From positions 1 to 52,411 of the forward strand of contig PFHB01000003.1 in the NCBI GenBank assembly GCA_002783585.1: a stretch of 52,411 bases of DNA, given 5' to 3'. Source of the stretch: Candidatus Omnitrophica bacterium CG_4_8_14_3_um_filter_43_15. GTDB lineage: Bacteria > Omnitrophota > Gorgyraeia > Taenaricolales > Taenaricolaceae. Position 1 is the first letter of the stretch. Every line of letters begins with the position of its first letter. The position numbers and the translations under genes are program-made. The notes under the pieces were generated by a model. It worked only from the letters and a program-made list of their open reading frames with translations, made no database searches and had not been told where the DNA came from. Of the stretch, positions 1 to 52,411 are shown in pieces.

Positions 1-4
1 AGAG

Positions 5-793
5 GTGAGCGATGCAAAGATAAGCAGGGCGATATTAAGCGAATTTAACAGTTGGTTTAGTGATTACATTGTTTCAGATGTAATTATTGTAGGCGCAGGC
101 CCGAGCGGGTTGGTTGCAGCAAGGGATTTAGCAAAACAAGGCATTAAGGTGCTTGTGATAGAGGTTAATAATTATCTTGGTGGCGGTTTCTGGATAGGCG
201 GATATCTTATGAATACGCTTACGTTTCGCTCACCTGCCGAAGAGATGCTTGATGAATTAAATATACCTTATAAGAAGACTTTAGACGGCTTGTTAACGGC
301 AGATGGGCCCAATGCATGTTCCAAGCTTATCTCAGCGGCCTGCGATGCGGGCGCGAGGATTTTAAACATGACGAAGTTTGATGACGTGGTTTTGAGAGAT
401 AAAAGGGTGAAAGGCATTGTTATTAATTGGGCTCCTGTCTCAGCGCTTCCCAGGCAGATTTCATGTGTTGATCCGATTTCAATAGAGGCAAAGGTTGTTA
501 TTGATGCAACCGGGCATGATGCGTATGTTGCAAGGAGCCTGGAGAAAAAAGGTTTGCTTAAACTTAAAGGCACAGGGGCCATGGATGCCAATACATCAGA
601 GGATTTAATTGTTAATAATACCGGCGAGGTTTACCCTGGATTAATAGTGGCCGGCATGGCAGTTTCAGCTGTATGGGGTATCCCGCGTATGGGCCCGACA
701 TTTGCCGGTATGCTTTATTCGGGTAGAAAGGCGGCAGAGATCACTTCGCGTATTATTTTAAAAAACGAGATTCCGGTAGAAAATCAATTGTAA
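5..793 (+). CDS. thi4: Sulfide-dependent-type thiazole synthase (Thi4 family)
   Basis: A 262-residue FAD/NAD-type Rossmann protein that would make the ADP-thiazole precursor of thiamine. It has the dinucleotide loop VGAGPSGLVAA near residue 30, a following acidic residue (VIEV), the GGGFWIGG segment and the family signature DATGHDA near residue 167. Yeast Thi4 has a sulfur-donating Cys just after this signature; here the stretch reads GHDAYVARSL with no Cys, as in archaeal and anaerobe enzymes that use free sulfide as a catalyst. That role is inferred from the missing residue. The start is GTG at position 5, close to the window edge, so a start further upstream cannot be excluded. A terminator follows, and this gene appears separate from the next operon. 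Confidence 0.85.
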   Translation: MSDAKISRAILSEFNSWFSDYIVSDVIIVGAGPSGLVAARDLAKQGIKVLVIEVNNYLGGGFWIGGYLMNTLTFRSPAEEMLDELNIPYKKTLDGLLTADGPNACSKLISAACDAGARILNMTKFDDVVLRDKRVKGIVINWAPVSALPRQISCVDPISIEAKVVIDATGHDAYVARSLEKKGLLKLKGTGAMDANTSEDLIVNNTGEVYPGLIVAGMAVSAVWGIPRMGPTFAGMLYSGRKAAEITSRIILKNEIPVENQL

Positions 794-840
794 CATATTG
801 AAAATAGACAACTTAAAACGCGGTGCCTGGCACCGGTAAA
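788..840 (+). repeat. Palindromic repeat, copy 1 (GGTGCCTGGCACC family)
   Basis: The unit has the form TTGTAAC, 18 variable bases, TTAAAAYG, then the palindrome YGGTGCCTGGCACCG and about AAA. Here the palindrome is at 821-835. The TAA inside TTGTAAC is the thi4 stop codon. Copies with exactly the same spacing lie at 8721-8773 and 20387-20439. It is probably REP-like. Confidence 0.7.
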
Positions 841-865
841 AAAGCCGTTGACAAACGGCTTTTTT
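838..865 (+). terminator. Rho-independent terminator after thi4
   Basis: A 12-bp stem formed by AAAAAAGCCGTT (838-849) and AACGGCTTTTTT (854-865), with a GACA loop and a T tract. The -35 box of the next promoter lies in the end of this stem and its loop, so terminator and promoter share DNA. Confidence 0.85.
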
Positions 866-875
866 ATGGTATAAT
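848..875 (+). promoter_or_regulatory. Sigma-70-type promoter of the marR-efflux operon
   Basis: TTGACA at 848-853 and TATAAT at 870-875 with a 16-bp spacer. Both hexamers match consensus. The expected start of transcription is near 882, just before the TAGTTAAT repeats. Confidence 0.8.
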
Positions 876-883
876 TGTTAATG

Positions 884-923
884 TAGTTAATAATTATAGT
901 AGTTAATAGTTTATATAGTTAAT
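884..923 (+). promoter_or_regulatory. Candidate MarR operator: three phased TAGTTAAT repeats
   Basis: TAGTTAAT occurs at 884-891, 900-907 and 916-923, exactly 16 bp apart; a weaker TTGTTAAT lies at 875-882. They sit between the promoter and the marR start, the last one covering the start codon. Autoregulation by the adjacent MarR protein is inferred from position. Confidence 0.55.
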
Positions 924-1395
924 GAAATTGACCATGAAACCAATGTCCTTACACAATTTTGCGGATGAGCTTAACGAGATTATGCCTGTTTTGATAAGAG
1001 AGTTTTCAAGGCGTAATTCCGAGGAGCTGTATAAAGGAAAGATTACATTGCCGCAGTTTCTTGTGATGGGTTTTATAAATGGCCGCGGCCAGGCTAAGAT
1101 GACTGACGCGGCCCGCTTTATGAGCGTCAGTACAGCGGCAATGACCGGTATTGTAAATAGGATGGTAAGGGATGGTTTAGTGGCGAGGCTATATGATTTA
1201 AAAGATCGGCGCGTGATAAATATAAAATTAACGCCGAAGGGTACAGCGCTTGTAAAAAAGATAAAAGAACAGCGCAGGGCAGCTATTATAAAGGTATTCG
1301 GCATGATATCCGAGAAAGAGCGCGGAGATTATTTAAAGATAATTACACGTATCCATAGTATACTCACAAACGATAAAGAATTTACAGGCGAATAA
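922..1395 (+). CDS. MarR-family transcriptional regulator
   Basis: A 157-residue winged-helix protein of usual MarR length. The recognition region SVSTAAMTGIVNRMVRDGLV (about 74-93) is followed by the typical wing with DRRVINIKLTPKG. MarR dimers usually repress adjacent efflux genes until a small ligand binds. It heads a run with a TolC-like channel, an RND adaptor and an RND permease, and its stop overlaps the next start by one base (TAATG), so it probably controls that pump and itself. No good Shine-Dalgarno precedes either ATG (922 or 934); the start is uncertain by four codons. Confidence 0.88.
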   Translation: MKLTMKPMSLHNFADELNEIMPVLIREFSRRNSEELYKGKITLPQFLVMGFINGRGQAKMTDAARFMSVSTAAMTGIVNRMVRDGLVARLYDLKDRRVINIKLTPKGTALVKKIKEQRRAAIIKVFGMISEKERGDYLKIITRIHSILTNDKEFTGE

Positions 1396-2672
1396 TGAAA
1401 AAGATTATTTTATTTTTCATAGTATTTTTAATGATAACAGGCTCAAGCTGCAATCTCAGGGCAGAAGAGGTCCTTTTAAACATTGATGAAGCTGTGGGGC
1501 TTGCCTTAAGGCAGAACAGGGATATTTTATTAAAGGCAGAGGATGTAAAAATAGCGCAGTCAAAGATATCCGAGGCGCAGGCAGGATTTTTCCCCACGCT
1601 TGATTTTACGGCAAGCCGCGTAAGCACAATGGATTATTATGCGAAGAGTATACCCGAGACAAAGACCCAGACAACTCTTAAGCAGTATATATATAAAGGT
1701 GGTAAGACAGTTGCTTCGGTAAGCCGCGACAAATATTCTTTAAAGGCGCAAGAGGCGCTGCTTGATAAAACAAAACTTGAAACCGTATTAAACGTAAAAA
1801 AGGCCTTTTACACGCTTTTATTGGCGCTTGATTACGTCAGGTTAAATGCGGCTATATTGACAAACTCTACAGAACACCTTATTATGCTTAAAAAGCGTTA
1901 CGATAAAGGCGAGACATCAAGGCAGGATATACTTAATGTGCAGTCATCGCTTGCCAATGCAAAAGAAGCGTATCGGGCGTCTTTAAATCAGGTGGCAAGC
2001 GGCCAGGAGTTGTTGAATAATATTTTATACCTTGATAAAGACGCAAAAATAATACCCGAAGGTGAATTTATATATGATGAGAAGGAATTTGCGTTTGACA
2101 AAGCCTTTCTTAAGGCGATCCAGGACCGGCCAGAGATAAAGCAGTATACAGCGCAAGAGCAGGCGGATAAAAAATCCATTGAAGTGGCAAAGGCGAGCGC
2201 AAGGCCAAGCGTATACGCGTCGTGGGATTATTACAGCCGTTCTAATGCATCATTAACATTTACTCCGGGGAAGGGCTGGCAGGATTACAGCGTGGTGGGT
2301 ATTACGTTTTCATGGCCTGTATTTGATGGCTGGGCAACAAAGGCAAAGGTTGATCAGGCAATAGCTGATTTAAAACAGACCCAGCTTTTTAAGGACAAGA
2401 CAGTAAAGGATATAGCGTTGGAATTAAAACAGGCGTATTTGGATTTAAAGGGTTCATTTGTAAAAATAGATGCCTCAAAAGCAGAAGTTGATTTATACCG
2501 CGATACTTTTCAGACAGCAAAAGATAAATACAAGGTTGGTATGTTAAGCTCGCTTGATTTGGATGATATATCGCTCGGATATCGCGTATCGATTTTTAAT
2601 TATAAACAAGCATTATATAATTATACAATAGCAAGTGAAAGTTTTGTCAAGGCAACAGGGGGGATACAATGA
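1395..2672 (+). CDS. TolC-like outer membrane efflux protein
   Basis: A 425-residue protein with a signal peptide (hydrophobic residues 3-18, then a Cys-containing SSCNLRAEE segment that may be a lipobox or an ordinary cleavage site). It carries two OEP repeats with long amphipathic helices, for example LRQNRDILLKAEDVKIAQSKI and the second-half RPEIKQYTAQEQADKKSIEVAK. This fold forms the trimeric channel that completes a tripartite RND pump. It is the second gene of the marR operon, overlapping its neighbours by 1 and 4 bases. Length and repeat structure are normal for the family. Confidence 0.88.
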   Translation: MKKIILFFIVFLMITGSSCNLRAEEVLLNIDEAVGLALRQNRDILLKAEDVKIAQSKISEAQAGFFPTLDFTASRVSTMDYYAKSIPETKTQTTLKQYIYKGGKTVASVSRDKYSLKAQEALLDKTKLETVLNVKKAFYTLLLALDYVRLNAAILTNSTEHLIMLKKRYDKGETSRQDILNVQSSLANAKEAYRASLNQVASGQELLNNILYLDKDAKIIPEGEFIYDEKEFAFDKAFLKAIQDRPEIKQYTAQEQADKKSIEVAKASARPSVYASWDYYSRSNASLTFTPGKGWQDYSVVGITFSWPVFDGWATKAKVDQAIADLKQTQLFKDKTVKDIALELKQAYLDLKGSFVKIDASKAEVDLYRDTFQTAKDKYKVGMLSSLDLDDISLGYRVSIFNYKQALYNYTIASESFVKATGGIQ

Positions 2673-3541
2673 AGTCAAAAGTTATGTTTTTATCGTTAAT
2701 TCTTTTTTTGTTTACAGCAGGGTGCCAAAAAACCGAAACAGCTAAACAGGAAGGCCTTAAGGTTATTCCTGTAAAAGTAAGCAGGGTGCAAGTCAGGGAT
2801 CTTAGCGAGGCCATTGAATATGTAGGCAATATAAAAGCGCAGGATGAAGCAGTTGTTTATTCGAAGGTCAGCGGAAAGATTATTGAAAAATTAAAAAAAG
2901 ACGGCGATATAATAATAAAGGGCGAGACGCTGGCTTATATTGATCGTGACGAAGTAGGGCTGAAATTTGAAAAGGCACCAGTTGAAAGCCCGATGAACGG
3001 CATTTTGGGAGAGATCTATGTTGATATAGGCCAGAGTGTTTCACCGCAAACGCCAATTGCTTTGGCGATTAATATGGATAAGGTAAAAATAATCCTTGAT
3101 TTGCCGGAAAAATATATTCCCAGGATAACCCTGGCTCAGGAGGCAATAATTAATGTTGACGCGTATGTCAACGAAGACTTTAAAGGTGTGATTACAAAAA
3201 TAACGCCCATTGTTGATATGGTAACGCGCACAGCGCCTGTTGAAATAACAATAGATAATCAGGAGCATCGCCTTAATTCAGGAATGTTTGCCAATATAAG
3301 GCTTATTATACAAGAACACAAGGTAGTGCCGGTTGTTTTAAAAGAATCGCTTTTAGGAAGAGAGCCGGAGGTTTATGTTTATACCGTTGAGGACAATAAG
3401 GCGGCGCTTAAAAAAGTCGGGCTCGGGGTAAGGCAGGGCCCGTATGTCCAGATTACCGCAGGCCTGAAAGAGACAGATTTAGTTGTGATAATGGGCCAGC
3501 AGCGCCTTAAAGACGGTATGGCAGTTGAGGCAGAGGAGTAG
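2669..3541 (+). CDS. RND efflux periplasmic adaptor lipoprotein, short form
   Basis: A 290-residue membrane-fusion protein. The N-terminus ends in the lipobox-like FTAGC at about residue 19, so it is probably a lipoprotein. A split lipoyl half-motif (VYSKVSGKIIEKLKKDGDIIIKGE) is followed almost at once by the second half (APVESPMNGILGEIYVDIGQSV). The helical hairpin normally between them, which reaches the TolC tip, is absent. A beta-barrel and a membrane-proximal domain follow. It overlaps the channel gene by 4 bases (ATGA) and precedes the permease by 4 bases. Confidence 0.85.
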   Translation: MKSKVMFLSLILFLFTAGCQKTETAKQEGLKVIPVKVSRVQVRDLSEAIEYVGNIKAQDEAVVYSKVSGKIIEKLKKDGDIIIKGETLAYIDRDEVGLKFEKAPVESPMNGILGEIYVDIGQSVSPQTPIALAINMDKVKIILDLPEKYIPRITLAQEAIINVDAYVNEDFKGVITKITPIVDMVTRTAPVEITIDNQEHRLNSGMFANIRLIIQEHKVVPVVLKESLLGREPEVYVYTVEDNKAALKKVGLGVRQGPYVQITAGLKETDLVVIMGQQRLKDGMAVEAEE

Positions 3542-3545
3542 AGAT

Positions 3546-6500
3546 ATGAGCAGTTTGCCTGAATTTGGAGTTAAAAGGCCAGTCACGAACCTGATGATAT
3601 TTTTAGGCATCATAATAGTGGCCTTTTACAGTTTAACAAAACTTGGCATTGATATGATGCCTGAGATTGAACCTCCGGCAATAACGGTTATTTCTTCTTA
3701 TCCGGGCGCAAGTTCCGAAGATGTTGAAATAAAGGTTACTGAGCCATTGGAAAATCAGCTTGCCACAACGCCTGGGATTGAAAAGCTCACATCGCGTTCA
3801 ATAGAAGGCATATCGTTAATAACCCTTAAATTTAAATGGGGTACAAATCTCGACGAGGCATCTAACGATATCCGCGACCGCATAGAGCTTACCAAGCGTT
3901 TTCTGCCTGATATACCCAATGAAATGGATAATCCATTTATATTTAAATTTAACACAGCCAGCACACCTATTATTTTTATGGGGGTTACTGCCCAGCAGAA
4001 TTATCCTGACCTTTACGACATTATAGACAAAAGAGTGGGCGACAGTTTAAGGCAGCTGCCGGGCGTGGGAACCGTGCAGATTTTTGGCGGGCTGCAAAGA
4101 CAGATCAATATTATAATAAACAGGCAGCGGCTTGAAGGTTATGGGCTTTCAGTGCTGGATATAGATAAGGCGCTAAAACAGGAAAATGTTACCCAGCCGT
4201 TAGGCAGCATAAAGTCCGGGCTCACTGACTACCTTGTGCGGCTACCGGGTGAATTTGCAACACCTGATGACATAAACCTGATTATAATAGGAACGCGTGA
4301 CGGCAAGTATGTTTATCTTAAGGATGTAGCGCGCGTTGAGGACAGTTTTAAAGAAGAATTAATGAAGATCAGGTTTAACAGGCAGCCGTCATTATTACTG
4401 ATGGCGCAGAAGCAAACAGGCACAAATACTGTTGAAGTAGCGACCATGATAAAAAACCGGCTTAAGCAGGTTGAAAAGACGCTGCCGGCAGATGTCAATA
4501 TGTATATAATTTTTGATACATCAAAAGATATTGTAAGCGCTCTGCAGTCGCTTAAGAGTACTGTATGGATAGGGATATTTTTGGTAATACTTGTTGTGTG
4601 GTTTTTCTTAAGGAGGCTTTCAAGCAGCATAATAATAGCGCTTACAATACCTTTTTCGCTTCTGGTCGCGTTTATATATCTTTTTTTAAGCGGCAAGACT
4701 ATAAATGTAATAAGCCTTTCATCTCTGGCAATAGCCGCGGGAATGGTTGTTGATAATGCCATTGTTGTCGTGGATAATATCTCGCGCCACATCGAAAAGG
4801 GCAAGAGTCCCAAGGAAGCATCCATGTCAGGCGCATCAGAGATTTTTCTGGCGATAGGCGCTTCTACAATGACTACTGTAATGGTATTTCTGCCGATGTT
4901 TTTTATAACAGGCGTTGTGGGTATAATGTTCGGGGAGCTTGCGGTTATAGTGACAGTTACGCTTATTGCGTCGCTTTTTACAGCTACTACTTTTACGCCG
5001 ATGCTTTGCTCTAAGATGTTAAAACCCGGACGGGTTATTTCTAAAACAGGATTTTACAGATTGTCAGAAAAAATGTTTGCCGGCTGGGAAGATTTTTATT
5101 CAAAGGCGCTCAGGTTTTGCCTGCGCCATAAGAAAATTGTTATCATAACGTTTACAGCAGCGTTTATAGTAAGTTTATTGTTAACGCGTTTTATAGGCCA
5201 TGAATTTATTCCCGAGGAGGATTCCGGAGATATCCGTGTAACCGTTGAGTTGGCCCTTGGCACGCGGCTTGAAGAAACGGATAAGGTGGCAAAAAGGATA
5301 GAGGACATATTTCAGAAATATGTGCCTGAGGCAAAATTTATTTATGTCAGAAGCGGAGAGACCTCGGGCCAGGGCAGGGTAATGGGCGGAGCAGCCGGAA
5401 AGCATGTTGTAAGAAGCGGCGCGAAACTTCTGCCAAAGGTAGAAAGAAAGCGTTCGGTTAAAGAAGTGGGCCAGGTTGTAAGGGCTCAGATACAGAAGAT
5501 ACCGGGCGTGATGAAGATTGATGTTGCCACTGGTAATCCGATAGGCAGTATGATAACAGGCCTTGGCGGCAAGGCAATCCAGGTTGAAATTATAGGCCAT
5601 TCTTTTCTGGAGACAGGCGCATTTGCCGTAAAGGTAAAACGTATTATAGAAAGCACGCCCGGCGCGGTTGACGCCAGTATATCAAGGGATATAAGCAGGC
5701 CTGAGTTGAGGATAAAAGTTGACAGGCAAAAGGCTGCACTTCTTGGCCTTACTATGAATACAGTAGCGTCTACAATCAATACTTACATAGAAGGTTCTAC
5801 AGCAACAAAATACAGGGAAAAAGGCGAAACCTATGATATTAATGTGCGGCTTGAAGAGGCGTCGCGTTCGAAGATAGAGGATGTAGAGAACATGTCAATA
5901 GTTTCTCCTGTAACAGGAAAACAGGTGCGGCTTTCAAATTTTGCCAAGGTTTACGAGGCCGCAGGCCCTGTTGAAATAGAGCGGCAGAACAGGGAAAGGG
6001 TGTTAAGGGTGGAGTGCAACGTTTACGGCCGCTCTGCAGGAAAGATTAAGGATGACATCAAAAAAGAACTTGATAAACTGACGATGCCGGATGATATAAT
6101 GATAAATTTTGGAGGAGAAGCAGAAGAGCAGCAAAAAGCATTCAGGGACTTGACGCTTCTTTTGCTTTTAGGCATCATGCTGGTATATATGGTTATGGCA
6201 GCGCAGTTTGAATCTTTACTTGATCCATTTATAGTCATGTTTGCAGTGCCGTTTACTTTTACAGGCGTGTTTGTCGCTTTTATTTTAACAGGCACAACAT
6301 TGAGCCTTATTACATTTTTGGGAATAATTATGTTGATGGGTATTGTTGTCAATAATGCCATAGTGCTTATAAGTTATATAAATATTTTGCGCAGCCGCGG
6401 GCTGTCAATGATTGAAGCAGTTACAACAGGCGGCAAGGAAAGGCTGCGGCCGGTTTTAATGACAACTATAACAACGCTTGCCGGGCTCCTGCCTCTTGCG

Positions 6501-6653
6501 CTTTCGCGCGGAGAAGGGTCTGAGACATGGCAGCCTTTAGGTATTACTATGATAGGCGGGCTTTCAGTTTCAACCCTGGTTACTTTACTTTTTGTGCCTA
6601 CTCTTTATGCTATATTTGAAAGCCGCCTGCGAAAACGCAGCGAGACGTCTTGA
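3546..6653 (+). CDS. RND-type efflux permease (HAE1/AcrB superfamily)
   Basis: A permease of about 1035 residues, normal for the family, that would export hydrophobic compounds using the proton gradient. It begins with the typical FGVKRPVTNLMIFLGIIIVAFY first membrane helix. The TM4 motif is GMVVDNAIVVVDN, with D403 and N404 at the AcrB D407/D408 positions. TM segments and large periplasmic loops repeat in two halves. I start at ATG 3546 because GAGGAG (3533-3538) lies 7 bases upstream; the frame is open to 3525 inside the adaptor gene. It is the last gene of the marR operon. Confidence 0.9.
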   Translation: MSSLPEFGVKRPVTNLMIFLGIIIVAFYSLTKLGIDMMPEIEPPAITVISSYPGASSEDVEIKVTEPLENQLATTPGIEKLTSRSIEGISLITLKFKWGTNLDEASNDIRDRIELTKRFLPDIPNEMDNPFIFKFNTASTPIIFMGVTAQQNYPDLYDIIDKRVGDSLRQLPGVGTVQIFGGLQRQINIIINRQRLEGYGLSVLDIDKALKQENVTQPLGSIKSGLTDYLVRLPGEFATPDDINLIIIGTRDGKYVYLKDVARVEDSFKEELMKIRFNRQPSLLLMAQKQTGTNTVEVATMIKNRLKQVEKTLPADVNMYIIFDTSKDIVSALQSLKSTVWIGIFLVILVVWFFLRRLSSSIIIALTIPFSLLVAFIYLFLSGKTINVISLSSLAIAAGMVVDNAIVVVDNISRHIEKGKSPKEASMSGASEIFLAIGASTMTTVMVFLPMFFITGVVGIMFGELAVIVTVTLIASLFTATTFTPMLCSKMLKPGRVISKTGFYRLSEKMFAGWEDFYSKALRFCLRHKKIVIITFTAAFIVSLLLTRFIGHEFIPEEDSGDIRVTVELALGTRLEETDKVAKRIEDIFQKYVPEAKFIYVRSGETSGQGRVMGGAAGKHVVRSGAKLLPKVERKRSVKEVGQVVRAQIQKIPGVMKIDVATGNPIGSMITGLGGKAIQVEIIGHSFLETGAFAVKVKRIIESTPGAVDASISRDISRPELRIKVDRQKAALLGLTMNTVASTINTYIEGSTATKYREKGETYDINVRLEEASRSKIEDVENMSIVSPVTGKQVRLSNFAKVYEAAGPVEIERQNRERVLRVECNVYGRSAGKIKDDIKKELDKLTMPDDIMINFGGEAEEQQKAFRDLTLLLLLGIMLVYMVMAAQFESLLDPFIVMFAVPFTFTGVFVAFILTGTTLSLITFLGIIMLMGIVVNNAIVLISYINILRSRGLSMIEAVTTGGKERLRPVLMTTITTLAGLLPLALSRGEGSETWQPLGITMIGGLSVSTLVTLLFVPTLYAIFESRLRKRSETS

Positions 6654-6746
6654 AAAAATACTTTGTATTTTTATGCGTTAAAAAAGATCCTTCGTCCCAA
6701 AAAAGGGGCTCAGGATCAATAAAAAAATACTTTGTATTTTTTTATT
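6653..6746 (+). repeat. Paired AAAAATAC-TTT-GTATTTTT palindromes flanking a hairpin
   Basis: An 8-bp palindrome at 6654-6672 and a 13-bp version at 6718-6746 (arms 6718-6730 and 6734-6746, TTT loop) form a direct repeat 69 bp apart around the GATCCT hairpin. The second runs into the -35 box at 6745 and has a T-rich 3' arm, so it may also end transcription from the efflux operon. Confidence 0.55.
6686..6717 (+). promoter_or_regulatory. Hairpin with the UC/UC internal loop (element 0)
   Basis: GATCCT (6686-6691) pairs with AGGATC (6712-6717). Then TC lies opposite TC, and GTCCC (6694-6698) pairs with GGGGC (6705-6709) around an A6 loop, with one U-G pair. This is the hairpin A architecture of the repeated leaders with a different outer stem. 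It is not followed by hairpin B or a gene start. Confidence 0.6.
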
Positions 6747-6773
6747 GACAATATGATACTAATATGGTATCAT
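6745..6773 (+). promoter_or_regulatory. Promoter with overlapping inverted-repeat operator
   Basis: TTGACA at 6745-6750 and TATCAT at 6768-6773, 17 bp apart. A 7-bp inverted repeat, ATGATAC (6753-6759) and GTATCAT (6767-6773) separated by 7 bp, fills the spacer and the -10, an ideal place for a repressor. The Rrf2 protein encoded at 7439 is the obvious candidate, by proximity only. Confidence 0.7.
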
Positions 6774-6789
6774 TTATAAAGATGAGAAA

Positions 6790-6864
6790 GTCCCTCGCGA
6801 CTAAACGAGATAGCTGGTCACTCGGGACAATTTTTTAAGATGTGATAACTGGAAAAATTGGAGG
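6790..6864 (+). promoter_or_regulatory. Double-hairpin leader, element 1
   Basis: Hairpin A: GTCCC (6790-6794), UC/UC internal loop, GCGAC against GTCAC with one mismatch, GGGAC (6824-6828). Hairpin B: AATTTTT (6829-6835) against AAAAATT (6853-6859). GGAGG follows at 6860-6864, 8 bases before the ATG at 6873. The hairpin A loop contains GAGATAGCTGGT (6807-6818). Confidence 0.7.
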
Positions 6865-6872
6865 TGATTTTT

Positions 6873-7187
6873 ATGAAGAGGATTATGACAGTAGTAGCAT
6901 TAACAGCGCTTGTTATGTTTGTTTTTTCAGGTATTTCTTACGTTGTGTGCGGCACCTGTTATGCAGGCGAGAAGACAAATGTTAATGGCGGTCAGGTTGA
7001 TGCAGCGGCGCTTGTGCCTATAAATAGGACATGCCCTGTAATGGGAGGGGAGATTTCAAAAGACACAGAATATTATGCTGTGGTCAATGGCGAGAAGATA
7101 GGTTTTTGCTGTGCGGGTTGTGTAGAAGCGTTTAACAAGGACCCGAAAAAATATACAGACAAGGTAAAGGCCGAACTGGCCAGTTAG
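6873..7187 (+). CDS. Exported YHS/TRASH-like metal-binding protein
   Basis: A 104-residue protein with an N-terminal hydrophobic signal (residues 5-24) followed by CGTC. The C-terminal part reads CPVMGG at 54-59 and FCCAGC at 78-83, then EAFNKDPKKY. This Cys arrangement (C54, C79, C80, C83) is that of YHS/TRASH domains, which bind transition metals such as copper or iron. It is the first gene after the 6745 promoter in a redox-stress cluster. I choose ATG 6873, 8 bases after GGAGG; the frame is open further upstream but only into the leader. The exact metal is unknown. Confidence 0.75.
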   Translation: MKRIMTVVALTALVMFVFSGISYVVCGTCYAGEKTNVNGGQVDAAALVPINRTCPVMGGEISKDTEYYAVVNGEKIGFCCAGCVEAFNKDPKKYTDKVKAELAS

Positions 7188-7192
7188 AGGAA

Positions 7193-7285
7193 GTCCCTCG
7201 TCCCGAGACGCCAGCACATAAAATGCTTGCGGCGAGGGGCTCGGGACGAATTTTACTACCCGTGATAGTGGGTAAAATTTGGAGG
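7193..7285 (+). promoter_or_regulatory. Double-hairpin leader, element 2
   Basis: GTCCC (7193-7197) pairs with GGGAC (7243-7247), TC lies opposite TC, and GTCCC (7200-7204) pairs with GGGGC (7236-7240). An extra GCC-AGCA/TGCT-GGC hairpin replaces the usual loop. Hairpin B: AATTTTAC (7249-7256) against GTAAAATT (7272-7279). GGAGG is at 7281-7285, 6 bases before the small ORF at 7292. It starts 5 bases after the upstream stop. Confidence 0.7.
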
Positions 7286-7291
7286 TGTAAT

Positions 7292-7375
7292 ATGAAAGTG
7301 ACTGTCAGATATATGCTGCGCCCGGTTGCGCACTGTAAAGAAGGTTGTAGTATTTTGTCCCTGGCAAGACATTAA
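7292..7375 (+). CDS. Small ORF, 27 residues, behind a strong leader
   Basis: The ORF starts ATG-AAA-GTG and encodes a 27-residue peptide beginning MKVTVRYMLRPVAH, with two Cys spaced CKEGC and a His near the end. It is preceded by a full double-hairpin leader and GGAGG at the ideal distance, which is the only reason to call it. It could be a short metal- or redox-active peptide, a leader peptide for the Rrf2 gene, or the remains of a longer gene cut off by the palindrome at 7396. I do not recognise the sequence. Confidence 0.4.
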   Translation: MKVTVRYMLRPVAHCKEGCSILSLARH

Positions 7376-7395
7376 ACTGCCACACTTTAAAATTT

Positions 7396-7424
7396 CGGGG
7401 ACACCTCTTAAAGAGGTGTCCCCG
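7396..7424 (+). repeat. Perfect 29-bp palindrome (GGGGACA...TGTCCCC)
   Basis: Arms CGGGGACACCTCTT (7396-7409) and AAGAGGTGTCCCCG (7411-7424) around a single A. It lies 14 bases upstream of the rrf2 start. The CTTAAAG centre and GGGG-NCA ends match the palindrome at 33983-34015. No T tract follows, so it is a poor terminator. Confidence 0.75.
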
Positions 7425-7438
7425 CCGAAAGCGAGAAC

Positions 7439-7849
7439 ATGAAGCTTATAACAAAAGATACTGATTACGCAATAAGAGCGCTTTGCTGCATAGCAAAAAA
7501 TAAGAAAAAGGGTGATATTGCCTGCGTGACAGATCTTGTTAAATGCCTTAAGATACCAAAGCCGTTTTTGCGTAAAATATTGCAGGCGCTGAATAAATGC
7601 GGCCTGCTTTTGTCGTTTAAGGGCCCATGCGGAGGGTTCAGATTGAATAAACCGGCAGATAAAATATTTATAACAGATATCATGCAGGTATTTCAGGGGC
7701 CTTTTATGCTTTGCGAGCATACATTTAAAACTGGGCCGTGCCATGATGTTAAAAAATGTATATTTAAGAAAAAACTGGATGCGATAGGAGTATATGTTAA
7801 AAAAGAGCTTGGCACTATAACGATAAAGGATCTGATAAAAGGGAGTTGA
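7439..7849 (+). CDS. Rrf2-family regulator with three-Cys Fe-S motif
   Basis: A 136-residue Rrf2 protein. The N-terminal winged helix starts LITKDTDYAIRALCCIA and its wing carries KGPCGGFRL. The cluster loop has C92, C101 and C107 (C-x8-C-x5-C), comparable to the three Cys that hold an Fe-S cluster in NsrR and IscR. Such proteins sense NO, iron-sulfur status or redox. It is followed after 2 bases by an Fe-S protein and then by NifU-like, Hcp and superoxide reductase genes, so it probably controls this cluster, perhaps through the operator at 6753-6773. Its start has no strong Shine-Dalgarno and may be translated poorly. Confidence 0.85.
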   Translation: MKLITKDTDYAIRALCCIAKNKKKGDIACVTDLVKCLKIPKPFLRKILQALNKCGLLLSFKGPCGGFRLNKPADKIFITDIMQVFQGPFMLCEHTFKTGPCHDVKKCIFKKKLDAIGVYVKKELGTITIKDLIKGS

Positions 7850-7851
7850 GT

Positions 7852-8694
7852 ATGGCAAAACGCAAGATAATAAAAATAGATTCTGATAAATGTAATGGCT
7901 GCGGGCTTTGTATACCTAATTGTCCTGAAGGCGCAATTCAAATGATAGATAAAAAAGCCAGGCTTATAAGCGATTTGTTTTGCGACGGGCTTGGCGCCTG
8001 CCTTGGGCATTGCCCGCAGGGTGCCATTACTATAGAGGAAAGAGAAGCCGTTGAATACGATGAGAAAAAAACAATGGAAAACATCGTAAAGCACGGTGAA
8101 AATACTATTAAGGCGCACTTAGAACATTTAAAAAGCCACGGCCAGGATAAATATTATAAGGAAGCGCTTGAGTTTTTAAAGGAAAGAGGGATAGATATGA
8201 AAGTAGAAAAACCAAAGCATGTTCATGGTGGTATGTCCGGATGCCCTGGTTCAAGGATGATGGACTTTACAAAAGAACAAGCAGGCGCAGGGGATGCAGA
8301 AGGCACAAGGCAGTCGCAGCTCAGGCAGTGGCCTATACAGTTACATCTTGTATCTCCAATAGCGCCGTATTTTCAGAAAGCAGATGTTTTATTGTCAGCG
8401 GATTGCGTTGCCTATACTGTAGGCGATTTTCATAAAGATTATCTAAAAGGAAAAAGTTTGGCGATTGCATGTCCGAAGCTTGACGAGGGCAAAGAGATTT
8501 ATATAGAAAAAATAAAATCTCTTATAGATGACGCAAAGATTAACACGCTTACTGTTATGACTATGGAGGTTCCTTGCTGCCATGGCCTGGTTGCTTTAGC
8601 ACAGGAGGCAGCGCAAACAGCAAAAAGAAAGATACCTATTAAATCTATGATTGTTAGTTTGAAAGGTAAGGTATTAAGCGAGGAGTGGTTATAA
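7852..8694 (+). CDS. Dicluster 4Fe-4S ferredoxin-domain protein next to hcp
   Basis: A protein of about 280 residues. The N-terminus has two cluster motifs: CNGCGLCIPNCPEG (C14, C17, C20, C24) and a second FCDGLGACLGHCPQGA. The C-terminal two thirds has conserved Cys clusters (SGCPGSRM, ACPKLD, VPCCHG) but no nucleotide loop I can see. Related proteins accompany hybrid cluster proteins in anaerobes and are thought to pass electrons to them; that is inference here. I start at ATG 7852, six bases after GGGAG, rather than at TTG 7846. Confidence 0.8.
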   Translation: MAKRKIIKIDSDKCNGCGLCIPNCPEGAIQMIDKKARLISDLFCDGLGACLGHCPQGAITIEEREAVEYDEKKTMENIVKHGENTIKAHLEHLKSHGQDKYYKEALEFLKERGIDMKVEKPKHVHGGMSGCPGSRMMDFTKEQAGAGDAEGTRQSQLRQWPIQLHLVSPIAPYFQKADVLLSADCVAYTVGDFHKDYLKGKSLAIACPKLDEGKEIYIEKIKSLIDDAKINTLTVMTMEVPCCHGLVALAQEAAQTAKRKIPIKSMIVSLKGKVLSEEWL

Positions 8695-8720
8695 TAAAGC
8701 CGATTTTAGAATATTTTGGT

Positions 8721-8773
8721 TTGTAACTTGTTTAATTTCAATGGGTTAAAATGCGGTGCCTGGCACCGGGAAA
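8721..8773 (+). repeat. Palindromic repeat, copy 2 (GGTGCCTGGCACC family)
   Basis: TTGTAAC at 8721, 18 bases, TTAAAATG, then CGGTGCCTGGCACCG at 8754-8768. It ends 12 bases before the NifU-like start, so it forms most of that gene's leader. Its middle 18 bases differ from copies 1 and 3. Confidence 0.7.
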
Positions 8774-8785
8774 GAGAGATAGAAA

Positions 8786-9016
8786 ATGGCGGATGATTTG
8801 AAGAAGAAAGTGGAAGCAGCGTTAAATACCATAAGGCCGCATTTACAGGCAGATGGAGGTGGTATAGAATTAGTATCTGTTGAAGGCGGAGTTGTTAAGG
8901 TTCGTCTTCAGGGCGCGTGCAGCGGATGCCCTATGTCGCAGATGACAATGGTTAATGGGGTTGAGAAGGCGATAAAAAAAGATGTGCCAGAGATAAAAAA
9001 GGTGGTTGCGGTTTAA
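8786..9016 (+). CDS. NifU-like C-terminal domain protein (Nfu-type Fe-S carrier)
   Basis: A 76-residue stand-alone NifU C-terminal domain. It has the signatures HLQADGGGIELV near residue 20 and CSGCP at 45-49; C45 and C48 hold a transferable [4Fe-4S] cluster between two subunits. It would deliver or repair clusters. Its position before hcp and after the Fe-S protein suggests service to these oxygen- and NO-sensitive enzymes. The length is complete for this type. Confidence 0.88.
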   Translation: MADDLKKKVEAALNTIRPHLQADGGGIELVSVEGGVVKVRLQGACSGCPMSQMTMVNGVEKAIKKDVPEIKKVVAV

Positions 9017-9042
9017 AGGCAGATTTAACAGGGGGTTAAAAT

Positions 9043-10341
9043 ATGTTTTGCGATCAGTGTGAACAAGCCGCAGGCGGCACAGGATGCGCGTCAAAAATCG
9101 GGACATGCGGGAAAAATGAAGATATACACAGCCTGCAGGATACATTAATATATGGTTTAAAGGGCATTGCCGCGTATGCGTATCATGCAAGAGAGTTTGG
9201 GGCAAGAGATGAAGAGGTTGATGCCTTTATGCACGAGGCGTTGTTTACTACGTTGACCAACGTCAGTTTTGATTTAAATCAGCACCTTGATATGGCGCTG
9301 CGTTGCGGTAGGATTAATCTTAAAATTATGGAATTACTTAACAATGCGCATACGAAGGCCTTTGGAAATCCTGTGCCAACAATAGTTGAAATAGTCACAA
9401 AGAAAGGCCCAGGTATATTAGTTACAGGCCATGACCTTTTGGCGCTGGAGAAACTTTTGAAACAGGCAGAACCTGAAGGCGTTAATATTTATACTCACGG
9501 TGAAATGCTGCCTGCTCACGGTTATCCGGGATTAAAAAAATTTAAGAATCTCGTAGGTAATTACGGTGGGGCATGGCAGGATCAGAAGGATGAGTTTAAA
9601 TATTTTAGCGGCCCTATTTTGATTACGACAAATTGTGTGCAGATACCGCATAAGGATACATACCTTGACAGGCTTTTCACTATGGGTATTACAGGTGTTC
9701 CCGGAGCAAAGCATATAACAGAAATGGATTTCAGCCAGATTATAAAAATGGCAAAATCACTGCCGCCTTTACTTGATACTGCAGGCACAAAGGTATCTAC
9801 AGGTTTTCATTATACAGCTGTTCTTGGGCTTGCTGATAAAATTAAAGCTGCTGTTACATCAGGCAAGATCAAGCATTTTTTCTTAGTAGGCGGATGTGAT
9901 GGGGCAAAGACCGGCAGAAGTTATTATACAGAGTTTGCCAAGATGGTGCCAAAGGATTGCGTTATTGTAACGCTTGCCTGCGGAAAATACAGGTTTAACA
10001 AATTGGATTTTGGCGATATAGATGGTATACCAAGGCTTATTGATGTTGGCCAATGCAATGACGCGTATTCGGCGATACAAATAGCCCTTGCTTTAGCAAA
10101 ACTTTTTGATACAGATGTAAACAAACTGCCGCTTAGCTTTGTGCTTTCATGGTATGAGCAGAAAGCAGTTGCCATATTGCTTACATTGTTGTATCTTGGT
10201 ATAAAGGGTATGTATATAGGTCCGACGCCGCCCGCATTTTTTACAAAAAATGTTTTACAGGTGGTGCAGGATAAGTTCGACCTAAGGCTTATAGGAAACC
10301 CAAGAAAAGACTTAGAAGAGATGTTGAGTAGGAAAAGATGA
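9043..10341 (+). CDS. hcp: Hybrid cluster protein (hydroxylamine/NO reductase), short class
   Basis: A 432-residue Hcp. The N-terminal Cys motif is C3, C6, C15, C22. All hybrid-cluster ligands can be placed: H130, E154, C198, C285, C313, C338 and E372, with K374 close by. At about 430 residues it belongs to the shorter class lacking the extra helical domain of the 540-residue enzymes. Hcp reduces hydroxylamine in vitro and NO in vivo and helps form protein S-nitrosothiols. A GGGGG-containing Shine-Dalgarno precedes the start. It sits with an Rrf2 regulator and superoxide reductase, a classic NO/O2 defence set. Confidence 0.93.
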   Translation: MFCDQCEQAAGGTGCASKIGTCGKNEDIHSLQDTLIYGLKGIAAYAYHAREFGARDEEVDAFMHEALFTTLTNVSFDLNQHLDMALRCGRINLKIMELLNNAHTKAFGNPVPTIVEIVTKKGPGILVTGHDLLALEKLLKQAEPEGVNIYTHGEMLPAHGYPGLKKFKNLVGNYGGAWQDQKDEFKYFSGPILITTNCVQIPHKDTYLDRLFTMGITGVPGAKHITEMDFSQIIKMAKSLPPLLDTAGTKVSTGFHYTAVLGLADKIKAAVTSGKIKHFFLVGGCDGAKTGRSYYTEFAKMVPKDCVIVTLACGKYRFNKLDFGDIDGIPRLIDVGQCNDAYSAIQIALALAKLFDTDVNKLPLSFVLSWYEQKAVAILLTLLYLGIKGMYIGPTPPAFFTKNVLQVVQDKFDLRLIGNPRKDLEEMLSRKR

Positions 10342-10418
10342 GTCCCTCGTCACTAAACGTGCTATCTGGTGACTCGGGACAAATTTTACAAATCGAGATA
10401 GCTGGTAAAATTTGGAGG
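10342..10418 (+). promoter_or_regulatory. Double-hairpin leader, element 3
   Basis: It starts directly after the hcp stop. Hairpin A: GTCCC (10342-10346) against GGGAC (10376-10380), UC/UC loop, GTCAC (10349-10353) against GTGAC (10369-10373). Hairpin B: AAATTTTAC (10381-10389) against GTAAAATTT (10405-10413), loop with GAGATAGCTGGT (10395-10406). GGAGG at 10414-10418, 8 bases before the ATG at 10427. Confidence 0.75.
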
Positions 10419-10426
10419 ATTTAACC

Positions 10427-10822
10427 ATGGCGGAATTAAAAGATTTATTTCAGAGCGCAGACTGGAAGGCGGAGAAACATGCCCCGGTAATAGACGCGCC
10501 GGAAAATATTAAAAAGGGCGAATTTTTTAAAATAACGGCAACCGTTGGCAAAAGTATAGCGCATCCAAACAAAACAGAACATCATATAGCGTGGATAGAG
10601 GTTTATTTTCAGGCAACAGGCGAAAAGTTTCCGTACCAGATAGTCAGGGCCGATTTCACAGCGCATGGCGCTTCAGCTCAGGGGCCTGACACAAGCAGTA
10701 TTTATACGTACCCGGAAGTTTCGGTTAGTTTTAAGACAGACAAGCCGGGCGCAATATACGCATCAAGCTATTGCAATATACACGGGCTATGGCAGGGATT
10801 GAAAGAGATAAAAATAGGTTAA
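10427..10822 (+). CDS. sor: Superoxide reductase (neelaredoxin / class II desulfoferrodoxin type)
   Basis: A 131-residue protein with every iron ligand of the superoxide-reducing centre: H18 after E16-K17, H46 in AHP, H52 in TEHH, C116 and H119 in YCNIHGLW. There is no N-terminal desulforedoxin domain, so it is the one-iron form. It reduces superoxide to peroxide without making oxygen, taking electrons from rubredoxin, which is encoded at 12318. The ATG at 10427 lies 8 bases after GGAGG. Confidence 0.93.
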   Translation: MAELKDLFQSADWKAEKHAPVIDAPENIKKGEFFKITATVGKSIAHPNKTEHHIAWIEVYFQATGEKFPYQIVRADFTAHGASAQGPDTSSIYTYPEVSVSFKTDKPGAIYASSYCNIHGLWQGLKEIKIG

Positions 10823-10828
10823 AATTAT

Positions 10829-11527
10829 ATGAAGCCGCAGAAAGCCATTGTTGTAAGTGTAATAAAAAGGGCAGAGTATGTAAGGAGCCTGCGTTTTTTA
10901 CCGGAGCAGCAGTTGCCTTTTAAGGCAGGCCAGTTTTTACGCCTTGAAATCGGAGAAAATAAGTTAAAGAGATATCTTTCGATTTCAAATTCTCCCACAG
11001 AGACAGGATATTTAGAGGTTACAAAGAAGCTTACAGGCAGCGATTTTTCAAAAGCGCTTGATGGTTTAAAATCAGGCGATACTGTGTTTATTGAGTATCC
11101 TATGGGTAGTTTTATCCTTGATGAGAAGCCGTTGAAAATAGCCTTTCTTTCAGGCGGTATAGGCATTACTCCGATAAGAAGTATGATAAAGTACGCCACT
11201 GATAAAAAACTCGACTTTAACATAGCTTTGCTATATGTGAATAAAACAGTGGATGATATAGTGTTCAGGCAGGATTTTGAGGATATGCAAGCAGCAAATC
11301 CGCAATTTAAACTTGTAAATGTGCTTAGCGAGCCTGCAGGCAGCATAGATTGTAAAATAGGCAGAATAGATAGCCATATAATAGAGGAAGCTATACCTGA
11401 TTTTGCTGAGAGAAGATTTTATATATGCGGACCGCCGGAGATGGTTAGCGCAATGAAAAATATACTGCTAAATGAATTGCATATGCCGACAGAGGCTGTT
11501 GTAACGGAAAATTTCCAAGGTTATTGA
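10829..11527 (+). CDS. Ferredoxin-NAD(P) reductase-like flavoprotein
   Basis: A 232-residue two-domain reductase. The FAD-binding barrel has the RYLSIS motif (R48-S51 plus IS). The NAD(P) domain has GGIGITPIRSM near residue 110 and YICGPPEM near 190. The C-terminus ends VVTENFQGY. There is no fused 2Fe-2S domain, so it probably reduces a separate carrier such as the rubredoxin at 12318 or the ferredoxin at 15377. It starts 6 bases after the superoxide reductase stop, which suggests it feeds that enzyme. Confidence 0.82.
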   Translation: MKPQKAIVVSVIKRAEYVRSLRFLPEQQLPFKAGQFLRLEIGENKLKRYLSISNSPTETGYLEVTKKLTGSDFSKALDGLKSGDTVFIEYPMGSFILDEKPLKIAFLSGGIGITPIRSMIKYATDKKLDFNIALLYVNKTVDDIVFRQDFEDMQAANPQFKLVNVLSEPAGSIDCKIGRIDSHIIEEAIPDFAERRFYICGPPEMVSAMKNILLNELHMPTEAVVTENFQGY

Positions 11528-11529
11528 GC

Positions 11530-11558
11530 TTGAATTTTTACGCGTAACATTGTATAAT
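11530..11558 (+). promoter_or_regulatory. Promoter of the ZIP transporter, probably leaderless transcript
   Basis: TTGAAT at 11530-11535 and TATAAT at 11553-11558 with a 17-bp spacer. The ATG at 11567 is only 8 bases beyond the -10 box and no Shine-Dalgarno is present, so transcription would begin at or next to the start codon. Confidence 0.6.
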
Positions 11559-11566
11559 AATTAACC

Positions 11567-12307
11567 ATGACCCTCCTATATATAATAATAAGCATATCCA
11601 TAGTAAGCCTTGTATCTTTAATAGGCATATTCACGCTTTTTATAAAAAAGCAGACATCCCTTGATAAAATCCTTTTTATACTGGTAAGTTTTGCCATAGG
11701 CTCGCTTTTAGGGGCTGCATTTCTTGATATATTGCCTGAGGCATTTGATGTAGCAGGCGAAAATATTTTCGTTTCCGTGCTTTTTGGTATAATGTTGTTT
11801 TTTATCATGGAGAAATTTCTGTTTTGGTATCATTGTCATAAGGGCGACTGTGATATTCATACATTCAAATATATGAACCTTATAGGCGATGGCATACATA
11901 ATTTCTTAGACGGCATGATAATAGCCACGGCGTTTATAACAAGCCGGTCATTGGGCATAATCACAACTATTGCAATACTGCTACATGAGATACCTCAGGA
12001 ATTGGGTGATTTTGGCATATTGTGTTACGGAGGTTTTAGCAGGATGAAGGCATTATTCTACAATTTTTTGACAGCGCTTACAGCGTTCTTGGGCGCTTTT
12101 ATTGTTTATATTTTTGCTGCCAGAATAGAGGGGCTTACCAGTCATATATTAGGTTTTGCAGCAGGCGGATTTATATATATAGCCTGCACAGACCTTATGC
12201 CTGAGCTGGGAAAAGAGATTAACCCGAAAAAGGCGTTGAAGCAGCTCATTTTTATATCTTTAGGCATAGCTTTGATCTGGGGCGGTAAACTGATATTTCA
12301 TAATTAA
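11567..12307 (+). CDS. ZIP-family divalent metal transporter
   Basis: A 246-residue membrane protein with about eight hydrophobic segments. Metal-binding helices are visible: HNFLDG (H111, N112, D115) and HEIPQELG (H140, E141, E145), the ZIP pattern for Zn, Fe or Mn import. The cytoplasmic loop between TM3 and TM4 has [10 protein letters not shown] (about 89-98), a likely metal-binding stretch. It is embedded in an iron-rich redox cluster, so iron or manganese supply is possible; the metal cannot be told from sequence. It has its own promoter. Confidence 0.88.
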
Positions 12308-12317
12308 AGTAGTTGTT

Positions 12318-12479
12318 ATGAAAAAATACAGATGTACGATTTGTAATTATATATATGACCCTGCAAAGGGAGATCCTGATAACGGCGTAAAACCAGGCAC
12401 TGCCTTTGAAAATATTTCTGATACATGGGTTTGTCCGGAGTGCGGCGCAGGAAAAGATCAGTTTGTAATGGAAGGATAA
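12318..12479 (+). CDS. Rubredoxin
   Basis: A 53-residue rubredoxin of normal length. It has both iron-binding pairs, CTIC (6-9) and CPEC (39-42), and the core [18 protein letters not shown]. It carries one electron at a mononuclear iron and is the usual donor for both superoxide reductase and flavodiiron protein, which flank it here. Its stop is one base before the flavodiiron start, so the two are translated together. Confidence 0.95.
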
Positions 12480-12480
12480 T

Positions 12481-13680
12481 ATGAAGCCTGTAACAATAGC
12501 AAATGATGTTTACTGGGTAGGCGCAATCGACAGGAATCTTAAACGTTTCCATGGTTATACATACACTGTAGCCAGAGGCACTACTTATAACTCTTATCTT
12601 ATAATGGATGATAAGATTACGCTGGTAGATGCAGTATATGCGCCTTTTGCCAAGGAGTGGATAGACAATATAAAAAGCATAATAGATCCCGCGAAAATAG
12701 ATTATATAGTAGTCAACCATCTTGAAACAGATCACACTGGTTCCTTGCCTGAACTTGTTAAACTTTGCCCAAAGGCAAAGCTTTACAGCACAGCCAAGTG
12801 CAAAGAAGGGCTTTTAAAGAATTACGATATTCCTTCTGACATGGTGCATGTAGTAAAAACAGGCGATAAACTGAACATAGGAAAAAGAAACCTGGATTTT
12901 ATAGAGGTACCTATGATTCACTGGCCTGACAGCATGTTTACTTATTGCGCTGAAGACAAAATCCTGTTTTCAAACGACGCTTTTGGCCAGCATTACGCTA
13001 CAAGCGAAAGATTTGACGACGAGGTTTCCCGGGATATACTGATGGCTGAAGCGATAAAGTATTACGCTAATATACTGTGGCCTCTTGCGCCTGTAATACT
13101 TAAAAAACTGGAGGATGTTAAAAAATTGGGCATAAAGATAAATGTTTTGGCAACAAGCCACGGTATAATATGGCGTAAAAATGTTTCAAAGATAATAGAC
13201 GCGTATGTGTTGTGGTCGCAAAATAAGTCAAAACAAAAAGTAACTGTTATATTTGACAGTATGTGGGGTTCAACCGAAATCATGGCTGGAAAAATAGCCG
13301 ATGCTATAAAAGACAGCGGTGTGGACGTCGCGTTGTTTAATGTTAATAAAACATCCCTGACGGAAATAATCGCAGAGATGTTTGATTCAAAGGGTTTTAT
13401 TATCGGTTCATCAACTCATGATAATGATATGTTGCCTACTATGGCAGGGTTTTTATCTTTTTTAAAAGGCCTTAAACCGAAAAATAGGATTGCCGCGGCA
13501 TTCGGTTCGTATGGCTGGTCAGGAGGAGCGGTAGTTTCAATAGAAAAAGTTTATAAAGAATTAGGCCTTGAAATTATTCAGCCGTCTGTATCCGTTAAAC
13601 ATGTGCCTGACGAAAACGATAAAAAGGCGTGTTATGATTTCGGGATGAGTTTCGCAAAACTCATAAAAAGTAAAATATGA
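12481..13680 (+). CDS. Flavodiiron protein (rubredoxin:oxygen/NO oxidoreductase)
   Basis: A 399-residue A-type flavoprotein. The metallo-beta-lactamase-like domain has all diiron ligands: H80, E82, D84, H85 (HLETDH), H147, D166 and H227. The flavodoxin domain begins near residue 252 with the FMN loop SMWGSTE. It reduces oxygen to water or NO to nitrous oxide using electrons from rubredoxin, encoded directly upstream. There is no fused rubredoxin or reductase domain. It overlaps the next gene by 4 bases. Confidence 0.94.
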   Translation: MKPVTIANDVYWVGAIDRNLKRFHGYTYTVARGTTYNSYLIMDDKITLVDAVYAPFAKEWIDNIKSIIDPAKIDYIVVNHLETDHTGSLPELVKLCPKAKLYSTAKCKEGLLKNYDIPSDMVHVVKTGDKLNIGKRNLDFIEVPMIHWPDSMFTYCAEDKILFSNDAFGQHYATSERFDDEVSRDILMAEAIKYYANILWPLAPVILKKLEDVKKLGIKINVLATSHGIIWRKNVSKIIDAYVLWSQNKSKQKVTVIFDSMWGSTEIMAGKIADAIKDSGVDVALFNVNKTSLTEIIAEMFDSKGFIIGSSTHDNDMLPTMAGFLSFLKGLKPKNRIAAAFGSYGWSGGAVVSIEKVYKELGLEIIQPSVSVKHVPDENDKKACYDFGMSFAKLIKSKI

Positions 13681-14135
13681 AGCTCAATGAAGATGTGATA
13701 GATTTTTTTAATAAACAAAACTTTGTGATTGTATCTACCATAGATAAAAATGCAGCCCCGCATTCTTCCTGTAAAGGCATAGTAAAAATAGATCCCAAGG
13801 GAATTATATATCTTCTGGATCTTTATAAAGGCAAAACGCGAAAAAATCTCGCGAATAATAACAAAACAAGCTTAACAGCAGTTGATGAGCATAAATTTAA
13901 GGGGTATTGCCTTAAGGGTACAGCCAGTGAAATTGCGGCGGCGGATATTGATGCGGATGTTGCGGATGAATGGAAAAAAAAGATAACCCAGAGGATAACG
14001 CACAGGCTGATTAAGAATATTCACGGCGAGAAAGGCCACCCATATCATCCTGAAGCGCAAATGCCGCGCCCGGAATATATTATCAGGATGGATGTGGAAG
14101 AAGTTATTGACCTTACGCCGCAGCATTTAAAATAA
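13677..14135 (+). CDS. Pyridoxamine-phosphate-oxidase-like split-barrel protein
   Basis: A 152-residue FMN-binding split-barrel protein. It opens with the typical FFNKQNFVIVSTIDKNAAPHSS strand pair and continues IYLLDLYKGKTRKNLANNNKTSLTAVD. Such proteins bind flavin or F420 and act as small oxidoreductases. Start and preceding stop overlap (ATGA) with the flavodiiron gene, so it probably belongs to the same response. Its substrate is unknown. Confidence 0.75.
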   Translation: MKLNEDVIDFFNKQNFVIVSTIDKNAAPHSSCKGIVKIDPKGIIYLLDLYKGKTRKNLANNNKTSLTAVDEHKFKGYCLKGTASEIAAADIDADVADEWKKKITQRITHRLIKNIHGEKGHPYHPEAQMPRPEYIIRMDVEEVIDLTPQHLK

Positions 14136-14148
14136 CAGGAGAAAATAT

Positions 14149-14385
14149 ATGGCCAATACAGTAATGGTTTATAGCACGCCTACGTGCCCGTATTGCATAC
14201 GAGTTAAGCAGTTTCTTAAAGATAATAATGTTGCTTATCAAGATATAGATGTTTCATCTGACCAGGCAAAGGCAGAAGAGATGACATCAAAGTCAGGACA
14301 GCTCGGCGTGCCGGTTATTGACATAAACGGGCAGGTTATAGTTGGATTTGATAAAGGAAAGATAAAAAAGGCTTTGGGTTTATGA
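14149..14385 (+). CDS. Glutaredoxin-like / NrdH-type thiol oxidoreductase
   Basis: A 78-residue thioredoxin-fold protein with active site CPYC (C13, C16), cis-proline segment GVPV (about 53-56) and the following VIVGFDKGKI helix. Glutaredoxin-like proteins of this size in bacteria without glutathione are reduced by thioredoxin reductase. The next gene, overlapping by 4 bases, is a thioredoxin-reductase-like flavoprotein, so the two form a natural pair. Confidence 0.88.
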   Translation: MANTVMVYSTPTCPYCIRVKQFLKDNNVAYQDIDVSSDQAKAEEMTSKSGQLGVPVIDINGQVIVGFDKGKIKKALGL

Positions 14386-15296
14386 CAGAAATTTTTGATT
14401 TGATTATTATCGGCGCCGGGCCGGCGGGTATAACCGCCAGTGTTTATGCTGCGCGTAAGAGGATGAATTTTATAGTAGTTACAGGCGATATAGGCGGCCA
14501 GACCGTATGGAGCGGCGATGTAGAAAATTATACGGGCTATCAGTTTATAACAGGCCCGGAACTTGCCGCGAAATTTGAAGAGCATATGCGCCAGTATGGT
14601 ATAGAGGCAAGAGAAACGGAGTTTGTCAGCGATATCCAAAAATCAGGCGGCATAATTTCTGTAAAGACCAATAAAGGCGCCTACCAGACAAAAACACTGA
14701 TTATAGCTTCCGGTAAAAAATCAAAAGAATTAAATGTGCCAGGAGAAAAAGAGTTTAAAAACAAAGGCCTTACTTATTGCGCGACATGCGACGGCCCGCT
14801 TTTTTCCGGCAAAAACGTTTCAGTTATAGGCGGCGGAAATTCCGCCCTTGACGCGGCGCTACAACTTGTTAAAATAGCAAAGCATACCTACATTATTAAT
14901 ATAACACCTGCTTTGGGTGGCGACGCTGTAATGCGGGCTAAAGTAGAAGAAAGCCCGTCGGTGACGATATTTAATAATACCCAGGTATCTGCTGTGTTGG
15001 GCGATAAGACAGTAACAGGCATTAGGATAAAAGATAATAAAGGCAAAGAGGATTTAGTGGCAGTGGAGGGGATTTTTGTTGAGATAGGACTTGTACCAAA
15101 TTCTGATTTTGCCAGGAACATTGTAAAAAATGAACAAGGCGAAATAAAAGTAAACTGCCACAATGAAACAAATATTCCCGGCATATTCGCCGCAGGTGAT
15201 GTTACAGATGTGCCGGAAAAACAGATTGTGATAGCAGCAGGAGAGGGCTCAAAAGCAGCATTAAGCGCGTTTAAATATTTGGCGAGAAAAAAATAA
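14382..15296 (+). CDS. Thioredoxin-reductase-like flavoprotein
   Basis: A 304-residue enzyme with FAD loop GAGPAGITAS (11-20), redox pair CATC (C133, C136), NAD(P) loop GGGNSALDAA and C-terminal GIFAAGDVTD. The basic HRR segment that binds the NADPH phosphate in E. coli TrxB is absent (YIINITPALGGD instead), so NADH, or another donor, is likely. It overlaps the glutaredoxin gene by 4 bases and probably reduces it. Confidence 0.88.
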   Translation: MTEIFDLIIIGAGPAGITASVYAARKRMNFIVVTGDIGGQTVWSGDVENYTGYQFITGPELAAKFEEHMRQYGIEARETEFVSDIQKSGGIISVKTNKGAYQTKTLIIASGKKSKELNVPGEKEFKNKGLTYCATCDGPLFSGKNVSVIGGGNSALDAALQLVKIAKHTYIINITPALGGDAVMRAKVEESPSVTIFNNTQVSAVLGDKTVTGIRIKDNKGKEDLVAVEGIFVEIGLVPNSDFARNIVKNEQGEIKVNCHNETNIPGIFAAGDVTDVPEKQIVIAAGEGSKAALSAFKYLARKK

Positions 15297-15307
15297 GGAA
15301 GTTTTTC

Positions 15308-15378
15308 GTCCCTCGCCACTAAGTGAGATAGCTGGTGGCTCGGGACAATTTTTACAAATGAGAGAGGAGGTAAAAATT
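15308..15378 (+). promoter_or_regulatory. Double-hairpin leader, element 4 (variant enclosing the RBS)
   Basis: Hairpin A: GTCCC (15308-15312) against GGGAC (15342-15346), UC/UC loop, GCCAC (15315-15319) against GTGGC (15335-15339). Hairpin B: AATTTTTAC (15347-15355) against GTAAAAATT (15370-15378). Unlike the other copies, GGAGG (15366-15370) is inside hairpin B and the TTG start (15377) is in its 3' arm, so folding would hide both. Confidence 0.72.
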
Positions 15379-15562
15379 GAAGGCGAAGGTTGATAAAGAT
15401 GCATGTATTGGATGTAGTTTGTGTGTTTCTACATGCCCTGAGGTTTTCAAGATGGATGCCGACAAGGCAGTTGTTATAGGCAATTCTGTTCCCGGTGGCG
15501 CAGTGGATTCTGCAAAGCGCGCAGCCGAGGAATGCCCGACTACAGCGATAGCTGTAGAATAA
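15377..15562 (+). CDS. Ferredoxin, single 4Fe-4S type
   Basis: A 61-residue ferredoxin. The N-terminal motif CIGCSLCVSTCPEVF supplies C10, C13, C16 and C20, and the C-terminal ECPTTAI supplies C54. This is the layout of one-cluster ferredoxins, with C20 spare or disulfide-bonded. The start is TTG at 15377, six bases after GGAGG; no ATG is available. It closes the redox cluster and may serve the flavin reductase or the Fe-S proteins. Confidence 0.88.
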   Translation: MKAKVDKDACIGCSLCVSTCPEVFKMDADKAVVIGNSVPGGAVDSAKRAAEECPTTAIAVE

Positions 15563-15592
15563 AAGCCAACTTTTTTACTCTTAACATTTTTC

Positions 15593-15635
15593 TTGACAAT
15601 AAAGCCCCGCAATGTTATATTTAGTTGCGGGGCTT
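15593..15635 (+). promoter_or_regulatory. Promoter with 11-bp inverted repeat across the -10
   Basis: TTGACA at 15593-15598 and TATATT at 15616-15621, 17 bp apart. The perfect arms AAGCCCCGCAA (15602-15612) and TTGCGGGGCTT (15625-15635) bracket the -10 box. It could be an operator in DNA or, less likely, a hairpin at the very 5' end of the transcript. The downstream ATG is at 15642. Confidence 0.65.
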
Positions 15636-15641
15636 ATTGTT

Positions 15642-16013
15642 ATGGAAAAAAACTGTGTAATCTGCAATAAAATATTTACGCCTACCAAATACAGGCCACA
15701 GGCCCAGGAGGTCTGCTCGGATCCTGTTTGTCAGCACAAAAGACAGCTCGAAAACATGAAAAGATGGCGCCGTAATAATCCTCATTACTTTAGGCAGGAT
15801 GAGATAAGAGGCGTTTACTGGAGAGAACTATACCGCCGCAGGATACGAAGGTGGCGTAAGGAGCACCCTGAATATTTTAAGAAATACAGGGACAGGTACA
15901 AGGCCCAGCACAGGGAATATATGCGTGAATACATGAGAAGATACAGGAATGTGAAGAAAAGAATGTTGCAGCAGGCAGAGCCGCAGCCGCCAATCAGCGA
16001 TATTTTGTCTTGA
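15642..16013 (+). CDS. Small, very basic zinc-ribbon-like protein
   Basis: A 123-residue protein. The N-terminus has CVIC and, about 20 residues later, CSDPVC, a plausible four-Cys zinc site. The rest is dominated by Arg, Lys, Tyr and Trp in a repeated pattern (NPHYFRQDE, HPEYFKKYRDRY, HREYMREYMRRYR), which suggests nucleic-acid binding. I do not recognise a named family. I start at ATG 15642; the frame is open to 15612 but that lies inside the promoter repeat. It is alone between two operons under its own promoter. Confidence 0.65.
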   Translation: MEKNCVICNKIFTPTKYRPQAQEVCSDPVCQHKRQLENMKRWRRNNPHYFRQDEIRGVYWRELYRRRIRRWRKEHPEYFKKYRDRYKAQHREYMREYMRRYRNVKKRMLQQAEPQPPISDILS

Positions 16014-16039
16014 CACTAGTAATATATATATGATAAATT
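16010..16039 (+). promoter_or_regulatory. Possible promoter for the second efflux operon
   Basis: TTGACA at 16010-16015 overlaps the stop codon of the previous gene. A TG-extended -10-like TAAATT lies at 16034-16039 (spacer 18). The -10 is weak, and TATGAT at 16029 is an alternative with a short spacer. Confidence 0.4.
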
Positions 16040-16106
16040 GTAGTAAAATTAACGCACTAGAATTCCCCCGACAAAATGGCAGAAAGAAAAAGAAAGGAAA
16101 TTTTCT

Positions 16107-18176
16107 TTGACCAGGCGTGTATTTTTCTTTTTAATCTTTTTGTTGGCAATAACGCTACCGGCCTTTGCCAGGCCTTCAAGTTCATCTGATTTTCTTATCC
16201 TGCTTGATATTACCGCGCAAAATAACCCGGATTCAGCCAGAATAACCATATATACAAATAAATTTCTTGAATATGTAGATTACGAGCTTCAGGATGGCTC
16301 GGGCGGCATTGTTTTTGACCCTACAGAACCTTTATATGTAAATATAGAAGGCCTGAATTTTGATAAAAGCGGCATTATCAGCGGAATGAAATTTGCCAAA
16401 AGCGCTATCAAGCAGGATGATTTACCCGAGGTGTTGAAGGCGGGTTTTTACCCGTTGGATTATCTGGTTATAAATTTAAAACTTAAGTCCGGTTACAGGA
16501 TATCGCAGCGGGCGAATATGATTGTTTTGGATATAGGAAATACTGCGATGCCGCTGCCTTCAGAATTTGTGCCAAGTTTTACATTAAAGCCTGCGCCTGT
16601 GCCAAAAAAAGAGGTTGCTTCAGGAGCAGGTTTGCTGCCGGAAGATATTGCAGCGGAATTTATAAAAACAAAACAAGGCAAAAAACAAGATAAGAAAAAA
16701 GAAAAGAAATCAAAAAAGAAACAAGAGCCGTTGGTTGAAAAAGTGTCCTTGCCGCTCCCGGCTTTAAGCCCGCAAGAGGCCGTGGCAATGGATTTTAAGC
16801 GCCTTAGGGAGGAGATTTTATCCAGGTCGCTTTCCGGCAAACCATCTTTAAAATTGCCGCAAGGCAGAAATGTACTTGGCTTTAATCAGTGCGTTGAAAT
16901 AGGAACCACTAATTTTCTGCCGCTTGTTATTGCCGAAGAGGAAATGAGGCTTGGCGATATGAAAATCAATGAAGCCAAGCGCGGGATTTATCCTACAGCC
17001 ACCGCAAAATATACTACAACAGACGGAGAAACGCTTGGGGTTGAGTTTACCGAAAAATCTTATGGCATGCAGGTTGAGCAGCCTCTTTATTACGGAGGCC
17101 GGCTTAAATTAACATTAAAACAGGCCCAGATAAACCGTCAGGTTGCCCAGTCGAAATTCGACAAAGCTGAAGCCGATGTGGTGTCAAAGATTACAGAGGC
17201 ATTTTACGGCCTTGCTACAGCGCAACTTAATCTCGAGGACCAGAAGGAATTATTCGTAAAATCAAAAGAGATGCTTGCGCTTGCCGAGAAAAAATATAAT
17301 CAGGACCTTACAACGAAACTGGAGCTGTTAAATGTCCAATCGCAATGCAACCAGATAGATTATCAGCTTGCTGTTGCAGCCAAGGATGTTGATATTGCAA
17401 AGATAAGCCTTCTTCAGGCAATGGGCACAGACCCTCAGGCTGACATTCGAGCCGATATGCCGCTTGATTACGCCGAGAATATTATAGATATTAACAAATG
17501 CCTTTTACTTGCATACCAGAACAGGCCTGAGTTGCATATGAATGAACTTCTGCGGGAGGCCGCGGAATATGAAGAGAAGATAGCCAGGTCAAAGGATGAT
17601 TTTAAGGTTGATTTTACAGGATTTGTCGGCCAGTCGGGCGGCGCGTACAAAACAGAACCGTTAAATATGGGCAGTGACTGGTATATGGGATTTAAGGCGT
17701 CAAAGCCATGGCTTGGCAATACGGGTTCTTATAATTATACGCAGAATAAAACAAGCCCTAAATTAGGCCAAAGCACAAGGACAGGAGGTACTAGCCAATC
17801 TCTTGAATTCGGCATACTGAATAATATGACGGCTTATTCTGAAAAGCAGTCCGCCTTGATAAGCAAGCTTAAAGCGGAGAATGAACTTGTTGAAATAGAA
17901 AAGGCGATAAACACCGAGGTGCGCGAAACCTACAGCAGCTATGAAAAAGCTATTATGCAGATACAGAATACGCAGGAGAAGATAAGGTTCAGGCAGGAAG
18001 AACTTAATACATTGAAGGCGCAGTCGGAAATAAACGAGGCCGCCTTGTCGCAGGTGCTTGACGCGATGGTAAAGCTTAATGATGAAAAGGCATTATACCA
18101 CCAGGCTATAGCAAGCTACAAGACCGCTTTGGCGAATTTAAACAAGGCAGTGGGGCTGATAGGGTATTTCAACTAA
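16107..18176 (+). CDS. TolC-like channel with N-terminal AMIN-like domain
   Basis: A 689-residue protein. Signal peptide 1-21 is followed by an AMIN-like beta domain at about 28-145 (ITIYTNKFLEYVDYEL; YPLDYLVINLKLKSGY), the kind that binds peptidoglycan in AmiC and PilQ. Then come a Pro-rich linker and a Lys-rich tract at about 189-205, and from about 255 an outer membrane efflux domain with two OEP repeats. Typical TolC is about 450 residues. The fusion suggests a channel also anchored to the cell wall; this is inference. The start is TTG, eight bases after AAGGAA. It precedes an RND adaptor and two permeases. Confidence 0.82.
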   Translation: MTRRVFFFLIFLLAITLPAFARPSSSSDFLILLDITAQNNPDSARITIYTNKFLEYVDYELQDGSGGIVFDPTEPLYVNIEGLNFDKSGIISGMKFAKSAIKQDDLPEVLKAGFYPLDYLVINLKLKSGYRISQRANMIVLDIGNTAMPLPSEFVPSFTLKPAPVPKKEVASGAGLLPEDIAAEFIKTKQGKKQDKKKEKKSKKKQEPLVEKVSLPLPALSPQEAVAMDFKRLREEILSRSLSGKPSLKLPQGRNVLGFNQCVEIGTTNFLPLVIAEEEMRLGDMKINEAKRGIYPTATAKYTTTDGETLGVEFTEKSYGMQVEQPLYYGGRLKLTLKQAQINRQVAQSKFDKAEADVVSKITEAFYGLATAQLNLEDQKELFVKSKEMLALAEKKYNQDLTTKLELLNVQSQCNQIDYQLAVAAKDVDIAKISLLQAMGTDPQADIRADMPLDYAENIIDINKCLLLAYQNRPELHMNELLREAAEYEEKIARSKDDFKVDFTGFVGQSGGAYKTEPLNMGSDWYMGFKASKPWLGNTGSYNYTQNKTSPKLGQSTRTGGTSQSLEFGILNNMTAYSEKQSALISKLKAENELVEIEKAINTEVRETYSSYEKAIMQIQNTQEKIRFRQEELNTLKAQSEINEAALSQVLDAMVKLNDEKALYHQAIASYKTALANLNKAVGLIGYFN

Positions 18177-18280
18177 TTCCCTCGCCGCGCCTCGTGATAA
18201 GAGGCGGCTCGGGATAAAATTTTGCCGAACACGGCATCCCGTGAACGGGACAAATCGAGATTACTGGAAAATTTCAGAGG
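18177..18280 (+). promoter_or_regulatory. Double-hairpin leader, element 5 (with 30-nt insert)
   Basis: It begins at the base after the channel stop. Hairpin A: TCCC (18178-18181) against GGGA (18211-18214), UC/UC loop, GCCGC (18184-18188) against GCGGC (18204-18208), with an alternative CGCCTC/GAGGCG pairing. Hairpin B: AAATTTT (18217-18223) against AAAATTT (18268-18274). Inside hairpin B are two extra hairpins, TGCCG/CGGCA and TCCCG/CGGGA. AGAGG at 18276-18280. Confidence 0.68.
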
Positions 18281-18286
18281 TGAAAA

Positions 18287-19600
18287 ATGGCCGCATTGAT
18301 AAAAAAAAGATTTAAGGGTTGGGGGGTTGTGCTTATTGTTATTGCCGCTCTGGTTATTATGTTTGTTGTTTACGCGGCGCCGATAGCAGAGCATTTATGG
18401 AAAGTTTTTCCAGGTATCGCAAATTTTTCTTTTGTTTCCAATCTTTTAAAAGACAGGGTAATACAAAAGTCAGGCGCTCAGTCCGCAGGCCAAGAGCAGG
18501 AAGGCGGCGCAGCCGGAGCCGAAGAAAAACAGAGGCCGGTGTCAGTTATAGTATTTAAAGCGGTAAAAAGCGATTTTGAAGATACTCTTCTAGCCATGGG
18601 CACAATAAAGGGCGTCAGAGAAATAGAGCTCAGGTTCGAGGCAAACGGCGTTATAGACGCCATTAATTTCAGAGAAGGCGATTTTATAAAAAAAGGCGAT
18701 GTAGTTGCGGTTTTGAACCAACAGGACGCCATATTAAAACTGGAATATTCGCAATCAAAGCTTAAAACAAGCCAGACGCAGATGCTTACGGCCAAGAAAA
18801 AACTTGAGATACATCAGAAGTTATACGAGTTGGGCACCATTATTAAATCAAAACTCGAAGAAGTGGCTCTTGAATATGAAAACACAAAAAGCCAGGTGAC
18901 ATCCGCTGAAAAAGAGGTGGCGTTTGCCAAACAGGAAGTGCAAAAGGCTTATATATCTTCTCCTATTGACGGTATTATCGGCGAGCGCGAGGCAGAGGCA
19001 GGCGAATTTGTTACGTCAAACACAAAGATAGCAACTGTTATAGATGTGTCGAGTGTTTATGCTGAAGTCGGAATTATTGAAAAGGATTTGCAGAAGATAG
19101 CCCTGGATATAGAGGCAACAGCTACTGTAGACGCGTATCCTGATGTGGAATTTAAAGGAAAGATCGATAATATACTTCCTACAATAGAAGGAAAATCAAG
19201 AACAATAACCTGCAGGATTAAAATAGATAATCAGGATGGCATGCTTTTGCCGGGGATGTTTGTGAGGGCGACTATTTTTGTATTTGGCCAGAAAGATGTA
19301 ATAGTGCTGCCAACCCCGAATAATACACTGCGCGATACGGATAATGACGGAAAATTTGATTCTGTTTTTGTGGTTGATCAGGATAACGTCGCGCATCTTA
19401 AGCCTGTGGAAATAAGTTATCTTACTACTGATAACGCGGTGGTTGTTTCGGGGCTTGAAGAGGGCGAGCAGGTTGTTACAGAGGCAAGGGCTGAGCTTAG
19501 CGATGGCGCGCCGGTTGAAGTTTTGGAGACGCAGGAGGGGCTTAAGCCTCAGGAAGAGCTTCCGGGAGCAGGCGGAGAAAAAGAGATGGTGATACAGTAG
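18287..19600 (+). CDS. RND efflux periplasmic adaptor (HlyD family)
   Basis: A 437-residue membrane-fusion protein with one N-terminal transmembrane anchor (about 12-31). The lipoyl half-motif EANGVIDAINFREGDFIKKGD is followed by a full helical hairpin (about 145-215), then the second half SSPIDGIIGEREAEAGEFV and a beta-barrel domain. Unlike the adaptor at 2669 it keeps the hairpin that meets the outer channel. Near residue 350 it has DTDNDGKFD, an EF-hand-like calcium loop. It connects the AMIN-TolC channel upstream with the RND permeases downstream. Confidence 0.88.
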   Translation: MAALIKKRFKGWGVVLIVIAALVIMFVVYAAPIAEHLWKVFPGIANFSFVSNLLKDRVIQKSGAQSAGQEQEGGAAGAEEKQRPVSVIVFKAVKSDFEDTLLAMGTIKGVREIELRFEANGVIDAINFREGDFIKKGDVVAVLNQQDAILKLEYSQSKLKTSQTQMLTAKKKLEIHQKLYELGTIIKSKLEEVALEYENTKSQVTSAEKEVAFAKQEVQKAYISSPIDGIIGEREAEAGEFVTSNTKIATVIDVSSVYAEVGIIEKDLQKIALDIEATATVDAYPDVEFKGKIDNILPTIEGKSRTITCRIKIDNQDGMLLPGMFVRATIFVFGQKDVIVLPTPNNTLRDTDNDGKFDSVFVVDQDNVAHLKPVEISYLTTDNAVVVSGLEEGEQVVTEARAELSDGAPVEVLETQEGLKPQEELPGAGGEKEMVIQ

Positions 19601-19617
19601 CGTAGCTGGAAAAATTT

Positions 19618-19692
19618 GCCCCTCGCCGCAAAACGCGATTAGAAGCGGCTCGGGACAATTTTACTAAACGAGATAGCAGGTAAAATCGGAGG
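19618..19692 (+). promoter_or_regulatory. Double-hairpin leader, element 6
   Basis: Hairpin A: GCCCC (19618-19622) against GGGAC (19652-19656) with one mismatch, UC/UC loop, GCCGC (19625-19629) against GCGGC (19645-19649). Hairpin B: ATTTTAC (19658-19664) against GTAAAAT (19680-19686). GGAGG at 19688-19692, six bases before the ATG at 19699. Confidence 0.72.
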
Positions 19693-19698
19693 TGTAAT

Positions 19699-20376
19699 AT
19701 GGAAGAGAAAAAGCAGGCAGCACAGCAGCCTTCACCAAAAAAGAGAAACGATTCAGTTATTTTAATTATATTGGCTGGGATATTAATAGTTATTTTTGCT
19801 TTTATGGTTGCTAAATTGTTGAATACAAGCAAGGCCTCAAAGACAGAATCGAAAACCGTGCAAGCTTCCGAACCTGCTGTGCAAGAAAAAGTGATGCCTT
19901 ATCCTGAAGAGCCAGTATCTATGCCTGATGCAGATATAACCGAAGGCGAGGCTGATATGGAGCAGCTGCCTGCAGAATACGCAAAGGCGCCAAGCGATGC
20001 GGAAGGTTTTTTTCAGACAGGAGAAGATCTTTATTACAAAGGGGATTTTGATGCGGCAATAGAGAGTTTTAAAAAGGCAATCGAGCTTGACTCGCAATAT
20101 GCTGACGCGTATTGCGAGATGGGCGTTTCATTTATGGAAAAAGCCGATTGGGATACTGCTATAGCCCAGCTTAACAAGTGTATAGAAATAAACCCGAATC
20201 AACCAAAGGCGCAGTATGCAATAGCGGTTAGCTACGCCAGAAAACCAAGCCCTGATGTTGCGGCTGCAAGAGAGCATTTTGAGATATCAAAAAAATTAGG
20301 TTTTGTTTATCCGCAATGGTTTGAGGATTTTTTAAAGCGCCTTGAAGCAGGCGAGCGCTTCCCAGGTCAAAACTAG
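19699..20376 (+). CDS. Membrane-anchored TPR protein in the efflux operon
   Basis: A 225-residue protein. A short cytoplasmic tail is followed by one transmembrane helix (about 20-41), an acidic linker (about 70-100) and two to three TPR units (AEGFFQTGEDLYYKGDFDAAIESFKKAIEL; YCEMGVSFMEKADWDTAIAQLNKCIEI; a third partial). TPRs mediate protein contacts, and the location between adaptor and permease suggests a periplasmic assembly factor for this pump. That role is inference. Confidence 0.8.
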   Translation: MEEKKQAAQQPSPKKRNDSVILIILAGILIVIFAFMVAKLLNTSKASKTESKTVQASEPAVQEKVMPYPEEPVSMPDADITEGEADMEQLPAEYAKAPSDAEGFFQTGEDLYYKGDFDAAIESFKKAIELDSQYADAYCEMGVSFMEKADWDTAIAQLNKCIEINPNQPKAQYAIAVSYARKPSPDVAAAREHFEISKKLGFVYPQWFEDFLKRLEAGERFPGQN

Positions 20377-20386
20377 TAGAAATGCG

Positions 20387-20439
20387 TTGTAACATATTGT
20401 TATATAATGAGTTAAAACGTGGTGCCTGGCACCGAGAAA
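20387..20439 (+). repeat. Palindromic repeat, copy 3 (GGTGCCTGGCACC family)
   Basis: TTGTAAC at 20387, 18 bases, TTAAAACG, then a palindrome core at 20421-20433. It fills the gap before the RND permease and ends about 8 bases before its ATG, leaving little room for a Shine-Dalgarno. The spacing matches copies 1 and 2 exactly. Confidence 0.7.
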
Positions 20440-20446
20440 AAAAGAT

Positions 20447-23400
20447 ATGTCGTTACCCGATTTTTCGCTAAGACGGCCTATAACAGTCATAATGGTTTTT
20501 ATAGGCGTAATTCTGCTGGGGTTTATCTCATGGAGCCGCCTTCCGCAGGAGCTTTTTCCTCCTATTACCTATCCGCAGCTTACCGTAGTTACCACATATA
20601 AAGACGCAGCCCCCGAAGAAATAGAAATACTAGTCACGAAACCCTTAGAAGAAACCATAGGCACAGTAAGCGGCCTAAAGCGCATAAGCTCTGCCTCCAA
20701 GGAAGAGACTTCTATAATAACCGCGGAATTCAACTGGGGCACAAATATGGATTTCGCTGCCCTTGGCGTAAGAGAAAAGATAGATCTTGTAAAAGAACGC
20801 CTGCCAAGGGGCTCTGAAGAGCCGGTTGTAATGAAATACAATCCGTTTGATCTGCCGGTTATGGTTTTAAATATTACATCGGACCTGCCGCCTGCTGAGG
20901 CAATGCAGTTTGTGCGCAAGGTTATAAAAAACGAGCTTGAAAAAACAGACGGCGTGGCAGTAGTGCAGCTCTCAGGCGGAAGGGAGCGCGAGATACTTGT
21001 TGAGGTGGATCAGGGCCGGCTTCAGGCAGCCGGCATTTCTGTTGTTGCTTTGAGCGAGGCCTTAAACAAGGCAAACCTTAATTACCCGGCAGGCACTATA
21101 GAGGAATCTTTTTATGAATACCTGATAAGGACCATAGGAGAGTTTAAGGCGGTAAATGAAATAAGAGACGTCCCTGTTGTTGTGGACGAGATACCTGTCA
21201 ACCCCAGAGAAGAAAATCCTCAGGAGCAGGGTATCCGGCCGCCAAAAGACAAAAAAACCGAAAAGAGGCTCATCCTTATAAAAGATGTCGCGGTAGTGAA
21301 AGATACGCTGCGGGAGCGTTCCAGTATATCAAGGTATAACGGCAAAGATAATATTTCCATTTCAGTAATAAAACAGGCAGGCGCTAATACTATCTGGGTC
21401 GCCAATAATGTCAGAGAGACAATCGGAGAATTAAAAGCCAGCATGCCTGCTCATGTAAAACTTAATATTGCATATGATCAGTCAAAATTTATAAAAGGCG
21501 CTGTTGGCGGCGTAAGAGATGCCGCTGTGCAAGGTGGATTTCTGGCGTTTATAGTGCTTTATATGTTTTTACGGCGATTCAGTTCGTCTCTGATAGTTAC
21601 CGCCAGTATTCCGATATCCATACTTGGCGTATTCAGCTTGATGTATTTTTCAAATATATCGCTTAATATGATTTCTTTAGGCGGCTTAGCGCTTGGCGTG
21701 GGCATGCTCGTAGATAACGCCATTGTTGTTATGGAGAATATTTCACGCTACAAGGAGGCCGGTAAAAATCCAAAGGATGCCAGTGTTGCCGGCGCTAAAG
21801 AAGTGGGTTCTGCGATAACAGGCTCTACGCTGACAACAGTAGCGGTGTTTCTGCCGATGGTATTTGTTATCGGCGTTGCCGGCCAGTTATTTAAGGAGCT
21901 TGCATTTACAGTGGTAGCGTCATTAATGGTTTCATTGATTGTGGCCTTGACATTGATCCCTATAATGGTGTCAAAAGAAGCGCTTAATAAATCAAAAAAT
22001 AATATACTGCCGGTTTCATTTAAAAAGTATCTGGCGCTTACTGAAACGTTTTTTGTTAAATTAAGTTTATCGGTTAAAGAATCTGTTTTGTTTATCAAAC
22101 TCAAAGAAGCGCTTTCCCTTGAGAACGCGAAAAGGGTTGTATCTTCGTCGTTGAGATTTTTCCTAAAGCACAGGATAATATGCCTGCTCTTGGTTTTTCT
22201 TGTATTTTTCATCAGCATATTTTTTCTGATAAATATGGATTGGGAATTATTGCCAAGGGTTGATCAGGGCCAGTTTATAATCAAGGTTGACCTGCCTCCC
22301 GGCACACGGCTTGAGGTAACGGATTCGGTAGTCAAAAAAATAGAGAAAGAGCTTTTTTCTCTGCCTGAGGTAAGCGATATAACGGTTACTATAGGCTCAA
22401 GCAGGGAAAAGATCTCAGAAGGCCCTATGATAGAGACGCTTGGGTCGAATCAGTCACAGATTATGGTTTTACTTAAATCTTTGGCAGCGTATAAAAAGAC
22501 AAAATATCCGCTGTTACAGTTTTTGATTGAACCTTTTTCCGTTAAAGACCCAAAGAAGGTCCGCACTCGTTCAACAGGCGAAGTGCTGCAGAGTTTGAAA
22601 TCGTCTCTTGAAAAAGACAATCTTTTCGGCGCCGATGTCCAATATATATTACAAGAAAGCGTTTTTCAGAATGCCTTTAGTAACGCCGCGCCTGTGGTTA
22701 TAGAAATAAAGGGGCATGACCTGTTGAAAATAAAGGCCATATCCGACGATGTTGAAAAGAACCTGGAAAAAATAAAAGGCGTCTATAGCGTAAGGTCTTC
22801 TTTTATAAAGCCCGCGCCCGAAGCAAAGGTATATGTCAAAAAAGACAGGGCAGCCGCTTATAACCTGTCGGTAAGCGATATTGCCCTTACTTCGCAGACA
22901 GCCATGAAAGGCTATGTTGCCACAAAATATAAGGAAGCAGGCAGGGAAATTGATGTAAGAGTGCGCTTAAGGCCGAAAGACCGTTCCGATATTAATAAGA
23001 TAAGAAGGCTTCTTGTACATTCGCCGCTTGATATCGACGTGCCTCTTGCCGAGGTTGCTTATATGAAAATAGGCAAAGGCCCCAGCCAGATACAGCGCCT
23101 GGCGCAACAGAGGGTTATAATGGTGTCAGCCGGCATATATAAAAGGCCATACAAAGAGGTGGTCGAAGATATTAATATTTTTCTCGCCCGGATGAAGTTA
23201 AGCCTGCCGCCTGATTACAGCGCAAAACTTACAGGTGAAAATCTGCAGATGAAAGAGTCGTTTGACAGCCTGCGTTTTGCGCTTATACTTTCTCTGTTTC
23301 TGGTTTACATGATTATGGCCGCGGAATTTGAATCGTTGTGGCAGCCGTTTATAATATTATTTACATTTCCGCTGTCTTTGATAGGCGTATGTTTCGGGTT

Positions 23401-24187
23401 ATGGGTTACAAACACGGCTATTTCTATAATGGTTTTACTGGGCATTATAATCCTGGGAGGCATAGTCGTAAATAACGGCATAGTGCTGGTTGAATATGTG
23501 AATCTGCTGCGCGGCCGCGATAATTTTAACCTTCACGACGCGCTTATAGAGGCAAGCCAGATGCGGCTTCGGCCTATATTAATGACAGCGCTTACCACTG
23601 TGCTAGGCCTTTTACCTTTGGCAATAGGCCTGGCTGAGGGCGCTGAGATTCAGATTCCGATGGCAGTAACTGTTATGTCCGGTTTGACTATTTCAACTTT
23701 TCTGTCTTTAATAGTTATTCCTTTATTATATTTAAGTTTTGAAAAGTCTCTTGCTGCTGCCATGGGTTTATTTTTCGGCGCGCCACAACAGGTAAGGCTT
23801 GAATTTGAACCTGAATATAAGCCCAAACCCAAGCCCGAATATAAGACATCAACTATAATACACCTGCCTCACAGGCGCGAGCCTTCGCCGCAGATATCTG
23901 CTATAAATCTGCCGCATCAGGAGGAAGCGCCATCTGAGCGCGATGAAAGCCGCATCTTTTTTAAAGACGTGCTTCCCGATAAATACAAGTCTATCGAACT
24001 TACCGACAGGCAGAAAGAACTTATTTTATATTTAATACAGAATGACAGGATAACGCGCCCGGAATATATAATAAAATTAAATGTTTCTGTTGCCACCGCC
24101 GCAAGAGATATAAAGGATATGCTTGATAGAGGGCTGATAAAAACATGCGGCCCCCAGGCAGTGGGCAGATATTATGAACTCGCCTAA
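20447..24187 (+). CDS. RND efflux permease fused to a C-terminal winged-helix domain
   Basis: A 1246-residue protein. Residues 1 to about 1100 are a complete HAE1-type permease (first helix after FSLRRPITVIMVFIGVILLG; TM4 GMLVDNAIVVMEN with D423, N424). Then come a Pro-rich cytoplasmic linker with PKPKP and two similar IxLPHxxE segments, and at 1184-1246 a winged helix (ELTDRQKELILYLIQND, RPEYIIKLNVSVATAARDIK, DMLDRGLIK). Family members end near residue 1050. RND C-termini face the cytoplasm, so this would be a membrane-bound DNA-binding pump. The frame is continuous and the next gene starts 2 bases later. Confidence 0.85.
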   Translation: MSLPDFSLRRPITVIMVFIGVILLGFISWSRLPQELFPPITYPQLTVVTTYKDAAPEEIEILVTKPLEETIGTVSGLKRISSASKEETSIITAEFNWGTNMDFAALGVREKIDLVKERLPRGSEEPVVMKYNPFDLPVMVLNITSDLPPAEAMQFVRKVIKNELEKTDGVAVVQLSGGREREILVEVDQGRLQAAGISVVALSEALNKANLNYPAGTIEESFYEYLIRTIGEFKAVNEIRDVPVVVDEIPVNPREENPQEQGIRPPKDKKTEKRLILIKDVAVVKDTLRERSSISRYNGKDNISISVIKQAGANTIWVANNVRETIGELKASMPAHVKLNIAYDQSKFIKGAVGGVRDAAVQGGFLAFIVLYMFLRRFSSSLIVTASIPISILGVFSLMYFSNISLNMISLGGLALGVGMLVDNAIVVMENISRYKEAGKNPKDASVAGAKEVGSAITGSTLTTVAVFLPMVFVIGVAGQLFKELAFTVVASLMVSLIVALTLIPIMVSKEALNKSKNNILPVSFKKYLALTETFFVKLSLSVKESVLFIKLKEALSLENAKRVVSSSLRFFLKHRIICLLLVFLVFFISIFFLINMDWELLPRVDQGQFIIKVDLPPGTRLEVTDSVVKKIEKELFSLPEVSDITVTIGSSREKISEGPMIETLGSNQSQIMVLLKSLAAYKKTKYPLLQFLIEPFSVKDPKKVRTRSTGEVLQSLKSSLEKDNLFGADVQYILQESVFQNAFSNAAPVVIEIKGHDLLKIKAISDDVEKNLEKIKGVYSVRSSFIKPAPEAKVYVKKDRAAAYNLSVSDIALTSQTAMKGYVATKYKEAGREIDVRVRLRPKDRSDINKIRRLLVHSPLDIDVPLAEVAYMKIGKGPSQIQRLAQQRVIMVSAGIYKRPYKEVVEDINIFLARMKLSLPPDYSAKLTGENLQMKESFDSLRFALILSLFLVYMIMAAEFESLWQPFIILFTFPLSLIGVCFGLWVTNTAISIMVLLGIIILGGIVVNNGIVLVEYVNLLRGRDNFNLHDALIEASQMRLRPILMTALTTVLGLLPLAIGLAEGAEIQIPMAVTVMSGLTISTFLSLIVIPLLYLSFEKSLAAAMGLFFGAPQQVRLEFEPEYKPKPKPEYKTSTIIHLPHRREPSPQISAINLPHQEEAPSERDESRIFFKDVLPDKYKSIELTDRQKELILYLIQNDRITRPEYIIKLNVSVATAARDIKDMLDRGLIKTCGPQAVGRYYELA

Positions 24188-24189
24188 AT

Positions 24190-27100
24190 ATGGGACTTCC
24201 TAAAATATCAATAAATAGGCCTATAGCAGTGCTTATGCTTTACACGGGCATAGCGCTTATGGGTATAATATGCCTTTTGCGCCTGCCTATAGAGCTTATG
24301 CCTAATTACAGCTTCGGCGACATATCCATTTATGTTGATATACGCGGAGGCATGCCGCCTGTTGAAGTTGAAAATCTTGTTTCAAGGCCTATAGAGGAAT
24401 CAGTCGGCACAGTCAGCCTTTTGCGTGATTTGATATCCATTTCAGAAGAGGGCCGTTCGCGCGTGGTGCTTACTTTTGAGCCGGGCACAGATATGGATTT
24501 TGCGGCGCTTGAAACAAGGGAAAAGTTTGCCAGGGTAAAAAATAAACTCCCGCCGGAAATAGAAAAACCCGTTATAGCTAAATTTGAACAGTCAGACCTG
24601 CCTGTTTTAAATCTTGCTATAACAGGTGAGGGCTATACAACCGAGATGCTGCGCCGCCTGGTGGATGACCAGATAAAAGAAAGGCTTCTGCGTATAAACG
24701 GCGTTGCCAATATTGACGTCGGAGGCGGCCGCGAAAGAAAGATTCTGGTTGAAATAAACCAGCAGAAGCTGCAGGCCTTTGGCCTGCCAATAGGCAAGGT
24801 GATAAATCAGTTAAGCCTTAATAATCTTAATCTTTTAATCGGAGATGTAAAAAGGCAGCATTATAAATATATAGCGCGCGCCATAGGCGAATTCAGGACC
24901 ATAGAAGAGATAAAGAATATAGGAGTGGCGGTTGCGCCCAGCGGAGCCATAATACGCCTAAAGGATGTGGCCAGCGTTGAGGATTCATATCTTGAGGCAA
25001 CAAGTTTTTCAAGGGTTGACGCCTTGCCGGTCGTGTCATTATATGTGCAGAAGGAATCAACAGCCAATACCGTAAACGTCGCAAAAAATGTTTTAGAGGA
25101 AGTTGATAATATAACTTCGCAGCTTAAAGATATAAGAATAATACCCACCTATAACCAGGCTGAATACATAAAACGCGCTATTGATGAAGTCAAAAAATCC
25201 CTCATTTACGGCGCCATGCTCGCTATTTTGATACTGTTTTTATTTTTAAGGGAAATAAAATCAACTTTTATAATAGGTATCGGCATACCCATATCTGTCA
25301 TAGCCACTTTCAATCTTATGTTTGCGCAGAAAATAACTTTAAACGTTATGACTTTAAGCGGCCTGGCGCTGGGCACAGGCATGTTGGTGGATAACGCTAT
25401 TGTTGTGCTTGAGAATATATATAAAATGCGCGAACGCGGCGTTAACAAAATACTTGCGGCCGCATTCGGCAGCGAAGAAATGCATCTTGCCATAGTGGCA
25501 TCTACAATTACGACGATAGTGGTATTTTTACCGATAATCTTTGTTAATAAAGAAATAAGGATATTGTATTCAGGCCTTGCAATGACAGTAACGTATTCTC
25601 TGATAATATCTCTTTTTGTAGCGCTTACTTTGGTGCCTATGCTTGCGGCAAGGCTTCCCGGAGGCCGCAAAAAAGAAAATAAGATAGAAAAAAATATTCA
25701 GGAGGTAATTGACAGCGAGGATGTCATACCTGTCAGGGCGTTAAAACATCCGGGTATTTTTTGCAGGTTTTACAGGTCTTTTTTATCAACTTTTATACGT
25801 TACCGGTATTTCTTCCTGTTGGCGGCATTTCTGGCATTTGTGATAACTATTGCGCTTGTGGTGCCTAAAATACCGAAAGAATTTATAGGCACAACCGAAC
25901 AGGAGGATTTCACAATTTATGTCGAGCTGCCCACAGGAGCAAAGCTGGGCATATCCGATAAGGCCGTGGAAAAGATAGAAGAGGTTGTTTCCGCGATGCC
26001 TGAAATAAAGACGGTTTCGTCGAGAATTGAGCCGTGGTCTTCAAAGGTTTTTGTAAAGCTCGTCCCGTTAAATGAAAGGACCCAGACAACCAAAGAGGTA
26101 ATAAATTCTTTAAGGCCAAAGGTACAGGAGGTTGAAAAATTATTTAAGGAGGCCTTTATATATTTTGAAGAGCCGCAGGAGATCGAGACCAACGAATTGA
26201 TACTTGAAATATACGGTTATGATTATGATGTGTTGAATCAGCTGGCGGTTGAGATGCTTACAAGGATGCAGAGGGTTGAAGGGTTAACTGATTTAAAGAT
26301 ACGCTGGAGAAAAGGCAGGCCTGAATGGCAGCTGGTTGTTGACAAGCAAAAGGCCGCCGGATTCGGGCTTACGGTAAAAGATGTGGCTGATACAGTGCAT
26401 GCCCAGATGAGGGGTTTAAGAGCGACATTGTATCACACCGAAAGCAAAGAGGTTGAGGTGGTAGCCAGGCTGCGCAAGGATGATCGAAAGACATTTGATA
26501 TGGTGCGTAAGCTTTCCCTTGCCCTGCCAAACGGCAGGCAGATTACGCTGGATCAGGTTGTAAACTTTGTGCCTGAGACAGGCCCCAGTAAAATATGGAG
26601 AAAGAATAAAAACAGGATGATACAGGTTTCTGCCAATAGGGGATACCTGGCCTTCGGAGCCGCGGCCGAAAAGGTTAAAGCGCAGCTTAAGGATATGAAG
26701 TTTCCACTAGATTATTACTGGAAGTTCGGAGAGAATTACTGGAGGATGGTGAGAAATCAACGGGAGCTTTCGTTTGCTATTTTTTTGACGATAATTCTGA
26801 TATATCTTGTTTTAGCTTCTTTGTTTGAGTCGTTTACACAGCCATTTATTATTATGGCTACTGTGCCGTTGGCTGCCATAGGCGTTGCCCTGGCGCTTGA
26901 TATTTTTAAAAAATCGATAAACATCGGCGTACTTATGGGTGGCATGATGCTCGGCGGCATCGTTGTTAATAACGCGATCATACTTATAGATGAGATAAAC
27001 CGCCTCACCGTAAAAGGGATAGTAGGCATAAAGGCTGTTTTGATAAGCGGCGAGAGCCGTTTGCGGCCTATAATGATGACAACATTGACTACCGTGCTAG

Positions 27101-27279
27101 GGCTTTTGCCTATGGCTATTGACAGAAGCGCTGAAGCAAATCTTTGGTCGCCTCTGGCAATAACAGTTATAGCAGGCTTAAGCACTTCAACGGTCCTTAC
27201 CCTTGGCTTGGTCCCGTGTGTTTATCTTGTCTTTCTGGATGTTAAGCGCATGTTTAAGAAGAGATACGTTTTGAATTAA
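24190..27279 (+). CDS. RND efflux permease, second of a tandem pair
   Basis: A 1029-residue HAE1-type permease of normal length without a C-terminal extension. TM1 follows ISINRPIAVLMLYTGIALMG, and TM4 carries GMLVDNAIVVLEN (D401, N402). It starts 2 bases after the winged-helix permease, as in MdtB/MdtC-type systems where two different permeases form one mixed trimer. Only one adaptor and one channel gene are present, which supports such a mixed pump. Confidence 0.9.
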   Translation: MGLPKISINRPIAVLMLYTGIALMGIICLLRLPIELMPNYSFGDISIYVDIRGGMPPVEVENLVSRPIEESVGTVSLLRDLISISEEGRSRVVLTFEPGTDMDFAALETREKFARVKNKLPPEIEKPVIAKFEQSDLPVLNLAITGEGYTTEMLRRLVDDQIKERLLRINGVANIDVGGGRERKILVEINQQKLQAFGLPIGKVINQLSLNNLNLLIGDVKRQHYKYIARAIGEFRTIEEIKNIGVAVAPSGAIIRLKDVASVEDSYLEATSFSRVDALPVVSLYVQKESTANTVNVAKNVLEEVDNITSQLKDIRIIPTYNQAEYIKRAIDEVKKSLIYGAMLAILILFLFLREIKSTFIIGIGIPISVIATFNLMFAQKITLNVMTLSGLALGTGMLVDNAIVVLENIYKMRERGVNKILAAAFGSEEMHLAIVASTITTIVVFLPIIFVNKEIRILYSGLAMTVTYSLIISLFVALTLVPMLAARLPGGRKKENKIEKNIQEVIDSEDVIPVRALKHPGIFCRFYRSFLSTFIRYRYFFLLAAFLAFVITIALVVPKIPKEFIGTTEQEDFTIYVELPTGAKLGISDKAVEKIEEVVSAMPEIKTVSSRIEPWSSKVFVKLVPLNERTQTTKEVINSLRPKVQEVEKLFKEAFIYFEEPQEIETNELILEIYGYDYDVLNQLAVEMLTRMQRVEGLTDLKIRWRKGRPEWQLVVDKQKAAGFGLTVKDVADTVHAQMRGLRATLYHTESKEVEVVARLRKDDRKTFDMVRKLSLALPNGRQITLDQVVNFVPETGPSKIWRKNKNRMIQVSANRGYLAFGAAAEKVKAQLKDMKFPLDYYWKFGENYWRMVRNQRELSFAIFLTIILIYLVLASLFESFTQPFIIMATVPLAAIGVALALDIFKKSINIGVLMGGMMLGGIVVNNAIILIDEINRLTVKGIVGIKAVLISGESRLRPIMMTTLTTVLGLLPMAIDRSAEANLWSPLAITVIAGLSTSTVLTLGLVPCVYLVFLDVKRMFKKRYVLN

Positions 27280-28787
27280 TGAAATCCTATCGTTTTGTTT
27301 TTCTTTCCATAATATCAGCGGTATTATTAGTGCTTTCACATCCCTCGCCCGGCATGTGGGCATTTGCCTGGTTTGCGTTTGTGCCTTTATTTATTGCTCT
27401 TGACGGGAAAAAGTTTTTAGATGCATGGCTTTTAGGTTTTTTATCAGGGGTTGTATTTTTTTATGGCGCGATATCATGGCTTAATTCAATTGCTGTAATG
27501 GCAACCGTAGGCCTGGTTTTGTACCTTGCTTTATATTTTTCTTTTTTTGCTGCGTTTACGGCAGCCATACTTAAGAAAAATCTGCCTGTATTTTTAAAAT
27601 GCGCCATAATAGCGTCGTGGTGGGTGGCGCTGGAATTTATCCGTTCAAATTTTCTGACAGGTTTCGGCTGGGCGCTTTTGGGATATTCTCAAAGCCCGTT
27701 TCTACCGGCCATACAGATAGCTGATATAACAGGCGCATACGGGGTTTCGTTTATTGTGATGTTTACGAATGTGGTGATATATGAATTCTTCGCGTCTCGG
27801 GGACAGGTTCATCCGGACAACAATTTTACGAGAGAACCTGTCCCCACCATGTTATTTAATAACAGGTTAATAAATTTTTTAGCGTGCATTTTCCTGATAG
27901 CTGTAGTTTTTATTTATGGTTTTTATAAATTAAACTTCCAGTTCTCAACTCCCAACTCCCAGCTAAAAATTTCTCTAATCCAGGGCAACATCCCGCAGTC
28001 GTTGAAATGGGACGATACATACAGGAAAGATATCATAAAAACATACTTTGATTTTACGATGGAGGCCGCAAAGGATAAGCCTGATTTAATCGTCTGGCCT
28101 GAGACATCTTTTCCTGTAGATTTGGAACTCGAGCCGGCAATGGCAAAAAGGCTTTTTAATCTGGCCAAGGCCGTAAATACGCATATATTGGTGGGAACCA
28201 ACCGTTATAAGAGCGGCAATATATATAACAGCGCGTTTCTGATATCTCCTGACGGCGCGATAATGTCGTATTATGATAAGCTGCACCTTGTGCCTTTCGG
28301 GGAATACATGCCGAAAATACCCGGATTTTTATATAAGGTTTTGCCTGAAAAAATAAACATGGTCGGTGATTTCTCGCCCGGAGGGCAATATACTGTTTTC
28401 AAAAATTTCTCTGTCCTTATCTGCTTTGAGGATGTATTTCCGCAAATTTCGCGGCGATTCGTACAAAATGGGGCGCAGTTTCTGGTTAATATTACCAATG
28501 ACGGTTGGTATGGCGCCTCAGCGGCGCCTTTCCAGCATGCCCAGGCCTCGGTTTTCAGGGCAGTAGAGAACAGGGTGCCTGTTGTGCGGTGCGCAAACAC
28601 AGGGTTGTCCGAGTTTATTGATAAAAACGGCAGGATAACATCCGGCATGAAACCGTTTAGCGCAGGATATAAGACAGAAAATATTTCAATAAACCCTGCC
28701 AATAGTTCGTCGCTACAAGGTATATTTGTTGTTATTTCTTTCTTGCTTTCTTTTTGTGGTTTTGGTATAATATTTCTACGTCATTAG
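27279..28787 (+). CDS. lnt: Apolipoprotein N-acyltransferase
   Basis: A 502-residue inner-membrane enzyme that adds the third acyl chain to lipoproteins. It has six or more N-terminal helices, then a nitrilase-like domain with the catalytic triad E275 (WPETSFP), K334 (YDKLHLVPFGEY) and C382 (ICFEDV). Residues about 174-189 are encoded by a GGGGACAGGTTC inverted repeat, an in-frame insertion between membrane helices, and a CAACTCCCAACTCCC-like run codes for the following loop. Its start overlaps the RND stop by one base (TAATG). Confidence 0.9.
   Translation: MKSYRFVFLSIISAVLLVLSHPSPGMWAFAWFAFVPLFIALDGKKFLDAWLLGFLSGVVFFYGAISWLNSIAVMATVGLVLYLALYFSFFAAFTAAILKKNLPVFLKCAIIASWWVALEFIRSNFLTGFGWALLGYSQSPFLPAIQIADITGAYGVSFIVMFTNVVIYEFFASRGQVHPDNNFTREPVPTMLFNNRLINFLACIFLIAVVFIYGFYKLNFQFSTPNSQLKISLIQGNIPQSLKWDDTYRKDIIKTYFDFTMEAAKDKPDLIVWPETSFPVDLELEPAMAKRLFNLAKAVNTHILVGTNRYKSGNIYNSAFLISPDGAIMSYYDKLHLVPFGEYMPKIPGFLYKVLPEKINMVGDFSPGGQYTVFKNFSVLICFEDVFPQISRRFVQNGAQFLVNITNDGWYGASAAPFQHAQASVFRAVENRVPVVRCANTGLSEFIDKNGRITSGMKPFSAGYKTENISINPANSSSLQGIFVVISFLLSFCGFGIIFLRH
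27799..27845 (+). repeat. In-frame inverted repeat inside lnt
   Basis: GGGGACAGGTTC (27799-27810) and GAACCTGTCCCC (27834-27845) around 23 bases. The left end continues ATC, as does the related repeat at 33963. It keeps the reading frame of lnt. A second short repeat, TCAACTCCCAACTCCCAG, lies near 27945. Confidence 0.7.
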
Positions 28788-28813
28788 TAAAACTAAAAAG
28801 TTAGATTTTAAAC

Positions 28814-28841
28814 TTGCTTTTCCTCTATATTGTGATATAAT
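28814..28841 (+). promoter_or_regulatory. Promoter of the GH/CBM-like cluster
   Basis: TTGCTT at 28814-28819 and TATAAT at 28836-28841 with a 16-bp spacer. The ATG at 28856 is 14 bases beyond the -10, so the leader is only about seven bases and has no Shine-Dalgarno. Confidence 0.5.
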
Positions 28842-28855
28842 ATATACACTGTTAT

Positions 28856-31123
28856 ATGAAAAAACAATCTAATAAATATAATACATTTATAATCTCGCTG
28901 TCGCTTGTGGGCTCAATGGTTTTATTGGGCCTTGGCGCTGACGTATTTTCTGTCAGTTGGAGGCAGCTTATAAAACCCGTATTTGTAAAAGAGGTTAAAA
29001 AGGAGGGTGTGGATTTTATTCTTGTTGATGATTTTGAAAAAGGCCAGTCCTCAGGCGTATTTTATGAGAGAAAAAATTCAATAGGGGGTTATCAGGGCAC
29101 ATGGGCAAAAAGGCCCTCGTATTCGATAATAACCAAGCTATCTGATGAAAGAGATTCTGCAAGAGGAAGATACCTGGCGATAGAATACAAAAAAGAGGCC
29201 GGCTGGGCTGGTTGGTATACGCTTTTAAATAACGCCGATATAAGTAATTATAATGCGCTTACGTTCTGGGTAAAGGGCGATAAGGGCGGCGAGAAATTTG
29301 ATATAGGCCTTGCTGATGCCAAGATGCAGGAGTTTCAGATGGACGCTGTTTACGCCGGGCCGATAGATTTGTTTTTGCCGTTAGGCGTTACAACCGAATG
29401 GCAGAAGGTAAAGATACCTGTTTCAAGGGTGGAATCGCAGATAGATTTAAATAAAATGGGTTCGATCGTGCTGTGGTTTAAATACGGCGGCGAGGGCAAG
29501 GTTTATATAGATGATATGGAGTTTGAATCCGATAAAGAGGTGCAGAAAAAAGAGGCATTTAATTCCCCTAAAGCCAATTTTGATCCCAAGCATCCGCGTT
29601 CTCTGTGGGTATGGAAGGTTGATCCGGTTACAAATCAGAAAGGCCGCAAGGAGCTTCTTCAATTATGTAAAGATGCAGCCATTACAAATATGTACCTTTA
29701 TTTCGGCGACTTTGACCCGGAAAAAGAGCCTGAATACGCTTCGGGGCTTGCTGATTTTTTAAAAGAGGCGCATAAGTTTGGCATTAAGGTTGAGGCGCTT
29801 ACCGGAAATCCGGTATGGACCCTTAAAGTATATCATCAATCATGCCTTGACTGGATAGATGCATTTTTGAAATTTAACAAGACAAGGCCGCAGAATGAGC
29901 GCATAGACGGGGTATCCCTGGATGTGGAGCCATATCTTACGTCTGAATGGCAGTCAGACACTGATAGGGTCAGGTCAGATTATATTGATCTGCTTAAAAA
30001 GGTAAGAAAGCTTGTTTTAAGATATAACCAGGAGTTTAAGATAGGGGTTGCCATACCTCATTTTTATTCTGAAATAGACAAAGGAAAATTTGAAGAAAAA
30101 ACACTTGAACTGGTTGATTACGCGGCTGTTATGGCATATTATGACGATCCAAACAAGATAATAGAAAAATCCGCCCCGCATTTTGTTATAGCCGACAAAC
30201 TGGGCAAAAAGATAAGCATAGGAGTTGAAACCCAGGACCTGATAGCATTAAATCAGGGCGAGCGCCGGCAGACGTTTTTTGAGGAGGGTTGGGAAGAGAT
30301 GGAGGATTCGCTGGCGCAGGTTTCAAAGAAATTTAAATCGCATCCATCTTTTGAAGGATTTGCCATACATTGTTATTACAGTTATAAACTGCTTCAGAGG
30401 GGGCGCAATGTTCCGATAAAACAGCGGCCCAAGGACATATATTCTATTGTTTCCAAGCGAAGGCTTTCCAATATTAAGATAGACGGTAATTTGTCAGACT
30501 GGGACCTTTCTTCTATGTATGCGGTTGATAAGAAGGTAAACGTGGTGTACGGCCAGTTTTCCTGGGCAGGGCCAAATGATTTAAGCGCCAAGATTTACAG
30601 CATGTGGGATGACGGCAATCTTTATTTTGCTTTTGATATTACAGACGATGTAATAGAGCAGGAAAAGGCAAAACATGATTTATGGGAAGGCGATCATATA
30701 GAGATGTGGCTTGATATGAATCTTATGGCGGATTACAACGAGGCCATAAATTCCAATGATGATTACCAGTTTGGGTTTTCACCCGGTAATTTAAAAAAAT
30801 TAAAATCCGAGGTATATACCTGGACGCCTGAATTAAGCAATATGGACTATACGAAAGAAATAGAGATTGCCTCAGCGAAAACCGAAAAAGGTTATGTTAT
30901 AGAAGTAAAGCTGCCGGCGCGCGTTTTATATGCCAGCAGGGACACCAGGCAGCCGGTAAATCTTCGCCGGTCAGTATGGTTTAAAAATGGGGACAAATTC
31001 GGCATAAGTGTTGACCCTAGCGATTGCGATGATCCGGCGGCGCCGCAGAAGGTGCTTATGTCGTCTTCTGTTAGCAGGGCATGGGGCGATCCGACGACAT
31101 TTGGAATATTGGAGCTTAAATGA
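28856..31123 (+). CDS. Secreted CBM-like / GH18-like barrel / CBM9-like protein
   Basis: A 755-residue protein with an N-terminal membrane or signal helix (about 13-33). A jelly-roll domain at about 55-225 opens LVDDFEKGQSSG and closes GKVYIDDMEFE. A barrel at about 245-525 opens HPRSLWVWKVD and contains DGVSLDVE at 351-358, the spacing of the GH18 DGxDxDxE motif with the middle Asp replaced by Ser. A CBM9-like domain from about 540 opens IKIDGNLSDW and includes WEGDHIEMWLD. A role in carbohydrate binding or cleavage is inferred. It overlaps the next gene by 4 bases. Confidence 0.72.
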   Translation: MKKQSNKYNTFIISLSLVGSMVLLGLGADVFSVSWRQLIKPVFVKEVKKEGVDFILVDDFEKGQSSGVFYERKNSIGGYQGTWAKRPSYSIITKLSDERDSARGRYLAIEYKKEAGWAGWYTLLNNADISNYNALTFWVKGDKGGEKFDIGLADAKMQEFQMDAVYAGPIDLFLPLGVTTEWQKVKIPVSRVESQIDLNKMGSIVLWFKYGGEGKVYIDDMEFESDKEVQKKEAFNSPKANFDPKHPRSLWVWKVDPVTNQKGRKELLQLCKDAAITNMYLYFGDFDPEKEPEYASGLADFLKEAHKFGIKVEALTGNPVWTLKVYHQSCLDWIDAFLKFNKTRPQNERIDGVSLDVEPYLTSEWQSDTDRVRSDYIDLLKKVRKLVLRYNQEFKIGVAIPHFYSEIDKGKFEEKTLELVDYAAVMAYYDDPNKIIEKSAPHFVIADKLGKKISIGVETQDLIALNQGERRQTFFEEGWEEMEDSLAQVSKKFKSHPSFEGFAIHCYYSYKLLQRGRNVPIKQRPKDIYSIVSKRRLSNIKIDGNLSDWDLSSMYAVDKKVNVVYGQFSWAGPNDLSAKIYSMWDDGNLYFAFDITDDVIEQEKAKHDLWEGDHIEMWLDMNLMADYNEAINSNDDYQFGFSPGNLKKLKSEVYTWTPELSNMDYTKEIEIASAKTEKGYVIEVKLPARVLYASRDTRQPVNLRRSVWFKNGDKFGISVDPSDCDDPAAPQKVLMSSSVSRAWGDPTTFGILELK

Positions 31124-32259
31124 GAAAGATTTTATTTTTCATAATATTTTTCATATCAACGGCTGCGTATGCCGCAACGGCGACTATAGAGCAGCTTCCC
31201 AAGCTGCCTGAGGGCACAGCGCTTTTTGAAAGTGAAAAAACATTCGGCAGAAGGGGCAAGCTCGGAGGTTTTGCTTTAAAACCCAGTAAATACGGCATAT
31301 TTTATGACGACAAACAGGGTGGCGCCATAAAGATGATGTATCTGAAGCCGAATGATAAAACTTTCTGCGGCACATACGTTATACTAATGGCCGATCTTTC
31401 AAATTATGCGTCGCTTACATTTATGGTTAAAGGCAAAACAGGCAACGAGGCATTTGAGATAGGACTTAATGATACTATATCAAATAAACGCGAAGACGCT
31501 GTTATGGTGGGTTCTATCTACAGGTATCTGCCAGAGGGCGCTACAACCGAATGGCAGAAGGTGGTTATATCTCTGGCGGATTTTTACGGTTCAGATATGC
31601 ATAAGGTTTACAGCCTTATATTTCATTATAATGAAATCGGCACAGGCGCTTTCTGGATAAAAGATATCCAGTTCCATACTGAACATTTATTTAACATAGA
31701 GGATGAAATATATAAAAAGGGTTATCTGCTGCTTGATAATTTTGATCATAACGACTTGAACCTTCTCGGAAGAAAGACAAATACATACAAAAAACTTCCT
31801 TCTATTTGTGAATCTGAAAGGGCCGAAGATGCGTTTCTCGGCGGCAAGGAAAGGGCGCTTAAGCTTATATATGACAAACAATCCACCGGCTGGGCCGGTT
31901 ATTTTACACTGCTTAACCAGATAGACGGAGAGTATTTTGACCTGAGTAAATATAAAGACGTGTCATTCATGATAAAAGGCGCAAAAGGCGGCGAAACATT
32001 CCAAATTGGAATGGCGGATAGAAACTGGATTAATATCGGCGACTCTCTTAAGGCAGGCCAGATAGAGGATTTTTTACCCGGAGGCGTTACAACAGATTGG
32101 AAAGAGGTTACAATACCTTTGAGTAAATTCGGCTCGCTTGACTTTACCCAAATGGGTTCATTTGTCATAGATTTTAACAAGAAACAAAAAGGCGTTATTT
32201 ATATAGATAATCTGAGATTTACACTTAAAACTAAAGAAGAGTTGTTGGCGGAATGGTAG
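31120..32259 (+). CDS. Exported protein with two jelly-roll CBM-like domains
   Basis: A 379-residue protein. The signal peptide ends near residue 17 (TAAYAA). Two copies of the domain seen in the previous gene follow, at about 25-190 and 200-370. Shared landmarks are LTFMVKGKTGNEAFEIGL and VSFMIKGAKGGETFQIGM, the TTEWQKVVI/TTDWKEVTI strand and the final IYIDNLRF. No catalytic domain is visible. It probably binds a polymer together with its neighbours; the ligand is unknown. Confidence 0.7.
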   Translation: MRKILFFIIFFISTAAYAATATIEQLPKLPEGTALFESEKTFGRRGKLGGFALKPSKYGIFYDDKQGGAIKMMYLKPNDKTFCGTYVILMADLSNYASLTFMVKGKTGNEAFEIGLNDTISNKREDAVMVGSIYRYLPEGATTEWQKVVISLADFYGSDMHKVYSLIFHYNEIGTGAFWIKDIQFHTEHLFNIEDEIYKKGYLLLDNFDHNDLNLLGRKTNTYKKLPSICESERAEDAFLGGKERALKLIYDKQSTGWAGYFTLLNQIDGEYFDLSKYKDVSFMIKGAKGGETFQIGMADRNWINIGDSLKAGQIEDFLPGGVTTDWKEVTIPLSKFGSLDFTQMGSFVIDFNKKQKGVIYIDNLRFTLKTKEELLAEW

Positions 32260-32264
32260 ATGTC

Positions 32265-32370
32265 GTCCCTCGTCACTAAACGTGATAGCGGGTGACTCGG
32301 GACGAATTTTGCCGAACACGGCATCCCGTGAACGGGACAGCCAAAAAGATTCTACTGGAAAATTCGGAGG
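32265..32370 (+). promoter_or_regulatory. Double-hairpin leader, element 7 (with 30-nt insert)
   Basis: Hairpin A: GTCCC (32265-32269) against GGGAC (32299-32303), UC/UC loop, GTCAC against GTGAC. Hairpin B: GAATTTT (32304-32310) against AAAATTC (32359-32365). The same two-hairpin insert as in element 5 lies at 32310-32339. GGAGG at 32366-32370, five bases before the ATG at 32376. Confidence 0.73.
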
Positions 32371-32375
32371 TAAGT

Positions 32376-32990
32376 ATGAAAAAAATATTATTAATTGCGT
32401 CAGTGTTTATTTTATTATTCAGTTCAGTGGTTTATGCCAAAGATGCGGCGCAAGTTTTTCTTTTGGATGATTTTGAGAAAGCAGGCAATCTCGTAGGCGG
32501 AAAATCGAATACTTACGAAAAAGAACCTTCAAAGTCGCTTGCTATGCGTGTTTCAGAAGAGTTTTACGGGAACGCAGGCAGGTCTCTTATGATAAAGTTC
32601 GACAAAAAGTCAGAGGGCGGGCTGTATGGCACAGGCGGATGGTGCGGTTATTATACAATGCTGCGCTCAGGCGCGAAATATTTCGACATAACGCCGTATA
32701 AAACGCTGACTTTTCAGGTAAAAGGGGTAAAGGGCGATGAAAATTTTAAGATAGGGCTCGCTGACAGGCATTGGGAGGAATTGGGGGATTCTGTAAAATC
32801 CGAAGATGTAGTTAAATATATTCCCACGGGAAAGATTACAACCGAATGGCAAAAGGCCGTTGTCCCGCTGGATGTATTTTTTCTGGATAAAAAAGAAGTT
32901 TCCTCGCTTGCCTTTTGTTTTGAGAGCGAGTCATTTGCTACCGGTAGCGCCAAGGGTACTGTTTATATAGATGATTTAAGGTTGGAGTAG
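32376..32990 (+). CDS. Exported single-domain CBM-like protein
   Basis: A 204-residue protein: signal peptide (1-21, ending VVYAK), then one jelly-roll domain of the local family. Landmarks are LLDDFEKAGNLVGGKSNTYEK, GGWCGYYTML, LTFQVKGVKGDENFKIGLAD, ITTEWQKAVVPLD and a final VYIDDLRLE. It is closest to the product of the next gene (shared YIPTGKITTEWQKAVVP-like segment). I start at ATG 32376, five bases after GGAGG, although the frame is open further upstream in the leader. Confidence 0.72.
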   Translation: MKKILLIASVFILLFSSVVYAKDAAQVFLLDDFEKAGNLVGGKSNTYEKEPSKSLAMRVSEEFYGNAGRSLMIKFDKKSEGGLYGTGGWCGYYTMLRSGAKYFDITPYKTLTFQVKGVKGDENFKIGLADRHWEELGDSVKSEDVVKYIPTGKITTEWQKAVVPLDVFFLDKKEVSSLAFCFESESFATGSAKGTVYIDDLRLE

Positions 32991-33000
32991 GGGATGTGTA

Positions 33001-33077
33001 GTCCCTCGTCACTAAATGTGATAGCGGGTGACTCGGGACAAATTTTACTACCCGTGATAACGGGTAAAATTTGGAGG
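33001..33077 (+). promoter_or_regulatory. Double-hairpin leader, element 8
   Basis: Hairpin A: GTCCC (33001-33005) against GGGAC (33035-33039), UC/UC loop, GTCAC (33008-33012) against GTGAC (33028-33032). Hairpin B: AAATTTTAC (33040-33048) against GTAAAATTT (33064-33072), extended by CCCG/CGGG. GGAGG at 33073-33077, five bases before the ATG at 33083. Confidence 0.75.
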
Positions 33078-33082
33078 TAGTT

Positions 33083-33775
33083 ATGGATAGACGTTTTAAG
33101 TTTTCAGTTTTAAGCGTAATCGTGGCTTTAGCGATGGCTATGGTTACCGCAAGCAGTTCTGTATCGCTGGGTGAACAGGTGAAACCTGTTATAGTCGATG
33201 ATTTTGAATCAGGAACTATAGCAAATTCGCTTGGAGGCAAGACAAACGTTTTTATAAAGGCGCCTTCCAAGGCAATGGTTTCTTTTCGTAAAGACGTAAG
33301 GGCAGGAAAACCGACAGCAGTGCTTATGCTGCGCTATGAAAAAAAGGCAGAAGGCGGGCCGTATGATTTAGGCGGTTGGTGTGGTTATTACACACTGCTT
33401 AAAAAAGTGCACCCTTCGGTTTCTCTACAGGGAGCCACTGCGGTTGAAATCGAGGAAGATGTTTATTTTGACGCCTCTAACCACAGCGCTATAACCATGT
33501 GGGTTAAAGGAGATAAGGGCAATGAGAATTTTATGCTGGGCGTTGCCGATGCCCATTGGGATAAGATAGGTGATTCTGCAAAGAGCCAGGAAATAGGCAA
33601 GTATCTTCCCACGGGCAAGATAACTACGGAATGGCAGAAGGCTGTTGTTCCTATGGATGAGTTTTTTATCGATTACTCGAAATTCTCTTCCATTGCCATA
33701 TCCTTCGAAAGCGATTGTTTTCCTGAAGGACAGGGTTCAGGCAGGATTTATATAGACGACATAGCGTTTGAATAG
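33083..33775 (+). CDS. Exported single-domain CBM-like protein, paralog
   Basis: A 230-residue protein with a signal peptide (about 1-30) and one jelly-roll domain: IVDDFESGTIANSLGGKTNVF, GGWCGYYTLL, ITMWVKGDKGNENFMLGVAD, GKITTEWQKAVVPMD, and a closing IYIDDIAFE. It is the nearest paralog of the preceding gene and probably a tandem duplication that took the leader element with it. It differs by an extra loop of about 20 residues after YYTLLKK. Function is unknown beyond likely ligand binding outside the cytoplasm. Confidence 0.72.
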   Translation: MDRRFKFSVLSVIVALAMAMVTASSSVSLGEQVKPVIVDDFESGTIANSLGGKTNVFIKAPSKAMVSFRKDVRAGKPTAVLMLRYEKKAEGGPYDLGGWCGYYTLLKKVHPSVSLQGATAVEIEEDVYFDASNHSAITMWVKGDKGNENFMLGVADAHWDKIGDSAKSQEIGKYLPTGKITTEWQKAVVPMDEFFIDYSKFSSIAISFESDCFPEGQGSGRIYIDDIAFE

Positions 33776-33776
33776 C

Positions 33777-33867
33777 CTACTTCGCCGTGATGCTTTCGCT
33801 CACGGCTTCGTAGCGCCTAATTGCTACGAAGCCTTTACCAGCGTTTTTCGAGCGTAAGGCGAAGTAG
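33777..33867 (+). repeat. Multi-hairpin intergenic repeat (CTACTTCGCC/GGCGAAGTAG)
   Basis: Outer arms CTACTTCGCC (33777-33786) and GGCGAAGTAG (33858-33867) enclose GCCGTGA/TCACGGC (33784-33790, 33800-33806) and GCTTCGTAGC/GCTACGAAGC (33805-33814, 33823-33832). It fills the gap before the next gene, as the double-hairpin leaders do, but the sequence family is different. Confidence 0.6.
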
Positions 33868-33888
33868 AAGCCAAGGAGGATGAAAAAG

Positions 33889-34878
33889 ATGGTCTTTGGG
33901 TTTATCAAAAGGATATCTTTATTTATTCTCCTTGGCGTTTTGTTTTGTGTAATATTTAATATGGGGTCAGGTTCATCTGCTGTTATGGGGTCAGGCTTAA
34001 AGCCTGACCCCATAACATTAGGCGAGCCGCCCAGGGCTATGTGGGTGTGGGATGCAAAGATATTTCAATATGAAGATGCTTCAGGGCGGCTTCTTAAATT
34101 CTGCAACAAATGGAATATAGGTACGATTTTTTATACAGCCTATAAGGTTACAGGAATAAATACCGAAAATGATTACCGCAGGTTTAATGCCCAGGCGCAT
34201 AAGCGAGGTATATTGGTACATGCCCTAGCAGGCGACCCCAGGTGGGGGCTTGAAAAATATCATCACAGATTTTTAGGCTGGGCAAATGATGTTTTGGAGT
34301 TTAATAGAAAGGCGCGGCCACAGGAAAGATTTGACGGCCTGCATGCCGATGTTGAGCCTTACCTGCTTGGTAAGATGTGGGAGCAATCAAAATCAAAAAT
34401 GTTAATAGAATACCTTGAGGCGTGCAGCAAAGTGAGAGAGCTTATTAAAGAGCAGCAAACCGGCATAATATTTGCAGTTGATCTGCCTTTTTGGTATGAT
34501 GATGATACTGATATGTGGGTAGAGTGGCGAAACAAAATGAGCCCGGCGAATTACCATGCGCTTGATATAGTTGATGAGATTGCTATTATGGATTACAGAA
34601 ATTTTGCGCAAGGCGAAAATGGCTCAATTTTACTGGCAAAAAATGAGATTGATTACGCTTCCGGCATTGGTAAGAAGGCGTATATAGGCCAGGAAACAAT
34701 TAAGGAGCTGCAGCCTGAATACATAACGTTCGGCGTAAAAGACGCAGATTACATGGAGCGTGAAATAAAAAAACTGGTAAACGTTTATATTGACAAGCCC
34801 GGTTTTAAGGGCATAGCCATGCATCATTATATAAGTTATAAAAAGCTTTTAAAGAAAAGTGGGAAGGCGGTAGAATGA
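33889..34878 (+). CDS. GH18-like barrel protein, exported
   Basis: A protein of about 329 residues. After an N-terminal hydrophobic segment comes a stretch encoded by GGGGTCAGG palindromes. The barrel opens PPRAMWVWDAKIFQ and carries DGLHADVE at 149-156, the same motif as the larger barrel protein at 28856, with His where GH18 has the middle Asp. Other shared blocks are VHALAGDPRWGLEKYHH and GFKGIAMHHYISYKKLL. I prefer ATG 33889 (nine bases after GGAGG); ATG 33880 directly abuts the Shine-Dalgarno. It overlaps the next gene by 4 bases. Confidence 0.68.
   Translation: MVFGFIKRISLFILLGVLFCVIFNMGSGSSAVMGSGLKPDPITLGEPPRAMWVWDAKIFQYEDASGRLLKFCNKWNIGTIFYTAYKVTGINTENDYRRFNAQAHKRGILVHALAGDPRWGLEKYHHRFLGWANDVLEFNRKARPQERFDGLHADVEPYLLGKMWEQSKSKMLIEYLEACSKVRELIKEQQTGIIFAVDLPFWYDDDTDMWVEWRNKMSPANYHALDIVDEIAIMDYRNFAQGENGSILLAKNEIDYASGIGKKAYIGQETIKELQPEYITFGVKDADYMEREIKKLVNVYIDKPGFKGIAMHHYISYKKLLKKSGKAVE
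33963..34015 (+). repeat. In-frame GGGGTCAGG repeat with perfect 33-bp palindrome
   Basis: GGGGTCAGGTTC at 33963-33974 is followed by the palindrome TTATGGGGTCAGGCTT (33983-33998) and AAGCCTGACCCCATAA (34000-34015) around one A. It codes for the stretch after the signal helix of the barrel protein. The CTTAAAG centre matches the palindrome at 7396. Confidence 0.8.
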
Positions 34879-35852
34879 TGATAAAACAGTGTTCAGTGTT
34901 CAGTGTCCAGGGGACAGGGGGCAGGGGGCGGAAATTTTGTTTAATATTATTTCTTTTCTGTACCCTGTACCCTGTACACTGTACCCTGTTAACGCCTCCG
35001 GCGTTTGCCGATGCCGTGTATCTTAATACAGGCGAGATATTGAAGGGCGTCGTGGTCGAGGAACATTGCGACAGGATAGTATTATCGACGTATAGAGGTG
35101 AAATCGATGTGTCAAAGGCGTCCATAGACCAGATATTTTTCGACAACGAAGAACAGAATTATACTTATCTTGGCGATAAGGCCTTTTCCGAAGGGGATTT
35201 TAACCTTGCTTTCGGGTTTTATCAGAGGGCGCTGCAGATAAATCCGGATTATCAGGCGGCAAAAAATTCTTTGCTCCGTTTAAATGACGCATTAGCCAGA
35301 GAAAAACTCGGCATAGCTAATAGCGAATTTCTAAAGCTCCTTAAAAAACAATTAGGGATATTTATAGCAAGGCGCAATGATAAAATAGAAGTGATTTCGG
35401 TTGATAATGATTCCGTTGCCTCAAAGTCCGGCATAAACAAAGGCGATTATATAAATAGCGTGTGGGGTTCTTCAGTCTTATATATGGATATTGAATCCGC
35501 TGCCAGGGTTATGGTTGGGGCAGATTCGACTCCTGTTATCCTGGGCATAGAGAAAAGTATTATTCTTCCGGTAAATCCGTTGCCCTGGTATAAAAGGATA
35601 TTCTTATTTTTAATGTTTAACGATTTCGGTTTTAGATTGGCGCTTAAACCTTCAGGATTAATAGTTTCATATGTGGATACGCATGGCATGGCAAAGCAGG
35701 CTGGCCTGGAAGCAAAAGATGAGATAATCTGTATAAATTCAGAGTCGGTAAGATATATGCCGGTATCAATGGTCAGGAGAAATATTTTTCAGAGCAGGCT
35801 TAGACATGTGGTGTTGACTGTAAAACGAAATGTAATCGCTATAAGGAAATAG
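34875..35852 (+). CDS. TPR and double-PDZ protein
   Basis: A 325-residue protein. A hydrophobic export signal is followed at about 52-95 by a small beta domain (VYLNTGEILKGVVVEEHCDRIVLST), a TPR pair at about 97-140 (YLGDKAFSEGDFNLAFGFYQRALQINPDY), and two PDZ domains at about 155-225 (IEVISVDNDSVASKSGINKGDYI) and 250-320 (LIVSYVDTHGMAKQAGLEAKDEI). No protease domain is present, so it is probably a scaffold. The signal region is encoded by CAGTGTTCAG/ACCCTGTAC microrepeats. The start overlaps the previous stop; ATG 34878 is equally possible. Confidence 0.7.
   Translation: MMIKQCSVFSVQGTGGRGRKFCLILFLFCTLYPVHCTLLTPPAFADAVYLNTGEILKGVVVEEHCDRIVLSTYRGEIDVSKASIDQIFFDNEEQNYTYLGDKAFSEGDFNLAFGFYQRALQINPDYQAAKNSLLRLNDALAREKLGIANSEFLKLLKKQLGIFIARRNDKIEVISVDNDSVASKSGINKGDYINSVWGSSVLYMDIESAARVMVGADSTPVILGIEKSIILPVNPLPWYKRIFLFLMFNDFGFRLALKPSGLIVSYVDTHGMAKQAGLEAKDEIICINSESVRYMPVSMVRRNIFQSRLRHVVLTVKRNVIAIRK
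34887..34990 (+). repeat. Microrepeats in a signal-peptide coding region
   Basis: A CAGTGTTCAGTGTTCAGTG run with GGGGACAGGGGGCAGGG (34887-34928) and a CTGTACCCTGTACCCTGTAC run (34959-34990) are roughly reverse complements of each other around an A/T-rich core. They are in frame and form the export signal of the PDZ protein. Confidence 0.6.
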
Positions 35853-35995
35853 TCCCTCGTCACTAAACGTGATAGCTGGTGACTTCCCTCGCAACTATAC
35901 GTCAAAAGTTGGTTGCTCGGGATGGTTTCAGCGTGTAAGCGCAGGAAACCACGGGACAGATTTTCAAATCGGAAGACAATGGAAAAATTTGGAGG
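35852..35995 (+). promoter_or_regulatory. Composite double-hairpin leader, element 9
   Basis: The outer GTCCC (35852-35856, its G being the last base of the upstream stop) pairs with GGGAC (35953-35957). Enclosed are TCAC/GTGA (35860-35863, 35879-35882), a complete second unit TCCC-TC-GCAAC (35885-35895) with GTTGC-TC-GGGA (35912-35922), and TGGTTTC/GAAACCA (35923-35929, 35945-35951). Hairpin B is weak (ATTTTC/GAAAAAT). GGAGG at 35991-35995, six bases before the ATG at 36002. Confidence 0.68.
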
Positions 35996-36001
35996 CAAAT
36001 T

Positions 36002-36439
36002 ATGACTGCGGAGAAAAAATACAAAAGAACCCATTATATAGTTGAAAAAAATATACAGTATAGGTTTGTTGAACTGATATTGATGTATATACTTATATTT
36101 TTTCTGATATCGGTAGCCGTTATTTATTTTAGCGGCTGGAGGGAATTGCTTGTAAAGTTATCCAATGTATATCCTCAGGCCATGCTGGTAGGCATACTTA
36201 ATAAAGTATACGTGCGCCTGTGGATCGGTTTCCTGCTTTTATTGCCTGTTGCAGCTATTTCTGCGATTTTGGCTTCGCATAAAATAGCCGGCCCTCTTGT
36301 AAGGATAAAGCAAAGCCTGGATGAATTCATAAAAGGAAATTATAATATTTCTGTCAAGCTGAGAAAAGGCGACCATCTTCAGGATGTAGCCGATCAATTA
36401 AATAAGCTTTCCGAATCAATCAGAAAGAAAAATGTCTGA
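36002..36439 (+). CDS. Small membrane protein with HAMP domain
   Basis: A 145-residue protein. Two transmembrane helices (about 22-45 and 72-92) are followed by a HAMP module at about 93-143 (AGPLVRIKQSLDEFIKGNYN; LRKGDHLQDVADQLNKLSESI). HAMP modules pass signals across the membrane to an attached output domain, but none is present, so this may act by pairing with another protein. It overlaps murJ by 8 bases, suggesting coupled translation. Confidence 0.75.
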   Translation: MTAEKKYKRTHYIVEKNIQYRFVELILMYILIFFLISVAVIYFSGWRELLVKLSNVYPQAMLVGILNKVYVRLWIGFLLLLPVAAISAILASHKIAGPLVRIKQSLDEFIKGNYNISVKLRKGDHLQDVADQLNKLSESIRKKNV

Positions 36440-37991
36440 AACCAGGCATATAACAAAGGCAGCCGGTATCATTGGGGGGGCTACTTTTTTAAGCCGCATC
36501 CTTGGTTTTGTCCGTGACTGCATAATAGCCAGATTTTTCGGCACAACAGGCCCTGCCCAGGCATTTGTAATAGCTTTTACCATTCCTAATATGCTGCGTG
36601 ACCTTGTAGGCGAAGGCGCGGCAAATTCCGCTTTTGTTCCCGTACTAACAGAGTATAAAACAAGCCATTCAAAAGAAGAATTCTGGCAGCTGGCCAACGT
36701 GTTGCTTAACGTTATGCTGGTCGTGCTTATGTTTATAAGCATACTGGGTATTATTTTCGCGCCTTTTATAATACGCGTAATAGCCCCGGGTTTTATTTCA
36801 CAGCCTGAAAAACTCAATCAGACAATCATGCTTTTGCGGGTAATGTTTCCTTACGTGTTATTGATAGGGCTTACCGCATATGCCGCAGGTGTGCTTAATT
36901 CCTTGAGGCATTTTTCTGTTCCGGCCTTGGGCCCGTGTGTTATGAATATCGCCATGATTGTTATGCCGCTTATTTTTTATGGCGCCGGGCATGATTCCGC
37001 GATGATTTTGGCAATAGCAGTGCTTATAGGCGGAGTTTTACAGCTTTTGATACAGGTGCCGGTTCTTTATAAAAAAGGCCTGCGTTATAATTTTAAATCG
37101 GGATTCAGGCATCCTGCAGTAAGGCAGATAGGAAAATTGCTAGCGCCGCGCGCATTATCAGCCAGCGTATACCAGCTGAACATAATAGTAAATCGCATGT
37201 GTTCATCGCTTACTTTTATAGTTGGCGAGGGCGCGCCCGCGGCGCTTTATTACGCAAATCGTTTGTTTCAATTTCCGCTGGCAATATTCGGCATAGCGCT
37301 TGCGCAGGCGGTATTGCCTACTTTTTCTCTGCAGGCGCAGGATAAAACATTGGTAAAATTCAAGGAAACGCTTTCATTTTCACTGCGCCTTATTTTCTTT
37401 GTCAGCCTGCCGGCCGCTTTCGGATTGGCCATATTGCGTATCCCGATAACTCAGGTTTTGTTTCAGCATGGAAAATTTGACGCATATTCTACAGGGATTA
37501 CAGCAACAGCGGTTTTATTTTATAGTTTCGGGCTTATTTTTTATGCCGGTAATAATATTCTGAATAATTCTTTCTATTCTTTAAAAGACACACGAACTCC
37601 GGTAAAGATAGCTGTAGCGGCGTTATTGGTTAATATTTTTCTTAACCTTGCGTTGATGTGGCCCATGAAAGTCGGTGGGTTGGCATTATCAACAGCTCTA
37701 TCAGGCGCATTGAGTTTTATGCTGTTATTATCTTTTTTAAGAAAAAAAATAGGCAAGATAAACGGTCGGCTTATTATAAAAGATTTTTTCAAAATTTTTA
37801 TAGCGTCTGTTATTATGGGTTATGTGATATTTTTCCTGAGGGAAAGGTTTTATTTTGGGCTAGAGAATGCTGCAACATCAGTAAAAGTAATACGCCTTAT
37901 AATGCTTTTGACAGCAGGGATTCTGGCATATGTGTTTAGCGCGTATATTCTTAAGATTGAGCAGGTAAAATGGATATTAAGAAAAAGATAA
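36432..37991 (+). CDS. murJ: Lipid II flippase MurJ
   Basis: A 519-residue MOP-superfamily membrane protein with about 14 hydrophobic helices. Recognisable segments are FLSRILGFVRDCIIARFFG near residue 18, the DLVGEGAANSAFVPVLTEY block and the Asn-rich FYAGNNILNNSFYSLKDTRTPVKI block. MurJ moves the peptidoglycan precursor lipid II across the inner membrane. The small HAMP gene overlaps its start, and uvrC begins inside its last 22 bases. Confidence 0.92.
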   Translation: MSETRHITKAAGIIGGATFLSRILGFVRDCIIARFFGTTGPAQAFVIAFTIPNMLRDLVGEGAANSAFVPVLTEYKTSHSKEEFWQLANVLLNVMLVVLMFISILGIIFAPFIIRVIAPGFISQPEKLNQTIMLLRVMFPYVLLIGLTAYAAGVLNSLRHFSVPALGPCVMNIAMIVMPLIFYGAGHDSAMILAIAVLIGGVLQLLIQVPVLYKKGLRYNFKSGFRHPAVRQIGKLLAPRALSASVYQLNIIVNRMCSSLTFIVGEGAPAALYYANRLFQFPLAIFGIALAQAVLPTFSLQAQDKTLVKFKETLSFSLRLIFFVSLPAAFGLAILRIPITQVLFQHGKFDAYSTGITATAVLFYSFGLIFYAGNNILNNSFYSLKDTRTPVKIAVAALLVNIFLNLALMWPMKVGGLALSTALSGALSFMLLLSFLRKKIGKINGRLIIKDFFKIFIASVIMGYVIFFLRERFYFGLENAATSVKVIRLIMLLTAGILAYVFSAYILKIEQVKWILRKR

Positions 37992-39163
37992 AAACGTTGC
38001 CTTCGTCGCCGGGCGTATACCTTATGAAGGATAAGTCCGGCGAAATTATTTACATAGGCAAGGCCGCCTCTTTAAGAAAACGGGTATCAAGCTACTTTGA
38101 TGGCAAAAGGCGCCAGGCACCAAAAAAGGCGCCAGGCGCCTTTTGTAAAACAGATGTTCTAGTTTCAAGTATAGCCGATATAGATTATTTTACTACGCCT
38201 TCAGAGGAAGAGGCGCTTTTACTTGAGGCAGCGCTTATCAGGGAAAAAAAGCCCAGATATAATGTTTTGCTTAAAGATGATAAGCGCTATCCCTTGCTTA
38301 AGCTGACGCTTAATGAGGAGTTTCCCCGCCTGATTATTGCGCGCCGCGCTAAAGACGACGGCGCGATATATTTCGGGCCATACACGAATGCGAAGCTTTT
38401 GAGAAAGGCCCTTGGCATTATGCGTAAGATGTTCCCGTTGAGAACATGTAAAGTTATCCATAAATCAGCATGCCTTAATTATCATATAAAACAATGCGCA
38501 GGCCCGTGCGTGGATAAAAAATGTAGAGGCCTGTATAAACAGGTAACCGGCGATTTGATACTTTTTCTTTCAGGAAAAAAGAAAAAGTTGATATCTAAAC
38601 TTACGCAAAGGATGAACGCTGCCTCTAAATCTTGTGATTTTGAAGCCGCAGCCAGGCTTAGGGACCAACTTAAGGCGCTTACATCGGCTGTAAAAGAGCG
38701 CAAACAAGCCAGAATAGAGGCCTTTGATATATCCAATATTTCAGGCAAGGAAGCGGTTGGCTCTATGGTATCTTTTTACAACGGCAAACCCGACAAATCG
38801 AATTACAGAAAATACAGGATAAAGACGGTTTCAGGCGTTGACGATTATGGCATGATAAAGGAGGTTATTACAAGAAGGTATAAAAAGCTTGTTTCAGAAA
38901 ACCTGCCCTTGCCGGATCTTATAGTTATTGACGGCGGCATAGGCCACGTATCTGCGGCAGCAGCCGTTTTGGACGCGCTTGGGCTTAACAGGATAAATAT
39001 CCTTGGCATAGCAAAAAAAGAGGAAAGGATTTTTTCTCGCGCAGGCGAAGAGCGTATTGGCGAAGAATTTAGAAGGCTGATTCAGCATGCGCGGGATGAG
39101 GCGCACCGTTTCGCGCAAAGCTATCACCATGTGCTAAGGAGGAAAAAGGTCATCGGGGAATAA
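37970..39163 (+). CDS. uvrC: Short UvrC-type excinuclease subunit
   Basis: A 397-residue protein against about 600 in normal UvrC. Present are the GIY-YIG nuclease (GVYLMKDKSGEIIYIGKAASLRKR, 14-37), a UVR motif (about 200-240) and the RNase H-like nuclease with D253, D321 and H379 all in place. Missing are the segment between UVR and RNase H domains and the C-terminal helix-hairpin-helix pair. Residues 46-58 are encoded by a GGCGCC palindrome insertion where UvrC has a short linker. Both active sites look intact, so it may still cut DNA with altered binding. Confidence 0.82.
   Translation: MDIKKKIKTLPSSPGVYLMKDKSGEIIYIGKAASLRKRVSSYFDGKRRQAPKKAPGAFCKTDVLVSSIADIDYFTTPSEEEALLLEAALIREKKPRYNVLLKDDKRYPLLKLTLNEEFPRLIIARRAKDDGAIYFGPYTNAKLLRKALGIMRKMFPLRTCKVIHKSACLNYHIKQCAGPCVDKKCRGLYKQVTGDLILFLSGKKKKLISKLTQRMNAASKSCDFEAAARLRDQLKALTSAVKERKQARIEAFDISNISGKEAVGSMVSFYNGKPDKSNYRKYRIKTVSGVDDYGMIKEVITRRYKKLVSENLPLPDLIVIDGGIGHVSAAAAVLDALGLNRINILGIAKKEERIFSRAGEERIGEEFRRLIQHARDEAHRFAQSYHHVLRRKKVIGE
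38105..38144 (+). repeat. In-frame GGCGCCAGGCRCC repeat inside uvrC
   Basis: GGCGCCAGGCACC (38109-38121) and GGCGCCAGGCGCC (38128-38140). AAAAGGCGCC (38105-38114) pairs with GGCGCCTTTT (38135-38144). It resembles the GGTGCCTGGCACC palindrome and adds about 13 codons without breaking the frame. Confidence 0.65.
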
Positions 39164-39183
39164 GATTCCGCAAAAGTTTTTGC

Positions 39184-39209
39184 TTGACTTATTATATAGA
39201 TTATATAAT
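39184..39209 (+). promoter_or_regulatory. Likely promoter of the polysaccharide operon
   Basis: TTGACT at 39184-39189 is followed by very A/T-rich DNA with several -10 candidates: TATAAT at 39204-39209 (short 14-bp spacer) or AATAAT at 39207-39212 (17-bp spacer). It is the only plausible promoter for the run that follows. Confidence 0.45.
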
Positions 39210-39244
39210 AATATAACCATACTATATATATACTAAAGAGAGTT

Positions 39245-39274
39245 ATGGGGGTTTATTCATCAGGGACAGGATAA
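39245..39274 (+). CDS. Leader mini-ORF 1 (9 codons)
   Basis: ATG to TAA encoding MGVYSSGTG, with AGAG upstream. Its TAA runs straight into the ATG of a second mini-ORF (TAAATG). It may be chance; it is listed because of its place in a leader with a terminator-like hairpin. Confidence 0.25.
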   Translation: MGVYSSGTG

Positions 39275-39322
39275 ATGAAAAGCGCGCCAGCGGGTAACAA
39301 AAATAGGAGTCAGGCCGTGTAA
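39275..39322 (+). CDS. Leader mini-ORF 2 (15 codons)
   Basis: ATG to TAA encoding MKSAPAGNKNRSQAV. Ribosomes on it would cover the 5' arm (39310-39317) of the hairpin before the pilZ-like start, so its translation could control that hairpin. Coding status is not proven. Confidence 0.3.
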   Translation: MKSAPAGNKNRSQAV

Positions 39323-39358
39323 AAAAGGTTTTTCTCTATTATTCGGCCTGATTTTTTT
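39305..39358 (+). promoter_or_regulatory. Terminator-like hairpin between AGGAG and the start codon
   Basis: AGGAG at 39305-39309, then an 8-bp perfect stem TCAGGCCG (39310-39317) and CGGCCTGA (39344-39351), then seven Ts and the ATG at 39359. It can be read as a terminator (attenuator) or as a hairpin that brings a distant Shine-Dalgarno next to the start. Confidence 0.6.
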
Positions 39359-39769
39359 ATGCTTAAGAAAATATTTAAAAAGAATATAAATACAAGGGTA
39401 TTACCGCGTATAAAACTTGAGAATTTGATAAAATATAGGATAGATTCTGGCGCGCCAGGCAATGTTGCCATAGCAAATGTAAAAGATATAGGCGGCAGTG
39501 GAATACTGTTTTTGTCAAAGGCCGAACTCTCCAGGGAGAATATGCTTAGCATATCAATAAATTTTCCAGGGCTTGACCCTATAGAAACAAAGGCGCAGGT
39601 GGTAAGGGTAAGGCGGACTAAGGCAGGAGAGTATGAGATAGGAGCGCATTTTATCTCTATAGATGAACAGAAAAGGCGGGATCTTAGCCGCAGAATAGAG
39701 TTTATATTAAAAAAAATTGCCGATAGAAAATCCTTGTTGGGCGGGCTTAAGAGGGTATTTAGAATATAG
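39359..39769 (+). CDS. PilZ-domain protein (putative c-di-GMP receptor)
   Basis: A 136-residue protein with the two PilZ signatures: RVLPR (R13-x3-R17) and DIGGSG (a DxGxxG form of the usual D/NxSxxG). These residues bind cyclic di-GMP in characterised members; the Ser-to-Gly change makes binding likely but not certain. It is the first gene of the polysaccharide locus, so c-di-GMP control of export is a reasonable inference. No Shine-Dalgarno lies directly upstream. Confidence 0.72.
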   Translation: MLKKIFKKNINTRVLPRIKLENLIKYRIDSGAPGNVAIANVKDIGGSGILFLSKAELSRENMLSISINFPGLDPIETKAQVVRVRRTKAGEYEIGAHFISIDEQKRRDLSRRIEFILKKIADRKSLLGGLKRVFRI

Positions 39770-39770
39770 A

Positions 39771-40910
39771 ATGAAAATCTTCGGGGCGGGGATAATGGCT
39801 TTTACAGGTTTTTTATGCTTTTGCGGCTATGCCTTTGCCGAAGGCATAGATTTAGGCCCATGCAAGCTTTACCCTGTAATAAAAACAGAAGGGCGCTATG
39901 AAAGCAATATTTTTCAGATGTCAAGCAATACTAAAAGTGAACTGGTAAACACTATCACGCCGGAGATTTTGTTTAAGTTTAAATTATCAGGAGATAATGT
40001 ATTTGATATAAGCTATAAATATGAGATGATCAATTTTGATAGATACTCGAGCGATAATAGGCGGAATAATAAATTTAACGCAAATCTGGAATTATACGGC
40101 AGCAGTTATTTTTTTAAGCTCAAAGAGCGGTATGACGAGGTAACAAGCACTTATACCTATGCGGAATATTTCGATGATTATGTTCAAAATGAGGCTTTTA
40201 TTTCAACAGGAAGAGAGTTTAACGATATTTCTTTTGAACTTTTTTATGAAAATCTGGATTACGAATATAATAATATTGATTCTGTAAACAGCCGCAATGA
40301 CCATGTTTTCGATATAGCCGGATTTTATAATATTTTACCGAAAACCAAGGCGTTGGCAGAATATAGTTTTACAAAAATCAATTACGATAATTCTTCAGCA
40401 AAAGATGGAATGGCAAATGAGTTTTTGGTCGGAGTGCAGGGCGAATTGGCTCAGAAAATAACAGGTACTGTAAAGGCAGGTTACCAATCAAGAAATTACG
40501 ACGGCTATACTGACTGGAAAGAACCGGTTACTTACGCCAATATCGTGTATGAGGCGTCAGAAAAGACATTACTAGATGCCATGGCAGAAAGAAAACCGCT
40601 GGAATCGATTGATACAGCGCAGAATTTTTATGAAAGCAATATAGTGGGTTTTGGGATCAGGCACGATGTTACTGCCAAGACAGCAACGTATCTTAAACTT
40701 AAATATAATTTTGACAGATATCCTGCTACAAATACGGATTCTGTCAGGAGAGAAGATGATATTTGGAACGCAAAGATCGGCCTTGATATTAATTCAAGGC
40801 AGTGGCTTGACATAGGCGCTAACTATGAATTTCAGAAGAGAAATTCAAACATAAGTTCGAATGACTACGAAAATAATATAACGTCAATTTATCTGAAGGC
40901 GATGTATTGA
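39771..40910 (+). CDS. Outer membrane beta-barrel protein of the polysaccharide locus
   Basis: A 379-residue protein: signal peptide 1-23 (CGYAFAEG), then many alternating, aromatic-rich beta strands (DISYKYEMINFDRYS, FKLKERYDEV, SFELFYENLDYEYNN) ending in an aromatic C-terminus (KAMY). Proteins of this kind (EpsL/putative barrel porin type) accompany exopolysaccharide clusters and probably form an outer membrane pore for the polymer. I start at ATG 39771, one base after the preceding stop; the frame is open to 39717 inside that gene. Confidence 0.72.
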   Translation: MKIFGAGIMAFTGFLCFCGYAFAEGIDLGPCKLYPVIKTEGRYESNIFQMSSNTKSELVNTITPEILFKFKLSGDNVFDISYKYEMINFDRYSSDNRRNNKFNANLELYGSSYFFKLKERYDEVTSTYTYAEYFDDYVQNEAFISTGREFNDISFELFYENLDYEYNNIDSVNSRNDHVFDIAGFYNILPKTKALAEYSFTKINYDNSSAKDGMANEFLVGVQGELAQKITGTVKAGYQSRNYDGYTDWKEPVTYANIVYEASEKTLLDAMAERKPLESIDTAQNFYESNIVGFGIRHDVTAKTATYLKLKYNFDRYPATNTDSVRREDDIWNAKIGLDINSRQWLDIGANYEFQKRNSNISSNDYENNITSIYLKAMY

Positions 40911-40911
40911 T

Positions 40912-42009
40912 ATGGGCAAAAAATATTTAACTTTAACAGCAATTATTTTGGCCGCAGAGTTATTTGCCGCCCTGCCCTGCATGGGGAAAGCGCCCAAACA
41001 GGCCAAGGCCGGATACGGTGTTTGCGATGTGGCCATAGAATGCTTGGAAAACAAGAAGAAATCATACGATTCACAGGCTTATGAGCTAAACAGAGAAATA
41101 GCGCGGCTGCAGGAGAAACAGGATGCCGAAGCCGAGATGGATCAGCTTGTCATATATTTTATAGAGGCCCAGAATATGAGCGCGCTGGCCGGCAAACAGA
41201 TACAAGATTACTTGAAAAAGAAAGATCAGATAGAATTAGCCGGCAGCGAGCCTGACTATGTGGAATATAGGATTTCGGCGCATGATGAACTTCAGATAAA
41301 CGTTTATGGGGAACCTGACCTTACTAAAACAGTCAGGGTTGCCGCCGACGGAACCATATCATATCCGCTGATCGGCAAAGTTAATGTTGACGGGCTGACA
41401 ACGCAGGGGCTTGAAGAAAAATTAAGCAAGTTGTTAATTGACGGCGGTTATATTGTTAACCCGCAGGTCAGCGTATATGTAGAAAGGTTCAGCTCTGTGT
41501 CTATTTTAGGCGAAGTGCGTAATCCCGGGTCATATGAATTGAAGGGCAGGCTCAGTATTATGGACGCTATTGCCCAGGCCGACGGATTTAACATAGACGC
41601 GGATATAAACAACGTAAAAATATTAAGAATTGAAGACGGGCAGCAAAAGACAATCAATATTAAACTGGGCGATATTAAAAAAGGGATGGAAGGCGTGGAG
41701 ATAATCCTTAAGCCAAACGATACCATATTCGTTGAAAAAATAGGCAAGGCTACGGTGTTGGGCGAAGTAACCAGGCCCGGCACGTTTGAGCTTAAGGACA
41801 GGATTACTGTTTTGGAGGCAATAGCGATGGCAGGCGGTTTTACAGATATCGCCGCAATCAACGGCATGAGGATTATCCGTGAAAATCCGGGCAGTAAAAA
41901 GAAAGTGATAAGGATAAATGTTACGGATGTAATTTCCAGAGGAAAAAAAGAAAAGGATATAGATCTTGTTCCGGGCGATATAGTTTATGTGCCGGAGAGT
42001 TTATTTTGA
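40912..42009 (+). CDS. Polysaccharide export protein (Wza-type, SLBB domains)
   Basis: A 365-residue protein. Signal peptide (1-25) is followed by a helical, probably coiled segment (about 40-110), then the export domain YRISAHDELQINVYGEPDLTKTVRVAADGTISYPLIG (about 120-205) and two SLBB domains (VSILGEVRNPGSYEL; ATVLGEVTRPGTFEL). Wza-like octamers carry polymer through the periplasm to the outer membrane. The N-terminal coil is an addition to the normal form. It is 12 bases from the Wzc-type kinase gene. Confidence 0.9.
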   Translation: MGKKYLTLTAIILAAELFAALPCMGKAPKQAKAGYGVCDVAIECLENKKKSYDSQAYELNREIARLQEKQDAEAEMDQLVIYFIEAQNMSALAGKQIQDYLKKKDQIELAGSEPDYVEYRISAHDELQINVYGEPDLTKTVRVAADGTISYPLIGKVNVDGLTTQGLEEKLSKLLIDGGYIVNPQVSVYVERFSSVSILGEVRNPGSYELKGRLSIMDAIAQADGFNIDADINNVKILRIEDGQQKTINIKLGDIKKGMEGVEIILKPNDTIFVEKIGKATVLGEVTRPGTFELKDRITVLEAIAMAGGFTDIAAINGMRIIRENPGSKKKVIRINVTDVISRGKKEKDIDLVPGDIVYVPESLF

Positions 42010-42021
42010 GCGGGGCGTAAA

Positions 42022-43869
42022 ATGATACCGAAGTCGGATTTAAAAGAACTTAATTTTAACGATTACCTTGAGATTGCAGGCAAGCACAGATGGATCGTGG
42101 TGACTTTTTTTGTCGCTATAGTCAGTTTTGTCGCATTTTTTTCTTTTTGGGTGGAGCCGACCTACAGGGCGACCACTGTTATTTTAATAGAAAGGCAGCA
42201 GCCAAAGGTTCTTTCCGTGGAAGAGGTTTACGGCATGGGCTTAGCTGACAAAGAATATTATGAGACGCAATATAAGATATTGCGTTCACGCACGCTTATT
42301 AAGCTGATCTTTGACGATATGAATTTATATCTGGATCCGGAGTTTTCGGATGCAAGGGATCCGATAAGTGTTTTCATATCGCGGCTTACCATTGATCCGG
42401 TAAGAAATAGCCGTCTGGTAAACCTGCATTTTGACGGCAAAGACCCGCAGAAGATAACGACTATAGCCAACACTCTGGCGGAGCTGTACATAAAGCAGGA
42501 CGCGGAAATAAGGACAAAGGCCTCCAGGGATGCGGTGTCATGGCTTATGGAGCAGATTGTGTCAGTGAAAAAGAGGCTGGAGGAATCGGAAACGGCGCTG
42601 GTCAAATATATGGAGCAGGAAAAAATTACCGAATCGCCCGAAGCCGGCAATAAAGACAATACTGTGAATTTGCCGAAGACGTTAAAAAGGGAGCAGTTAA
42701 GGCTTGAGGTGGAGATATCGGAAATTTCAAGAAGATACGGCCCTAAACATCCCCAGATGGTCAAGGTTCTATCAGAGCTTGAATCGGTAAAATCAAAGCT
42801 GGATATTGAAACGCAAAATTTAATCAATCTTAACAGAAAGGCGGCTCAGTATACTATTTTAAAGAGAGAGGTTGATTCCAACCGGGACATTTACGAGACT
42901 CTTGTCAAGAGGGCCAAAGAGACAGGCGTTTCAGAGCAGCTTGAGGCGACTAATATCAGGGTTGTAGATCCAGCTGAGGTGCCTGATGGGCCTATCCGTC
43001 CGAATAAAAAGAACAATATAATTTTAGCCTGTTTAGTCGGGCTTATGCTGGGCGTCAGCACGGCATTTTTTATTGAATATATTGATAATACCGTAAAAGA
43101 CCCGGATGATGTTACTAATTATATAGGGCTTCCTTTTTTAGGGTATGTGCCCTCCGCAAGAAAAGAAGCGCGTACTGAGGATGAAATAGATTTGATAGTC
43201 TATCAGAAGCCGCATTCAGTTATATCCGAGGCCTATAGGTCAATACGGACATCAATTTTATTTGCCTTTGCGGGCAAGCCGTCAAAAACAATACTCATGA
43301 CCAGTTCAAGCCCCCAGGAAGGAAAGACCTCGGCGGCTATAAACCTGGGCATTACCATGGCAAATACCTCAGAGAAGGTCCTTCTTGTAGACGCGGATTT
43401 GCGTTGTTCACGGCTGCACAAGAGTTTCGGAATACAGAAAGAAAATGGTTTGAGCGATTATTTAGTCGGCAATATAACTCTGGACGCGGCAATAAAACCC
43501 ACAAGAATAGAAAACCTGTCTTTATTGACAGCCGGCTCTACCCCGCCGAATCCGGCGGAATTATTGCATTCCGGCAAGATGAAAGCATTTCTGGAAGATG
43601 CAATAAAAAAGTTTGACAGGATAATTATCGACGCGCCTCCGATATTGATGGTTACAGATGCCGCCATACTCGCTAATATTGTGGACGGCGTTATAATGCT
43701 TGTAAGATGCGGCAAGATCCATATAGAAATCGTTTCAAGGACCAAACAAAAACTTCAGGATTCCAAGGCCAATATACTGGGAGTGTTGTTGAATAACGTG
43801 GATTACGGCAAAGAGAGTTATTATCACTACTATTATTACAGCGACGAAGAAAAAAAGAAAAATGTATGA
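42022..43869 (+). CDS. Wzz/Wzc-type chain-length regulator and BY-kinase
   Basis: A 615-residue inner-membrane protein. An N-terminal Wzz domain with TM1 (about 25-45) and a periplasmic coiled coil leads to TM2 (about 330-355). The BY-kinase domain has Walker A SSPQEGKTSAAINL, Walker A' VLLVDADLR and Walker B IIIDAPP. The C-terminal tyrosine cluster YYHYYYYSDEE is the usual autophosphorylation site. It controls polymer length and export with the Wza-type protein upstream. It overlaps the next gene by 8 bases. Confidence 0.92.
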   Translation: MIPKSDLKELNFNDYLEIAGKHRWIVVTFFVAIVSFVAFFSFWVEPTYRATTVILIERQQPKVLSVEEVYGMGLADKEYYETQYKILRSRTLIKLIFDDMNLYLDPEFSDARDPISVFISRLTIDPVRNSRLVNLHFDGKDPQKITTIANTLAELYIKQDAEIRTKASRDAVSWLMEQIVSVKKRLEESETALVKYMEQEKITESPEAGNKDNTVNLPKTLKREQLRLEVEISEISRRYGPKHPQMVKVLSELESVKSKLDIETQNLINLNRKAAQYTILKREVDSNRDIYETLVKRAKETGVSEQLEATNIRVVDPAEVPDGPIRPNKKNNIILACLVGLMLGVSTAFFIEYIDNTVKDPDDVTNYIGLPFLGYVPSARKEARTEDEIDLIVYQKPHSVISEAYRSIRTSILFAFAGKPSKTILMTSSSPQEGKTSAAINLGITMANTSEKVLLVDADLRCSRLHKSFGIQKENGLSDYLVGNITLDAAIKPTRIENLSLLTAGSTPPNPAELLHSGKMKAFLEDAIKKFDRIIIDAPPILMVTDAAILANIVDGVIMLVRCGKIHIEIVSRTKQKLQDSKANILGVLLNNVDYGKESYYHYYYYSDEEKKKNV

Positions 43870-45241
43870 AGCCAAATTTTTTGATATTGCCATTGAAGCA
43901 TGTATAATCTTTCTGATAATTTTTACGCCTATGGCCTTCGGAAGCGTCGGGCTCGGCCCGCAGATAGTTTTTATTTCAATCAGCGAGTTTATATTTTTTT
44001 TATGGCTTCTCAAATCTATAAAGTCAGGCAGAACGGATTATTCATTTAGCGCCTTTAGTTTTTTATTTGTAATATTTCTTGCCGTAATTTTTTTCCAAAC
44101 AATACCCCTGCCAAAATTTTTACTAAAAGTATTATCACCAGCGATGTACCGCAATTACGTGGATTTTCTGCCGGGATATAAAGAGCATTTTATGTGGCGT
44201 AGTATAAGCGCTCATCCGCAAGCCGCGCGAATAGAATTTTTAAAATTTTTGTCATACGCGCTTATAATTTTTGTTATCGCTGATAATTTTAAAAAAAAAT
44301 CGCAGATCCTTCATGTATTGGGAGCCGTTTCTATCGCCGGATTTATAATAGCTATTTTCGGTATAGCCCAGAAATTCAGCTACAACGGCATGATTTACTG
44401 GGCCGTGCCTGTTCCGGAAGGCGCGGGGCCGTTCGGCCCCTTTGTCAATAAAAATCATTTTGCCGGGTTTATGGAGTTGGCCATTCCGATAACAGCGGTT
44501 TTTGTTTTTATAACGCAAAAAGCCGAAAAAAAGATATTTTTCGCCTTTATGGCTGTTGTTATGCTTTTATCCTTATTTTTATGCCTGTCAAGGGCCGGTA
44601 TAGTGAGTTTTTTTCTTGCCTGCGGTATTGTGATGGCGCTGGTTTTTTTAAGGCGGTCTTTGGCAAAATATATTTTTTATGCTCTTCCTGTAATCTTGAT
44701 AATCTTCGCGTTGATATTCTTGGTGACAAAGGGTGTTTTAGTGGAAAAATTTGCAGCCGCGCCGGAGGCCTTTTTAAAAAGGGCCGCAATATACAAAGAC
44801 ACCGTAAGGATGTTTTTAGATTTTCCGCTGTTTGGGTCGGGTTTAGCGGGTTTTACCGATATATTCCCCATGTACAAAACTTACGCCGGCGGTATGGTTT
44901 TCAGGCATCCGGAAAGCGACTGGCTGCAATTTTTATCGGAAACAGGACTGGCCGGATTTTTATGCATCGTGATTTCCATATGGTTATTTTTCAAAGACAT
45001 TCTATGCTGCCATTTTTTGGGCAAAGGCCGGTGCGTTTCTTTAAAAAACGTTAATTTGCGGCATGACAGGTTTATCCTGCTGATCATATCGGCAGGCATT
45101 GTGTCTATAATAAGCATAATACTGCACGGTTTTTTAGATGTAAACCTGCACATACCCTCTAATATGCTTTTAACCTGTATTGTTGCGGCAATATTAGTAG
45201 CCTCGGCGCATGTGAAATTTAAAGAAGATGACAATAAATAA
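43862..45241 (+). CDS. O-antigen polymerase/ligase-like membrane protein (first)
   Basis: A 459-residue protein with about 10-12 hydrophobic helices. The Wzy_C signature is visible: LSRAGIVSFFLACG, then a large periplasmic loop with FRHPESDWLQFLSETGLAG. This group includes Wzy polymerases and WaaL ligases, which sequence alone cannot separate. It is fused by overlap to the kinase gene and to a TPR gene. Confidence 0.8.
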   Translation: MYEAKFFDIAIEACIIFLIIFTPMAFGSVGLGPQIVFISISEFIFFLWLLKSIKSGRTDYSFSAFSFLFVIFLAVIFFQTIPLPKFLLKVLSPAMYRNYVDFLPGYKEHFMWRSISAHPQAARIEFLKFLSYALIIFVIADNFKKKSQILHVLGAVSIAGFIIAIFGIAQKFSYNGMIYWAVPVPEGAGPFGPFVNKNHFAGFMELAIPITAVFVFITQKAEKKIFFAFMAVVMLLSLFLCLSRAGIVSFFLACGIVMALVFLRRSLAKYIFYALPVILIIFALIFLVTKGVLVEKFAAAPEAFLKRAAIYKDTVRMFLDFPLFGSGLAGFTDIFPMYKTYAGGMVFRHPESDWLQFLSETGLAGFLCIVISIWLFFKDILCCHFLGKGRCVSLKNVNLRHDRFILLIISAGIVSIISIILHGFLDVNLHIPSNMLLTCIVAAILVASAHVKFKEDDNK

Positions 45242-46115
45242 AAATGTTACCAAAATAATATTTTTTATCGGCTTCTGGGCCGTTTTTTATAGCCAGGCTG
45301 TACTTTGGAGGAATTATCTGGCAGAAAGAACCGGCAGGCAGCCAGAATTAAATTTTATGAACGCGCAATACCATTTTCAGCGCGGCATAGAATATGGCTC
45401 TGAAGAGGAATTGTATAAAGCAGTAAAATTAGACCCAACTAACCCCCATACGCATCATAAACTGGCAAGTTATTATGTTTCTTTTTACGCAGGCGCCCGG
45501 CTGGACAGGGCTTATGAAGAATACAGAAAGGCGATGCTTTTTGCGGACGAAAAATTTCTATCAAAAATTTTGCAAGATGCATATGATAACGCGCAGAATA
45601 TTCAGCGTTTAAAAGAGATTGTGCCTAATACAGGCAAAGCGAGGTATTTATTTGCCGAGTTTTTACGCGATAAAAATATTTACGACGAGGCAATCCTGGA
45701 ATTCAAACAGGCCGCGCTAATGTCCGGACAAGCGCGCAATAATAAAATACTTGCCGGTTCGTATAACTGGATTGCCATTATATATATGTGGCAGGGCCGT
45801 TTTGCGGACGCGGTGGAATATTTTGATAAAGCGTTCTTTTGCGCGCGGGAGAATGTCCTTAAGTCCTGGATTTTGAGGAATTTGGGCAATACATACGCGG
45901 GTATGGAGGATTTTAAAAAAGCCGAAAGTGCCTGTAAAAAATCCATAGAAAGCGACCCATCTGCAGCCGCCAATTATTACACCCTGGGAAATGTTTACGA
46001 TAAGATTGGTTTGCCGAGACAGGCGCGCGACTGTTATTATACCGCATTAAAATTTACTAACGATAGATATCTTTTGGAACAGATATCAAAAAAATTAAAA
46101 GAGATAAACAGTTAA
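45228..46115 (+). CDS. Membrane-anchored TPR protein of the polysaccharide locus
   Basis: A 295-residue protein with one N-terminal transmembrane helix (about 6-25) followed by at least five TPR-like units, for example EEELYKAVKLDPTNPHTHHKLASYYVSFY and AVEYFDKAFFCARENVLKSWILRNLGNTYAGMEDFKKAESACKKSIE. Such proteins often pair with the Wzy-like membrane protein, whose gene it overlaps by 14 bases. It is probably an accessory to polymerisation or ligation in the periplasm. Confidence 0.8.
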   Translation: MTINKNVTKIIFFIGFWAVFYSQAVLWRNYLAERTGRQPELNFMNAQYHFQRGIEYGSEEELYKAVKLDPTNPHTHHKLASYYVSFYAGARLDRAYEEYRKAMLFADEKFLSKILQDAYDNAQNIQRLKEIVPNTGKARYLFAEFLRDKNIYDEAILEFKQAALMSGQARNNKILAGSYNWIAIIYMWQGRFADAVEYFDKAFFCARENVLKSWILRNLGNTYAGMEDFKKAESACKKSIESDPSAAANYYTLGNVYDKIGLPRQARDCYYTALKFTNDRYLLEQISKKLKEINS

Positions 46116-46117
46116 AA

Positions 46118-46936
46118 ATGGAAAAAATAGAAATAAAACCAGCCGACAGCTCCGGACTTTTTAATTTCAGAGAGTTATGGTCATACAGGGAGTTATTGTA
46201 TTTTTTGGTTTGGCGTAATATAAAAGCCCGCTACAGCCAGACAGCCATAGGTGTTTTATGGGTTGTTATACAGCCGTTGATGGTAATGCTGATTTTTAGC
46301 GTGCTTTTCGGAAGGTTAGCCAATCTTCCGTCGGAAGGGCTCCCTTACACTGTTTTCGTATTTTCCGGTTTATTGCCGTGGAATTTAATCGCCAACGCTG
46401 TCAGCGGAGCGGGGTCCAGTCTGATAATGAATAGAAATCTGGTGGCAAAGGTTTATTTCCCCAGGATCATCATACCTTTGGCAAGGGTGCTGGAGGGCTT
46501 GATAGATTTTGGCATATCCTGCTGCATCTTGTTTTGCCTGATTTTGTTCTATAAAATAATCCCTGCGCGGACGATAGTAGCCCTGCCGTTTTTTATTTTA
46601 TGGACAATTGTACTTGCGTTAGGCGTTGGATTTTGGTTGTCTGCGCTGAATGTCAGGTACAAAGACGTTGCCCATATAATGCCGTTTTTGTCGCAGATTT
46701 GGTTTTATGTTTCTCCTGTGGCCTATACCTTGAATTTAGTCCCGGAAAAGGCCCGCTGGCTGTATTCATTAAATCCTATGGTGGGAATAATAGAAGGTTT
46801 TAGATGGTCGTTATTCGCAAGAGGGGCAAGTTTGACAATAGTTTTCCCGGCCTCATTAATAATAACCGCAGTTATTTTTATAACAGGTTTGTTCTATTTT
46901 TACAACTCTGAAAAGACGTTCGCAGACATAATTTAA
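46118..46936 (+). CDS. ABC-2 polysaccharide exporter permease (Wzm type)
   Basis: A 272-residue inner-membrane protein with six helices. The N-terminal block FRELWSYRELLYFLVWRNIKARYSQTAIGVLWVVIQPL is characteristic of the Wzm/KpsM family, as is FLSQIWFYVSPVAYTLNLVPEKARWLYSLNPMVGIIEGFRW. It forms the channel that moves a finished lipid-linked glycan across the inner membrane, with the ATPase encoded 4 bases downstream. Confidence 0.92.
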   Translation: MEKIEIKPADSSGLFNFRELWSYRELLYFLVWRNIKARYSQTAIGVLWVVIQPLMVMLIFSVLFGRLANLPSEGLPYTVFVFSGLLPWNLIANAVSGAGSSLIMNRNLVAKVYFPRIIIPLARVLEGLIDFGISCCILFCLILFYKIIPARTIVALPFFILWTIVLALGVGFWLSALNVRYKDVAHIMPFLSQIWFYVSPVAYTLNLVPEKARWLYSLNPMVGIIEGFRWSLFARGASLTIVFPASLIITAVIFITGLFYFYNSEKTFADII

Positions 46937-46940
46937 AGAT

Positions 46941-48206
46941 ATGGCTAATATAGCGATTAAAGCGGAAGGCATAGGTAAAAAATATCTTATAAACCAGGTC
47001 AGGCGCGGCCCGTCTAATCTGCGGGACCATTTGTCCGATTCCTTAAGGCGGGCATTATTTTACGGGATTAGCCGCAAAAATCCGGATAGCCGTATTATGC
47101 ATGCCGTCTGGGCGCTTAAGGATGTCTCTTTTGAAATCGAGAGGGGCAGCGTAGTGGGCATTATCGGCAGAAACGGCGCAGGAAAAACAACCTTGCTAAA
47201 GATATTGTCCCGCGTCATAAGGCCCACTTCGGGATCAGCCGAAGTTTACGGCAGGGCAGGTTCTTTGCTTGAGGTCGGGCTCGGTTTTCACGAGGAGCTG
47301 ACAGGCAGGGAAAATATTTATCTTAACGGCGCCATACTCGGTATGAAAAAAAGAGAGATAGACCGGAAATTTGACGAGATAGTCAGTTTTTCCGAATTGG
47401 AGGATTTTTTGGAAACGCCCATCAAGTATTACTCCAGCGGAATGTATGTACGGCTGGCGTTTGCCATAGCGGCCCATTTACAGACCGAGATTCTTTTTAT
47501 AGACGAAATATTAAGCGTGGGCGACATGCGTTTTCAGAAAAAATGTATAAGCAAAATAGAAGAGGCCGGCAGGGAACGGACGGTGTTATTTGTCAGCCAT
47601 AATATGTCTCTTGTCAACGCGCTTTGTTCCTGCGCCCTGTTGTTAAACGGCGGCCGCCTTGAGGCAATCGGCGACAAGGAATCGATCATAAAAAAATATA
47701 TTGAAAATACCTACAAACTTATTGACACGGGTTTATCCTCCCGTACAGACAGGACCGGCAACGGCGCGATGCGTTTCGTGAAATATCATTTGGAAAACAG
47801 CAAAGGGCAAAAGGTTGCTGCCTTCAGGTCAGGTGAAGATGTTTCTATCGTTGTCGAATATGCAGGGGCCTTGGCCAAAAAGCTGCAGAACGTTTCCGTT
47901 TCATTTGTATTAAATGATTTTTTGGGCAATATCGTTACTGACCTGGCGAACAGGATAGCCGGTGATATATGGCATGAAGTGCCTCCGAAAGGCATAATAA
48001 AATGCCGCATCAAAAAACTGCCTTTAATGCCCGGGAAATATACATTTAACGCCTTCTGCCAGGTTAATGCCCTGGTTTCTGATATGATATGGAGCGCCGG
48101 TATCTTTGAGGTGGAGCCTGGGCCATTTTTTACCAGCGGCAGACTGCCGGATTCAGGTTTTGGGCCGGTATTATTTGAAAATGAATGGACCGTTGAGGGG
48201 TCATAG
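46941..48206 (+). CDS. ABC-2 polysaccharide exporter ATPase with glycan-binding domain (Wzt type)
   Basis: A 421-residue protein. The ATPase part has Walker A GRNGAGKTT (about 76-84), signature YSSGMYVRLAFA and Walker B ILFIDEILSVGD. Residues about 270-421 form an extra beta-rich domain (MRFVKYHLENSKGQ, FEVEPGPFFTSG) like the C-terminal carbohydrate-binding domain of Wzt, which recognises the polymer's end modification. This points to ABC-dependent export of a specific, end-capped glycan. Confidence 0.92.
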   Translation: MANIAIKAEGIGKKYLINQVRRGPSNLRDHLSDSLRRALFYGISRKNPDSRIMHAVWALKDVSFEIERGSVVGIIGRNGAGKTTLLKILSRVIRPTSGSAEVYGRAGSLLEVGLGFHEELTGRENIYLNGAILGMKKREIDRKFDEIVSFSELEDFLETPIKYYSSGMYVRLAFAIAAHLQTEILFIDEILSVGDMRFQKKCISKIEEAGRERTVLFVSHNMSLVNALCSCALLLNGGRLEAIGDKESIIKKYIENTYKLIDTGLSSRTDRTGNGAMRFVKYHLENSKGQKVAAFRSGEDVSIVVEYAGALAKKLQNVSVSFVLNDFLGNIVTDLANRIAGDIWHEVPPKGIIKCRIKKLPLMPGKYTFNAFCQVNALVSDMIWSAGIFEVEPGPFFTSGRLPDSGFGPVLFENEWTVEGS

Positions 48207-49601
48207 ATGCAGATGGACCAAATTAAATTAGACAGAAAACATATGCTTGTCATAGCGGCAGCCATTTTTATCGTATTTATATGGGCGCGTTATGTAAGCG
48301 CGCCGTTTTTTATATTTGTATTTTCGGCAGGGCTCCTGATTATGCTGCTGGCCAAGGAGGCGCTTTTATTTTATCTCTTTGCGGTATTTTTTTGGATGCC
48401 CACGTCGGTTAGCTACGGGCCTTTTGGAGAATTTTTAAAATTTAAGACGCTTCCTGAGGTGGGCATCTATATCTTTTTTACCGGCTGGTTTTTAAAAAGT
48501 ATCTTAACCGCAAAGGTCAGGAATGTAATAGAAGATATTTTAAAAACGCCTTTTTCGTTTCCTTTGGCTTTGTTTTTTTTAGGCGGGGCAATCGCCTATT
48601 TTCTGAATGATAATACGGGATGGGAAATAACTCAGGATTTATTTGTTAAAAATTGTATTTACGGGTTGACGGTGTACATATTGGCCAACAAAATCATTAA
48701 AACCCCGGGGCAACTTAATAAATGCCTGCTGGCTCTGGTGATAGGTTGTTTTATAATAGGCAGCAGGTATTTTTATTTTTTTCAGATAAGGCCTGAAGAA
48801 CTGTACGACACTGAGGAATCCATGCTAAGGCTCGGAGGTTTTGTCGAATTCGGCAAAAGCGCATTCGGCATCACATCTTTAGGCCTGGCGGCTTATTTGG
48901 CGGCCATATTGCCGATATCAGCCAGTTTGTTTTTTTCAAAATCAGGCGTTTTACAGAAAACCATCGAGTTTATAAGTTTCGCTTTTTTTTCTTATTTACT
49001 TATTCTTACCGGAAGCCGAAGCTGCTGGATCGCTGCCGCCATATCCACTGTTATTGTTTTTGTATTGCATATGAAATATACAAAGGCATATTATTTTAAA
49101 GGCATATTATTTCTGTTTTTGGCGTATCTTGGGTCTGTTACTGTTTTAGGCGATAAAATGCTGCCCGAATGGATTTTTAAAAGGGTAGAGACGTTGAGGT
49201 ATTTTTCCGGGGATATGAGCCTTTTACAGCGCGTAGATATATGGAGAGATAGTTTGCAACTCTTGGCTTTTAACCCGCTGGGCATGGGTTTTCAAAAAGC
49301 TTTTAACGTAGGCTCTTATTTTACCACGCCGCATAATATCTATCTTTCCATAGGATTGACTAACGGCATTTTGGGCCTGGCTGGATTTATCTGGTTTGTC
49401 GCGGCCTGGTTTAATGGGATGTTTTTGCGACTAGGATCAGAATCAATTTCAGACAAGGCAATCATCATAGGGCCTATCGCGGCTATAGTTTCTTTTTTAA
49501 TCTGCGGTTTTTTTGATTCGTACAACTATTTTTTCCTCAATATAAGCACTATATGGATAATTTTTGGGGCATCATCATTTCTTTTAAAGGATAAGGGATA
49601 G
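48207..49601 (+). CDS. O-antigen polymerase/ligase-like membrane protein (second)
   Basis: A 464-residue protein with about 11 hydrophobic helices. The Wzy_C signature is present: [14 protein letters not shown], and after a periplasmic loop [21 protein letters not shown] with the conserved His-Asn. It directly follows the Wzt stop (ATG is the next base). Two such proteins in one locus may divide the work of polymerase and ligase; which is which cannot be said. Confidence 0.82.
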
Positions 49602-49608
49602 ATTTATT

Positions 49609-50451
49609 ATGCTTAAAATAAGTGTGGTAACACCTTCGTATAATCAGGCCCAATTCCTTGAAGATACTATAAAGTCAGTCCTGCACCAGGGCTATGCCAA
49701 TCTGGAATATATTATAATCGACGGGGGTTCGACTGACGGAAGCGTAGATATTATAAAAAGATACGCAGATAAACTTAAATACTGGGTGAGCGAGCCGGAC
49801 AACGGCCGCGGAGATGCGGTTAACAAAGGGTTTAAACACGCTACAGGCGATATTATGGCATGGCTTGGTTGCGGCGATCAATATTTTCCATGGACACTGA
49901 GAGTCGTAAATGAAATATTTACTGCCCTGGCTCAAATAGAATGGTTGACTACAAGCGCCTTCTTTTTTTGGTATAAATCAAGGATTCCTAGTTTTGGGGG
50001 ATACAAAAGCGGTTTTGGCAAAGAATTATTTTTTAACGGCGCATATTTGCCAGGGCGTTGGACTATACAACAGGAATCGACTTTTTGGAGGCGGTCGCTT
50101 TGGGAAACCGCCGGCGGTTATGTAAACAAAGATTTTAAAATGGTGCCGGATTTTGAATTATGGGCCAGATTCTGGCAGAAGGCGCAACTTTACACCACTT
50201 CTGTGCCCTTGGGCGGCATAATGGTGCATAAAGAACAAAAGGGCTACTTCCCGGAAGCTTATAATGTAGCCAAGTCTGTTTTAAAGGGATGTCATCACAA
50301 TAGCGATATAAAAATGTTTTATCATAATGTATGTTATGCATTATCTCGGATACCCATATTGAGGCGCTTGATAAGATCCACAGCTTTCACGGTTAATTAC
50401 AACTGCGGTAATGATCGGTGGATAATCGAAAAAATACGTGCACGGATATAA
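49609..50451 (+). CDS. Family 2 glycosyltransferase
   Basis: A 280-residue GT-A-fold enzyme. The N-terminus [24 protein letters not shown], then [16 protein letters not shown] and [30 protein letters not shown] give the nucleotide-sugar site. The metal-binding DxD position is occupied by the GCGDQY segment. The acceptor region includes [17 protein letters not shown]. It adds one sugar to the growing glycan on the cytoplasmic face; the sugar is unknown. Confidence 0.9.
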
Positions 50452-50466
50452 AGGGAGGTTTTAATT

Positions 50467-51480
50467 ATGTGGAATAGCAGGCGGGTTTTGGTTACAGGCG
50501 GGGCGTCTTTTGTAGGTTCGCATTTGGTTGATGCCCTTGTTAAGCGCAAGGCAAAGGTTAGGGTGGTAGATGATTTAAGCAGCGGCAAGCTTGAAAACAT
50601 AAAAGGCCATATCAAATCAAGCAAGGTTGTTTTTTTAAAAGGCGATCTTAAGGATGCGAACGTCATAAAAAAAGCCATCAATGGGATAGATACAGTATTT
50701 CATTTAGCCGCCGATCACGGCGGACGCGGATACGTGGATTTGCATCAGGCTGCCTGTGCCTCAAATATGATGCTGGACGGCATGTTGTTTGACGTGTGCA
50801 GAAGGCAGGGCGTAAAAAAAATTGTATATGCCTCGTCAGGTTGCGTCTATCCTAATTACCTGCAGACAGACCCGAAAAAAATTTTATATCTTAAGGAAAA
50901 AATGGTTGGTCCGCCGTATGACGCCGACAACATGTACGGTTGGGCCAAGCTTATGGCAGAAATGACTTTGAAGGCGTACTATAAGGACTATGGCATGAAG
51001 TCAGCCAGTTGCCGTTATTTTACGGTATACGGCGAGCGCGGGGTAGAGAACCATGCGGTTATTGCCATGATTGCGCGCGCTTTTATCAAGCAGAATCCGT
51101 TTTTTGTATGGGGGACAGGAGAACAGATACGCAACTGGACTTATGTCGGCGATATAGTCGAAGGCACCATACTTGCCGCGGAAAAAATCAATGACGGCAC
51201 AGCGGTAAATCTGGGAACGATGGAACGCATCCGTGTTATAGACGCGGTAAAAGAGGTCCTGCGTTATACAGGCCATAAGGCCGCGATCAATCTTCAGCCG
51301 GATATGCCAACAGGCCCATATAACAGGGTTGCTGATAATTCGCTTGCGAAAAAGCTTTTGGGATGGCGGCCAAACGTCAAATTTATGGACGGTTTCCACA
51401 GGACGATAAACTGGTATTTTTCCACAAAAAACCGCAGGGATGTTGAAAAGATTTTAAGGAAGTCGTTGACGGAGCGCTGA
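50467..51480 (+). CDS. NAD-dependent sugar epimerase/dehydratase (extended SDR)
   Basis: A 337-residue extended SDR. The NAD loop VLVTGGASFVGSHLVDAL is at the N-terminus, the catalytic region is YASSGCVYP and the active site Tyr/Lys lies in MYGWAK. The segment HLAADHGGRGYVDLH resembles GDP-mannose 3,5-epimerase, which also has a Cys near the SSxCxYP motif, as here. It would supply a nucleotide sugar for the locus. The Shine-Dalgarno GGGAGG is six or seven bases upstream. Confidence 0.85.
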   Translation: MWNSRRVLVTGGASFVGSHLVDALVKRKAKVRVVDDLSSGKLENIKGHIKSSKVVFLKGDLKDANVIKKAINGIDTVFHLAADHGGRGYVDLHQAACASNMMLDGMLFDVCRRQGVKKIVYASSGCVYPNYLQTDPKKILYLKEKMVGPPYDADNMYGWAKLMAEMTLKAYYKDYGMKSASCRYFTVYGERGVENHAVIAMIARAFIKQNPFFVWGTGEQIRNWTYVGDIVEGTILAAEKINDGTAVNLGTMERIRVIDAVKEVLRYTGHKAAINLQPDMPTGPYNRVADNSLAKKLLGWRPNVKFMDGFHRTINWYFSTKNRRDVEKILRKSLTER

Positions 51481-51494
51481 ATGCAGGCTGTGGC

Positions 51495-52367
51495 ATGAAT
51501 AACAAAATAAAAAAAGCCTACGATATTTACAGGGCATATGGTTTAAGAGGGTTGATTAAAAGAACAGCTTCTGCATCCAAGAAGCGGCCAAGTCTGCCGG
51601 TAGGCACATCTTTGGTATGGCAGAAAAAATTTTACGAGTTCAGGGAAGAAGTACTGAAAACACGCCATTGCCATAAATATTTTGACCTTGTGAAATGCCT
51701 GGCAGGCCATTCTTTATTTTTCTACAAGGTAATTCCTTTGTTTTCCATACCGTTATTACTGCGTCCGACTAATATAGTGGAGCTTGGGTCTGCTTTTACG
51801 TCTTATCTGGAAAAGTGCAATGACCCGTGGGGCAGATACGATAAACTCGAAGAGGGCCTTATAAGCACCAGGGTGCTGTTAACCGCCTGCAGATTTTTAA
51901 ATAAATACGGCATAAAGGCGAGCTTGACCAGTATTGACATAAGGGATGACAAAAAAAAGTTTGAAGATACTGAGAGACACCTGCAGGAATTGGACCTGTT
52001 ACAGTATTGGAAACCGTTTTACGGAACAGACAGTTTGGATTGGCTTAAAAGAAACAAAGACCTGATACATCTGGCCTATGTTGATTCAAGCCATACGTAT
52101 AAACAGGTAAAGGCCGAATTAGAGGCGTTGGCCCCGCAGATGATTCAAAATGGGGTAATTATAATTGACGACGGTTTTACAATTAACGATCCCAGTGATG
52201 TATCATGGCGGGTAAACGAGGATGAAGGAGGCAGGTCAAAAGGCGGTGAATTCGGGGCGGTTTTGGATTTTTTAAAAGAGCATCCTGAGTGGCGCAATAC
52301 ATGGTCTCCCGAAGGGATGGTTTATTTATGCCGCAACGCTTCTGTAATGAAGTTTTTATCCGAATAA
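51495..52367 (+). CDS. SAM-dependent class I methyltransferase
   Basis: A 290-residue protein. The SAM-binding region has NIVELGSAFTSYLEK (motif I), LTSIDIRDD (motif II) and later LIHLAYVDSSHTYKQVKAELEAL and GVIIIDDGF, the pattern of Methyltransf_24-like sugar O-methyltransferases. In a locus with a Wzt glycan-binding domain, it could methylate the polymer end or a sugar; this is inference. The N-terminal 90 residues are helical and unassigned. Confidence 0.78.
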   Translation: MNNKIKKAYDIYRAYGLRGLIKRTASASKKRPSLPVGTSLVWQKKFYEFREEVLKTRHCHKYFDLVKCLAGHSLFFYKVIPLFSIPLLLRPTNIVELGSAFTSYLEKCNDPWGRYDKLEEGLISTRVLLTACRFLNKYGIKASLTSIDIRDDKKKFEDTERHLQELDLLQYWKPFYGTDSLDWLKRNKDLIHLAYVDSSHTYKQVKAELEALAPQMIQNGVIIIDDGFTINDPSDVSWRVNEDEGGRSKGGEFGAVLDFLKEHPEWRNTWSPEGMVYLCRNASVMKFLSE

Positions 52368-52389
52368 CATAATCAAGGGTTAAGACAAA

Positions 52390-52411
52390 ATGAATATCAG
52401 AAAATGCTCGG
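52390..52411 (+). CDS. Start of a further gene, cut by the window edge
   Basis: ATG at 52390 begins MNIRKCS and runs off the end. Too little remains to identify it. It continues the co-directional polysaccharide locus. Confidence 0.3.

Follow-up and report, generated by a model that had tools for sequence, protein, structure and literature searches.

The REPs and BIMEs of the GTAG and CGTC types are imperfect palindromes of 20-40 bp, mostly extragenic, patchily distributed and often arranged as inverted pairs, which are often found near RAYT genes (PMC3733652). The pneumococcal BOX elements are modular, transcribed stem-loop repeats that nest within each other and are regarded as parasitic and without a transposase of their own (PMC3049150). 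Correia/NEMIS elements and small MITEs are small, non-autonomous, gene-adjacent repeats whose RNA hairpins can affect mRNAs (PMC2229807), and have terminal inverted repeats and target duplications.

The stretch analysed here, which we call the window, comprises 52,411 nucleotides of Candidatus Omnitrophica bacterium CG_4_8_14_3_um_filter_43_15 (GCA_002783585.1 PFHB01000003.1:1-52411); the host genome (G000) has 1.28 Mb in 91 contigs and is 93.9% complete. The nine repeats of the window are true members of a small two-hairpin DNA repeat family with a patchy distribution in one class of Omnitrophota, an uncultured phylum of bacteria, and we found no Omnitrophota description of such repeats in the openly available literature. 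The nearest known kinds are REPs, BOX elements and small MITEs. The repeats resemble REPs and BIMEs (PMC3733652) in being many-copy, extragenic imperfect palindromes of 20-40 bp, patchy and often paired in inverted orientation, but they have two hairpins per unit and neither the tag nor a link with RAYT genes. Furthermore, REPs are mostly found between genes or after them, whereas the Omnitrophota repeats abut Shine-Dalgarno sequences and the ends of RNA genes with a fixed polarity. They share with BOX elements the modular, transcribed stem-loops and the mutual nesting, but the BOX modules are different, and a flush polarity towards Shine-Dalgarno sequences or tRNA ends is not reported for them in the cited portion of PMC3049150. 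Finally, they are small, non-autonomous and gene-adjacent as Correia/NEMIS elements and small MITEs are, but their terminal repeats are imperfect (GTCCCTCG versus GTCCCGAG, through a fixed TC/TC mismatch). Neither the tag and RAYT link that define REPs nor the target duplication of MITEs was found in the repeats. With a probability of around 0.6, we regard the family as a short, non-autonomous, hairpin-dependent mobile repeat of REP/MITE/BOX-like kind, with polar placement at functional RNA boundaries.

Anatomy and occurrence of the repeat

The initial annotation had reported nine double-hairpin copies in the window, all of them in sense before a ribosome site. All were found where it had placed them, and the nine are in sense and adjacent to a Shine-Dalgarno sequence. 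Their parts are the following:

6790-6828, plus strand: hairpin A of copy 1
6829-6859, plus strand: hairpin B of copy 1, then GGAGG (6860-6864)
7193-7247, plus strand: hairpin A of copy 2, enclosing a reverse hairpin A (7200-7240, minus strand)
7248-7280, plus strand: hairpin B of copy 2, then GGAGG (7281-7285)
10342-10380, plus strand: hairpin A of copy 3
10381-10413, plus strand: hairpin B of copy 3, then GGAGG (10414-10418)
15308-15346, plus strand: hairpin A of copy 4
15347-15378, plus strand: hairpin B of copy 4, with the Shine-Dalgarno in the loop and a probable TTG start at 15377
18177-18215, plus strand: hairpin A of copy 5, outer ends diverged (T..T)
18217-18274, plus strand: hairpin B of copy 5, holding an inserted GCCGAACACGGCATCCCGTGAACGGGAC double hairpin
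19618-19656, plus strand: hairpin A of copy 6, loop diverged
19658-19686, plus strand: hairpin B of copy 6, consensus loop
32265-32303, plus strand: hairpin A of copy 7
32304-32365, plus strand: hairpin B of copy 7, with an inserted double hairpin as in copy 5
33001-33039, plus strand: hairpin A of copy 8
33040-33072, plus strand: hairpin B of copy 8, then GGAGG (33073-33077)
35852-35957, plus strand: hairpin A of copy 9, within which lie another hairpin A (35885-35922) and a GGTTTC hairpin (35923-35951)
35958-35990, plus strand: hairpin B of copy 9, diverged and read from the sequence, then GGAGG (35991-35995)

Hairpin A has the form GTCCC-TC-GNNNC-loop-GNNNC-TC-GGGAC, where the ends GTCCCTCG and CTCGGGAC are conserved, the inner stem is variable and covaries, and the outermost pair is G-C in some copies and A-T in others. 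Hairpin B has an AT-rich stem and begins 0-1 nt past A. Both hairpins share the loop TAAACGWGATAGCKG in the host genome, a feature absent from the initial annotation; the loop differs in other genomes.

The A/B plan is present in all nine copies, as the idea of one shared design had supposed, but several of the inner structures are actually nested inserts. Thus, the TCCC/GGGG stem of the 7193 copy, previously taken for an ordinary variant of the four-base stem, is a reverse hairpin A nested in A, and this subtype also occurs in other copies of the genome. Subtypes in the genome have i) reverse A within A, ii) a TGGGGACACACCTTAAAGGTGTGTCCCCA palindrome in the loop of A, or iii) a B loop that holds the GCCGAACACGGCATCCCGTGAACGGGAC double hairpin, and copies are nested within copies in both orientations. 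Regarding hairpin B, the proposed ATTTTAC..GTAAAAT stem agrees with five copies in its TTTTAC..GTAAAA part, but the other copies differ, and in the 6790 copy the stem is AATTTTT..AAAAATT. The copies had also been said to fill almost all of their gaps, starting 0-17 nt after the upstream stop codon or 1 nt inside it. Eight of them do begin at -1 to 17 nt, but the 6790 copy lies 136 nt past the upstream stop (6653) and does not fill its gap. In the 15308 copy the Shine-Dalgarno GAGAGGAGG is inside the loop of B, the downstream gene probably starts at the TTG overlapping B, and the reading frame after the 7193 copy (ATG at 7292) has only 27 codons.

The window contains nine matches of the pattern [GAT][TC]CCCTCG..CTCGGGA[CT], whereas 200 dinucleotide shuffles gave none. 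Across the whole genome there are 29 matches of the strict pattern GTCCCTCG..CTCGGGAC and none of the reversed-pattern control. A covariance-model search, of the kind that the initial annotation had proposed, gave 96 matches for hairpin A in the genome at E<=1, that is, around 90 copies after subtracting a few nested places matched on both strands. Among the GTDB genome contigs scanned, the only exact match of a stricter stem-plus-loop pattern was in a Candidatus Omnitrophica MAG; a viral origin was rejected, as no viral contig had an exact match. Hairpin A is present in 21 of the 117 genomes of the class and in 40 of the 285 drawn from the phylum (Omnitrophota), all 40 being listed under the same class. 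All these genomes are MAGs, one of them (G059) possibly a mixed bin. Carriers usually have 1-15 copies, but the host genome and G035 hold dozens each (54 or more in one of the two, about 90 in the other), and G255 at least 23.

No curated covariance model of Rfam matched the repeats, in agreement with the initial annotation, which had not recognised them as a known riboswitch, and relaxed thresholds gave chance matches only. An aptamer-like core before one class of genes was not found either: the loop varies and the repeats precede mixed genes as well as RNA genes. The attC sites of integrons are hairpins recombined by an integrase and carry RYYYAAC/GTTRRRY boxes; such boxes were not evident by eye in the repeats.

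The inner stem of hairpin A had been described as variable yet paired, and the covarying pairs are indeed strong across the family. In 37 sequences from several genomes, 96.8% of the cells were paired, falling to at most 49% when the partner was slid, and 52 cells had changed on both sides compared with 14.3 (sd 3.0) in shuffles, although this set had been picked by a structure-aware model and a pairing filter. The cleaner test is that of the strict pattern, which required no inner pairing and hence is unbiased: in the 23 copies of simple length, 89 of the 92 inner-stem cells pair, whereas 20,000 shuffles gave 69 on average and never more than 80.

Placement at mRNA leaders and stable RNA genes

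We read the context of 88 matches from the stretches around the copies of the host genome, with our own simple ORF and hairpin finder, so that single calls may be wrong. It automatically called 48 sense mRNA leaders, 9 sense copies at the 5'-end of a tRNA, 7 antisense copies at the 3'-end of a tRNA, 2 antisense to mRNA only and 22 others. By eye, the last group also includes leaders (7193, 15308 and 35852 in the window, and L044, L063, L068 and L083), a copy at the 3'-end of tmRNA (L043) and one beside 23S rRNA (L070). Before mRNAs the copies read in sense; as a rule they lie after the upstream stop and ahead of the Shine-Dalgarno, and GGAGG comes right after B. In a minority variant the Shine-Dalgarno is within the loop of B and the copy ends 0-2 nt before the start codon. 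The downstream genes, named by Pfam hits or otherwise by reading the translations, are of mixed theme: ribosomal protein S2, lumazine synthase, MoxR, P-II, ferredoxin and CBM30 proteins. A leader start at the promoter was considered and rejected: a TATAAT-like box precedes 5 of 41 copies (12%), close to the control rate of 9%.

At stable RNA genes the copies are flush (0-2 nt) with hairpin B towards the gene, sense copies lying at the 5'-end of tRNA and tmRNA genes and antisense copies at the 3'-end of tRNA, tmRNA, 6S and 23S genes. Copies found equally in antisense or mid-gene positions had been named beforehand as a refutation of the initial proposal; antisense copies are present at the 3'-ends of stable RNAs, whereas the mRNA copies are in sense. 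In the host genome, the distance from B to the tRNA 5'-end is mostly 0-1 nt, in five of the seven 3'-end cases B overlaps the final A of CCA by one base, and fewer than half of the 36 tRNAs carry a repeat. The order in the rrn operon is 16S, tRNA-Ile, reversed copy, sense copy, tRNA-Ala, reversed copy, sense copy, 23S and reversed copy; the sense copy before 23S is not flush, being around 100 nt from the 23S 5'-end.

Regarding the other genomes, where single calls of the same finder may likewise be wrong, 24 copies were called in sense at a tRNA 5'-end, 20 in antisense at a tRNA 3'-end, 42 in sense before mRNAs, 5 antisense to mRNA only and 38 as other; in no copy was hairpin A within 12 nt of a tRNA. 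Flush copies are found at 6S (3'-end) and tmRNA (5'-end) in G035, and some tRNA-end copies are common to congeners (L123/L128 and L124/L130).

Gain and loss at orthologous gaps

Within genus g19 we compared orthologous gaps directly and read filled and empty boundaries, as well as target duplications, by eye. The gaps of an ATP synthase gene (our atp query) and rpsB are filled in G096 only, that of glnB in G112 only and that of bactofilin in G075 only. At moxR, G018 and G075 have the repeat and G112 has an empty gap. The ribH gap is filled in G075 and G096, holds a decayed copy in G018, and is filled in the host genome as well. Other decayed copies are those of HAMP in G112 and nrd in G018, and a different palindrome is present instead of the repeat at moxR and ribH in G059 and at rpsB in G112. 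On comparing the atp, glnB, moxR, rpsB and bactofilin gaps with and without the element, we read no target-site duplication, since its removal restores about the original length.

The initial annotation had also suggested a mobile unit that brings its own ribosome site. Mobility fits the data better, but the empty sites already carry a Shine-Dalgarno, as AAATAAAACAAAGGAG in G112 corresponds to AAATAAAACAAG-[A-B]-GGAGG in G096, and a Shine-Dalgarno of its own is found only in the minority variant that has it in the loop of B. Of the stem pairs that changed between the members of seven orthologous copy pairs, 10 still pair and 7 do not, although this sample is small and the ribH pair may represent a replacement rather than descent; at moxR and tRNA-Met, orthologous stems have changed on both sides and remain paired. 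The stem thus covaries strongly in the family as a whole, but at single sites its pairing is weakly kept, as is expected if the fold serves spreading more than the host.

Structure and covariation, placement, polarity, presence or absence at orthologous sites and nesting are seen directly in the sequences. In the mobile reading, the unit joins A, whose ends are conserved and whose inner stem covaries, to the neighbouring AT-rich B, both as DNA/RNA hairpins, and the folded hairpin would be what a putative mobilising machinery recognises. New copies would be gained by transposition-like insertion and would arrive with a fixed polarity, with B flush against a functional RNA boundary: a Shine-Dalgarno or start codon, a tRNA or tmRNA 5'-end or, in antisense, the 3'-end of tRNA, tmRNA, 6S or 23S. 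An insertion that spares the ribosome site or the mature RNA would be tolerated, with a probably mild effect on the host, and the copy would join the leader or trailer, later decaying or receiving further nested inserts. We saw no autonomous copy, nor a parent transposon with the same ends among the flanks read. If this reading is right, small mobile hairpins punctuate the transcriptome of this lineage with near base precision, leaving ribosome sites and stable-RNA ends unbroken. Nature would then have a counterpart of engineered RNA insulators, in which to examine how the specificity of insertion can follow the structure or the ends of RNA. The question can be tested within one genus, where filled, empty and decayed sites are many.

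Alternative explanations

Flush placement and one-way polarity are atypical of known REPs and MITEs and could reflect selection for function. The tRNA-end copies common to congeners and the double changes at moxR and tRNA-Met also speak against the mobile reading. Its main rival is a host role, in which the hairpins, in leaders and, reversed, in trailers, would insulate or protect the ends of mature RNAs and cistrons or mark them for processing, their dispersal being secondary. The absolute polarity at so many kinds of boundary would suit it, as would the use of the same kinds of place by several families of the class and the orthologous stems that changed on both sides and still pair. We nevertheless consider it rather doubtful, because the repeat is missing from most orthologues, from most genomes of the phylum draw and from more than half of the host tRNAs, and stems at orthologous sites are broken nearly as often as kept. 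An RNase III-type pairing of A-B with a reverse copy was rejected: the leader and trailer of 23S form their stalk by another pairing, located elsewhere, so A-B is not that stalk, and two copies placed head to head are unlike in both stem and loop.

It is unlikely, in our opinion, that RNA boundaries themselves guide insertion, with B being joined to mature RNA ends or Shine-Dalgarno-like targets. Such a mechanism, for example target-primed copying of the element's RNA, would sense RNA ends or a C-rich 3'-end on the opposite strand, and would explain why B always faces inward, at the Shine-Dalgarno as well as at the ends of tRNA, tmRNA, 6S and 23S. On that strand the junction often follows a C-rich 3'-end (CCTCC, the complement of the Shine-Dalgarno, the CC of CCA and many tRNA 5' complements), but this rule fits poorly the 6S, 23S and ATG-flush cases, which therefore leave room for functional selection or RNA-end recognition.

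That the repeats are ordinary REPs, mobilised by a RAYT (Y1/HUH) transposase, seems quite improbable. The short imperfect palindromes, their inverted pairs, the lack of target duplication and the abundance of RAYT genes in the class would agree with it. However, the GTAG or CGTC tag (PMC3733652) is not consistently present in the listed flanks, RAYTs also occur in genomes free of the element and are missing from three carriers (G001, G060 and G100), so that no presence/absence link with the repeats supports mobilisation by them. Furthermore, the ten Y1 loci read have no flanking A hairpin, bar one weak partial match, and those checked in the host genome have other inverted repeats.

Finally, translation control or mRNA stability alone, the main reading of the initial annotation, taken here as a cis-acting leader with a loop motif bound by a regulator, is hardly credible: it would explain the sense orientation and Shine-Dalgarno adjacency of the nine window copies and the 48 automatically called leaders, together with the loop shared by both hairpins in the host genome, but that loop is not conserved in other genomes, the downstream genes have no common theme, the two hairpins are also placed against stable RNA genes (tRNA, tmRNA, 6S and 23S), in antisense at their 3'-ends, and within a genus the repeat comes and goes at orthologous gaps.

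Reading frames beside and around hairpin A

The ORF that follows the second copy of the element in the window (7292-7375) runs for 27 codons before a stop, and the next ORF starts at 7439. A frameshift, a pseudogene or an assembly error is possible for this short ORF. Elsewhere, long ORFs contain GC-rich relatives of hairpin A in two of the stretches around copies (L039, 1801-1839; L048, 1801-1853). These may be coding insertions similar to those made by the Rickettsia palindromic elements. Hairpins that carry the loop motif of the element with other stem ends were also found within a different, larger repeat (L072, about 356; L079, about 544).

Congeneric genomes

The MAG of Ca. Omnitrophica CG02_42_8 (G059) contains two loop styles of hairpin A, one of them nearly identical to that of the genome under study; the bin may be mixed. 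Palindromes that start with GTAG (e.g. GTAGGGACAGCACAATGTGCTGTCCCTAC) were found in L182 and L193 of this MAG and in L210 of a second congener (G112), in gene gaps that the double-hairpin element occupies in congeners.

Ribosomal and transfer RNA genes

At about 6100-6700 on the minus strand of L070, the 16S rRNA gene of the genome under study is interrupted by an intervening sequence whose ORF includes GYVTGEGCFYAE. It has the look of a 16S rRNA intron that encodes a LAGLIDADG homing endonuclease.

Among the tRNA genes, two hairpin A copies in L138 (genome G033, 1900-2200) are each preceded by a repeat of the initiator tRNA gene's 5' portion (CGCGGGGTGGA), and an intact start of this tRNA lies further downstream. 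In L062, after position 1870, the element is followed by a tRNA-like 5' end, at which ARAGORN reported no tRNA; the D-arm region of this tRNA-like sequence seems to be interrupted by an inserted hairpin.

Follow-up and report, generated by a model that had tools for sequence, protein, structure and literature searches.

The window, a stretch of 52,411 nt from Candidatus Omnitrophica bacterium CG_4_8_14_3_um_filter_43_15 (GCA_002783585.1, contig PFHB01000003.1, forward strand), encodes an RND permease that ends in a winged helix, and among its relatives this tail is accompanied by a recurring 11-bp word, AACCGTATCAT. Judged from these sequence patterns, the protein may be a membrane-tethered, sequence-specific DNA-binding pump that would use AACCGTATCAT for promoter control and origin anchoring. 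We hold this explanation, in which the tailed protein is the permease subunit of a tripartite RND exporter, with moderate confidence.

The tailed permease and its operon

The tailed gene (20447-24187, +) is a single uninterrupted frame of 1246 aa, referred to as RND1, and stands in the following context:

15612-16013, +: Zn133, a small Cys-rich basic protein and candidate alternative regulator (no Pfam family above cut-off)
16014-16106, +: pump promoter region, with zero copies of AACCGTATCAT (best PWM score below 0 in 15540-16120)
16107-18176, +: outer-membrane efflux protein (OEP), first structural gene of the pump operon (Pfam OEP, E 1.3e-37)
18287-19600, +: HlyD/CusB-type periplasmic adaptor (Pfam HlyD_D23, E 1.3e-31)
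19699-20376, +: TPR protein with one N-terminal hydrophobic segment (Pfam TPR_11, E 6.2e-19; relatives in L148 and L154)
20447-23740, +: RND permease body, residues 1-1098, of RND1, the first of two RND genes (Pfam ACR_tran, 12 hydrophobic segments)
23741-23995, +: linker predicted to be disordered, residues 1099-1183 (pLDDT 62-75; dN/dS 0.40; orthologue lengths 49-521 aa)
23996-24184, +: C-terminal winged helix-turn-helix, residues 1184-1246 (HTH_24; pLDDT 92-97; dN/dS 0.076)
24089-24127, +: predicted recognition helix, residues 1215-1227, VATAARDIKDMLD (AlphaFold2 helix H116-128; alignments)
24190-27279, +: second RND permease, RND2, untailed and 3' of the tailed gene (Pfam ACR_tran, E 2e-223)

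The original prediction of a complete 12-helix permease is borne out by a full-length ACR_tran match (residues 5-1098, profile positions 3-1020/1021, E 3.9e-230) and by 12 hydrophobic segments, the last of which ends near residue 1094; the tail has no such segment. By its sequence the body is thus a complete RND permease, for which substrate export is predicted; the NCBIfam model RND_permease_2 reaches 636 bits, under its subfamily cut-off of 1250. The OEP and HlyD genes upstream of RND1 form an arrangement also found in relatives, and RND2 starts two bases past the RND1 stop.

The C-terminus of RND1, which we take to be cytoplasmic by homology to AcrB, continues into a flexible arm of about 85 residues, where about 80 had been anticipated; its low-confidence model indicates that residues 1099-1183 are probably disordered. 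The winged helix that follows scores 22.6 bits with HTH_24 when the tail is scanned alone, above the Pfam gathering score of 21.9, and 17.8 bits, below that cut-off, when the full-length protein is scanned, while 21-22 of 27 homologous tails match HTH_24 or HTH_DeoR. AlphaFold2 models the domain at pLDDT 92-97 in the order helix-helix-helix-wing. The top Foldseek matches in the PDB are an AspA-DNA complex, AdcR, Fur, MecI and the C-terminal domain of a Fic protein; against winged helix-turn-helix structures the probability is 1.00 and the best E 1.4e-3, no match reaching E 0.001 because the domain is short. A search of the PDB with the tail profile retrieved Fic, AdcR and other winged helices, in keeping with the suggested likeness to the C-termini of Fic-type and DeoR-like regulators. 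The winged helix at residues 1184-1246 is genuine, and the arm that carries it is flexible and cytoplasmic.

Estimated across seven close relatives, dN/dS comes to 0.063 in the body and 0.076 in the winged helix, against 0.404 in the linker. Across orthologues the linker ranges from 49 to 521 aa and differs in kind, being Pro/Glu-rich or, in L012 and L024, a coiled coil. A fast and variable linker joined to a winged helix constrained like the body is what would be expected of a tether with a functional domain. The invariant tail residues are R1188, R1204, A1218, R1220 and G1235; the predicted recognition helix holds two of these, and this helix and the wing are the most conserved parts of the tail. 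In relatives the recognition helix has the consensus (I/V)PTAARDLKxL, and the net charge of the winged helix in the window is only +1. Two unusual frames occur among the relatives: an RND1 whose tail follows a 521-residue linker of Pro/Glu repeats, in a 1659-aa open frame (L006:5995-10971), and RND1 and RND2 joined in one 2073-aa open frame (L022:2864-9082).

Spread of the tail among Omnitrophota

Relatives were taken from named genomes and a genome set, and a class-wide profile scan of 292 genomes at a domain threshold of E <1e-18 found the tail domain in 60 of them, in 16 families of the class sample. Tailed orthologues are widespread in Omnitrophota. A phylum-wide scan added further families as well as a genome (G293) from a different class; the tail was not found in Elusimicrobia, Firmicutes, KSB1, other homologues and several Omnitrophota lineages. 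Wherever the gene is complete, the operon has its fused tail on RND1 and never on RND2; the gene order is OEP-HlyD-(TPR)-RND1-RND2 or, in one branch, RND1-RND2-HlyD. On the best RND1 tree (87 rows) the tail trait requires at least five changes, two of which are forced by well-supported branches, which would allow the tail to have been gained early and then lost. Apparent stand-alone soluble copies of the domain in G017, G175, G162 and G376 were rejected as contig-edge fragments; G233 is the single genuine case of the domain unlinked from the pump.

Several features of the regions upstream of pump genes were noted alongside. In family f19 a ROK-family regulator with an N-terminal winged helix is encoded immediately 5' of the pump operon (L005:1513-2802, L002:1469-2755). 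A terminator-like hairpin (GGGGGTAACC...ATCCCCTTTTTTT) lies just 5' of RND1 in L192, L191, L014, L016 and L011 and is common to several lineages with RND1 as first gene of the operon; Rfam holds no family for this leader hairpin. Leaders of family f17 (L162, L163, L155) have AGCAAAAGGAATTGCGTaAgATG in common around the OEP start codon, a possible hairpin presenting AAGGA in a CsrA-like manner.

An 11-bp motif accompanies the tail

The word AACCGTATCAT is repeated in the regions upstream of OEP-headed tailed operons; at up to two mismatches, and mostly in two or more copies, it was found in all such promoters examined apart from the two f17 ones, and it is almost absent from untailed pump promoters. 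Genome-wide the word is rare: tailed genomes hold 0-9 exact copies, with low counts for reversed-word controls. Neighbouring copies on the same strand lie 11 bp apart, one helical turn, in 44 of 89 pairs within 40 bp. Scanned in its tandem form (ACMRTATCA-N0-4-ACMRTATCA), the motif occurs in 39 of the 292 genomes, with two matches for the reversed control. These are 36 of 60 tailed and 3 of 232 untailed genomes, all three exceptions belonging to the tailed family f19; by family the figures are 13 of 16 versus 0 of 36. The association has a Fisher p of 1.5e-26 by genome and 9e-10 by family, both values ignoring shared ancestry, and such co-occurrence counts overstate independence. Supported branches of the RND1 tree offer only two independent contrasts, which puts phylogenetic significance out of reach; both usually agree with the link between tail and motif, and no fused-tail pairing on the tree contradicts it. 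Several tailed genomes (some of f18, f14 and f44, and G109) hold no tandem copy, and f18 promoters carry degenerate copies.

Natural variants bear on the same link. Family f17 keeps the tail with PLPVADREL in its recognition helix in place of IPTAARDL; here the tandem motif occurs in 1 of 11 genomes, compared with 35 of 49 other tailed genomes, the origin loci hold at most one weak match, and promoter and origin regions share no alternative word of at least 11 bp. In G233 a tail-less RND1 shares its operon with a separate 431-aa protein (L189:2640-3932, -) that consists of a hydrophobic N-terminal segment, predicted to span the membrane, a coiled coil of about 280 residues and the same winged helix, its start codon, orientation and topology being uncertain. 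Near the operon, a stretch of 2.4 kb immediately downstream holds 12 motif copies where 0.03 are expected. As G233 keeps the motif with the domain off the pump, the motif follows the domain and not the fusion. In the genome of the window the helix begins VATAARD, and a shifted form of the motif, AACAGTATCAT, is the commoner one with 9 exact copies (control 0), weak evidence from the sequence of a single case that helix and motif may have changed together.

Where the motif sites lie

Across families the motif recurs in three places, namely the OEP promoter, the dnaA-rnpA-yidC-jag-(mnmG)-parA-parB region and the operon of a large signal-anchored protein. At the promoter, by eye, sites overlap the -10 or +1 of a consensus-like OEP promoter in f6, f23 and f32, which suggests repression, and in f19 a tandem abuts the -35. 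In the window, 15540-16120 holds no copy, so the motif is unlikely to mediate binding at the window's pump promoter, and the proposal of 16014-16106 as the target region is not supported.

In the origin region, sites or arrays were found in f1, f3, f6, f10, f19, f20, f23, f32 and f42, positioned either within yidC or parA or in the interval from jag to parA. Arrays within coding sequence occupy yidC in f1, f6, f23, f32 and f42 and parA in f3, and some sites adjoin a parS-like TGTTCCACGTGGAACA (L214, L215). The yidC of the window genome has 8 copies (expected 0.02), and untailed genomes have no comparable cluster at parA. Arrays of this type, embedded in yidC or parA, are those at L311:938-1671, L219:2359-2560 and L315:2428-2594; in YidC they read as repeated DTV residues.

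The third place is upstream of an operon encoding an 81-84 aa two-segment membrane protein and the large signal-anchored protein, here BigSec, two members of which have a C-terminal Peptidase_C39 domain; in the window genome, too, the motif stands at a secreted-protein gene. Upstream regions of the BigSec genes at L209:3342-5999, L207:787-3075 and L265:1-2148 (-) hold the motif.

A second candidate regulator

Zn133 is present in 10 of 11 untailed genomes tested, usually directly 5' of the pump operon, and in only 3 of 23 tailed genomes (p 2e-5, with ancestry shared among genomes). The window genome, whose pump promoter is without the motif, is one of the three that have both. On the simplest reading of these gene contents, Zn133 and the tail would be alternative regulators of the same operon. 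Zn133 itself was rejected as the usual binder of the motif, since 17 of the 20 genomes tested that have a canonical tail do without it, as do most motif-bearing genomes. Zn133-type genes also stand beside the pump operon in L158, L169, L173, L175 and L194.

Proposed mechanism and alternative explanations

In the mechanism that we favour, the winged helix on its flexible cytoplasmic arm would recognise AACCGTATCAT, usually as tandem copies one helical turn apart, at the pump operon promoter in most tailed lineages, in the dnaA-rnpA-yidC-parA-parB region and at operons of large signal-anchored proteins. The pump would in this way hold a small number of selected loci of the chromosome at the inner membrane, most likely repressing or tuning pump and secretion genes at promoters and most likely serving as a centromere-like anchor at the origin. 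The fusion and its conservation are observed, as are the motif, the places where it lies and its co-occurrence with the domain; we infer from these that the motif is bound by the tail, that the tail stays joined to the membrane as it binds, and likewise what binding brings about. The broader suggestion that the protein regulates transcription from the membrane or tethers the nucleoid gains indirect support from the sites in pump promoters and the arrays at the origin, and loses its proposed instance at the promoter of the window itself. The fullest version, in which the trimeric pump would be both a chromosome anchor at the origin and ParABS and a regulator of the pump and secreted-protein operons, is tentative and on balance rather doubtful; if true, export, envelope gene expression and chromosome positioning would be coupled in one protein.

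A narrower account has a real chance of being correct, if not quite a probable one: the tail would work as a one-component regulator at the membrane and mainly repress its targets, a small regulon that comprises yidC/parAB besides the pump operon and the large secreted protein, and proximity to the origin would be incidental. Sites over the -10/+1 or at the -35 of OEP promoters and upstream of BigSec operons speak for it, as does the near mutual exclusion of the tail and Zn133, which occupies the same place and could plausibly regulate, as though either had taken over from the other. Against it, the origin copies are often arrays inside yidC or parA, away from promoters, and such arrays within coding sequence fit operators poorly and are reminiscent of the ram sites of RacA. 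The tail might instead act after release, the linker being cut under some condition to yield a soluble repressor, as in YtgCR; long, fast-evolving Pro/Glu-rich linkers and the precedent of a repressor domain cleaved off a fused permease (PMC7755916) fit this idea, but it appears unlikely given that inspection of the linkers by eye revealed no conserved cleavage motif, that some linkers are coiled coils or just 49 aa long, and that the unlinked domain of G233 retains a predicted transmembrane segment.

The motif binder could also be another protein that co-occurs with the tail. The tail would then be a protein-interaction or stability module and the motif would belong to a DNA-binding protein inherited with the pump. 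The winged helix of FeoC has been proposed to be such a module, winged helices can mediate protein contacts and ESCRT-II is among the fold matches, and the low net charge of the domain and the few independent phylogenetic contrasts point the same way. We nevertheless regard this account as improbable, as conservation is highest in the recognition helix and the wing, the closest structures are winged helices that are DNA-bound or regulatory, and the motif is nearly lost where the helix has changed (f17) and kept where the domain has left the pump (G233). That an error of assembly or annotation joined the pump gene to an unrelated one is scarcely credible: the window does come from a single metagenome-assembled genome, but the same fusion is carried by dozens of independent assemblies from many families, which excludes a frameshift joining two genes and confirms what the intact frame and the closely following second permease had already indicated.

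Relation to known systems

The literature searched contained no RND permease with a DNA-binding tail, an absence that does not prove novelty, and a survey of Omnitrophota mentions neither RND nor efflux (PMC10066038). New here is a candidate DNA target, AACCGTATCAT, that tracks the tail at the level of sequence. A candidate protein, a candidate site and natural variants, in which the tail is lost, the helix changed or the domain unlinked, are all found within one phylum, which makes the question of whether a pump reads or holds DNA a testable one.

With HAE-1 type RND permeases (ACR_tran, PF00873; NCBIfam RND_permease_2) the window protein shares the full-length match and the tripartite OEP/HlyD operon, and differs in its C-terminal winged helix, which lies outside the family models. 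The closest sequence relatives of the tail are the C-terminal winged helices of Fic and AlbA_2/RecG-like proteins, found in the same genomes and in the PDB, although these sit on soluble enzymes or ATPase-like proteins and match the tail profile at E 1e-16 or weaker. CadC and ToxR, which are sensors and not pumps, span the membrane once and have their DNA-binding domain at the N-terminus. They resemble the tailed pump in that this domain is attached to the membrane, and membrane-integrated CadC finds its chromosomal DNA targets from the inner membrane (PMC7888679). Chlamydial YtgCR likewise combines a permease and a C-terminal DNA-binding domain in a single polypeptide, from which the repressor domain is cleaved off (PMC7755916); it differs in pairing an ABC permease with the iron-dependent repressor YtgR, whereas the window protein is an RND exporter that is not known to be cleaved and has a winged helix of a different family, of HTH_24/DeoR type.

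Proteins that connect the chromosome directly to the membrane are few (PMC6593407). In Bacillus subtilis, RacA tethers DNA to the membrane via ram, centromere-like elements that are dense near the origin (PMC6593407). Both systems feature an HTH protein and repeated motifs, the candidate copies described here being concentrated near the origin as well; by analogy, however, where RacA reaches the membrane through DivIVA, the covalently attached pump would itself be the membrane part.

Follow-up and report, generated by a model that had tools for sequence, protein, structure and literature searches.

A terminator-like hairpin set against the start codon of a PilZ gene: a probable leader attenuator of a polysaccharide operon in an uncultured bacterial lineage

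Introduction

The eut/ANTAR, dfn/LoaP and mgtCBR leader attenuators share a common order of elements, in which a promoter is followed by a leader, an intrinsic terminator and the operon. The RNA target of ANTAR proteins, as outlined in PMC3369931, consists of two hairpins with A1/G4 hexaloops, the second of which overlaps the terminator, while the mgtCBR leader as described in PMC3641672 contains two mini-ORFs, as does the leader analysed here. Polysaccharide operons and other long operons that are checked by terminators, as appears to be the case here, have been described for the B. subtilis EAR element and for LoaP/RfaH-type systems (accounts in PMC7858274 and PMC12691694).

Hairpins have also been implicated in bringing a distant Shine-Dalgarno (SD) sequence to its start codon. 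In the bridged ribosome sites of bacteriophage T4 genes 38 and 25 an intervening hairpin shortens the spacing from 22 to 5 and from 27 to 11 nt, respectively, according to the account in PMC3014915, and the split ribosome site of E. coli thrS indicates that a long hairpin is tolerated inside a ribosome binding site (as presented in PMC3936740). A preliminary description of the DNA studied here had likened it to the gene 38 site, and the published geometry bears out that likeness: the SD is distant, a hairpin intervenes and the spacing is shortened. The T4 sites are a tested precedent, whereas the leader described below is known from the sequence of one genome.

Results

The window analysed is an entire contig of 52,411 bases from a genome of 1.28 Mb in 91 contigs that is ∼94% complete. 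Its + strand carries 12 genes between positions 39359 and 52367, with neighbours overlapping slightly or lying at most 16 nt apart, and the contig ends (52411) shortly past the last of them. The first gene (39359..39769) encodes a PilZ-domain protein (PF07238, E 2e-9), and the 11 downstream genes (39771..52367) were assigned from NCBIfam/Pfam-type domain matches. In order, these encode a BBP2_2 outer-membrane barrel that is weakly EpsL-like, a Poly_export/SLBB protein, a Wzz-tyrosine kinase (Wzc-like), a Wzy_C protein, a TPR protein, an ABC-2 permease, a Wzt-like ATPase, a membrane protein with a weak IctB-family match, a glycosyltransferase, an NAD-dependent sugar epimerase and a last, unknown product for which the NCBIfam search gave no match. 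This run of tightly packed genes beginning at ATG 39359 agrees with the earlier placement of the hairpin in the leader of a polysaccharide operon.

As a side observation on the first gene product, RVLPR stands at the first c-di-GMP motif of the PilZ protein and DIGGSG at the position of the second. The usual second motif is DxSxxG, so the residues suggest that c-di-GMP binding may be altered; the PilZ relatives in genomes G032 and G014 retain DISAGG.

The upstream transcription unit is murJ-uvrC, and 195 bases separate the uvrC stop (39163) from the PilZ ATG (39359-39361). Within this gap lie a promoter-like site, two mini-ORFs, an AGGAG, an 8-bp hairpin and a run of seven T residues (T7) that leads directly into the start codon. 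The promoter-like site, shortly past uvrC (TTGACT-17-AATAAT, 39184..39212, + strand), matches the consensus at 10 of 12 positions; a scan of 10 kb returned 34 such sites against 24.6 in shuffles, and the match is only suggestive of a promoter. No second promoter-like site was listed by the scan on the + strand over 39164-39359, and none was found between the hairpin and the PilZ ATG. PilZ transcripts, whether they start at the putative 39184 promoter or come from uvrC, must therefore cross the hairpin.

Direct reading and a repeat search confirmed the anatomy given in the preliminary description. The hairpin (39310..39351, + strand) has 8 exact pairs, 6 of them GC, formed by TCAGGCCG at 39310-39317 (5' arm) and CGGCCTGA at 39344-39351 (3' arm) around a 26-nt loop with weak inner pairs. 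The AGGAG (39305..39309, + strand) abuts its 5' side, and T7 (39352..39358, + strand) fills the space between the 3' arm and the ATG. A GC-rich stem directly 5' of a U tract is the form expected of an intrinsic terminator, and the terminator-like character claimed earlier is upheld by its rarity: a stem of at least 8 bp (5 GC) plus T6 arose in 1/5000 dinucleotide shuffles of 39219-39361. The T7 tract has a T-tail score of 5.11, and the predicted folding energy is -17.0 kcal/mol for the core stem-loop and -21.5 kcal/mol with an AGGAG:UUUUU extension. Taken over its full length, the leader shows no more stable fold than its shuffles (z -0.91), and thus the signal resides in the hairpin alone.

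Hairpins of this terminator-like kind exceed chance in the genome: 34 were found in 313,831 bases, 19 of them intergenic, whereas three shuffled copies gave 3, 4 and 0. When the genome was searched for copies of the leader itself, short AT-rich or terminator-arm fragments were returned and nothing longer. As no other hairpin-T site is listed from the uvrC stop at 39163 to 39300, the hairpin could be the ordinary terminator of murJ-uvrC, or else the end of a free-standing small RNA made from the 39184 promoter; PilZ would then be reached by leakage and translated from an SD-less start, and the AGGAG and its spacing would be coincidental. Against this, the promoter-like site precedes the hairpin rather than following it, and a 12-gene operon would be left dependent on leakage.

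The position of the PilZ start codon is supported. There is no in-frame ATG, GTG or TTG upstream of it back to the TAA at 39320, the N-termini of the G032 and G014 PilZ proteins, compared by eye, fall within several residues of ATG 39359, and the codon signal is strong right from the start (log-odds 10.6 over the first 30 codons). The second mini-ORF and PilZ share one frame with a single stop separating them, and an AGGA stands 3 nt 5' of the mini-ORF start at 39275; the PilZ frame could thus be imagined to begin there, with the TAA at 39320 being an assembly error or read through and the hairpin being coding. We consider this very improbable, since the codon score is negative over the 12 codons past the TAA, both relatives begin near the present ATG and coding DNA is not expected to hold a GC-rich hairpin with T7.

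No SD of at least 4 bases lies 3-13 nt from the PilZ ATG, and the 3' end of the genome's 16S rRNA carries the canonical anti-SD CCTCCTT. An SD of at least 4 bases was found near 250/435 genome starts against 59/435 in a -60..-41 control, the near-side counts being inflated by the simple in-house gene caller, which favours SD starts. SD-less starts are therefore not rare in this genome (185/435), and with 41/109 starts that follow an upstream gap of at least 80 nt also without an SD of 4, the PilZ start is not unusual here. The frequency of such starts would also suit a PilZ gene expressed by leakage past a murJ-uvrC terminator.

The 16S rRNA gene (G000:C52, L141:1501-2993 (-), ∼552-1560 (-)) was itself seen to be apparently interrupted near its 3' end, just past TTGTACAC, by an insertion of ∼900 bases with a 153-codon ORF whose product, by eye, resembles a homing-endonuclease-type protein. 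The CCTCCTT end lies 3' of the insertion.

Two mini-ORFs had been proposed in the leader. Both exist on the + strand, the first with 9 codons (MGVYSSGTG, 39245..39274) and the second with 15 (MKSAPAGNKNRSQAV, 39275..39322), but their number is within chance, since 20% of 20000 shuffles contain at least as many. The codon log-odds of mini-ORF 2 is close to zero (0.9 over 15 codons) compared with that of the first 30 codons of PilZ. Nor does mini-ORF 2 end inside the 5' arm, as had been stated: its TAA (39320-39322) falls 2 nt past the 8-bp arm, where the inner part of the hairpin is weakly paired.

A ribosome stopping at this TAA could in principle cover the 5' arm, block the terminator and reinitiate at PilZ 36 nt downstream. 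Such coupling would fit with the stop of mini-ORF 1 directly adjoining the start of mini-ORF 2 (a stop and start at most 4 nt apart occur in 2.6% of shuffles) and with the U-rich loop ahead of the 3' arm, which we infer to be a possible pause site; moreover, in E. coli a terminator is repressed when a stop codon lies closer to it than ∼27 nt, with termination falling from 90% to <10% in one construct pair described in PMC4824070. However, the mini-ORFs show no real coding signal and no codon run for tRNA sensing, mini-ORF 2 starts only 35 nt 5' of the stem, and in the E. coli data presented in PMC7858274 terminators are close to 100% active when they lie no more than 100 nt into an ORF. The earlier suggestion that ribosome movement on the mini-ORFs selects between the states is not borne out by these results, and we regard ribosome-coupled attenuation as quite unlikely.

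The AGGAG is separated from the ATG by 49 nt, and by 7 nt if the hairpin is skipped (AGGAG-TTTTTTT-ATG), as the preliminary description had pointed out for this start without a local SD. The geometry is that of a split site of the T4 gene 38/25 type, with a distant candidate SD, a stable hairpin and a usable effective spacing. Unlike in the T4 genes, the hairpin here is also terminator-like, and what remains as spacer is its T tract, which is capable of pairing with the SD; for thrS, too, no terminator is described in the hairpin in the account of PMC3936740. Opening the AGGAG, T7 and ATG is predicted to cost 6.4 kcal/mol with the hairpin kept and 24.9 with everything melted, and the AGGAG:anti-SD duplex would return 6.8 kcal/mol, so that a bridged ribosome site at PilZ is energetically feasible in the model. 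Against bridging, the AGGAG is only 22-25% unpaired in the predicted mRNA and has the U tract as a potential pairing partner.

Bridging is not a general feature of this genome. An SD 5-mer within 10 nt of the 5' side was found at 1/44 intergenic terminator-like hairpins, namely that of the PilZ leader; this is about the chance expectation for the set, as a coincidental AGGAG beside a plain terminator would have it, but it falls on the one start that would need it. The bridged pattern with an 8-bp stem occurs at 1/435 starts, compared with 0.1 expected from shuffles (0.4 at 7 bp and 1.0 at 6 bp), with 5-bp stems it was observed twice against 2.65 in shuffles, and it was found in 0/212 genes of the relatives' loci. 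Given these counts, we conclude that the genome does not use bridged sites as a class. For the PilZ gene alone, we tentatively propose that a bridged site may be the likeliest route by which the first gene is translated after read-through.

Read-through might instead be switched by a protein or a ligand, through a riboswitch, an ANTAR protein, a BglG/RAT system or a NusG paralogue, and both the promoter-leader-terminator-operon architecture and the one GAF-ANTAR antiterminator encoded in the genome would be in keeping with this. An Rfam search of the window matched no family at the gathering score, and matches at E up to 10 were at chance level; one bglG-cis-reg-like match (17 bits vs 80) was judged to be chance. 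An alternative fold, in which ATCAGG (39259-39264) pairs with CCUGAU (39347-39352) as an antiterminator, has a predicted energy of -24.1 vs -31.0 kcal/mol and was rejected, being equalled or bettered by 752/1000 leaders with a shuffled upstream part. Thus neither a known aptamer nor a better-than-chance antiterminator was found for an RNA-only switch. The PilZ leader contains no A1/G4 hexaloop on a stem of at least 4; it has four on 3-bp stems, without a tandem pair whose second member lies over the 5' arm, and ANTAR control was rejected as the required tandem hairpins are absent.

The protein searches, in which absences fall short of proof since the genome is ∼94% complete, gave one NusG match and no paralogue for LoaP/RfaH-type control, no CAT_RBD protein for BglG/RAT antitermination and no CsrA. 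With all these searches negative, a switched attenuator appears improbable. In contrast to eut/ANTAR, dfn/LoaP and mgtCBR, the PilZ leader lacks an antiterminator, an ANTAR double hairpin, a NusG paralogue and a sensing codon run, and its terminator tail touches the start codon; the missing Rfam match in the window and the single NusG in the genome likewise set it apart from the EAR and LoaP/RfaH systems.

Terminator-like tails lie against start codons at a few places in this genome: a hairpin with a T-rich tail ending 4-12 nt 5' of a start was found at 5/435 starts vs 1.15 in shuffles. At the GAF-ANTAR gene a 13-14 bp hairpin is followed by TTATTTTTT and an ATG without an intervening SD, and an AAGGG 5 nt 5' of the stem gives an effective spacing of 14. 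This gene is a second case in which a terminator tail adjoins an ATG lacking an SD, and the arrangement is thus possibly testable at more than one place. Separately, the gene for an RtcB ligase (L087:10287-13292), which is split by an intein, was seen to be directly preceded by a hairpin that has the SD inside its 3' arm and a T tract as the spacer to the ATG.

Three other operons of the genome have a promoter, a leader terminator and then a first gene, these being pyrG, a DUF1846-carA-like operon and the GAF-ANTAR gene (promoters identified, and pyrG and carA named, by eye). Regulatory-looking terminators in these leaders oppose the idea that the PilZ hairpin simply closes murJ-uvrC or a small RNA, which we consider rather unlikely.

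The same three leaders drew attention for another reason. The GAF-ANTAR protein (L079:2844-3545 (-)) is the sole ANTAR protein of the genome and lies beside glutamate-synthase-like genes (some names by eye). The GAF-ANTAR, pyrG and DUF1846-carA-like leaders (L079:2844-3545 (-), L079 near 923 (-) and L078 near 16453 (-)) each have a hairpin with an AAYGGC A1/G4 hexaloop overlapping the terminator 5' arm, which the PilZ leader lacks, and an exact 14-mer, AAACAAYGGCGTTT, occurs at two genome sites only, in the pyrG and DUF1846 leaders. By eye, the first (P1) hairpins of these leaders are imperfect or missing. Judging from these motifs, a small ANTAR regulon is possible, comprising GAF-ANTAR itself, pyrG and the DUF1846-carA-like operon.

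A dispersed palindromic repeat was also noticed, with a core ACTAAACGTGATAGCT within TCCCTCGT...CTCGGGAC arms. Copies in the window lie at 6800, 10352, 19663, 32275, 33011 and 35862, with others across the genome (35 sites at up to 2 mismatches and 59 at up to 3, vs 5 for a reversed control), and some lie upstream of genes and are terminator-like in appearance.

For comparison, 29 barrel-gene loci were fetched, all from other orders than the host. PilZ lies directly 5' of the barrel gene only in G032 (L050), where PilZ follows a sigma70-like promoter and a terminator-like hairpin of 11 bp; there the hairpin is inside a 61-codon ORF and an ordinary SD lies 3' of it. This promoter-hairpin-PilZ arrangement is one supporting case and not conservation. 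Among the 26 of 29 barrel-gene leaders examined (L060, L064 and L068 had too little upstream sequence), 3 have a hairpin in the gap and 0/26 have a T tract against the ATG. A search of GTDB contigs for orthologous leaders returned one distant Shewanella locus.

Discussion

Because the only promoter-like site lies upstream of the hairpin, a leader terminator with read-through is the best-supported reading of this locus, and we think that positions 39310-39358 probably form a leader attenuator, an intrinsic terminator with the putative promoter (39184-39212) on one side and the operon's first codon on the other. Most transcripts would then stop near 39355-39358, giving a leader RNA of ∼140 nt, and operon expression would come from read-through past the hairpin. 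The alternatives weighed above partly overlap with attenuation, and the likelihoods attached to them need not add up to certainty.

After read-through, no other fold of the mRNA would be as stable as this same hairpin, and once the outer AGGAG:U5 pairs opened, the hairpin would set the AGGAG 7 nt from the ATG. It is conceivable, if somewhat speculative, that the hairpin has two successive jobs: it would terminate the majority of transcripts and, in RNAs that escape termination, refold and bring the AGGAG to the start, with the U tract serving as the terminator tail and later as the spacer. A third, closed state would arise from the weak pairing of AGGAG with U5.

Looking forward, if the attenuator reading is true, even in its plain form, this element would gate a 12-gene operon for surface polysaccharide in an as yet uncultured lineage. 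If the hairpin does hold both jobs, the terminator that silences the gene would be built into that gene's own ribosome site. Mutations that weaken the terminator would in that case raise RNA yet reduce the protein made from each RNA, which would be an unusual coupling.
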